A stretch of DNA of 20,391 nucleotides from a virus. The stretch spans positions 1 to 20,391 of the IMG/VR virus record IMGVR_UViG_3300025671_000696, one strand, 5' to 3'. The notes under the pieces are model-generated. The model was not told the origin of the DNA, made no database searches, and saw only the letters and a list, made by a program, of their open reading frames with translations. Below, piece by piece: positions 1 through 20,391 of this stretch (position 1 is its first letter; each line of letters starts with the position of its first letter). The position numbers and the translations under genes were made by a program.

Positions 1-247
1 TTTCATCATCAACCAGCTTACCTTTAGGGACTTTTAATTTTTCTGAATATATTTCAATATGATTAAAATTTAAAGGCTGTTTTTTGTGAAAATGCCTACT
101 AACAGTAGCTTGATCTAATCCTGTTAGGTCAGAAATTTCTTTAATAGAATCTAATCCAAGTTTTTGAAGTACATTTAAGAAGGCTTGGTTCATATTTTCA
201 TTATAATTTATATTTATTATTTTATCATAGCTATCAAAATTTAACAT
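1..247 (-). CDS. XRE/Cro-CI-like helix-turn-helix repressor, C-terminus cut by window edge
   Basis: The minus strand is open from an ATG at 247-245 to the window edge, giving 82 residues without a stop. GGAG lies about 7-12 bases upstream of the ATG on the minus strand. Residues about 30-82 form an XRE-type helix-turn-helix: a helix rich in I, K and E, the turn LTGLDQATVSRHF as recognition helix, then a helix ending in LKVPKGKLVDD, a pattern typical of Cro/CI-like DNA-binding domains. An unrelated polar segment of about 25 residues precedes it. The gene diverges from all rightward genes, the usual position of a lysogeny repressor, so it probably binds the operators at 248-355 and represses itself and the rightward transcript. 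Whether it carries a C-terminal peptidase domain cannot be seen. A lytic-phase Cro-like protein is the alternative. Confidence 0.75.
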   Translation of the reverse strand, partial: MLNFDSYDKIININYNENMNQAFLNVLQKLGLDSIKEISDLTGLDQATVSRHFHKKQPLNFNHIEIYSEKLKVPKGKLVDDE

Positions 248-355
248 TTTTTTTATACTCCGTTCAATATTCTACAAAAAAGATCAAAACTGATCAAATT
301 AATTAATTTTAAAAATATAGAAGAATAATATAATTTCAAATAATAATTGATAGAA
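248..355. promoter_or_regulatory. Divergent promoter/operator region between repressor and rightward genes
   Basis: On the minus strand, TTGATC (297-292) and TAGAAT (274-269) are separated by 17 bases, a good sigma-70 style promoter for the repressor. On the plus strand, a perfect TATAAT lies at 329-334 with no convincing -35 box. Two copies of GATCAAA (282-288 and 292-298) lie 10 bases apart, one helical turn, and the second overlaps the leftward -35 box. A perfect 14-base palindrome, AAATTAATTAATTT, spans 296-309 between the two promoters. The arrangement suggests operator sites for the divergent repressor. Operator assignment is inference; the boxes are seen directly. Confidence 0.55.
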
Positions 356-772
356 ATGAAGATATCATTGAATTTAGAAATAAAACTATTATTAATTATA
401 TTAGATGATTATTTCCAATATTTGGCAATTTGTAGGGAAAATAAAACTATTTGGGATAATTATGAGCAAGAAATATGGGAAAAATTATTAAAAATTAATG
501 GATTTAACGGAAAATTGCCCAAACTGTCAGAGATTATTAAAATTTCGGAAAAAGCTAAAAAACATAGAGATAAAAATATTAAAGTTTATACACCATTACC
601 AAGCTACTCACCAATTCTCACCAAGTTATACAGAAATACTGCTTGGGCTAGATATGAAAAGCAAAAGCAACTTGAGTCGATATCTAAAAGATTTAAAGAA
701 AAAAAAATACATAGATTTTATCCCAGCCTCAGCAAGAGATATCGTAATCTTAAACACAAAAGGGTGGCTTGA
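356..772 (+). CDS. Uncertain reading frame upstream of and overlapping the LexA-like gene
   Basis: This frame is open for 138 residues from ATG 356 (an in-frame TTG at 347 is also possible) and lies just downstream of the TATAAT at 329-334. The first 50 or so residues have a believable mixed composition (two Trp, several Glu, a hydrophobic LLLIILDDYF stretch). From 498 onward the frame overlaps a LexA-like gene in another phase, and its C-terminus becomes very basic (many Lys/Arg), as expected of a shadow frame. Either a small real gene ends by overlapping the next one, or the N-terminal part was once joined to the LexA-like frame and a +1 shift (biological or a sequence error) separates them. 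The frame is included because its first 140 bases are otherwise unexplained. Confidence 0.3.
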   Translation: MKISLNLEIKLLLIILDDYFQYLAICRENKTIWDNYEQEIWEKLLKINGFNGKLPKLSEIIKISEKAKKHRDKNIKVYTPLPSYSPILTKLYRNTAWARYEKQKQLESISKRFKEKKIHRFYPSLSKRYRNLKHKRVA

Positions 773-782
773 TGAGCGATAA
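498..782 (+). CDS. LexA-type winged-helix DNA-binding protein (no peptidase domain)
   Basis: This 94-residue protein begins with a short CPNC motif (residues 7-10). Residues about 24-85 match the N-terminal winged-helix domain of LexA: a first helix, the FSPSYTEI segment, the recognition helix SKSNLSRYLKDLKKKKYI, and a short wing ending near ARDIVILNTKG. LexA-family hallmarks are the SPS before the second helix and the L..L...GYI-like end of the recognition helix. There is no S24 peptidase domain, so it is not a self-cleaving LexA. Such short proteins occur in phage early regions and probably regulate transcription or assist replication. The ATG at 498 has no clear Shine-Dalgarno sequence, and an in-frame stop at 489-491 prevents an upstream start. 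Its end overlaps the next gene by 11 bases. Confidence 0.6.
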   Translation: MDLTENCPNCQRLLKFRKKLKNIEIKILKFIHHYQATHQFSPSYTEILLGLDMKSKSNLSRYLKDLKKKKYIDFIPASARDIVILNTKGWLDER

Positions 783-1563
783 AATTAAACTTCCTTATTT
801 TGATTTTTATTATCAAGATTTTTTAACCGGCACTGCTCATTATACGCATCAGCAAATCGGAATTTATATTACCCTGATGTGCCATGCTGGGGTAAGAAAT
901 GGTGACGGCCTCCCTAATGACTTCGAGCAGCTATGTAGAATAGTTAATTTATATAGTAATGATCCTGACTTGGTTGAGTCATTAAAGACTGACTTAAACT
1001 TAGTGATTAATGAAAAATTCAAATTATTAGATAATAAGTGGCACAATGTCCGCCAATTAGAGGATTATAAAAAGAAAGTTGATATTATAAATTTAAGAAT
1101 TGAGTCAGGTAAAAAAGGTGGTCTAGCAAAAGCTAAGCAAAACTCTAGCAAAGAATCTGTATCTGTATCTGTATCTGATTCTGTATATACAGTTATATTT
1201 AATAGTATATGGGATCAGCTTTTGATTAGAAGAGGATCAAAAAAAAGAGCCTTTAAAGTTTTTCAGCAAATTGAAGGTCAAATAGATTCAAAAGTTATCA
1301 TAGATAAATATAACGAGCTATGTCGCAGCACCGATAATCATATATTTATTCCCCATTTAAGTACCTGGTTGTCTCAAGAAAGATACTATGATGAAGAAGT
1401 TTTTAACTTAGATAACTTTAAAAAAATAAACAAAATTACTGCAAATTATATTGATACTAAAAACAATATTTTATTGTTTCAATCTAAAGAGTCTTTTGGA
1501 TTAATGGAGTGGTTTTATCATAAAGACGGAACTACCGCTAAAAAAGAGGAGTATTATGGCTAA
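772..1563 (+). CDS. YdaU/DUF1376-like phage replication protein
   Basis: Residues about 6-45 (LPYFDFYYQDFLTGTAHYTHQQIGIYITL) carry the signature of the YdaU/DUF1376 N-terminal domain: LP, an aromatic pair, a D..T..hT..E/Q.G.Y..L pattern. These proteins sit in replication modules of temperate phages and are thought to act at the origin or in helicase loading. A KKGG segment and a Ser/Val linker (about residues 125-140) separate this domain from a C-terminal half that contains a FIPHLSTWLSQERYYDE segment typical of replication-initiation C-termini. The ATG at 772 is chosen because AGGGTGG at 761-767 is correctly spaced for it and too close for the TTG at 769. The gene overlaps the LexA-like gene upstream by 11 bases and the next gene by 8. 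263 residues is a normal length. Function is inferred from family membership. Confidence 0.65.
   Translation: MSDKIKLPYFDFYYQDFLTGTAHYTHQQIGIYITLMCHAGVRNGDGLPNDFEQLCRIVNLYSNDPDLVESLKTDLNLVINEKFKLLDNKWHNVRQLEDYKKKVDIINLRIESGKKGGLAKAKQNSSKESVSVSVSDSVYTVIFNSIWDQLLIRRGSKKRAFKVFQQIEGQIDSKVIIDKYNELCRSTDNHIFIPHLSTWLSQERYYDEEVFNLDNFKKINKITANYIDTKNNILLFQSKESFGLMEWFYHKDGTTAKKEEYYG
1155..1184 (+). repeat. Hexanucleotide tandem repeat coding a Ser-Val linker
   Basis: ATCTGT is repeated three times, followed by the one-base variants ATCTGA and TTCTGT. In frame it encodes alternating Ser and Val (SVSVSVSDSV) between the N- and C-terminal domains of the YdaU-like protein. Ser-Val linkers of this kind are common in that family. 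Changes in copy number would alter linker length by two residues without a frameshift. Confidence 0.85.
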
Positions 1564-2077
1564 AAAGAAAAAGAAAAAACATCTTAAATCTAATGAAAAA
1601 ATTAATACTACTGAGCAAAAAGACTATGGTGGTCAGGCCCTTATTAGAGAAAATGGTAAAATTTATAGATTGCCGGACATGGCTGAAATGGTCATGGGCC
1701 ATAAACACATATACAAAAAAATTAATTCAGTTCATGAAAGCTATTATGCCAGGAATCAACTTGATCCAGGTGATGCTAAGAATAATGCCACCAGGTTTGC
1801 AGCCGGTCAAAAACTAGAGTTTTTAGCAATAATTAGCGGTAAAAATAAAAGCTGCACTATGAATTTTGATTATTTAGCCGGTATTCCTAATGGCACAGAG
1901 TTTTTTAATATTTTAAAAATAGATTATGGCCAAGAGTTTAATGATGCTATGAAAGCTACCAAAGATTCACAATCAATAGTTTGGGATGTAATTATTGATA
2001 ATATCCCAGCAACTCATAAAAGAATGGATAAATATCGTGAGGGACTGGATATGTTAATTGACTACTGGAAGTTGTAA
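1556..2077 (+). CDS. Unassigned 173-residue early protein, possible DUF6456-like regulator
   Basis: The gene starts at ATG 1556, directly after GAGGAG, and overlaps the replication gene by 8 bases (ATGGCTAA). The protein has a very basic start (MAKKKKKKH), a central segment NNATRFAAGQKLEFLAI, and a C-terminal helical part with VWDVIIDNIPATHKRMDKY and a final LDMLIDYW. The order of an RF.AG..L element followed by a W.V......P and a closing helix ending LD.L..YW resembles the DUF6456-type helix-turn-helix proteins found in alphaproteobacteria and their phages. That is a pattern-level guess only. Its place behind the replication gene would suit a late-gene or replication regulator. A nucleic-acid-binding role is supported only by the basic N-terminus. 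Confidence 0.55.
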   Translation: MAKKKKKKHLKSNEKINTTEQKDYGGQALIRENGKIYRLPDMAEMVMGHKHIYKKINSVHESYYARNQLDPGDAKNNATRFAAGQKLEFLAIISGKNKSCTMNFDYLAGIPNGTEFFNILKIDYGQEFNDAMKATKDSQSIVWDVIIDNIPATHKRMDKYREGLDMLIDYWKL

Positions 2078-2171
2078 TGTTCCCATTTGTCCCCATTTCA
2101 TATTGTGAATAGTTAATATATAAGTTTTAGTAAGATCGAGAAGTCGGTCAAAAATCCATACAATTTATACA

Positions 2172-2471
2172 ATGAAACCAGAGGACAAACTCTGGCTTAA
2201 CATTTTAGTAAGAGGCTTATGTGATTCAGTTGGTCTTACTCATCCTAATTTTGATGTATCAGATAAAAAAATAATCAAAGAAGCTCAAGAATGGTTAGGC
2301 TCAGAAGATTTTAAAACTATTTGCGGATATTTAAAGTTGAGACCTAGCTACATAATGAAATTACATGAAAAAATCAAAAACAAAAAAAGGTCTTCAACAG
2401 ACAGAATATACTCAGCACTCTACTTTAGGATTAAACGACTCAAAACTGAAAACGACTATTTTTCTTGGTAA
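2172..2471 (+). CDS. Small unassigned phage protein with W..SEDF..IC motif
   Basis: This 99-residue protein lies after a 94-base gap. It opens with KLWLNILVRGLCDSVG, followed by AQEWLGSEDFKTICGYLKLRPSYI, and ends in a basic tail. A W plus acidic-F-C pattern followed by a 'L.P..I/V' helix occurs in small proteins near replication and methyltransferase genes of alphaproteobacterial phages, where the function is unknown. No Shine-Dalgarno sequence precedes ATG 2172. The gap holds the partly repeated CCCATTT-GT-CCCCATTT (about 2083-2099) and an AT-rich TATATA, so an internal promoter is possible. The last 107 bases overlap the next gene in a different frame; both frames look coding there. Confidence 0.55.
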   Translation: MKPEDKLWLNILVRGLCDSVGLTHPNFDVSDKKIIKEAQEWLGSEDFKTICGYLKLRPSYIMKLHEKIKNKKRSSTDRIYSALYFRIKRLKTENDYFSW

Positions 2472-2613
2472 AGATGATCAAGGCCCTATTGTTTTAATTA
2501 GGTTTGCAGATTTTGATAACCAGGAACAAGCTGAAGATTTTGTTAATACTTTTAAAGATCATAAAAATTTTCAAGAATTAGAGTCAGAACAAATTAATAT
2601 AACATTACACTAA
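2365..2613 (+). CDS. Small unassigned phage protein (82 aa)
   Basis: The C-terminal two thirds (LKTTIFLGKDDQGPIVLIR, then an FADFDNQEQAEDFVNTF segment) has a regular beta-beta-alpha look: two strands with a G.D..GPIVL turn, then an acidic helix. This suggests a compact small domain. The N-terminal 28 residues are basic and polar. ATG 2365 is the only start in the frame before this core, and it lies deep inside the previous gene (107-base overlap). It lacks a good ribosome binding site, so translation may depend on coupling. The stop overlaps the methyltransferase start as TAATG. I recognise similar short proteins in phages but know no function. Confidence 0.5.
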   Translation: MKKSKTKKGLQQTEYTQHSTLGLNDSKLKTTIFLGKDDQGPIVLIRFADFDNQEQAEDFVNTFKDHKNFQELESEQINITLH

Positions 2614-3848
2614 TGAAAATAGAGCTATGGCCAGTAGATAAGCCAGTCCCTTATATTAGAAACGCAAGAAAAATACCTCAATCTGCTATTGATAAAGTAG
2701 CCGGATCAATCAAAGAGTTTGGTTGGAGGCAGCCTATCGTGGTTGACAAAGAGGGTGTTATAATTGTAGGCCATACCAGGCTAAAAGGTGCTATGAAATT
2801 GGGCCTGAAAGAGGTTCCTATTCATGTTGCTGACCAACTTACTGACTCGCAAGTTAAAGCCTACCGCTTAGCTGATAATAGAACAGGCCAAGAGACAGGC
2901 TGGGATGATGAATTATTAAGCCTGGAGTTAAAAGAACTATCTGAACTTGACCTGGATTTAGTTTTAACCGGCTTTGATGATAAAGAGATTAATCAAATCA
3001 TTAATCAATATTCTGATAACAAAGAGGGCAATATTGGTGATGATGAAATACCAGGCGAAATTGAGACCAGGACTAATCCTGGTGATTTATGGTTGCTTGG
3101 CAATCATAGATTGATTTGCGGTGACGCAACTAATGAAGGCGACTATATTATTTTAAGTAATAATCAAAAAGCTGACATGGTCTTCACTGATCCGCCTTAT
3201 AATGTCAATTACAGTGGTCGTGGTAAAAATAATTTAGGTACTATCCAAAATGACAATATGTCTAATGATGCCTTTCAATTATTCTTAAATGACTCTTTTA
3301 ACCTTATAGATAAATATATTAAGCCATTATCATCTTTATATGTTTGTCATGGTGATAGTAAAACAGATGCTAAAATAGCTTTTGAAATAGTATTTGGTAA
3401 ATATTTTAAAAAATCCTCTACTATTATTTGGGTAAAACAATCAGCCGGTATGGGTTGGCAAGATTATAGAGTTCAACATGAGCCAATATTATATGGTTGG
3501 AAAGAGGGTGATGGTAAACATCCTTTTTATGGTGGAAGAACTAAATCAACTATTTGGAACATTAATAGAGATAACCAGGCTAAATATAAACATCCAACAC
3601 AAAAACCTTTAGCCTTAATTGAGGAAGCATTAAAGAACTCCTCTAAAGAAGAAGATATTATATTAGATCCTTTTGGTGGCAGCGGCAGCACATTATTAGC
3701 CTGTGAAAAGACCAACAGGAAAGCATTGACATTAGAATTAGATCCTAAATTTTGTGATGTAATCATACAAAGGTGGGAAGATTATACAGGACAGAAAGCA
3801 ATAAAAGATTATGGAAGAGAAGAAACTAGGAAGGCCCAGCAAATATAG
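2613..3848 (+). CDS. ParB-domain/beta-class adenine DNA methyltransferase fusion
   Basis: Residues 1-130 form a ParB/sulfiredoxin-like domain: the IPQSAIDKVAGSIKEFGWRQPIVVD start and the nucleotide-binding GHTR box at 53-56. A linker to about residue 150 leads into an N6-adenine methyltransferase domain that starts at GDLWLLGNHRLICGD, with catalytic DPPY (motif IV) at 193-196 and the S-adenosylmethionine-binding DPFGGSGST (motif I) at about 352-360. Motif IV before motif I makes it beta class, like CcrM. At 411 residues it looks full length. The protein should methylate adenine in a short site, probably to protect phage DNA from host restriction or to mark it for replication or packaging; the target site cannot be read from the sequence. 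The last 38 bases overlap the small terminase gene, placing it at the head of the packaging operon. No restriction partner is present. Confidence 0.92.
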   Translation: MKIELWPVDKPVPYIRNARKIPQSAIDKVAGSIKEFGWRQPIVVDKEGVIIVGHTRLKGAMKLGLKEVPIHVADQLTDSQVKAYRLADNRTGQETGWDDELLSLELKELSELDLDLVLTGFDDKEINQIINQYSDNKEGNIGDDEIPGEIETRTNPGDLWLLGNHRLICGDATNEGDYIILSNNQKADMVFTDPPYNVNYSGRGKNNLGTIQNDNMSNDAFQLFLNDSFNLIDKYIKPLSSLYVCHGDSKTDAKIAFEIVFGKYFKKSSTIIWVKQSAGMGWQDYRVQHEPILYGWKEGDGKHPFYGGRTKSTIWNINRDNQAKYKHPTQKPLALIEEALKNSSKEEDIILDPFGGSGSTLLACEKTNRKALTLELDPKFCDVIIQRWEDYTGQKAIKDYGREETRKAQQI

Positions 3849-4236
3849 TTCAACTATTGTAAAGAATATATTGAACAGATTAGCTTTGGGGGAAGCAATC
3901 AGAAGTGCTGTCAAAGAAGAGGGCATTGATTGGGAGACCTGGAGACAGTGGCTAAAAAAGAAGCCTGGACTAGCGGAGGAGTATGCCTTAGCTAAAATGG
4001 ATGGTATTGAATGGTCAATGAGTGACTTAGAGACTCTCGCCATGCAAACTATTAAAAGAGCTAGGGATAAACAATCAGACCTTAATGAAGTCAAAGCGGT
4101 GGATACTCTTATAAGGCATAAACAATGGAAGGCTCAGAAGCTATTCCCAAAGGTCTATGGTGATAGACAACAACTAGAGGTAGGAAATTCAGATGGTAAG
4201 CCATTCGAGATAGGATGGGCTAAGGAGGATAAATGA
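3811..4236 (+). CDS. Terminase small subunit
   Basis: This 141-residue protein opens with GRPSKYSSTIVKNIL, the classic start of many phage small terminases. It continues with a helix-turn-helix (about residues 24-50; LGEAIRSAV, then EGIDWETWRQWL) and a helical oligomerisation region rich in Glu and Lys. The VYGDRQQLEV segment near the end is also shared by this group. Small terminase rings bind the packaging site and regulate the large subunit. ATG 3811 lies inside the methyltransferase gene; no better start exists before the conserved GRPSKY. Its stop overlaps the start of the 44-residue gene as ATGA, preceded by AAGGAGG inside this gene's 3' end. The large subunit is unusually far away, 860 bases downstream. 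Confidence 0.85.
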   Translation: MEEKKLGRPSKYSSTIVKNILNRLALGEAIRSAVKEEGIDWETWRQWLKKKPGLAEEYALAKMDGIEWSMSDLETLAMQTIKRARDKQSDLNEVKAVDTLIRHKQWKAQKLFPKVYGDRQQLEVGNSDGKPFEIGWAKEDK

Positions 4237-4367
4237 ACATTGTAGCTATATTGTGGTTAAAATTAGTTAAATTAGTGGGAAATATACTGAAAGGTATATG
4301 GTGGTGTGTTAAGAAAGTTATTGATATAATTAGCTTTATTACGAAGAAGCTCTTTTCTCGCACTTAA
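4233..4367 (+). CDS. 44-residue cationic hydrophobic microprotein
   Basis: ATG 4233 overlaps the small terminase stop (ATGA) and is preceded by AAGGAGG at the ideal distance (4222-4228), the best ribosome binding site in the window. The product has 44 residues with a hydrophobic N-terminal half (MNIVAILWLKLVKLVGNIL), a WW pair at 23-24 and lysines spaced every 3-7 residues, ending KKLFSRT. It could form one amphipathic, membrane-associated helix or a short transmembrane helix with a basic end. Small phage proteins like this include holins, holin-like lysis helpers, superinfection exclusion peptides and leader peptides. No endolysin is nearby, so none of these roles is assigned. The coding call rests on the ribosome site, the coupling and the coherent residue pattern. 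Confidence 0.6.
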   Translation: MNIVAILWLKLVKLVGNILKGIWWCVKKVIDIISFITKKLFSRT

Positions 4368-4642
4368 TTCCCTATATAGGTAAAAATCAGAATAAAATTT
4401 ATATTCTGTTCGTATTTTGTTCATTGGGGGCAAAAAAATAATATTTTTATGGAGTACTTATCGAGTATTTATCTATAAAACCATTGATAATCAATGGAAA
4501 GCACACCATAGAATTAAGTGTGCCAGGTATTTTGGATTATATTCCTGGTTTGTTCGCTTTTTTAAATATTATCAACCCCCATTGACTAGCTGACATTGTC
4601 ATTGGAAGTGATTTCAACACAAAAAAAAAATCTCTAAAGGCC
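4368..4642. other. Non-coding palindrome-rich region between the terminase genes
   Basis: No coding frame of useful length was found here on either strand. Perfect inverted repeats follow one another: CCTATATAGG (4371-4380); CAGAATA-7-TATTCTG (4388-4408); CCATTGAT-A-ATCAATGG (4481-4497); GCACAC-11-GTGTGC (4501-4523); CCAGG-16-CCTGG (4523-4548); TGACA-T-TGTCA (4591-4601). TCATTGGGGG (4421-4430) and CCCCCATTGA (4576-4585) are complementary in 9 of 10 positions and would enclose three of these hairpins. An A10 run lies at about 4621-4630. The region could give a multi-branch structured RNA, or hold operators, a packaging site or an attachment site. The repeats are directly visible; the role is unknown. 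Confidence 0.6.
4452..4473 (+). repeat. Tandem 11-base direct repeat
   Basis: GAGTACTTATC is followed immediately by GAGTATTTATC, two adjacent copies with one difference. They lie inside the palindrome-rich stretch between the terminase genes and about 170 bases from the 3' end of the tRNA gene. Such pairs can be binding sites for a protein that contacts one DNA face (iteron or arm-type sites), but two imperfect copies could also be chance. Confidence 0.6.
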
Positions 4643-4717
4643 TGGTGCTGATGAGAAGAATCGAACTTCCGACTTCTATCTTACCAAGATAGCACTCTAC
4701 CACTGAGTTACACCAGC
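4643..4717 (-). tRNA. tRNA-Thr (anticodon GGT)
   Basis: On the minus strand the sequence folds as a complete tRNA. The acceptor arm is GCTGGTG/CATCAGC (one G-U), U8-A9 is present, the D stem is ACTC/GAGT, the anticodon stem is CTATC/GATAG with loop TTGGTAA (anticodon GGT, reading ACC and ACT threonine codons), and the T stem is GGAAG/CTTCT with loop TTCGATT. The discriminator is A and CCA is encoded (4645-4643). All stems pair, so the tRNA should be functional. It is antisense to every surrounding gene and its 3' end faces the palindrome cluster, with a T-rich run about 12 bases beyond the CCA on the minus strand. The phage could use it to support its threonine-rich structural proteins, or it could mark an attachment site. 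No integrase is visible, so the second idea is open. Confidence 0.93.
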
Positions 4718-4733
4718 ATATCTGATTTATAAC

Positions 4734-4952
4734 ATGATTGATTTTACTTTGAACAAAAAAAGTGTTCCTGAGGGAAAATTACATAGCGAATTGACCATAT
4801 TAAATTGGGATCGCAAACAACAAATGCAGAAAAGAGTATGCCTGTACTGCGATGAATGGGGATCGTTTGCCATTCAGCCAAAAGACGCATATAGGCAATA
4901 TTATTTTCTGTGTGGAGATCATTATTCAAGTGAAAAAAACAAAAAAATCTAA
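4734..4952 (+). CDS. Small CxxC...CxxH putative zinc-binding protein
   Basis: This 72-residue protein has C36-x2-C39 and C60-x2-H63, spaced about 20 residues apart, a pattern that could hold one zinc ion as in small treble-clef or ribbon folds. No longer domain is recognisable. ATG 4734 lacks a clear Shine-Dalgarno sequence; an in-frame ATG at about 4824 would still retain all four ligands. The gene lies directly beyond the divergent tRNA gene and overlaps the next small gene by 23 bases. Small zinc proteins next to terminases include HNH nucleases needed for packaging, but no H-N-H motif is present, so that role is not assigned. Confidence 0.5.
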   Translation: MIDFTLNKKSVPEGKLHSELTILNWDRKQQMQKRVCLYCDEWGSFAIQPKDAYRQYYFLCGDHYSSEKNKKI

Positions 4953-5100
4953 AGCTAAAATTGATGTCTTTGCCTTAATGGTTAAGGAATTAAATGATAG
5001 GACTCCTGTAAAGCAGCATTCAGGGCGAGGAATTGTTCAGGATAGCACTGTTGCCAGGATTCAAGACATTTATAAGGGGGAAAAGAAAGACAATGAATGA
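4930..5100 (+). CDS. Small unassigned protein before large terminase (56 aa, GTG start)
   Basis: The frame is open from ATG 4852, but residues 1-26 of that reading overlap the zinc-protein gene and look like a shadow. From GTG 4930 (GGAG at 4914-4917, 12 bases upstream) the product is a coherent 56-residue basic protein: KKTKKSKAKIDVFALMVKEL, then SGRGIVQDSTVARIQDIY and a charged tail. The stop overlaps the terminase start (ATGA), so the two are probably translationally coupled. The two helices and TVARIQDIY segment might form a small DNA-binding unit, but I do not recognise a family. The start codon is the main uncertainty. Confidence 0.45.
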   Translation: MKKTKKSKAKIDVFALMVKELNDRTPVKQHSGRGIVQDSTVARIQDIYKGEKKDNE

Positions 5101-6380
5101 AAATTACAATCCCTTACAAACCTAGACCATTACAACAAGAAATACATAGCAGTTTAAAAAGATTTAATGTCCTGGTCTGCCACAGAAGATTTGGAAAAAC
5201 TGTCCTTACAGTCAATGAGATCATAAAGAAGTGCCTACAAAATAAACTTCCAAGACCTCGCTATTATTATATAGCACCAACTTACAGTATGGCAAAAAGG
5301 ATAGCTTGGGACTATTTAAAATATTACACCTCTGTTCTTCCTAAAATGGAATATCACGAAACAGAGCTAAGGGCCGATCTTCCTAATGGCGGAAGAATAC
5401 AATTATTAGGCTGCGAAAGACCACAAACTTTAAAAGGTTTATATATGGATGGCGTCGTCTTAGATGAGGTGGCCCAAATGCCCCCTAAATTATGGACTGA
5501 GATCATAAGACCAGCATTATCAGATCGTGTTATTACTGACAAAGAGGGTAAATGGAAAGACAACGCATTTATGATAGCGATTGGCACTCCGGCTGGGCAT
5601 AATTCTTTTTTTGATTTATATAATCATGGTCTTCATGATGAAAATTGGTATGCCAAAAGTTTTAAAGCTAGTGAAACAGGAGTAGTAGCCAAAGACGAGC
5701 TAGACGAAGCTAAAAAACTCATGCCCCCTGAAATATATGAGGCGGAGTATGAATGCAGTTTTGAAAGTTCAGCTATTGGTGCTATCTATTCTCAATCTTT
5801 AGCTAAATGTGAGGCAGATGGCCGGATAACTAAAGTTCCTTATGACTCCACCATTAAAGTAGACACCTACTGGGACTTAGGTATGCGAGATAAAACCGCT
5901 ATATGGTTTTGTCAGCAAAAAGGATCAGCTATTCACATTATTGACTATTTTGAGGATAGTGGCGAGAGCCTGGAGTATTATGCTTCTATCTTAGACCAAC
6001 GAGGTTATGTCTATGATACCCACTACCTACCCCATGATGCATCGGTTAGAGAAATAGGCACAGGAAAATCAAGATTAGAAATTGCCCAATCATTAGGATT
6101 GGTAACGAGCATAGTTCCTAAAATGAGTATTGAAGATGGCATTAATGCTACAAGAATGACATTAGGCAGATGCTGGTTTGATTTTGAAAAAACAAAAGAC
6201 GGATTGGATGCCCTTAGACAATATCGCTGGGCAGTCACTGATAAAGGCGAACAAAAGAATAGGCCTTTACACGATTGGACTTCTCATGCTGCGGACTCCT
6301 TTCGTTATTTATGTACAGGATTACAAGAGTCAAAAAATTGGTCATCAAAAATTAAATATCCAAAATTAGGGATAGTATGA
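5097..6380 (+). CDS. Terminase large subunit (packaging ATPase/nuclease)
   Basis: This 427-residue protein has both expected domains. The N-terminal ATPase has a Walker A-like CHRRFGKT at 28-35, the adenine/motor segment YYYIAPTYSMAKRIAWDYL near 56-74 and Walker B GVVLDE at 119-124, with the catalytic Glu at 124. The C-terminal RNase H-like nuclease has its first acidic motif in DTYWDLGMRDKT (about 257-268) and its last in HDWTSHAADSFRY (Asp 400 in HAAD). It translocates DNA into the prohead and cuts concatemers. Its length suits the family. The gene begins within the stop of the small upstream gene and overlaps the Dam-type gene at its end. The separation from the small terminase by a tRNA and non-coding DNA is unusual. 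Confidence 0.95.
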   Translation: MKITIPYKPRPLQQEIHSSLKRFNVLVCHRRFGKTVLTVNEIIKKCLQNKLPRPRYYYIAPTYSMAKRIAWDYLKYYTSVLPKMEYHETELRADLPNGGRIQLLGCERPQTLKGLYMDGVVLDEVAQMPPKLWTEIIRPALSDRVITDKEGKWKDNAFMIAIGTPAGHNSFFDLYNHGLHDENWYAKSFKASETGVVAKDELDEAKKLMPPEIYEAEYECSFESSAIGAIYSQSLAKCEADGRITKVPYDSTIKVDTYWDLGMRDKTAIWFCQQKGSAIHIIDYFEDSGESLEYYASILDQRGYVYDTHYLPHDASVREIGTGKSRLEIAQSLGLVTSIVPKMSIEDGINATRMTLGRCWFDFEKTKDGLDALRQYRWAVTDKGEQKNRPLHDWTSHAADSFRYLCTGLQESKNWSSKIKYPKLGIV

Positions 6381-6823
6381 AACCGAAAGATAATAAATTT
6401 CACAAAGGCAACTCTAAAGACGGCAAACATTATTGGCTGACTCCAAAAGATTTATATGAATCATTAGATAATGAATTTCATTTTGATTTTGATCCATGCC
6501 CATATCCTAAACCTGATGATTTTGATGGATTAACTAACGAATGGGGAGAATCAAATTATGTAAATCCTCCTTTTGGATCAATAATACACGAAGGTAAAAA
6601 AAAAGGTGCTACTGCGTGGGTTAGAAAAGCATTAAAAGAACATGAAAAAGGTAAGGATGTTGTTTTTGTTTATCCAGTGGATAAATGGTTATTAATGCTT
6701 CTTGAGTCTGGTGCAAAAGTAAGAAATTTAAAAGATGTAAAATGGTGTGCGATAGAAGATGGAACAGAAGGTAAAGGTTTAGGTAGGCACATCGCCTGTT
6801 TTATATTGAAAGCAAATAAATGA
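6377..6823 (+). CDS. Dam-type phage N6-adenine DNA methyltransferase
   Basis: The 148-residue product matches the phage 'DNA N-6-adenine-methyltransferase (Dam)' family. It has the early HYWLTPKDLYESL segment, FDFDPCP near 36-42, a W followed by the catalytic-type NPPF at 63-66, and a late VVFVYPVDKWLLMLL strand-helix unit. The length is typical of these compact enzymes, which lack a separate target-recognition domain. It probably methylates adenine in incoming or replicating phage DNA, protecting it from restriction. AGGGA at about 6367-6371 is well spaced for ATG 6377, which overlaps the terminase stop, and the stop overlaps the portal start. It is the second methyltransferase in the packaging operon, and its motif set differs from the ParB-fused enzyme. 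Confidence 0.82.
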   Translation: MKPKDNKFHKGNSKDGKHYWLTPKDLYESLDNEFHFDFDPCPYPKPDDFDGLTNEWGESNYVNPPFGSIIHEGKKKGATAWVRKALKEHEKGKDVVFVYPVDKWLLMLLESGAKVRNLKDVKWCAIEDGTEGKGLGRHIACFILKANK

Positions 6824-8838
6824 AATTAACAAAAGAAAAATTAAAAGCCCTTATATCCCAAGAGATCACAAACTCGTTAGGTTATTATGGCGGACAATTA
6901 TCAGAACAGCGAAGAAATGCTCTTAAATATTATTTAGGAGAGCCTCTAGGAAATGAAGTAGAGGGACAATCGCAAGTTCGATCACAAGATGTTTTAGAAG
7001 TGGTGGAAAGTATTCTTCCCTCTATGATGCGTATCTTTACACAAGGCGAAAGTATAGTTCGCTTTGAGCCTCAAGGGCCTGAAGATGTAGCTTATGCTGA
7101 CCAGGCATCTGATTACATCAACCATATCTTTATGAAAGATAATAATGGTTATTCAATATTACATACTATGTTTAAAGATGCCCTTATTTCTAAAAATGGT
7201 TTTGTTAAATATTATTGGAAAAAAGATTTAGAGCAAAAAGAAGAGTCTTATGAAAATTTAACAGCTGCGGAGTACCAATCTTTATTAAGCGATCCTGAGA
7301 TTGAAGTTATTGAAGACCAGGACAACAACCCTGATACTGATATAGCTAATATTGATTACAATGAAGCTAAATTTAATGTCACTGTTAAAAGAAAAAAAGA
7401 TTATGGCCGAGTGGTTATTGAAAGTGTACCCCCTGAAAGTATTTTAGTTACCAAGACTGCTACCTCATTAGAAGATTGTAATTTTATTGGCCAAAGAGTT
7501 TTTAAAACCAGGTCAGAGCTTATTAGTATGGGCTTTGATAAAAAAATTGTTAATGAACTGCCTGTTGCGGATGAAGAAATTTTTAACAACGAAGCTGTTA
7601 CAAGAAGGTCTTATGATGATGAGACCATGCCTCAAGAATATCAAAATATTGATTCCTTACTTACTAGAGTTAGCATCGTGGATTGTTATATGCGTTGCGA
7701 TTATGATAATGATGGGATTGCTGAGTTAAGACACATTGTAGTAGGTGGCTCAGGGCCTAATACTTATCACATATTAGAGAATGAACCTATTGAACAAATT
7801 CCTTTTGCTACTGTTACTGCTATCCCTATGCCTCATCGCTTCTATGGATTATCCATTTATGACTTAATTGGCGATGTTCAAGAAATTAAAACAACTTTAC
7901 TAAGACAAACACTTAACAATGCGTATCTGCAAAACAACGCAAGAACAGTGGTTGTCGATGGTCAAGCCAACATAGACGATCTCCTTACTTCTAGAGCTGG
8001 GGGTATTGTAAGAGTTAAATCACCAAACGCAGTAACTCCTCTACAGTCCCCCAACTTTATGCAAGAAGGCTTAGCGATGCTTGAAAAAGTAGATCAAATT
8101 CGTGAAGGCCGCAGCGGAGTCTCTAAAGTACAAATGGGCCTGGATAGTGATGTTATTAATAAATCTCACACCACTGCTACTAGTGCTAATGTGATGATGA
8201 ACGCATCCACACAAAGAATTGAACTGTATGCAAGAAACTTTAGTGAAGGCATTAAAAGAATGTTTCAAGGTATCCTGGCACTTGTTTGTAAATACCAGGA
8301 CAAAGAAAGAATTATTAAATTAAGAAATCAATTTGTTCCAATGAACCCTAGAGAGTGGGTGGACAGATATAATGCGACAGTCCAGGTAGGTTTAGGAACA
8401 GGATCGCAAGACCAGCGATTAGAAGTTTTAGGAAGAGTTTTAGCAGTCCAGGAAAAATTAATTGCGACTGGTGGTATGGGAATTGTAGATCCTCAAAAGA
8501 TTTATAACACCTTAGAGAAGTACCTGGAGAATGCCGGTTATAAAGATGCAAGTCAATTCTTTAACAATCCGTCTAATACTCCACCGCCACCCCCTAAGCC
8601 ACAGCAGCCTGATCCAACGATTGAATTAGCGATGGCAGAACAACAAAGATTAAGAGCTAGAGATCAAGCTGATATGCAACTCAAAGCAAGAAAACAACAA
8701 GCTGATGAGCAATACAAATTAGAAAAAATTAATCTCGATCAGCAAAAACTAGCAACCCAAGTTATAAAAGAAGCTAATACTAAAAATTTAGAAAAAGAAA
8801 AATTAGCATCAAAAATTATACAACAAGGAATTAACTAA
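6820..8838 (+). CDS. Portal protein (podovirus type)
   Basis: At 672 residues this is the size of P22-like portal proteins. The start (QRRNALKYYLGEPLGNE, SQVRSQDVLEVVESILPSMMRIFTQG) is the usual portal opening: a short helix, Y..G, then a helix ahead of the wing. A VPPESILVTKTATSLEDC segment near 208-225 and RFYGLSIYDLIGDVQEIK near 343-360 are conserved portal regions that precede the stem and tunnel-loop helices. A poly-proline stretch (about residues 586-596) leads to an Ala/Gln/Lys-rich coiled coil at the C-terminus, resembling the barrel of podovirus portals. Twelve copies form the DNA entry vertex where the terminase and later the tail dock. The gene overlaps its neighbours as ATGA and TAATG. 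Confidence 0.9.
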   Translation: MKLTKEKLKALISQEITNSLGYYGGQLSEQRRNALKYYLGEPLGNEVEGQSQVRSQDVLEVVESILPSMMRIFTQGESIVRFEPQGPEDVAYADQASDYINHIFMKDNNGYSILHTMFKDALISKNGFVKYYWKKDLEQKEESYENLTAAEYQSLLSDPEIEVIEDQDNNPDTDIANIDYNEAKFNVTVKRKKDYGRVVIESVPPESILVTKTATSLEDCNFIGQRVFKTRSELISMGFDKKIVNELPVADEEIFNNEAVTRRSYDDETMPQEYQNIDSLLTRVSIVDCYMRCDYDNDGIAELRHIVVGGSGPNTYHILENEPIEQIPFATVTAIPMPHRFYGLSIYDLIGDVQEIKTTLLRQTLNNAYLQNNARTVVVDGQANIDDLLTSRAGGIVRVKSPNAVTPLQSPNFMQEGLAMLEKVDQIREGRSGVSKVQMGLDSDVINKSHTTATSANVMMNASTQRIELYARNFSEGIKRMFQGILALVCKYQDKERIIKLRNQFVPMNPREWVDRYNATVQVGLGTGSQDQRLEVLGRVLAVQEKLIATGGMGIVDPQKIYNTLEKYLENAGYKDASQFFNNPSNTPPPPPKPQQPDPTIELAMAEQQRLRARDQADMQLKARKQQADEQYKLEKINLDQQKLATQVIKEANTKNLEKEKLASKIIQQGIN

Positions 8839-9758
8839 TGGCATTTACTTCACCATTTTTTCAAGGCACACAAGCTCAAGGAATTATTAACTCATACCTC
8901 AATGCTGGTGGTTTTTCACAACCTTATACTACAGCTTCAACTAATCCCTATAAAGTTGATGTGACTCCTTATGTGCCACCAGCTGCACAGCCTACTCCTG
9001 ATACTCCAAACGATATTCCTAATTGCGAAGAAATGTATCCAGGCGAAGGAAGAATTTATGATCCTGTTTTAAAGGCTTGTGTTTTACCAACACAAAATAA
9101 CAATGATAACCAACCGGTAGAAGAAACCTATCAGGGAGTTGGTAGTGTTTATAGCCCTGAACAAAATGCCTTTATGAATTTAGGACTAGGGGGCAGCACT
9201 GCGGAAGATGTTCAATCTTACTATGGTTCAGGTAAATTAGATTTTTATGGTGATGGCCTTACAGGATTATTTAAAAGATTTTCACCTTTGTCCCAATTAG
9301 GAATTTATCTTGATAAAAAGAAATTAGAAAATGCCGGTATTATCGAAAAAAGAGACGATGGTTATTATTTTGCTAAAGGCGGTAATTATTTTTTAGCAGA
9401 TGCAAACAAAAAGTTTGAAGATCAATTAGCTAAAAACAATATGATGAATTTTGCTCAAAATGTTTTAGGCAAATCTGAGGAAGAAGCTAAAGCGATGGCT
9501 GATGTTACAAAGAGAGGTGATAAAGCAGATTATATAGGCAACCAGGTCTATAAAGATAATAATGCTAATGTCACTGTAAACCCATTCCAATCTAACTATG
9601 GTGCAACACAAATAGTTTCTTATGGAAACAATAATAACAATAATAATTCCAATAGTGCATCCAACAAAATGTACACAGCAAAAACACAAAAATTTGCAAC
9701 ACCTACAAAAAAATACAATACAGAATTTAAAGGAACAGGATTTATAGGTGGTAGATAA
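8838..9758 (+). CDS. Unassigned 306-residue putative virion protein between portal and scaffold
   Basis: I do not recognise this protein. It starts at ATG 8838 overlapping the portal stop, behind AAGGA. The N-terminal 120 residues are rich in Pro, Thr, Asn and Gln and contain two copies of a Y-x-G-x-G-x-[IV]-Y-x-P-x3-A unit (67-80 and 98-111), the first flanked by C63 and C81 in a way that recalls small Cys-stabilised carbohydrate-binding repeats. A globular part (about 125-235) includes LSQLGIYLDKKKLENAGII and a helical segment with KSEEEAKAMAD. The C-terminus has a run of seven Asn and a basic end (TKKYNTEF, then GFIGGR). Its position suits a head-associated, decoration or internal protein. 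No signal peptide is seen. Confidence 0.6.
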   Translation: MAFTSPFFQGTQAQGIINSYLNAGGFSQPYTTASTNPYKVDVTPYVPPAAQPTPDTPNDIPNCEEMYPGEGRIYDPVLKACVLPTQNNNDNQPVEETYQGVGSVYSPEQNAFMNLGLGGSTAEDVQSYYGSGKLDFYGDGLTGLFKRFSPLSQLGIYLDKKKLENAGIIEKRDDGYYFAKGGNYFLADANKKFEDQLAKNNMMNFAQNVLGKSEEEAKAMADVTKRGDKADYIGNQVYKDNNANVTVNPFQSNYGATQIVSYGNNNNNNNSNSASNKMYTAKTQKFATPTKKYNTEFKGTGFIGGR

Positions 9759-9978
9759 CGAGCAAAAAAGAAGCCAACAAGCAAAAGAAATTTTAGAACA
9801 CCCTCTATTTTTAGAGGCGATAAACAAGATTAGAGGAGATTTAACTAATGAATGGTTAAACTCCAATATAGAAAATTCAGAACAAAGGGAAAACATTTTT
9901 GTCATGAGAAGAATGTTAGAACTTGTTGTGATGCAAATTCAGTCGATCATGGAGACTGGAAAAATTATAAAAAAATAG
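9748..9978 (+). CDS. Small conserved-type helical protein upstream of scaffold (76 aa)
   Basis: The GTG at 9748 follows AGGA (9737-9740) and overlaps the preceding gene by 11 bases. The product is almost wholly helical: QQAKEILEHPLFLEAINKI, then NSEQRENIFVMRRMLELVV and QSIMETGKI. A short protein with the pattern 'A+.IL.+P.F.EA....' and '.R+..+...+.+....L..+.ETGK' occurs directly before scaffold genes in many podoviruses and siphoviruses. Its function is unknown to me; assembly or a regulatory role near the scaffold is plausible from position. GTG is chosen because no ATG precedes the conserved part. Confidence 0.65.
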   Translation: MVDNEQKRSQQAKEILEHPLFLEAINKIRGDLTNEWLNSNIENSEQRENIFVMRRMLELVVMQIQSIMETGKIIKK

Positions 9979-9987
9979 GAGTAAAAA

Positions 9988-11025
9988 ATGGCAGAACAAC
10001 CAGTAATGGACTCTGCAATAGAAACTCAAAATGAATCTATTGCACCAAAGCCCAAGCCTCTAAATACACAAGGGGAGGCAGCTGAAGCCCTGAAGAACTT
10101 ATTTAACATCAATGCCTCAGAGACTCAGGAGTCAGCAAGTGAAAAATCAACAAAAGAGGTAGCCGATTCTGAAAAGAATACCGACGAAACTTTTGACGAT
10201 GATGATCTTATAAATCAAATTGAAGACGAAACCCCATTAAGCGGAAACCAGGAACTTTACAGACTTACTGTTAATGGTGAGGAAATGGAAGTCACCCTTG
10301 ACGAGCTTAAAAAAGGCTATTCTCGACAAAGCGATTACACACGCAAGACCGAAAAACTTTCGCAAGATAGAAAATATATTGAAGAAAAAAACGCAGAAGT
10401 TACTAAGTTAAGCGAAGAGGCTAAAATCAAACGAGATCAATACGAAAGACAACTTCAAGTATTGCAAGAACATTTAAGGGCCAACGAAACACCAATCGAT
10501 ATGGAAAGGCTCTATCAAGATGATCCGGCTGAATTTGTAAAAGTGAAAGCCGAACAAGATAGAAAAAAAGAGTTGCTATTAGCAGCTCAACAAGAGCAAG
10601 AACGCATTCAATCTGAAAAACAGAAAGAAAGTGAAAAAATTTACTCTCAATATTTAGATGGCGAGAGAAAAAAACTTGCTGAAGCCTTGCCTATTTATGG
10701 TGACAAAGAGAAAGGCCCTGAGTTTGTAAAAGAACTGACTAATTATGCTAAATCTATTGGTTATACCGATAGTGAAATTGCTATGTTAGTAGATCACCGA
10801 GCAGTTATCATGTTAGCTAACTCTATGCGTTATGACAAATTAAGAAAAGCTAATCTTAAAAATAAAAAAGTAACTAAAGCTCCGAGAGTCCTCAGTTCTA
10901 CAAATTCTAATGTTCAAGAAGATAGTGATAATGTTCGTCGATTGAACTCGTCTAAAGCAACTCTTAGAAAGACTGGTAAAGTGCAAGACGCAGTATCAGT
11001 TTTAAAAGAGATGTATTCTCGTTAA
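9988..11025 (+). CDS. Capsid scaffolding protein
   Basis: At 345 residues and strongly acidic in its first 90, this protein has the typical phage scaffold segment YRLTVNGEEMEVTLDELKKG followed by YSRQSDYTRKTEKL (residues 91-124), then a long charged coiled coil rich in Lys, Glu and Gln (about 120-230) and a basic C-terminus (after about 285) expected to contact coat protein. The scaffold directs assembly of the procapsid and leaves before or during packaging. TAGGAG precedes ATG 9988 at good spacing, and the gene sits immediately before the coat gene as usual. No protease domain or separate protease gene is seen, so removal is probably without proteolysis, as in P22. Confidence 0.85.
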   Translation: MAEQPVMDSAIETQNESIAPKPKPLNTQGEAAEALKNLFNINASETQESASEKSTKEVADSEKNTDETFDDDDLINQIEDETPLSGNQELYRLTVNGEEMEVTLDELKKGYSRQSDYTRKTEKLSQDRKYIEEKNAEVTKLSEEAKIKRDQYERQLQVLQEHLRANETPIDMERLYQDDPAEFVKVKAEQDRKKELLLAAQQEQERIQSEKQKESEKIYSQYLDGERKKLAEALPIYGDKEKGPEFVKELTNYAKSIGYTDSEIAMLVDHRAVIMLANSMRYDKLRKANLKNKKVTKAPRVLSSTNSNVQEDSDNVRRLNSSKATLRKTGKVQDAVSVLKEMYSR

Positions 11026-11049
11026 TAACATCAAAGAAAGGAATAAGTA

Positions 11050-12003
11050 ATGGCACAACCAACCAATACTTTTGATACCTATGATGGTGCTAATGCAATT
11101 AGAGAAGATTTAGCTGATGTGATTTACAACATTTCACCAACTGAAACTCCTTTTTTGTCAAATGCATCAAAAGGTACTGCAACAAATACACTACACGAAT
11201 GGCAAACTGATTCACTAGCTGCGGTAGCAGTAAATGCTCAAGTTGAGGGTGATGACTATAATGGCGATTCTCGTAGTGCAACAACTAGACTAACTAACTA
11301 CACTCAAATTTCTGCAAAAGCTGTAACAATTTCAGGAACAGACGATGCTGTAAATAATGCTGGTATGGGTATTCAGATGGCTTACCAACTTGCTAAGATG
11401 GGTAAAGAGATCAAGCGAGATATGGAAAATGCTATTGTTGGTGTTGAACAAGCTAAAGTAGCTGGTAACGCATCAACTGCTAGAAAATCTGCATCAGTCG
11501 GAACTTGGTATGGCTCAGCTTCTAATGCTGCTACCAATGGTACTCCATCTGCAACTCCAGCCGGTACAGGAGCAACTGCAATCGCTGGTGGTACAAACAG
11601 AACCTACACAGAGGCTTTATTAAAAGCTGGTCTTTTAAAGGCTTTTGAAAATGGCGGTGAGCCGGATACAGTCTTAATGACTGCTTCTCATAAGCAATTA
11701 GCTTCTGCTTTTGCTGGGGTAGCGACAAAGTATAAAGATGCTTCGGACAAAGTTTCCATTGGGACAACAGATATTTATGTATCTGATTTTGGCGAAGTGG
11801 CTTTTGTACCTGATCGTTTCCAAAATGCAAACAGAGTAGATATCCTACAAATGGATATGTGGTCAGTAGATTTCCTAAGAGCTTTCCAAACAACTGATTT
11901 GGCAAAGACAGGCGACTCTGACAAAAAACTACTCTTAGCAGAATGGACTCTAGTCGCAAAAGCACCTGATGCTAACTATGGTATATTTAATTTAACTGCA
12001 TAA
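11050..12003 (+). CDS. Major capsid protein, SU10/DUF5309 type
   Basis: The 317-residue protein matches the SU10-like (DUF5309) major capsid family. It has an opening AIREDLADVIYNISPTETPF (16-35), the HEWQTDSL segment at 49-56, TNYTQISAKAVTISGTDDAV (82-101) and the helical spine AYQLAKMGKEIKRDMENAI (111-129). These belong to an HK97-fold subunit in which the spine helix follows the first beta elements. Residues about 148-185 are a Gly/Ala/Ser/Thr-rich insert in the place of a surface loop. Hundreds of copies form the icosahedral shell. AAGGAA lies well spaced before ATG 11050. A strong terminator follows 19 bases after the stop, suiting high expression of scaffold and coat. Confidence 0.9.
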   Translation: MAQPTNTFDTYDGANAIREDLADVIYNISPTETPFLSNASKGTATNTLHEWQTDSLAAVAVNAQVEGDDYNGDSRSATTRLTNYTQISAKAVTISGTDDAVNNAGMGIQMAYQLAKMGKEIKRDMENAIVGVEQAKVAGNASTARKSASVGTWYGSASNAATNGTPSATPAGTGATAIAGGTNRTYTEALLKAGLLKAFENGGEPDTVLMTASHKQLASAFAGVATKYKDASDKVSIGTTDIYVSDFGEVAFVPDRFQNANRVDILQMDMWSVDFLRAFQTTDLAKTGDSDKKLLLAEWTLVAKAPDANYGIFNLTA

Positions 12004-12021
12004 TTTTTGTAGTTAGAAACT

Positions 12022-12055
12022 GGGGGTGTTTATATGCACCCCCTTTATCTATTTT
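12022..12055 (+). terminator. Intrinsic terminator after the major capsid gene
   Basis: GGGGGTG (12022-12028) and CACCCCC (12037-12043) form a perfect 7-bp stem with an 8-base loop, followed by TTTATCTATTTT. This is the clearest rho-independent terminator in the window. As the next genes continue on the same strand after only 64 bases, it probably acts as a partial terminator that keeps coat mRNA more abundant than tail mRNA. Confidence 0.8.
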
Positions 12056-12067
12056 AGAGAGGATAAA

Positions 12068-12289
12068 ATGGCAATATTCAGCAATAAAAAACATTCATCA
12101 AAACTATTTAAGGTAGTTGATAGTTCAAAAAAATCAGATCCTATGGTTTCCAAAGGCACAGGAAAAAAACAATCTATGAAAACATCTATGGGTGATCGCA
12201 AATATGATCCCATGTTAAAAATTTCAGGTAATCAAGGACTATCAATTAAAGACACTGTTGATTTAATGATTGCAAAAGCAATAAAATAA
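12068..12289 (+). CDS. Small basic unassigned protein after the capsid gene (73 aa)
   Basis: ATG 12068 is preceded by GAGAGGA. An upstream in-frame start at 12026 would lie inside the terminator hairpin and is rejected. The product is Lys/Ser-rich and basic (MAIFSNKKHSSKLFKV, GTGKKQSMKTSMGDRKYDPML), with a short C-terminal helix IKDTVDLMIAKAIK. Its stop abuts the next start (TAA then ATG). I do not recognise it; a small head-completion or minor structural protein is plausible from position only. The spare, low-complexity composition makes family recognition difficult. Confidence 0.55.
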   Translation: MAIFSNKKHSSKLFKVVDSSKKSDPMVSKGTGKKQSMKTSMGDRKYDPMLKISGNQGLSIKDTVDLMIAKAIK

Positions 12290-12643
12290 ATGGCTAAAAT
12301 ATTTTCCCTTAATGATCCTGGTGATCAATCATCAGTTAAGACTAATTTAATTGTAGATGAAGCGGAAAATAAAATTCATATTGAAAATTATCAAGACCAG
12401 GCAAGTATTAAAGAAATATTAGATGCTAATCAACTTGCAAGAAATGAAGGGGCTTACAAATCTAATTTATTAAAAAATGAAAAAGGTTATCGTGTAGCTC
12501 GTTTACCTAACATCATAGTTCATCAACTTGCAAAAAAAGGAATAATTACAACCTCAGGTAAGGTCTTAGATAAACAAGCATTTTTTAGATGGCTAAACGA
12601 TCCTGATAACAGACATTTTAGAATATACACAGGAAATTTATAA
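12290..12643 (+). CDS. Phage head-tail region protein, RVARLPNIIV family (117 aa)
   Basis: The C-terminal half carries GYRVARLPNIIVHQLAKKGI and, further on, FFRWLNDPDNRHFRIYTG. A 'R.VA.+P..V...L...GI' element followed by a 'WLNDP.N..FR...G' ending is common in a small protein placed between coat and tail genes in podoviruses of several groups. The N-terminal half is acidic and less conserved-looking. Its exact role is not known to me; structural or assembly function is inferred from the constant position. It begins immediately after the previous stop without a strong ribosome site and overlaps the next gene (TAATG), so it is probably coupled at both ends. Confidence 0.65.
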   Translation: MAKIFSLNDPGDQSSVKTNLIVDEAENKIHIENYQDQASIKEILDANQLARNEGAYKSNLLKNEKGYRVARLPNIIVHQLAKKGIITTSGKVLDKQAFFRWLNDPDNRHFRIYTGNL

Positions 12644-13272
12644 TGGCACTAGATACATACTCTAATCTCAAAACTACAATCGCAAACTATTTAAATAGAA
12701 GCGACTTAACTGCGTACCTGGCAGATTTTATAACTTTAACAGAAGCCAGGCTCAATAGAGAGTTAAGAGTAAGAGAAATGGTAAATACTGACACCTCTAT
12801 AACTACTGTTGCTGGAACACAAAGCTATTCATTACCTACCGGTTATCTAGAAGCAACCACAGTTTTATTTCAAAGCAATCCTTACAGGACTTTAAGATTT
12901 TTAAGTAATACAGATTTTTACAATAAATATAACACAAGTTTAACTAGCGGTAAGCCAACCTATTTTACTATCGTTGGAACTAATATTTTACTAGGTCATG
13001 CACCTGACACCGCTACTACATTACAGATTAATTATTATAAAAGCCTAACCTCTTTATCAGATAGTAATACAACCAATGATATTTTAACTAACTACCCTGA
13101 ATTGTATTTATATGGTTCTTTAGCTGAGTCAGCCCCTTTTATTATGCAAGACGATAGAATAAATACTTGGGCAGCCCTATATAAAGAGGCTTTAAAAAAT
13201 GCTAACGAAACATCTTCTAGAGGTTCGACAACATCTTCGCCTTTACAGATGTCCGCATCACAGGTGGCCTAG
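12643..13272 (+). CDS. Head-to-tail adaptor (P22 gp4/tail-tubular-like)
   Basis: This 209-residue protein opens with YSNLKTTIANYLNRSDLTAYL and a helix LTEARLNRELRVREM, the standard start of podovirus adaptor proteins that form a ring beneath the portal. Beta-rich segments follow: TQSYSLPTGYLEATTVLF, then KPTYFTIVGTNILLGHAPD and LQINYYK. The C-terminal helices (YLYGSLAESAPFIMQDDRI and WAALYKEALKNAN) are also typical. It should link portal to the tail nozzle and seal packaged DNA, as P22 gp4 does; unlike some gp4 proteins, no separate peptidoglycan-cleaving domain can be seen. AGGAA lies ahead of ATG 12643. Placement directly before the gp10-like gene supports the call. Confidence 0.75.
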   Translation: MALDTYSNLKTTIANYLNRSDLTAYLADFITLTEARLNRELRVREMVNTDTSITTVAGTQSYSLPTGYLEATTVLFQSNPYRTLRFLSNTDFYNKYNTSLTSGKPTYFTIVGTNILLGHAPDTATTLQINYYKSLTSLSDSNTTNDILTNYPELYLYGSLAESAPFIMQDDRINTWAALYKEALKNANETSSRGSTTSSPLQMSASQVA

Positions 13273-14751
13273 ATGATTGAGTTTGGTGACTTACAAGCCG
13301 ACTTACCTACTTTTCAAAACAATGGTGCTTTAAAAGTAGATAATGTTATTCCTTTAAAAAAAGGTTATAGGGCCTTACCAGGCTTCCAGGCATTAAGCGG
13401 CACAGGATTGACTAGTAGTGCTGTGGGTTTATTTACAAGTTTTTCGGCTAGTGGATCAACTAACTATGCTGGTGACTCAACTAAGTTATATCAAATGGAC
13501 TCCTCTTTGGTGTTCCAGGATATAAGTAAAGTTGGTGGGTATTCCAACTCCACTACTGAGAACGCAAGAGACTTTTGGGCCTTTACACAATTTGGTTCTA
13601 ATATTATTGGAACTAATTATGCAGATAATATTCAAAAGTTTGAAGAGGGTGTTGACAGTGCGTTTAGTGATTTAGTTTCATTAAAAGCAAAATATATAGC
13701 AGTTGTAAGAGATTTTGTTGTTGTTGGTTATACCGATGAAAGCGGAACAACTTATAATCAGAGAGTAAAGTGGTCAGGTATTAATGACAGTTCAACCTGG
13801 ACACCTAGCCAAACTACTCAATCTGGTTATCAAGACATTGTTGGTTCTCATGGAAACATTCAACAAATAGTTGGCGGTGAGTCATCAGGGATCGTCTTTA
13901 TGGAAAAGGCAATCTATCGTATGTCTTATGTTGGTGTGCCTTTAATTTTTCAGTTTGATAAGATAGCTGACTCCATTGGTGCTTTTGCTCCTAAATCAGT
14001 TGCCTCTTTTGGTAATATGATTTTCTTCTTGGCACAAGATGGTTTTTATAAACTAACAGGCGGACAGCAATTAACACCGATTGGAAATGGTAGAGTTGAT
14101 AATTTCTTTTTTGATGATTTATCATCTAACCTGGATGGCATCACTAGTGCTATCGATCCTAACAACTCGATTGTTGTTTGGTCATATCGAGGCTCAGGGG
14201 CAACAGGAACAACAAATAATAAATTATTAATTTATAACTATGCAGTTGATAAATGGAGTACAGGCAGCGGCCAAGACCTAGAGTTTATGGCTAGTGCTTC
14301 ACAAGAGGCATTCACTACATTAGAGAGCCTGGATGTTTTAGGCGACTTAGATAACTTACCTAAATCCTTAGACTCATACTATTATGGTGAGGGTATTATT
14401 GGTCTAGCTGGTTTTAATAGCGATCATAAATTTGGCAAATTTATCTCTAATAGTTTATCTGCCACAGTAGATACAACTGAGTTTGAAGGTGCTGCAAATA
14501 AAAGATCAACTTTAATTAATTGTAGGCCCATTGTAGACGGAACAACCAATACTACAGTAACTGTGACTCCTATTACCAGGAACTCGCAATTAGATAGTAT
14601 TACAGTAGGTGATGCGGTTAGTACCAATGACTCAGGGACTTGTCCTTTACGATCAACCTCTAGGTATCATCGTATTAGAGTTAATGTAGATGGAAATTTT
14701 AATACCCTTAGTGGTGTAGATATAGAAGCGAGACCTGAAGGTGGCCGATAA
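13273..14751 (+). CDS. Tail nozzle/packaged-DNA stabilization protein (P22 gp10-like)
   Basis: The 492-residue product starts FGDLQADLPTF, then DNVIPLKKGYRALPGFQAL, a pattern shared by gp10-like stabilization proteins ('P D....NN.G.....NV.P...GYR..PG'). Repeated short beta elements follow, including SSTWTPSQ-type turns, GSHGNIQQIVGG, VFMEKAIYRMSYVG, SVASFGNMIFFLAQDGFY and NSIVVWSYRG, consistent with a beta-propeller platform. P22 gp10 (472 residues) forms the hexameric hub that binds tailspikes and the needle, and this protein is close to that length. AGGTGG precedes ATG 13273, which abuts the upstream stop. The C-terminus overlaps the next gene by 11 bases. Confidence 0.78.
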   Translation: MIEFGDLQADLPTFQNNGALKVDNVIPLKKGYRALPGFQALSGTGLTSSAVGLFTSFSASGSTNYAGDSTKLYQMDSSLVFQDISKVGGYSNSTTENARDFWAFTQFGSNIIGTNYADNIQKFEEGVDSAFSDLVSLKAKYIAVVRDFVVVGYTDESGTTYNQRVKWSGINDSSTWTPSQTTQSGYQDIVGSHGNIQQIVGGESSGIVFMEKAIYRMSYVGVPLIFQFDKIADSIGAFAPKSVASFGNMIFFLAQDGFYKLTGGQQLTPIGNGRVDNFFFDDLSSNLDGITSAIDPNNSIVVWSYRGSGATGTTNNKLLIYNYAVDKWSTGSGQDLEFMASASQEAFTTLESLDVLGDLDNLPKSLDSYYYGEGIIGLAGFNSDHKFGKFISNSLSATVDTTEFEGAANKRSTLINCRPIVDGTTNTTVTVTPITRNSQLDSITVGDAVSTNDSGTCPLRSTSRYHRIRVNVDGNFNTLSGVDIEARPEGGR

Positions 14752-15070
14752 TCAATTTCCAACAGTTCCTTTATCTATACCGGATACAGGACAACATCTT
14801 AGATTAGTTTCAACATCATTGAATAATACGATCAATGGTAAATTGAATAGTACCGGCAGCATTACTTTAACTGCTAGTGCAACATCAACAACTTTAACAG
14901 ATGCTCGTATAGGCGGTAATTCAGTTATTTTATTTACACCTACTACCGCTAATGCCGCAACTGCTTTAGCTAATTTATATGTATCTGCAAGAACCGAAGG
15001 AAGTGCAACACTAACTCATGCAAGTTCAGCAAACACCGATCAATCATTTTCATACTGCATCATTGGTTAA
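14741..15070 (+). CDS. Small beta-rich protein at the P22 needle position (109 aa)
   Basis: The gene begins with GTG 14741 inside the preceding gene. The protein has a short N-terminal segment (NQFPTVPLSIPDTGQH) and a beta-rich remainder, with TGSITLTASATSTTLTDARIG and VILFTPTTANAATALANLY, ending LTHASSANTDQSFSYCIIG. The 'GSVTLTA..TTT.V.D.R....S.I.L.PTT..AA....+Y+S' pattern is familiar from C-terminal domains of phage tail fibres and small tail proteins and resembles an immunoglobulin-like or knob domain. In P22 the gene at this place encodes the gp26 needle that plugs the tail. This protein lacks an evident long coiled coil, so it may be a short plug, or a separate receptor or assembly piece. 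Confidence 0.65.
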   Translation: MADNQFPTVPLSIPDTGQHLRLVSTSLNNTINGKLNSTGSITLTASATSTTLTDARIGGNSVILFTPTTANAATALANLYVSARTEGSATLTHASSANTDQSFSYCIIG

Positions 15071-15464
15071 TGAAGTAGGAAGAGTTCCGATTGAGCATAT
15101 AGAGCTTTTATGGGATCAAACATCACCCTTACTAAAGAAAGCCCTTGATGAAACATATTCTATCCAGGATATAAAATCAGGATTAATAAATGATCGAATG
15201 CAGCTATTTATATGTTGGAATAATGAAAAAGTTGAAAGTGCTGTTGTTACAGAAATAGCACAATATCCTCAATCTAAAGTATTAAGATATTTTTTAGCTG
15301 GAGGTTCTAACCTAGATAACTGGTTAGAGAGAATACAAGAAGCAATAGAAAAGTTTGCAAAAAAAGAAAATTGTACTCATTTAGAAGTCGCTGGGCGAAA
15401 AGGATGGGTAAGAAAATTGAAAGGATTTAAAGTTAAAGCATACTTACTTAACAAGGAAATATAA
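15018..15464 (+). CDS. GNAT-fold phage protein (T7 gp13-like)
   Basis: Residues about 22-148 show the gp13-like GNAT pattern: HIELLWDQTSPLLKKALDET, a strand MQLFICWNNEKVESAVVTEI, PQSKVLRYFLAGG, the helix LERIQEAIEKFAKKENC, THLEVAGRKGW and a closing GFKVKAYLL. It has the overall fold of N-acetyltransferases, but in podoviruses such proteins are associated with the virion or its assembly. Whether it binds acetyl-CoA is doubtful, since a clear R/Q-x-x-G-x-G/A loop is not visible. ATG 15018 overlaps the previous gene by 53 bases; TTG 15063 is an alternative start. Its place between tail and ejection genes is as expected for T7 gp13. Confidence 0.65.
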   Translation: MQVQQTPINHFHTASLVNEVGRVPIEHIELLWDQTSPLLKKALDETYSIQDIKSGLINDRMQLFICWNNEKVESAVVTEIAQYPQSKVLRYFLAGGSNLDNWLERIQEAIEKFAKKENCTHLEVAGRKGWVRKLKGFKVKAYLLNKEI

Positions 15465-15466
15465 TC

Positions 15467-16282
15467 ATGTCAAAAGGATCAAACCCACAAAATGTAACAA
15501 CTACAACATCAAGTGAACCATCAGAATTTATTAAGCCTTACTATACTCAAGCTATAAATGCTGCTCAGGACTTATATGAAAATCAGAACCTACCATCTTT
15601 TTTTCCTAATAACACTTATGTAGATTTTTCCCCTGAAACAAGCACTGCTTTACAATTAGCATCTGCAAGAGCTGTACAGGGCAATCCATTACTAGGTTCA
15701 TCCCAAGCTGAGATAAACAAAGTTCTTAGAGGTGATTATTTAAATCCATCTTCTAATCCTTATTCAAAAGCCTTGTTTAATCAAATGGCTGGTGATGTTA
15801 CATCACAAGTACAATCTCAATTCAGTAAAGCTGGTAGACTAGGCAGTTCTGCTAATCAAGAAACCTTAGCTAATAGTTTAGGTCAATTAGCAAACCAGGT
15901 GTATAGCGATCAATATAATCGTGAAAGACAAAACCAAGTAGCTGCAACTCAAATAGCACCTCAGTTAGGTGAGATGGATTATAATGATATTGCAAGGCTA
16001 CAAGCAGTAGGCCAAGAAAAAGAAGCTCTACAAATGGCTCAGTTGCAAGATGCAATCGCCAGGTATGATTACTCACAACAACAACCTTATACAAAATTAA
16101 ATCAATATTTAGCATCATTAGGTGCAGCTGTTCCCTCAACAACATTAACTACTCAACCTGTCTTCAGAAACACAGGTGCTGGTTTACTTGGCGGTGCGAT
16201 GCAAGGATATAACTTAGGTAATAACTTTGGCATGGGTGGTTTAGGTGCTGTTGCTGGAGGACTACTAGGAGGATTCTTTTAA
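15467..16282 (+). CDS. Candidate ejection protein I (271 aa, gp7-like position)
   Basis: AAGGAA lies at suitable distance before ATG 15467. The protein has a Ser/Thr-rich start, a helical Gln/Ala-rich body (about 40-215; e.g. NQMAGDVTSQVQSQFSKAG and RLQAVGQEKEALQMAQL), and a glycine-rich hydrophobic tail (about 236-271; GLLGGAMQGYNLGNNFGMGG, ending GLLGGFF). Such Gly-rich tails are membrane-active in proteins that form pores or helical channels. It has the form expected of an injected virion protein. It lies in the position of P22 gene 7 (229 residues), first of the three ejection genes. The function is inferred from order, size and composition, not from a recognised domain. Confidence 0.6.
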   Translation: MSKGSNPQNVTTTTSSEPSEFIKPYYTQAINAAQDLYENQNLPSFFPNNTYVDFSPETSTALQLASARAVQGNPLLGSSQAEINKVLRGDYLNPSSNPYSKALFNQMAGDVTSQVQSQFSKAGRLGSSANQETLANSLGQLANQVYSDQYNRERQNQVAATQIAPQLGEMDYNDIARLQAVGQEKEALQMAQLQDAIARYDYSQQQPYTKLNQYLASLGAAVPSTTLTTQPVFRNTGAGLLGGAMQGYNLGNNFGMGGLGAVAGGLLGGFF

Positions 16283-17700
16283 TGGCCGCAATCGATATTA
16301 ATGCAATTTTAGCTAATCTGCCTAGAAGCACTGCTGAAAATCCTTATTACATAAATCCACCTCAACCTAAAGGAAATTATTCTGCTATTGTTGCAAGGCC
16401 GGATATGAATTTTAATTATTCAGCAATCACACCTAATACTAGTCCTTTAGTAAGTGGTCAAACAGGGGCATTAAATGCAACTAATAATGTTTATGCTAAG
16501 CCTGTAATTAATAACAATAATAATAGTAATAAATATAGTGCAAATAAAGTACCCCCTAATCAAACAGGACAAAATTTATTAAACTTTATATCAAGCAAAC
16601 CAGGACAAGGATTAGCTAGAGGTTTATTAGAAGCCGGTGGTTATTCTACTACTCCTGTTTCGTTTAGCTCTGCTTTAGCTCAAGGGATGAAGTATATGAA
16701 CGAAGCAGACGCAGCAGAAGCAACAGCAAAACAACAAGATTTTGAAAATCAATTATCAGTAGCTACTTTAAACGCAACCGCACTGAAAAACCAACCTGAC
16801 CAATATAGACCATTAACAAATGAGGAAAGAGTACAATATGGCATTCCTAAAGATGGAGCATATAGATTTAACATCACTCAAAACAAACCTGAGTCTATTG
16901 GTGGTGGTGGAACAAATGTAAATATCACTAATGAAGCAGAAAATAAAGGCTCTGAAAATTATTTTAAAACAAGAGGCGATAATTTTGGTAAGTCAGTTGA
17001 CTTAATTGAAACAACAGCAATTGCTGCTGACGACGATAATCAACTTCTTAATAGATTTGAGCAATTAGCTAGTGATGTTAATACTGGTGCTGGTTCATCA
17101 TTCCTACTTGATCTAAATAACTGGGCCAACACATTTGGAATTAACATCGACACTACAGGTCTAGGAGCATTAGAGGCCCTAAACTCTGTGTCAGGTAGAT
17201 TTGTTATGCAGCAAGTTCAAAAGACTAAAGGTGCAGTTTCAGATAGAGAAATGGCTTACTTCTTTAAAATATCTGCAAACATTGGAAACAGCCCACTTGG
17301 TAACCAATTAATTATTAATATGGCTAGATCCATTAATGATAGGTCTATTGCTGAAAACAACCTACTTCAAGATTTCTTATCTGAGCAATATAAACTTGAT
17401 CCTGAACAAAGTTCTTACTCTTTAGATCAAAAATGGAAAAAAGTTAGAGAACAATTTAGAGCAGATAATCAATTATTTACAGGCGATATCGAAGAAGAGA
17501 TAAAAAAATACTACCAGGATAATGGTTTAAATTATACAGGCGGTGTTTCAGATATGAATAAAAAAGATATTGCTAAAACAAATGATTTATCTGACTTCCA
17601 AAAACAATATCCGAATGCTGTTTATATTGGAGAGACTGTTAATGGTAAATCTCAATTTAAAGAAATTGTAGATGGCAAGGAATTATTTTACGAGATATAA
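16282..17700 (+). CDS. Candidate ejection protein II (472 aa, gp20-like position)
   Basis: GGAGGA lies just upstream of ATG 16282, inside the previous gene, whose stop overlaps as TAATG. The first 110 residues are Asn/Pro-rich and contain two NYSAI units and a run of five Asn. Residues about 145-215 are helical and then end in GGGGTNVNI. A domain from about 225 to 365 holds NLLNRF-like helices and VQKTKGAVSDREMAYFFKI, a 'GAVSDRE...F' segment seen in phage virion and ejection proteins that precede a large internal protein. The length equals that of P22 gp20 (471), the second ejection protein. No catalytic motif is visible. Injection into the host is the inferred role. Confidence 0.6.
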   Translation: MAAIDINAILANLPRSTAENPYYINPPQPKGNYSAIVARPDMNFNYSAITPNTSPLVSGQTGALNATNNVYAKPVINNNNNSNKYSANKVPPNQTGQNLLNFISSKPGQGLARGLLEAGGYSTTPVSFSSALAQGMKYMNEADAAEATAKQQDFENQLSVATLNATALKNQPDQYRPLTNEERVQYGIPKDGAYRFNITQNKPESIGGGGTNVNITNEAENKGSENYFKTRGDNFGKSVDLIETTAIAADDDNQLLNRFEQLASDVNTGAGSSFLLDLNNWANTFGINIDTTGLGALEALNSVSGRFVMQQVQKTKGAVSDREMAYFFKISANIGNSPLGNQLIINMARSINDRSIAENNLLQDFLSEQYKLDPEQSSYSLDQKWKKVREQFRADNQLFTGDIEEEIKKYYQDNGLNYTGGVSDMNKKDIAKTNDLSDFQKQYPNAVYIGETVNGKSQFKEIVDGKELFYEI

Positions 17701-17703
17701 AAC

Positions 17704-19809
17704 ATGGCTGAATTTACACCTGTCACAACCCCCTCTAAATTAGTAAACACAAATCAAAATAGTGGCGGAAATAGTGAAAATAAATACACCGCAGTTAAAG
17801 AACCCTCTAAGTTAAAATTTAATGAAATAATAGATAAGACTATTGATACTTATGGTGATGCTACAAGATTAGTTAATACAGGGGCATCTTCTTATTTTGC
17901 AACTATTCCCTCTATGCCGGAGTCTTTAGTAAACTTAGGGAATTTAGGTGTTAATTATATTGGTAAAAAATTAGGCTTAGTGCCTGAAAACAAACAAGCT
18001 GGTTATATTGATATTCCAATTTTACCTAGTTATGATGAAACTAAAACTTTTCTTCAAGCTCCTCCAGGACAAATTAAATATAAAGAAAGTCTATTACCAC
18101 AAGAAAAAATAGATGAAATAAAAATGGGCCTGTTGGATATGAAGTTAATTCCCAATACACCAGACTATAACAAAGCCTACTTAACAGAATTAGAAATTGC
18201 TAGTGGCGATAAACCAAGTTTAGAAATGCAAACAGGGGTTGGTAAGTTTTTAGAAACCCCAGTTGAATATTATGGCATGGGTAAAACTTTTGGTAAAACA
18301 TCAGGAATTATTAGTGGTACTGCTGGAGTTTTAGAGTCTACTTTAAAGCAAATAGGAGTTAATGATCAAACTGCTATGGTTAGTGCTTTGGGTACTGATG
18401 TCTTATTAAGCCTGGTTGCTGGTTTAAGAAACCCAAGTTATGTAACTAAACTCCAGGACTCAGTTCAAAATGCAATCAACAATGGAAAACTAAATGAAGC
18501 AAAAGACCTATTAAGTTTTGCTAAAGAATACAATATTCCTTTGTTGGGAATTGAAGCCTTAGCTCAAACTACTAAAGACGACTCTTTAATAAAATTAGCA
18601 AAAGTAACCGCTATGAGTAGTGAAGGTTCTAAATATTTTAAGGGCCTAAATGGTAGAGAGTTAGTTTTAAATGATAGTGCAAATAAATTTTTAGTTGATT
18701 TCTTTGGTAATGAAAACATTCGATACCTGGATGTAACTCAAAAGACAATAGACACCCTACAAAATAGATTAAATTCACTAAGACAAAACATTAATAAAGT
18801 TGCTCGTAAAAATGGATATAAGCAATTTGATGAGTTTGCTTTTGGCGAACAAGTAGCAAATGAGTTGTCTAATACTTTAGCTGATTTAGCAACATCCGCA
18901 AATTTAAACAAAAGTAGAGCTAACACATTTGAAAAATATGCACTTGAAATTAAAGGAAAAAACCACAAGGCAGTTCAGTCATTATCACAAGAATTAGGCA
19001 AGGATATACAAAAGTATAAAAGTGGCCCTCAAGCTGATGCAAAACAAGTCGCTTATTTAACAGAAATTAAAGGAATCGTTGATCAAACTTTAAAACAAAT
19101 AAAAGGTTATGAAAGCGGATCAAAAACTTTTCAAAATTTAAGCAAGAAAATTTTAGCTCCATTAGAAGAAGCAGTCACAGTTAATAATCAATTAAAACTA
19201 AACGCAGATGCTACTGTTGGATTATTAGAGAAAGTTTTATTAGGCAAACAAGATAATATTTCAATCACCAGGCTTTTTAATGAAGTAAATAAAATTGATC
19301 CTAAACTATCATCGGAAATAGCTCAGGCCTTATTTACTGAAGTCTTTTCCAATATACAAGTTAGTCCTGGTATGGGGAAAAATATGTTTACTAAAGTTTA
19401 TGGTACACCTAAGCAGAAAAAACAAGTCCAGGCTATTTTAACAGGAGTAGCTAAAGCAAACGGACAAGATCCAGCTATGTATATTAAAGGATTTGAAAGA
19501 ATGTTAGAGACTTTTAATGCAACTTCAAAATTATCAGGTGGCGAGTCTATTACTTATGGTGCTACAAAGATGGATGAGGCTATGGGGCTGCCTAAACTTA
19601 AATTTAGCCCATTAGAAATATTTGACACTATTGTAGCAAATAATAATTGGAATGAATTAGCTAAAATAATTACATCACCAAACTCATTAGATGCACTAAT
19701 AACATTATCTAAAACTCCAGTTAGAAAGAATTGGCCAGTTATAGTTCAACCAATATTTCAAGGTTATAGACAAGTCGAAGACAAAAATTATGAGGAAACA
19801 ACACAATGA
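17704..19809 (+). CDS. Candidate ejection protein III (701 aa, gp16-like position)
   Basis: The largest gene in the window starts three bases after its neighbour. The N-terminus has two copies of a [FY]-T-[PA]-V-x2-PSKL element (4-13 and 28-37). Residues about 180-260 are unusually hydrophobic and glycine-rich for a soluble protein (GMGKTFGKTSGIISGTAGVL, DVLLSLVAGLRNP), possibly membrane-inserting. Residues about 345-500 look like long helices. No lysozyme or transglycosylase motif was found, so it does not obviously cut peptidoglycan. Its place as the last gene before the tail fibre, and its size, match P22 gp16 (609 residues). The stop overlaps the tail-fibre start (ATGA). An internal virion or ejection role is the best inference. 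Confidence 0.6.
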   Translation: MAEFTPVTTPSKLVNTNQNSGGNSENKYTAVKEPSKLKFNEIIDKTIDTYGDATRLVNTGASSYFATIPSMPESLVNLGNLGVNYIGKKLGLVPENKQAGYIDIPILPSYDETKTFLQAPPGQIKYKESLLPQEKIDEIKMGLLDMKLIPNTPDYNKAYLTELEIASGDKPSLEMQTGVGKFLETPVEYYGMGKTFGKTSGIISGTAGVLESTLKQIGVNDQTAMVSALGTDVLLSLVAGLRNPSYVTKLQDSVQNAINNGKLNEAKDLLSFAKEYNIPLLGIEALAQTTKDDSLIKLAKVTAMSSEGSKYFKGLNGRELVLNDSANKFLVDFFGNENIRYLDVTQKTIDTLQNRLNSLRQNINKVARKNGYKQFDEFAFGEQVANELSNTLADLATSANLNKSRANTFEKYALEIKGKNHKAVQSLSQELGKDIQKYKSGPQADAKQVAYLTEIKGIVDQTLKQIKGYESGSKTFQNLSKKILAPLEEAVTVNNQLKLNADATVGLLEKVLLGKQDNISITRLFNEVNKIDPKLSSEIAQALFTEVFSNIQVSPGMGKNMFTKVYGTPKQKKQVQAILTGVAKANGQDPAMYIKGFERMLETFNATSKLSGGESITYGATKMDEAMGLPKLKFSPLEIFDTIVANNNWNELAKIITSPNSLDALITLSKTPVRKNWPVIVQPIFQGYRQVEDKNYEETTQ

Positions 19810-20391
19810 CAACAAGTTCATATAGCACAACCGCTAACAGCAATACTACTATAAATAGCATTAGTATCGCTGAGGGTATGAGTCCCTCAAATGTTAATAA
19901 TGCGATGCGTGAGCAGCTTAAAGACTCAAGAACATCATGGAACGATAAAGAGTGGTTTCTATTAGGATCAGGCACAGGCACAACAACTTTTACAAGAGCA
20001 TCTGCCACTAGTGTTACAGTTGCATCAGATATTTCCTCAACACACCATGTTGGTAGAAGAATTAAAATTATAGGTAGTACAACAGGAACTATTTATGGCA
20101 AAATTGCAACAAGCTCTTACTCCTCACCAAATACAACTATTACATTCACTTTTGATAGTGGAACAATTAACTCCGGTGACACCACTGTTAGTGTTTATCT
20201 AGGATCTACTTACAGCAACCCAGCAACCCCTGTTATTGATGAAGATAACATGGCTACTGACTCTGCTATCTTACCACCCTCTCAACAATCAGTTAAAGCC
20301 TATGTCGATAGTGGAACAGTTACCTTAACTAATAAATCTATTGACCTTACTAATAACACCTTAACAGGAACTACTGCTCAATTTAATACTG
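19806..20391 (+). CDS. Tail fibre/tailspike N-terminus (runs off window)
   Basis: The frame from ATG 19806 (ATGA overlap with the previous stop) is open to the window end for 195 codons. The first 60 residues contain ISIAEGMSPSNVNNAMREQL and a SRTSWNDKEWF segment, the usual N-terminal pattern of phage tail fibres ('I....G..PS.+N+A.R....D'), which attaches to the tail. A beta-rich domain (about 55-140; FTRASATSVTVASD, GRRIKIIG, TTITFTFDSG) follows, and then SVKAYVDSGTVTLTN, a common start of the fibre shaft with repeating S/T-N turns. The receptor-binding end lies outside the window. It occupies the place of the P22 tailspike gene. Confidence 0.8.
   Translation, partial: MTTSSYSTTANSNTTINSISIAEGMSPSNVNNAMREQLKDSRTSWNDKEWFLLGSGTGTTTFTRASATSVTVASDISSTHHVGRRIKIIGSTTGTIYGKIATSSYSSPNTTITFTFDSGTINSGDTTVSVYLGSTYSNPATPVIDEDNMATDSAILPPSQQSVKAYVDSGTVTLTNKSIDLTNNTLTGTTAQFNT

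Follow-up and report, generated by a model that had tools for sequence, protein, structure and literature searches.

A Marine Phage Lineage Enriched in CCWGG Within a Family That Mostly Avoids the Word

The multispecific cytosine methyltransferases of SPbeta-type phages target GGCC, GCNGC, CCGG and CCWGG. The last of these is also the word modified by the DISARM defense (PMC11676413), which is repressed by methylation and targets DNA about ten times as strongly when cognate methylation sites are lacking (PMC9142583). According to the DISARM paper, class 2 DISARM remains protective when the phage is modified, and DISARM can restrict phage that carry no target sequence, so that any benefit of marks would be partial at most. 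Near-complete elimination of recognition sites is rarer in temperate phages, according to the passages of Rusinov et al. (2018; PMC6286503) that deal with this point; the keyword-matched passages of the same study hold no CCWGG excess, and the literature searched yielded no report of such an excess in phages, nor of any phage lineage that attracts a word of restriction type. The DNA described here belongs to a marine phage lineage that is enriched in CCWGG.

The window, by which we mean the whole 20,391-nucleotide stretch analyzed (IMG/VR virus record IMGVR_UViG_3300025671_000696), has a G+C content of 34.6% and contains 55 CCWGG sites (34 CCAGG and 21 CCTGG), while CCSGG and GGWCC are both absent from it. 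A sequence-only reading of this DNA had put the figures at about 55, none and none, with an approximately fivefold excess; the counts agree exactly, and the 12 sites expected from independent bases make the excess 4.6-fold.

1364–19432, no strand assigned, the CCWGG set (first site starting at 1364, last ending at 19432); plus-strand starts, with a for CCAGG and t for CCTGG: 1364t 1749a 1766a 1791a 2520a 2776a 2921t 2951t 3051a 3067a 3078t 3575a 3938t 3964t 4523a 4544t 4641t 5054a 5171t 5969t 7101a 7317a 7508a 8139t 8274t 8295a 8382a 8448a 8523t 9039a 9542a 10248a 12317t 12397a 12717t 12746a 13378a 13386a 13515a 13796t 14130t 14328t 14576a 15164a 15895a 16059a 16600a 17514a 18064a 18411t 18453a 18726t 19268a 19366t 19428a

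The excess is real under every model applied. A dinucleotide Markov model predicts 19 sites, and a third-order Markov model, the check proposed with the original claim and one that itself contains CCAG and CAGG, predicts 31.7 (z 5.5). Shuffles that preserve the protein and the codon usage give 14.3 CCWGG (range 9–21, n = 300) against the 50 coding sites (z 13.9), and those that also keep the codon-junction dinucleotides give 17.7 (z 10.7); both fall well short of the roughly 50 sites at which, by its own account, the sequence-only reading would have had to be given up. The genes thus hold about three times the number that protein sequence and codon usage call for. CCWGG is the strongest over-represented 5-mer among the 477 tested. 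For comparison, in about 40 loci with a distant relationship or none, the maxima had z values up to about 10 at ratios mostly below 2; the largest was again for CCWGG, in a Desulfatibacillum contig (187 vs. 104).

All three codon phases contain sites, as had been claimed, but enrichment is limited to two of them: phase 0 (CCN-GGN, Pro-Gly) holds 10 sites against 8.4 expected, whereas phase 1 holds 12 against 2.2 and phase 2 holds 28 against 4.1, so that phases 1 and 2 together are about 6.6-fold up and the coding excess arises only from synonymous choice. Codon use follows the word closely. Before G, the Gln codons CAG and CAA stand at 16:9 after C and at 7:44 otherwise, and after C but before a base other than G the ratio is 2:21; among Leu codons before G, CTG accounts for 12 of 37 after C and for 1 of about 95 otherwise. 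Non-coding DNA carries the word as well, with three sites in 788 nt where its base composition predicts about 0.26:

4523–4548, no strand assigned, non-coding inverted pair from the site scan, CCAGG and CCTGG separated by 16 nt
4643–4717, minus strand, tRNA-Thr with anticodon GGT, whose encoded CCA end followed by GG forms the non-coding site at 4641

A translational effect, acting through codon pairs or tRNAs, could be suspected from the involvement of CAG, AGG and CTG codons and from the phage's own tRNA-Thr, but varied amino-acid pairs and phases yield the same word, there are sites outside genes, and NNC-CAG with no G after it is disfavored; the idea is largely refuted and we find it scarcely credible.

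A short GC-rich word in excess, with CCAGG outnumbering CCTGG in coding sequence (31 vs. 19), also recalls Chi or some other strand-directed host signal. Both orientations are, however, enriched alike where synonymous freedom exists (in phase 2, CCAGG 6.0-fold and CCTGG 9.4-fold), and the next two outliers (below) are gapped palindromes too. A strand-directed signal was rejected on the grounds of this symmetry, which leaves the Chi-like or packaging-orientation word suggested earlier very improbable. Spacing along the window is random (gap coefficient of variation 1.06). No site lies outside 1364–19432, as had been noted, but the empty stretches singled out at the same time are unremarkable: the largest gap has P = 0.31, and the P = 0.011 of the scaffold/coat gap belongs to a gap chosen after the fact. 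Regional deserts were dismissed accordingly. The flanks of CCWGG show no extended preference, except that C before and G after are excluded, because CCNNGG is avoided.

Relatives of the window were found via its terminase, its portal and a tail gene, the first two of which are annotated as follows:

5097–6380, plus strand, terminase large subunit
6820–8838, plus strand, portal protein

Four contigs (L001, L003, L081, and L214) are near-identical to the window, and those tested share the excess (L001, 17 vs. 4; L003, 15 vs. 3; L214, 12 vs. 3). Enrichment of three- to fivefold is found only in this window lineage, that is, in the window, L001, L003, L214 and the left part of L002. The last of these contigs, at first sight a 93.6% relative, matches the window exactly as far as 9849 and at about 80% from there on, and its right part holds no CCWGG, 8 GCAGG and 10 GCGC; given this drop in identity and the different word content, L002 is a recombinant or chimeric contig and was used in pieces only. 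A sister clade, at about 80% nucleotide identity, has CCWGG at approximately 1.2- to 3-fold, and most other relatives avoid the word, with none or almost none (at most one site in 79 of 137 further contigs). The sequence-only reading had staked its claim on close relatives sharing the excess, which the nearest contigs do, the sister clade does more weakly and most others do not. At homologous positions the relatives carry words such as TCAAG, CAAGA and CTAAA, and it often takes two or three synonymous changes to get from these to CCWGG; the sister clade has the word at 38 of 274 positions where the window has it and at 35 of 1626 where the window does not. The family is temperate, integrases having been found in 5 of the 16 relatives searched. 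Scans of genome contigs with portal and terminase yielded no close prophage (best identity 53%, except for a stray phage-like contig at 69%), and the phage tRNA-Thr reached at most 81% among 385 genomes of one class.

The same genome is under strong avoidance of other words. ACGT, GCGC, CCCG, GCAGG, CCNNGG and GCNNGC are all missing from the window despite synonymous opportunity, GGNNCC occurs once, and CCAGA occurs 5 times against about 31 expected. These words at or near zero had been overlooked in the sequence-only reading. Its description of the pattern as the opposite of restriction avoidance thus holds for CCWGG, which stands at 50 against 14–18 while several restriction-type words are absent, but not for the genome, which strongly avoids many other words. 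In the relatives, avoided words switch on and off lineage by lineage. Where GCWGC has been purged GCSGC is up, with the sum about constant, and the same is true of GAWTC and GASTC; these exchanges are spill-over.

Spill-over of this kind might also be proposed for CCWGG, as a residue of avoidance, with sequence driven out of the purged neighbors into a permitted word. Avoidance is certainly extreme here, and it fully explains the rise of GCSGC where GCWGC is purged. We therefore drew synonymous sequences at constant codon usage and let none of about 165 avoided words or patterns rise above its observed count. Under this constrained null, which is no independent model since the avoided set was picked from the same sequence, CCAGC (35 vs. 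36.2 expected) and GASTC (39 vs. 34.6) are accounted for, but CCWGG reaches only 16.7 (sd 2.1) against the 50 observed in coding sequence (z about 10–16). In addition, only 2 of 51 CCAGA positions of the sister clade became CCWGG. Spill-over from avoided neighbors was accordingly rejected and is refuted for the present avoided set, so that we regard the residue explanation as quite improbable; the excess is not a product of avoidance, codon usage or base composition.

Besides CCWGG, the constrained null leaves only two outliers, GGSCC (20 vs. 7.5) and GCWGC (31 vs. 19.5):

1636–19028, no strand assigned, GGSCC, 20 sites, second enriched gapped palindrome; starts 1636 1696 2482 2801 3833 5371 5471 7075 7753 8136 10478 10714 13370 13577 14525 17123 17175 18126 18642 19024
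927–19917, no strand assigned, GCWGC, 32 sites (31 within the tested genes), third gapped palindrome; starts 927 1325 1799 1851 2729 3679 3685 5013 5410 6288 7264 8111 8604 8982 9193 10078 10582 11218 11527 13171 14264 14491 14856 15200 15560 15941 16124 16711 17023 17208 19587 19913

With a cautious variance floor, z is 10.2 for CCWGG, 5.7 for GGSCC and 3.3 for GCWGC; the enrichment of GCWGC is borderline, since the next word already stands at 3.0. The top three 5-mers are thus all gapped palindromes, of which there are 28 among the 477 tested (about 2e-4 by chance). Nearly all one-base neighbors of CCWGG lie within about 2 sd of their expectation, so the extra weight falls on the exact word, in both orientations and by the factor of about 6.6 already given where the protein leaves freedom. 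Among the relatives, the only comparable outlier under the constrained null is CCWGG in L003 (15 vs. 3), with a weaker excess in the sister clade (L023, 16 vs. 5; L024, 11 vs. 4). That it is the DNA word itself that is enriched, as the sequence-only reading held, is borne out by synonymous choices across phases, by the non-coding sites and by counts above every avoidance-aware null.

Mutation or repair bias, whether through VSP-like repair that turns CTWGG into CCWGG or through a modification that slows the loss of C, is an improbable source of the excess. CTAGG positions of the sister clade did often become CCAGG (10 of 45), but CTWGG stands close to expectation (CCTAG 21 vs. 20, CCAAG 25 vs. 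28), and transversions are an equal source of gains, with two-step states contributing too. VSP repair was rejected on these grounds, undepleted CTWGG and gains that are not specific, and protection of C, one per strand, would by our own estimate give about twofold at most.

A five-base palindrome with a W center is what one expects of a type II enzyme, and not typically of a dimeric DNA-binding protein such as those of replication, recombination, the nucleoid or segregation. That CCWGG is a binding site for such a protein, of host or phage, and is selected for its density fits an exact and orientation-symmetric word that also occurs in non-coding DNA and is spread randomly along the genome. 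We consider it unlikely, as the flanks add no preference beyond the exclusion explained by CCNNGG, GGSCC and GCWGC are enriched as well, and the word looks more like that of a type II enzyme. A five-base palindrome favored in both orientations suggests a symmetric enzyme of the restriction or methyltransferase type, and the fact that the top three words are all gapped palindromes fits this.

The window carries two candidate methyltransferase genes:

2613–3848, plus strand, ParB_N and N6_N4_Mtase fusion (domain hits), a putative orphan DNA methyltransferase by family match only
6377–6823, plus strand, putative Dam-family (PF05869) methyltransferase by family match, accessory

The fusion gene is also present in the window-lineage contigs that cover the locus (L001, L002, and L081) and in L008. 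The Dam-family gene was ruled out as the cause, as L001 and L003 lack it and keep the excess. No PF00145 cytosine-5 methyltransferase was found in the contigs near-identical to the window, and the window itself shows no motif of this kind; the contigs are incomplete, and much of the genome may lie outside them. Upstream of the terminase, 15 related contigs from three clades do carry a cytosine-5 methyltransferase and all 15 keep CCWGG and GGCC, whereas many relatives that lack the gene have neither word. The sister-clade contigs L005, L009, L015, L016, and L019, however, lack it and yet keep CCWGG, and absence of the gene from several CCWGG-rich contigs rules it out as the sole cause.

The best explanation is that the window lineage favors CCWGG as a double-stranded recognition word, and GGSCC and GCWGC to a lesser degree. 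As to why, we tentatively favor weak selection for CCWGG as a mark that a methyltransferase of host or phage would place, along the lines of DISARM-type self-marking; a site kept for methylation was among the possibilities raised in the sequence-only reading, and the enriched word is the DISARM motif. The rivals discussed above and composite or further causes share the remaining probability. Under self-marking, an enzyme would recognize CCWGG symmetrically and its mark would help the phage. The likeliest mark would be cytosine methylation by a host enzyme, with prophage DNA marked in the lysogen (as expected of a temperate family); alternatively, the methyltransferase may be encoded in the part of the phage genome that is missing here. 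Selection by restriction alone works against sites, and a benefit per site is to be expected if methylation is read as self: with a defense damped by methylation, each extra CCWGG would be a small gain and sites would accumulate under weak selection. From the six- to eightfold weight we estimate a 2Ns of about 2, at which very small benefits would be enough. Most relatives presumably face enzymes that cut CCWGG and purge the word, which would then serve one lineage as a passport while exposing another to attack. That this lineage has in fact reversed the restriction pressure, gaining CCWGG by weak positive selection because its methylation signals self to a methylation-sensing defense, is possible if doubtful. 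Neither GGSCC nor GCWGC is known as a DISARM motif, which counts against the DISARM reading.

Phages are known to lose restriction words, and a clean, lineage-limited gain that exceeds an avoidance-aware null and stands out from the loss common in the family is a different signature, suggesting that for a phage a short word recognized by an enzyme can turn from a target into an advantage. Site avoidance being well described, attraction would be a further form of adaptation in recognition-word content. If mimicry of a self mark is indeed the cause, counting words in viral contigs could bring methylation-sensing defenses and host links to light from sequence alone, and recognition-site content would record which kind of defense, cutter or self-reader, a phage lives under. 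The avoidance-constrained synonymous null, which separates spill-over from true attraction, can be used on other phages.

Compared with the described systems, the window shares with Chi sites a short GC-rich word in excess but differs in that its CCWGG has no strand direction. It shares with the Dcm/VSP bias of enterobacteria the over-represented motif itself, but the expected loss of CTWGG is missing and the gains are not limited to T-to-C. The target list of the SPbeta-type multispecific methyltransferases overlaps with the enriched words, but no such gene is seen in the window and it is GGSCC, not GGCC in general, that is enriched. DISARM self-marking has the same motif, and a defense damped by methylation would favor more sites, whereas the window shows no DISARM gene and has two further enriched words. 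Finally, as in the phage site avoidance described in the passages of PMC6286503 that bear on it, many type II-like words stand at zero, and the word-by-word differences among relatives are those expected of changing restriction systems; against the temperate-phage trend given there, this temperate family is extreme in its elimination of sites, and unlike in site avoidance, CCWGG is three- to fivefold up.

In the window and its relatives, the terminase large subunit gene is flanked by two sites, one upstream and one just downstream, that carry exchangeable methyltransferase genes. The features of this region of the window are as follows.

2613-3848, methyltransferase gene
4523-4548, inverted pair of CCAGG and CCTGG, non-coding, ahead of the tRNA gene
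4643-4717 (-), phage-borne tRNA-Thr(GGT) gene
5097-6380 (+), terminase large subunit gene
6377-6823, methyltransferase gene

The enzymes encoded at the flanking sites include ParB-fused N6/N4, Dam-like, cytosine-5 and other N6/N4 methyltransferases. Which of them is present varies between contigs, both in the window's own lineage and in the sister clade; in other clades these genes are mostly missing. The tRNA-Thr(GGT) is shared with several relatives, and its top match among 385 genomes of a single class reached 81%. The inverted CCAGG/CCTGG pair could form a hairpin.

The contig L002 is identical to the window over ~9.8 kb and drops sharply to ~80% identity from window position 9849. Its right part has a word profile unlike that of the window (CCWGG 0, GCAGG 8, GCGC 10), and L002 is either a chimeric contig or a recombinant phage. 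Outside the window lineage, prophage regions of Desulfatibacillum and Pseudodesulfovibrio (loci L104, L105 and L114) carry a moderate excess of CCWGG (1.4-1.8-fold, z 6.5-10).

The window and its relatives, a temperate phage family, also have an unusually large set of words with zero counts, among them the two-base-gapped palindromes CCNNGG, GCNNGC and GGNNCC. Avoidance is as total for some asymmetric words as for palindromes: in a set of relatives that includes contigs L036, L057, L023 and L065, several have no CACTG (16-31 expected under a dinucleotide model), and others likewise lack CATCC (GGATG). In published work (PMC6286503), near-complete word elimination is less common in temperate phages.
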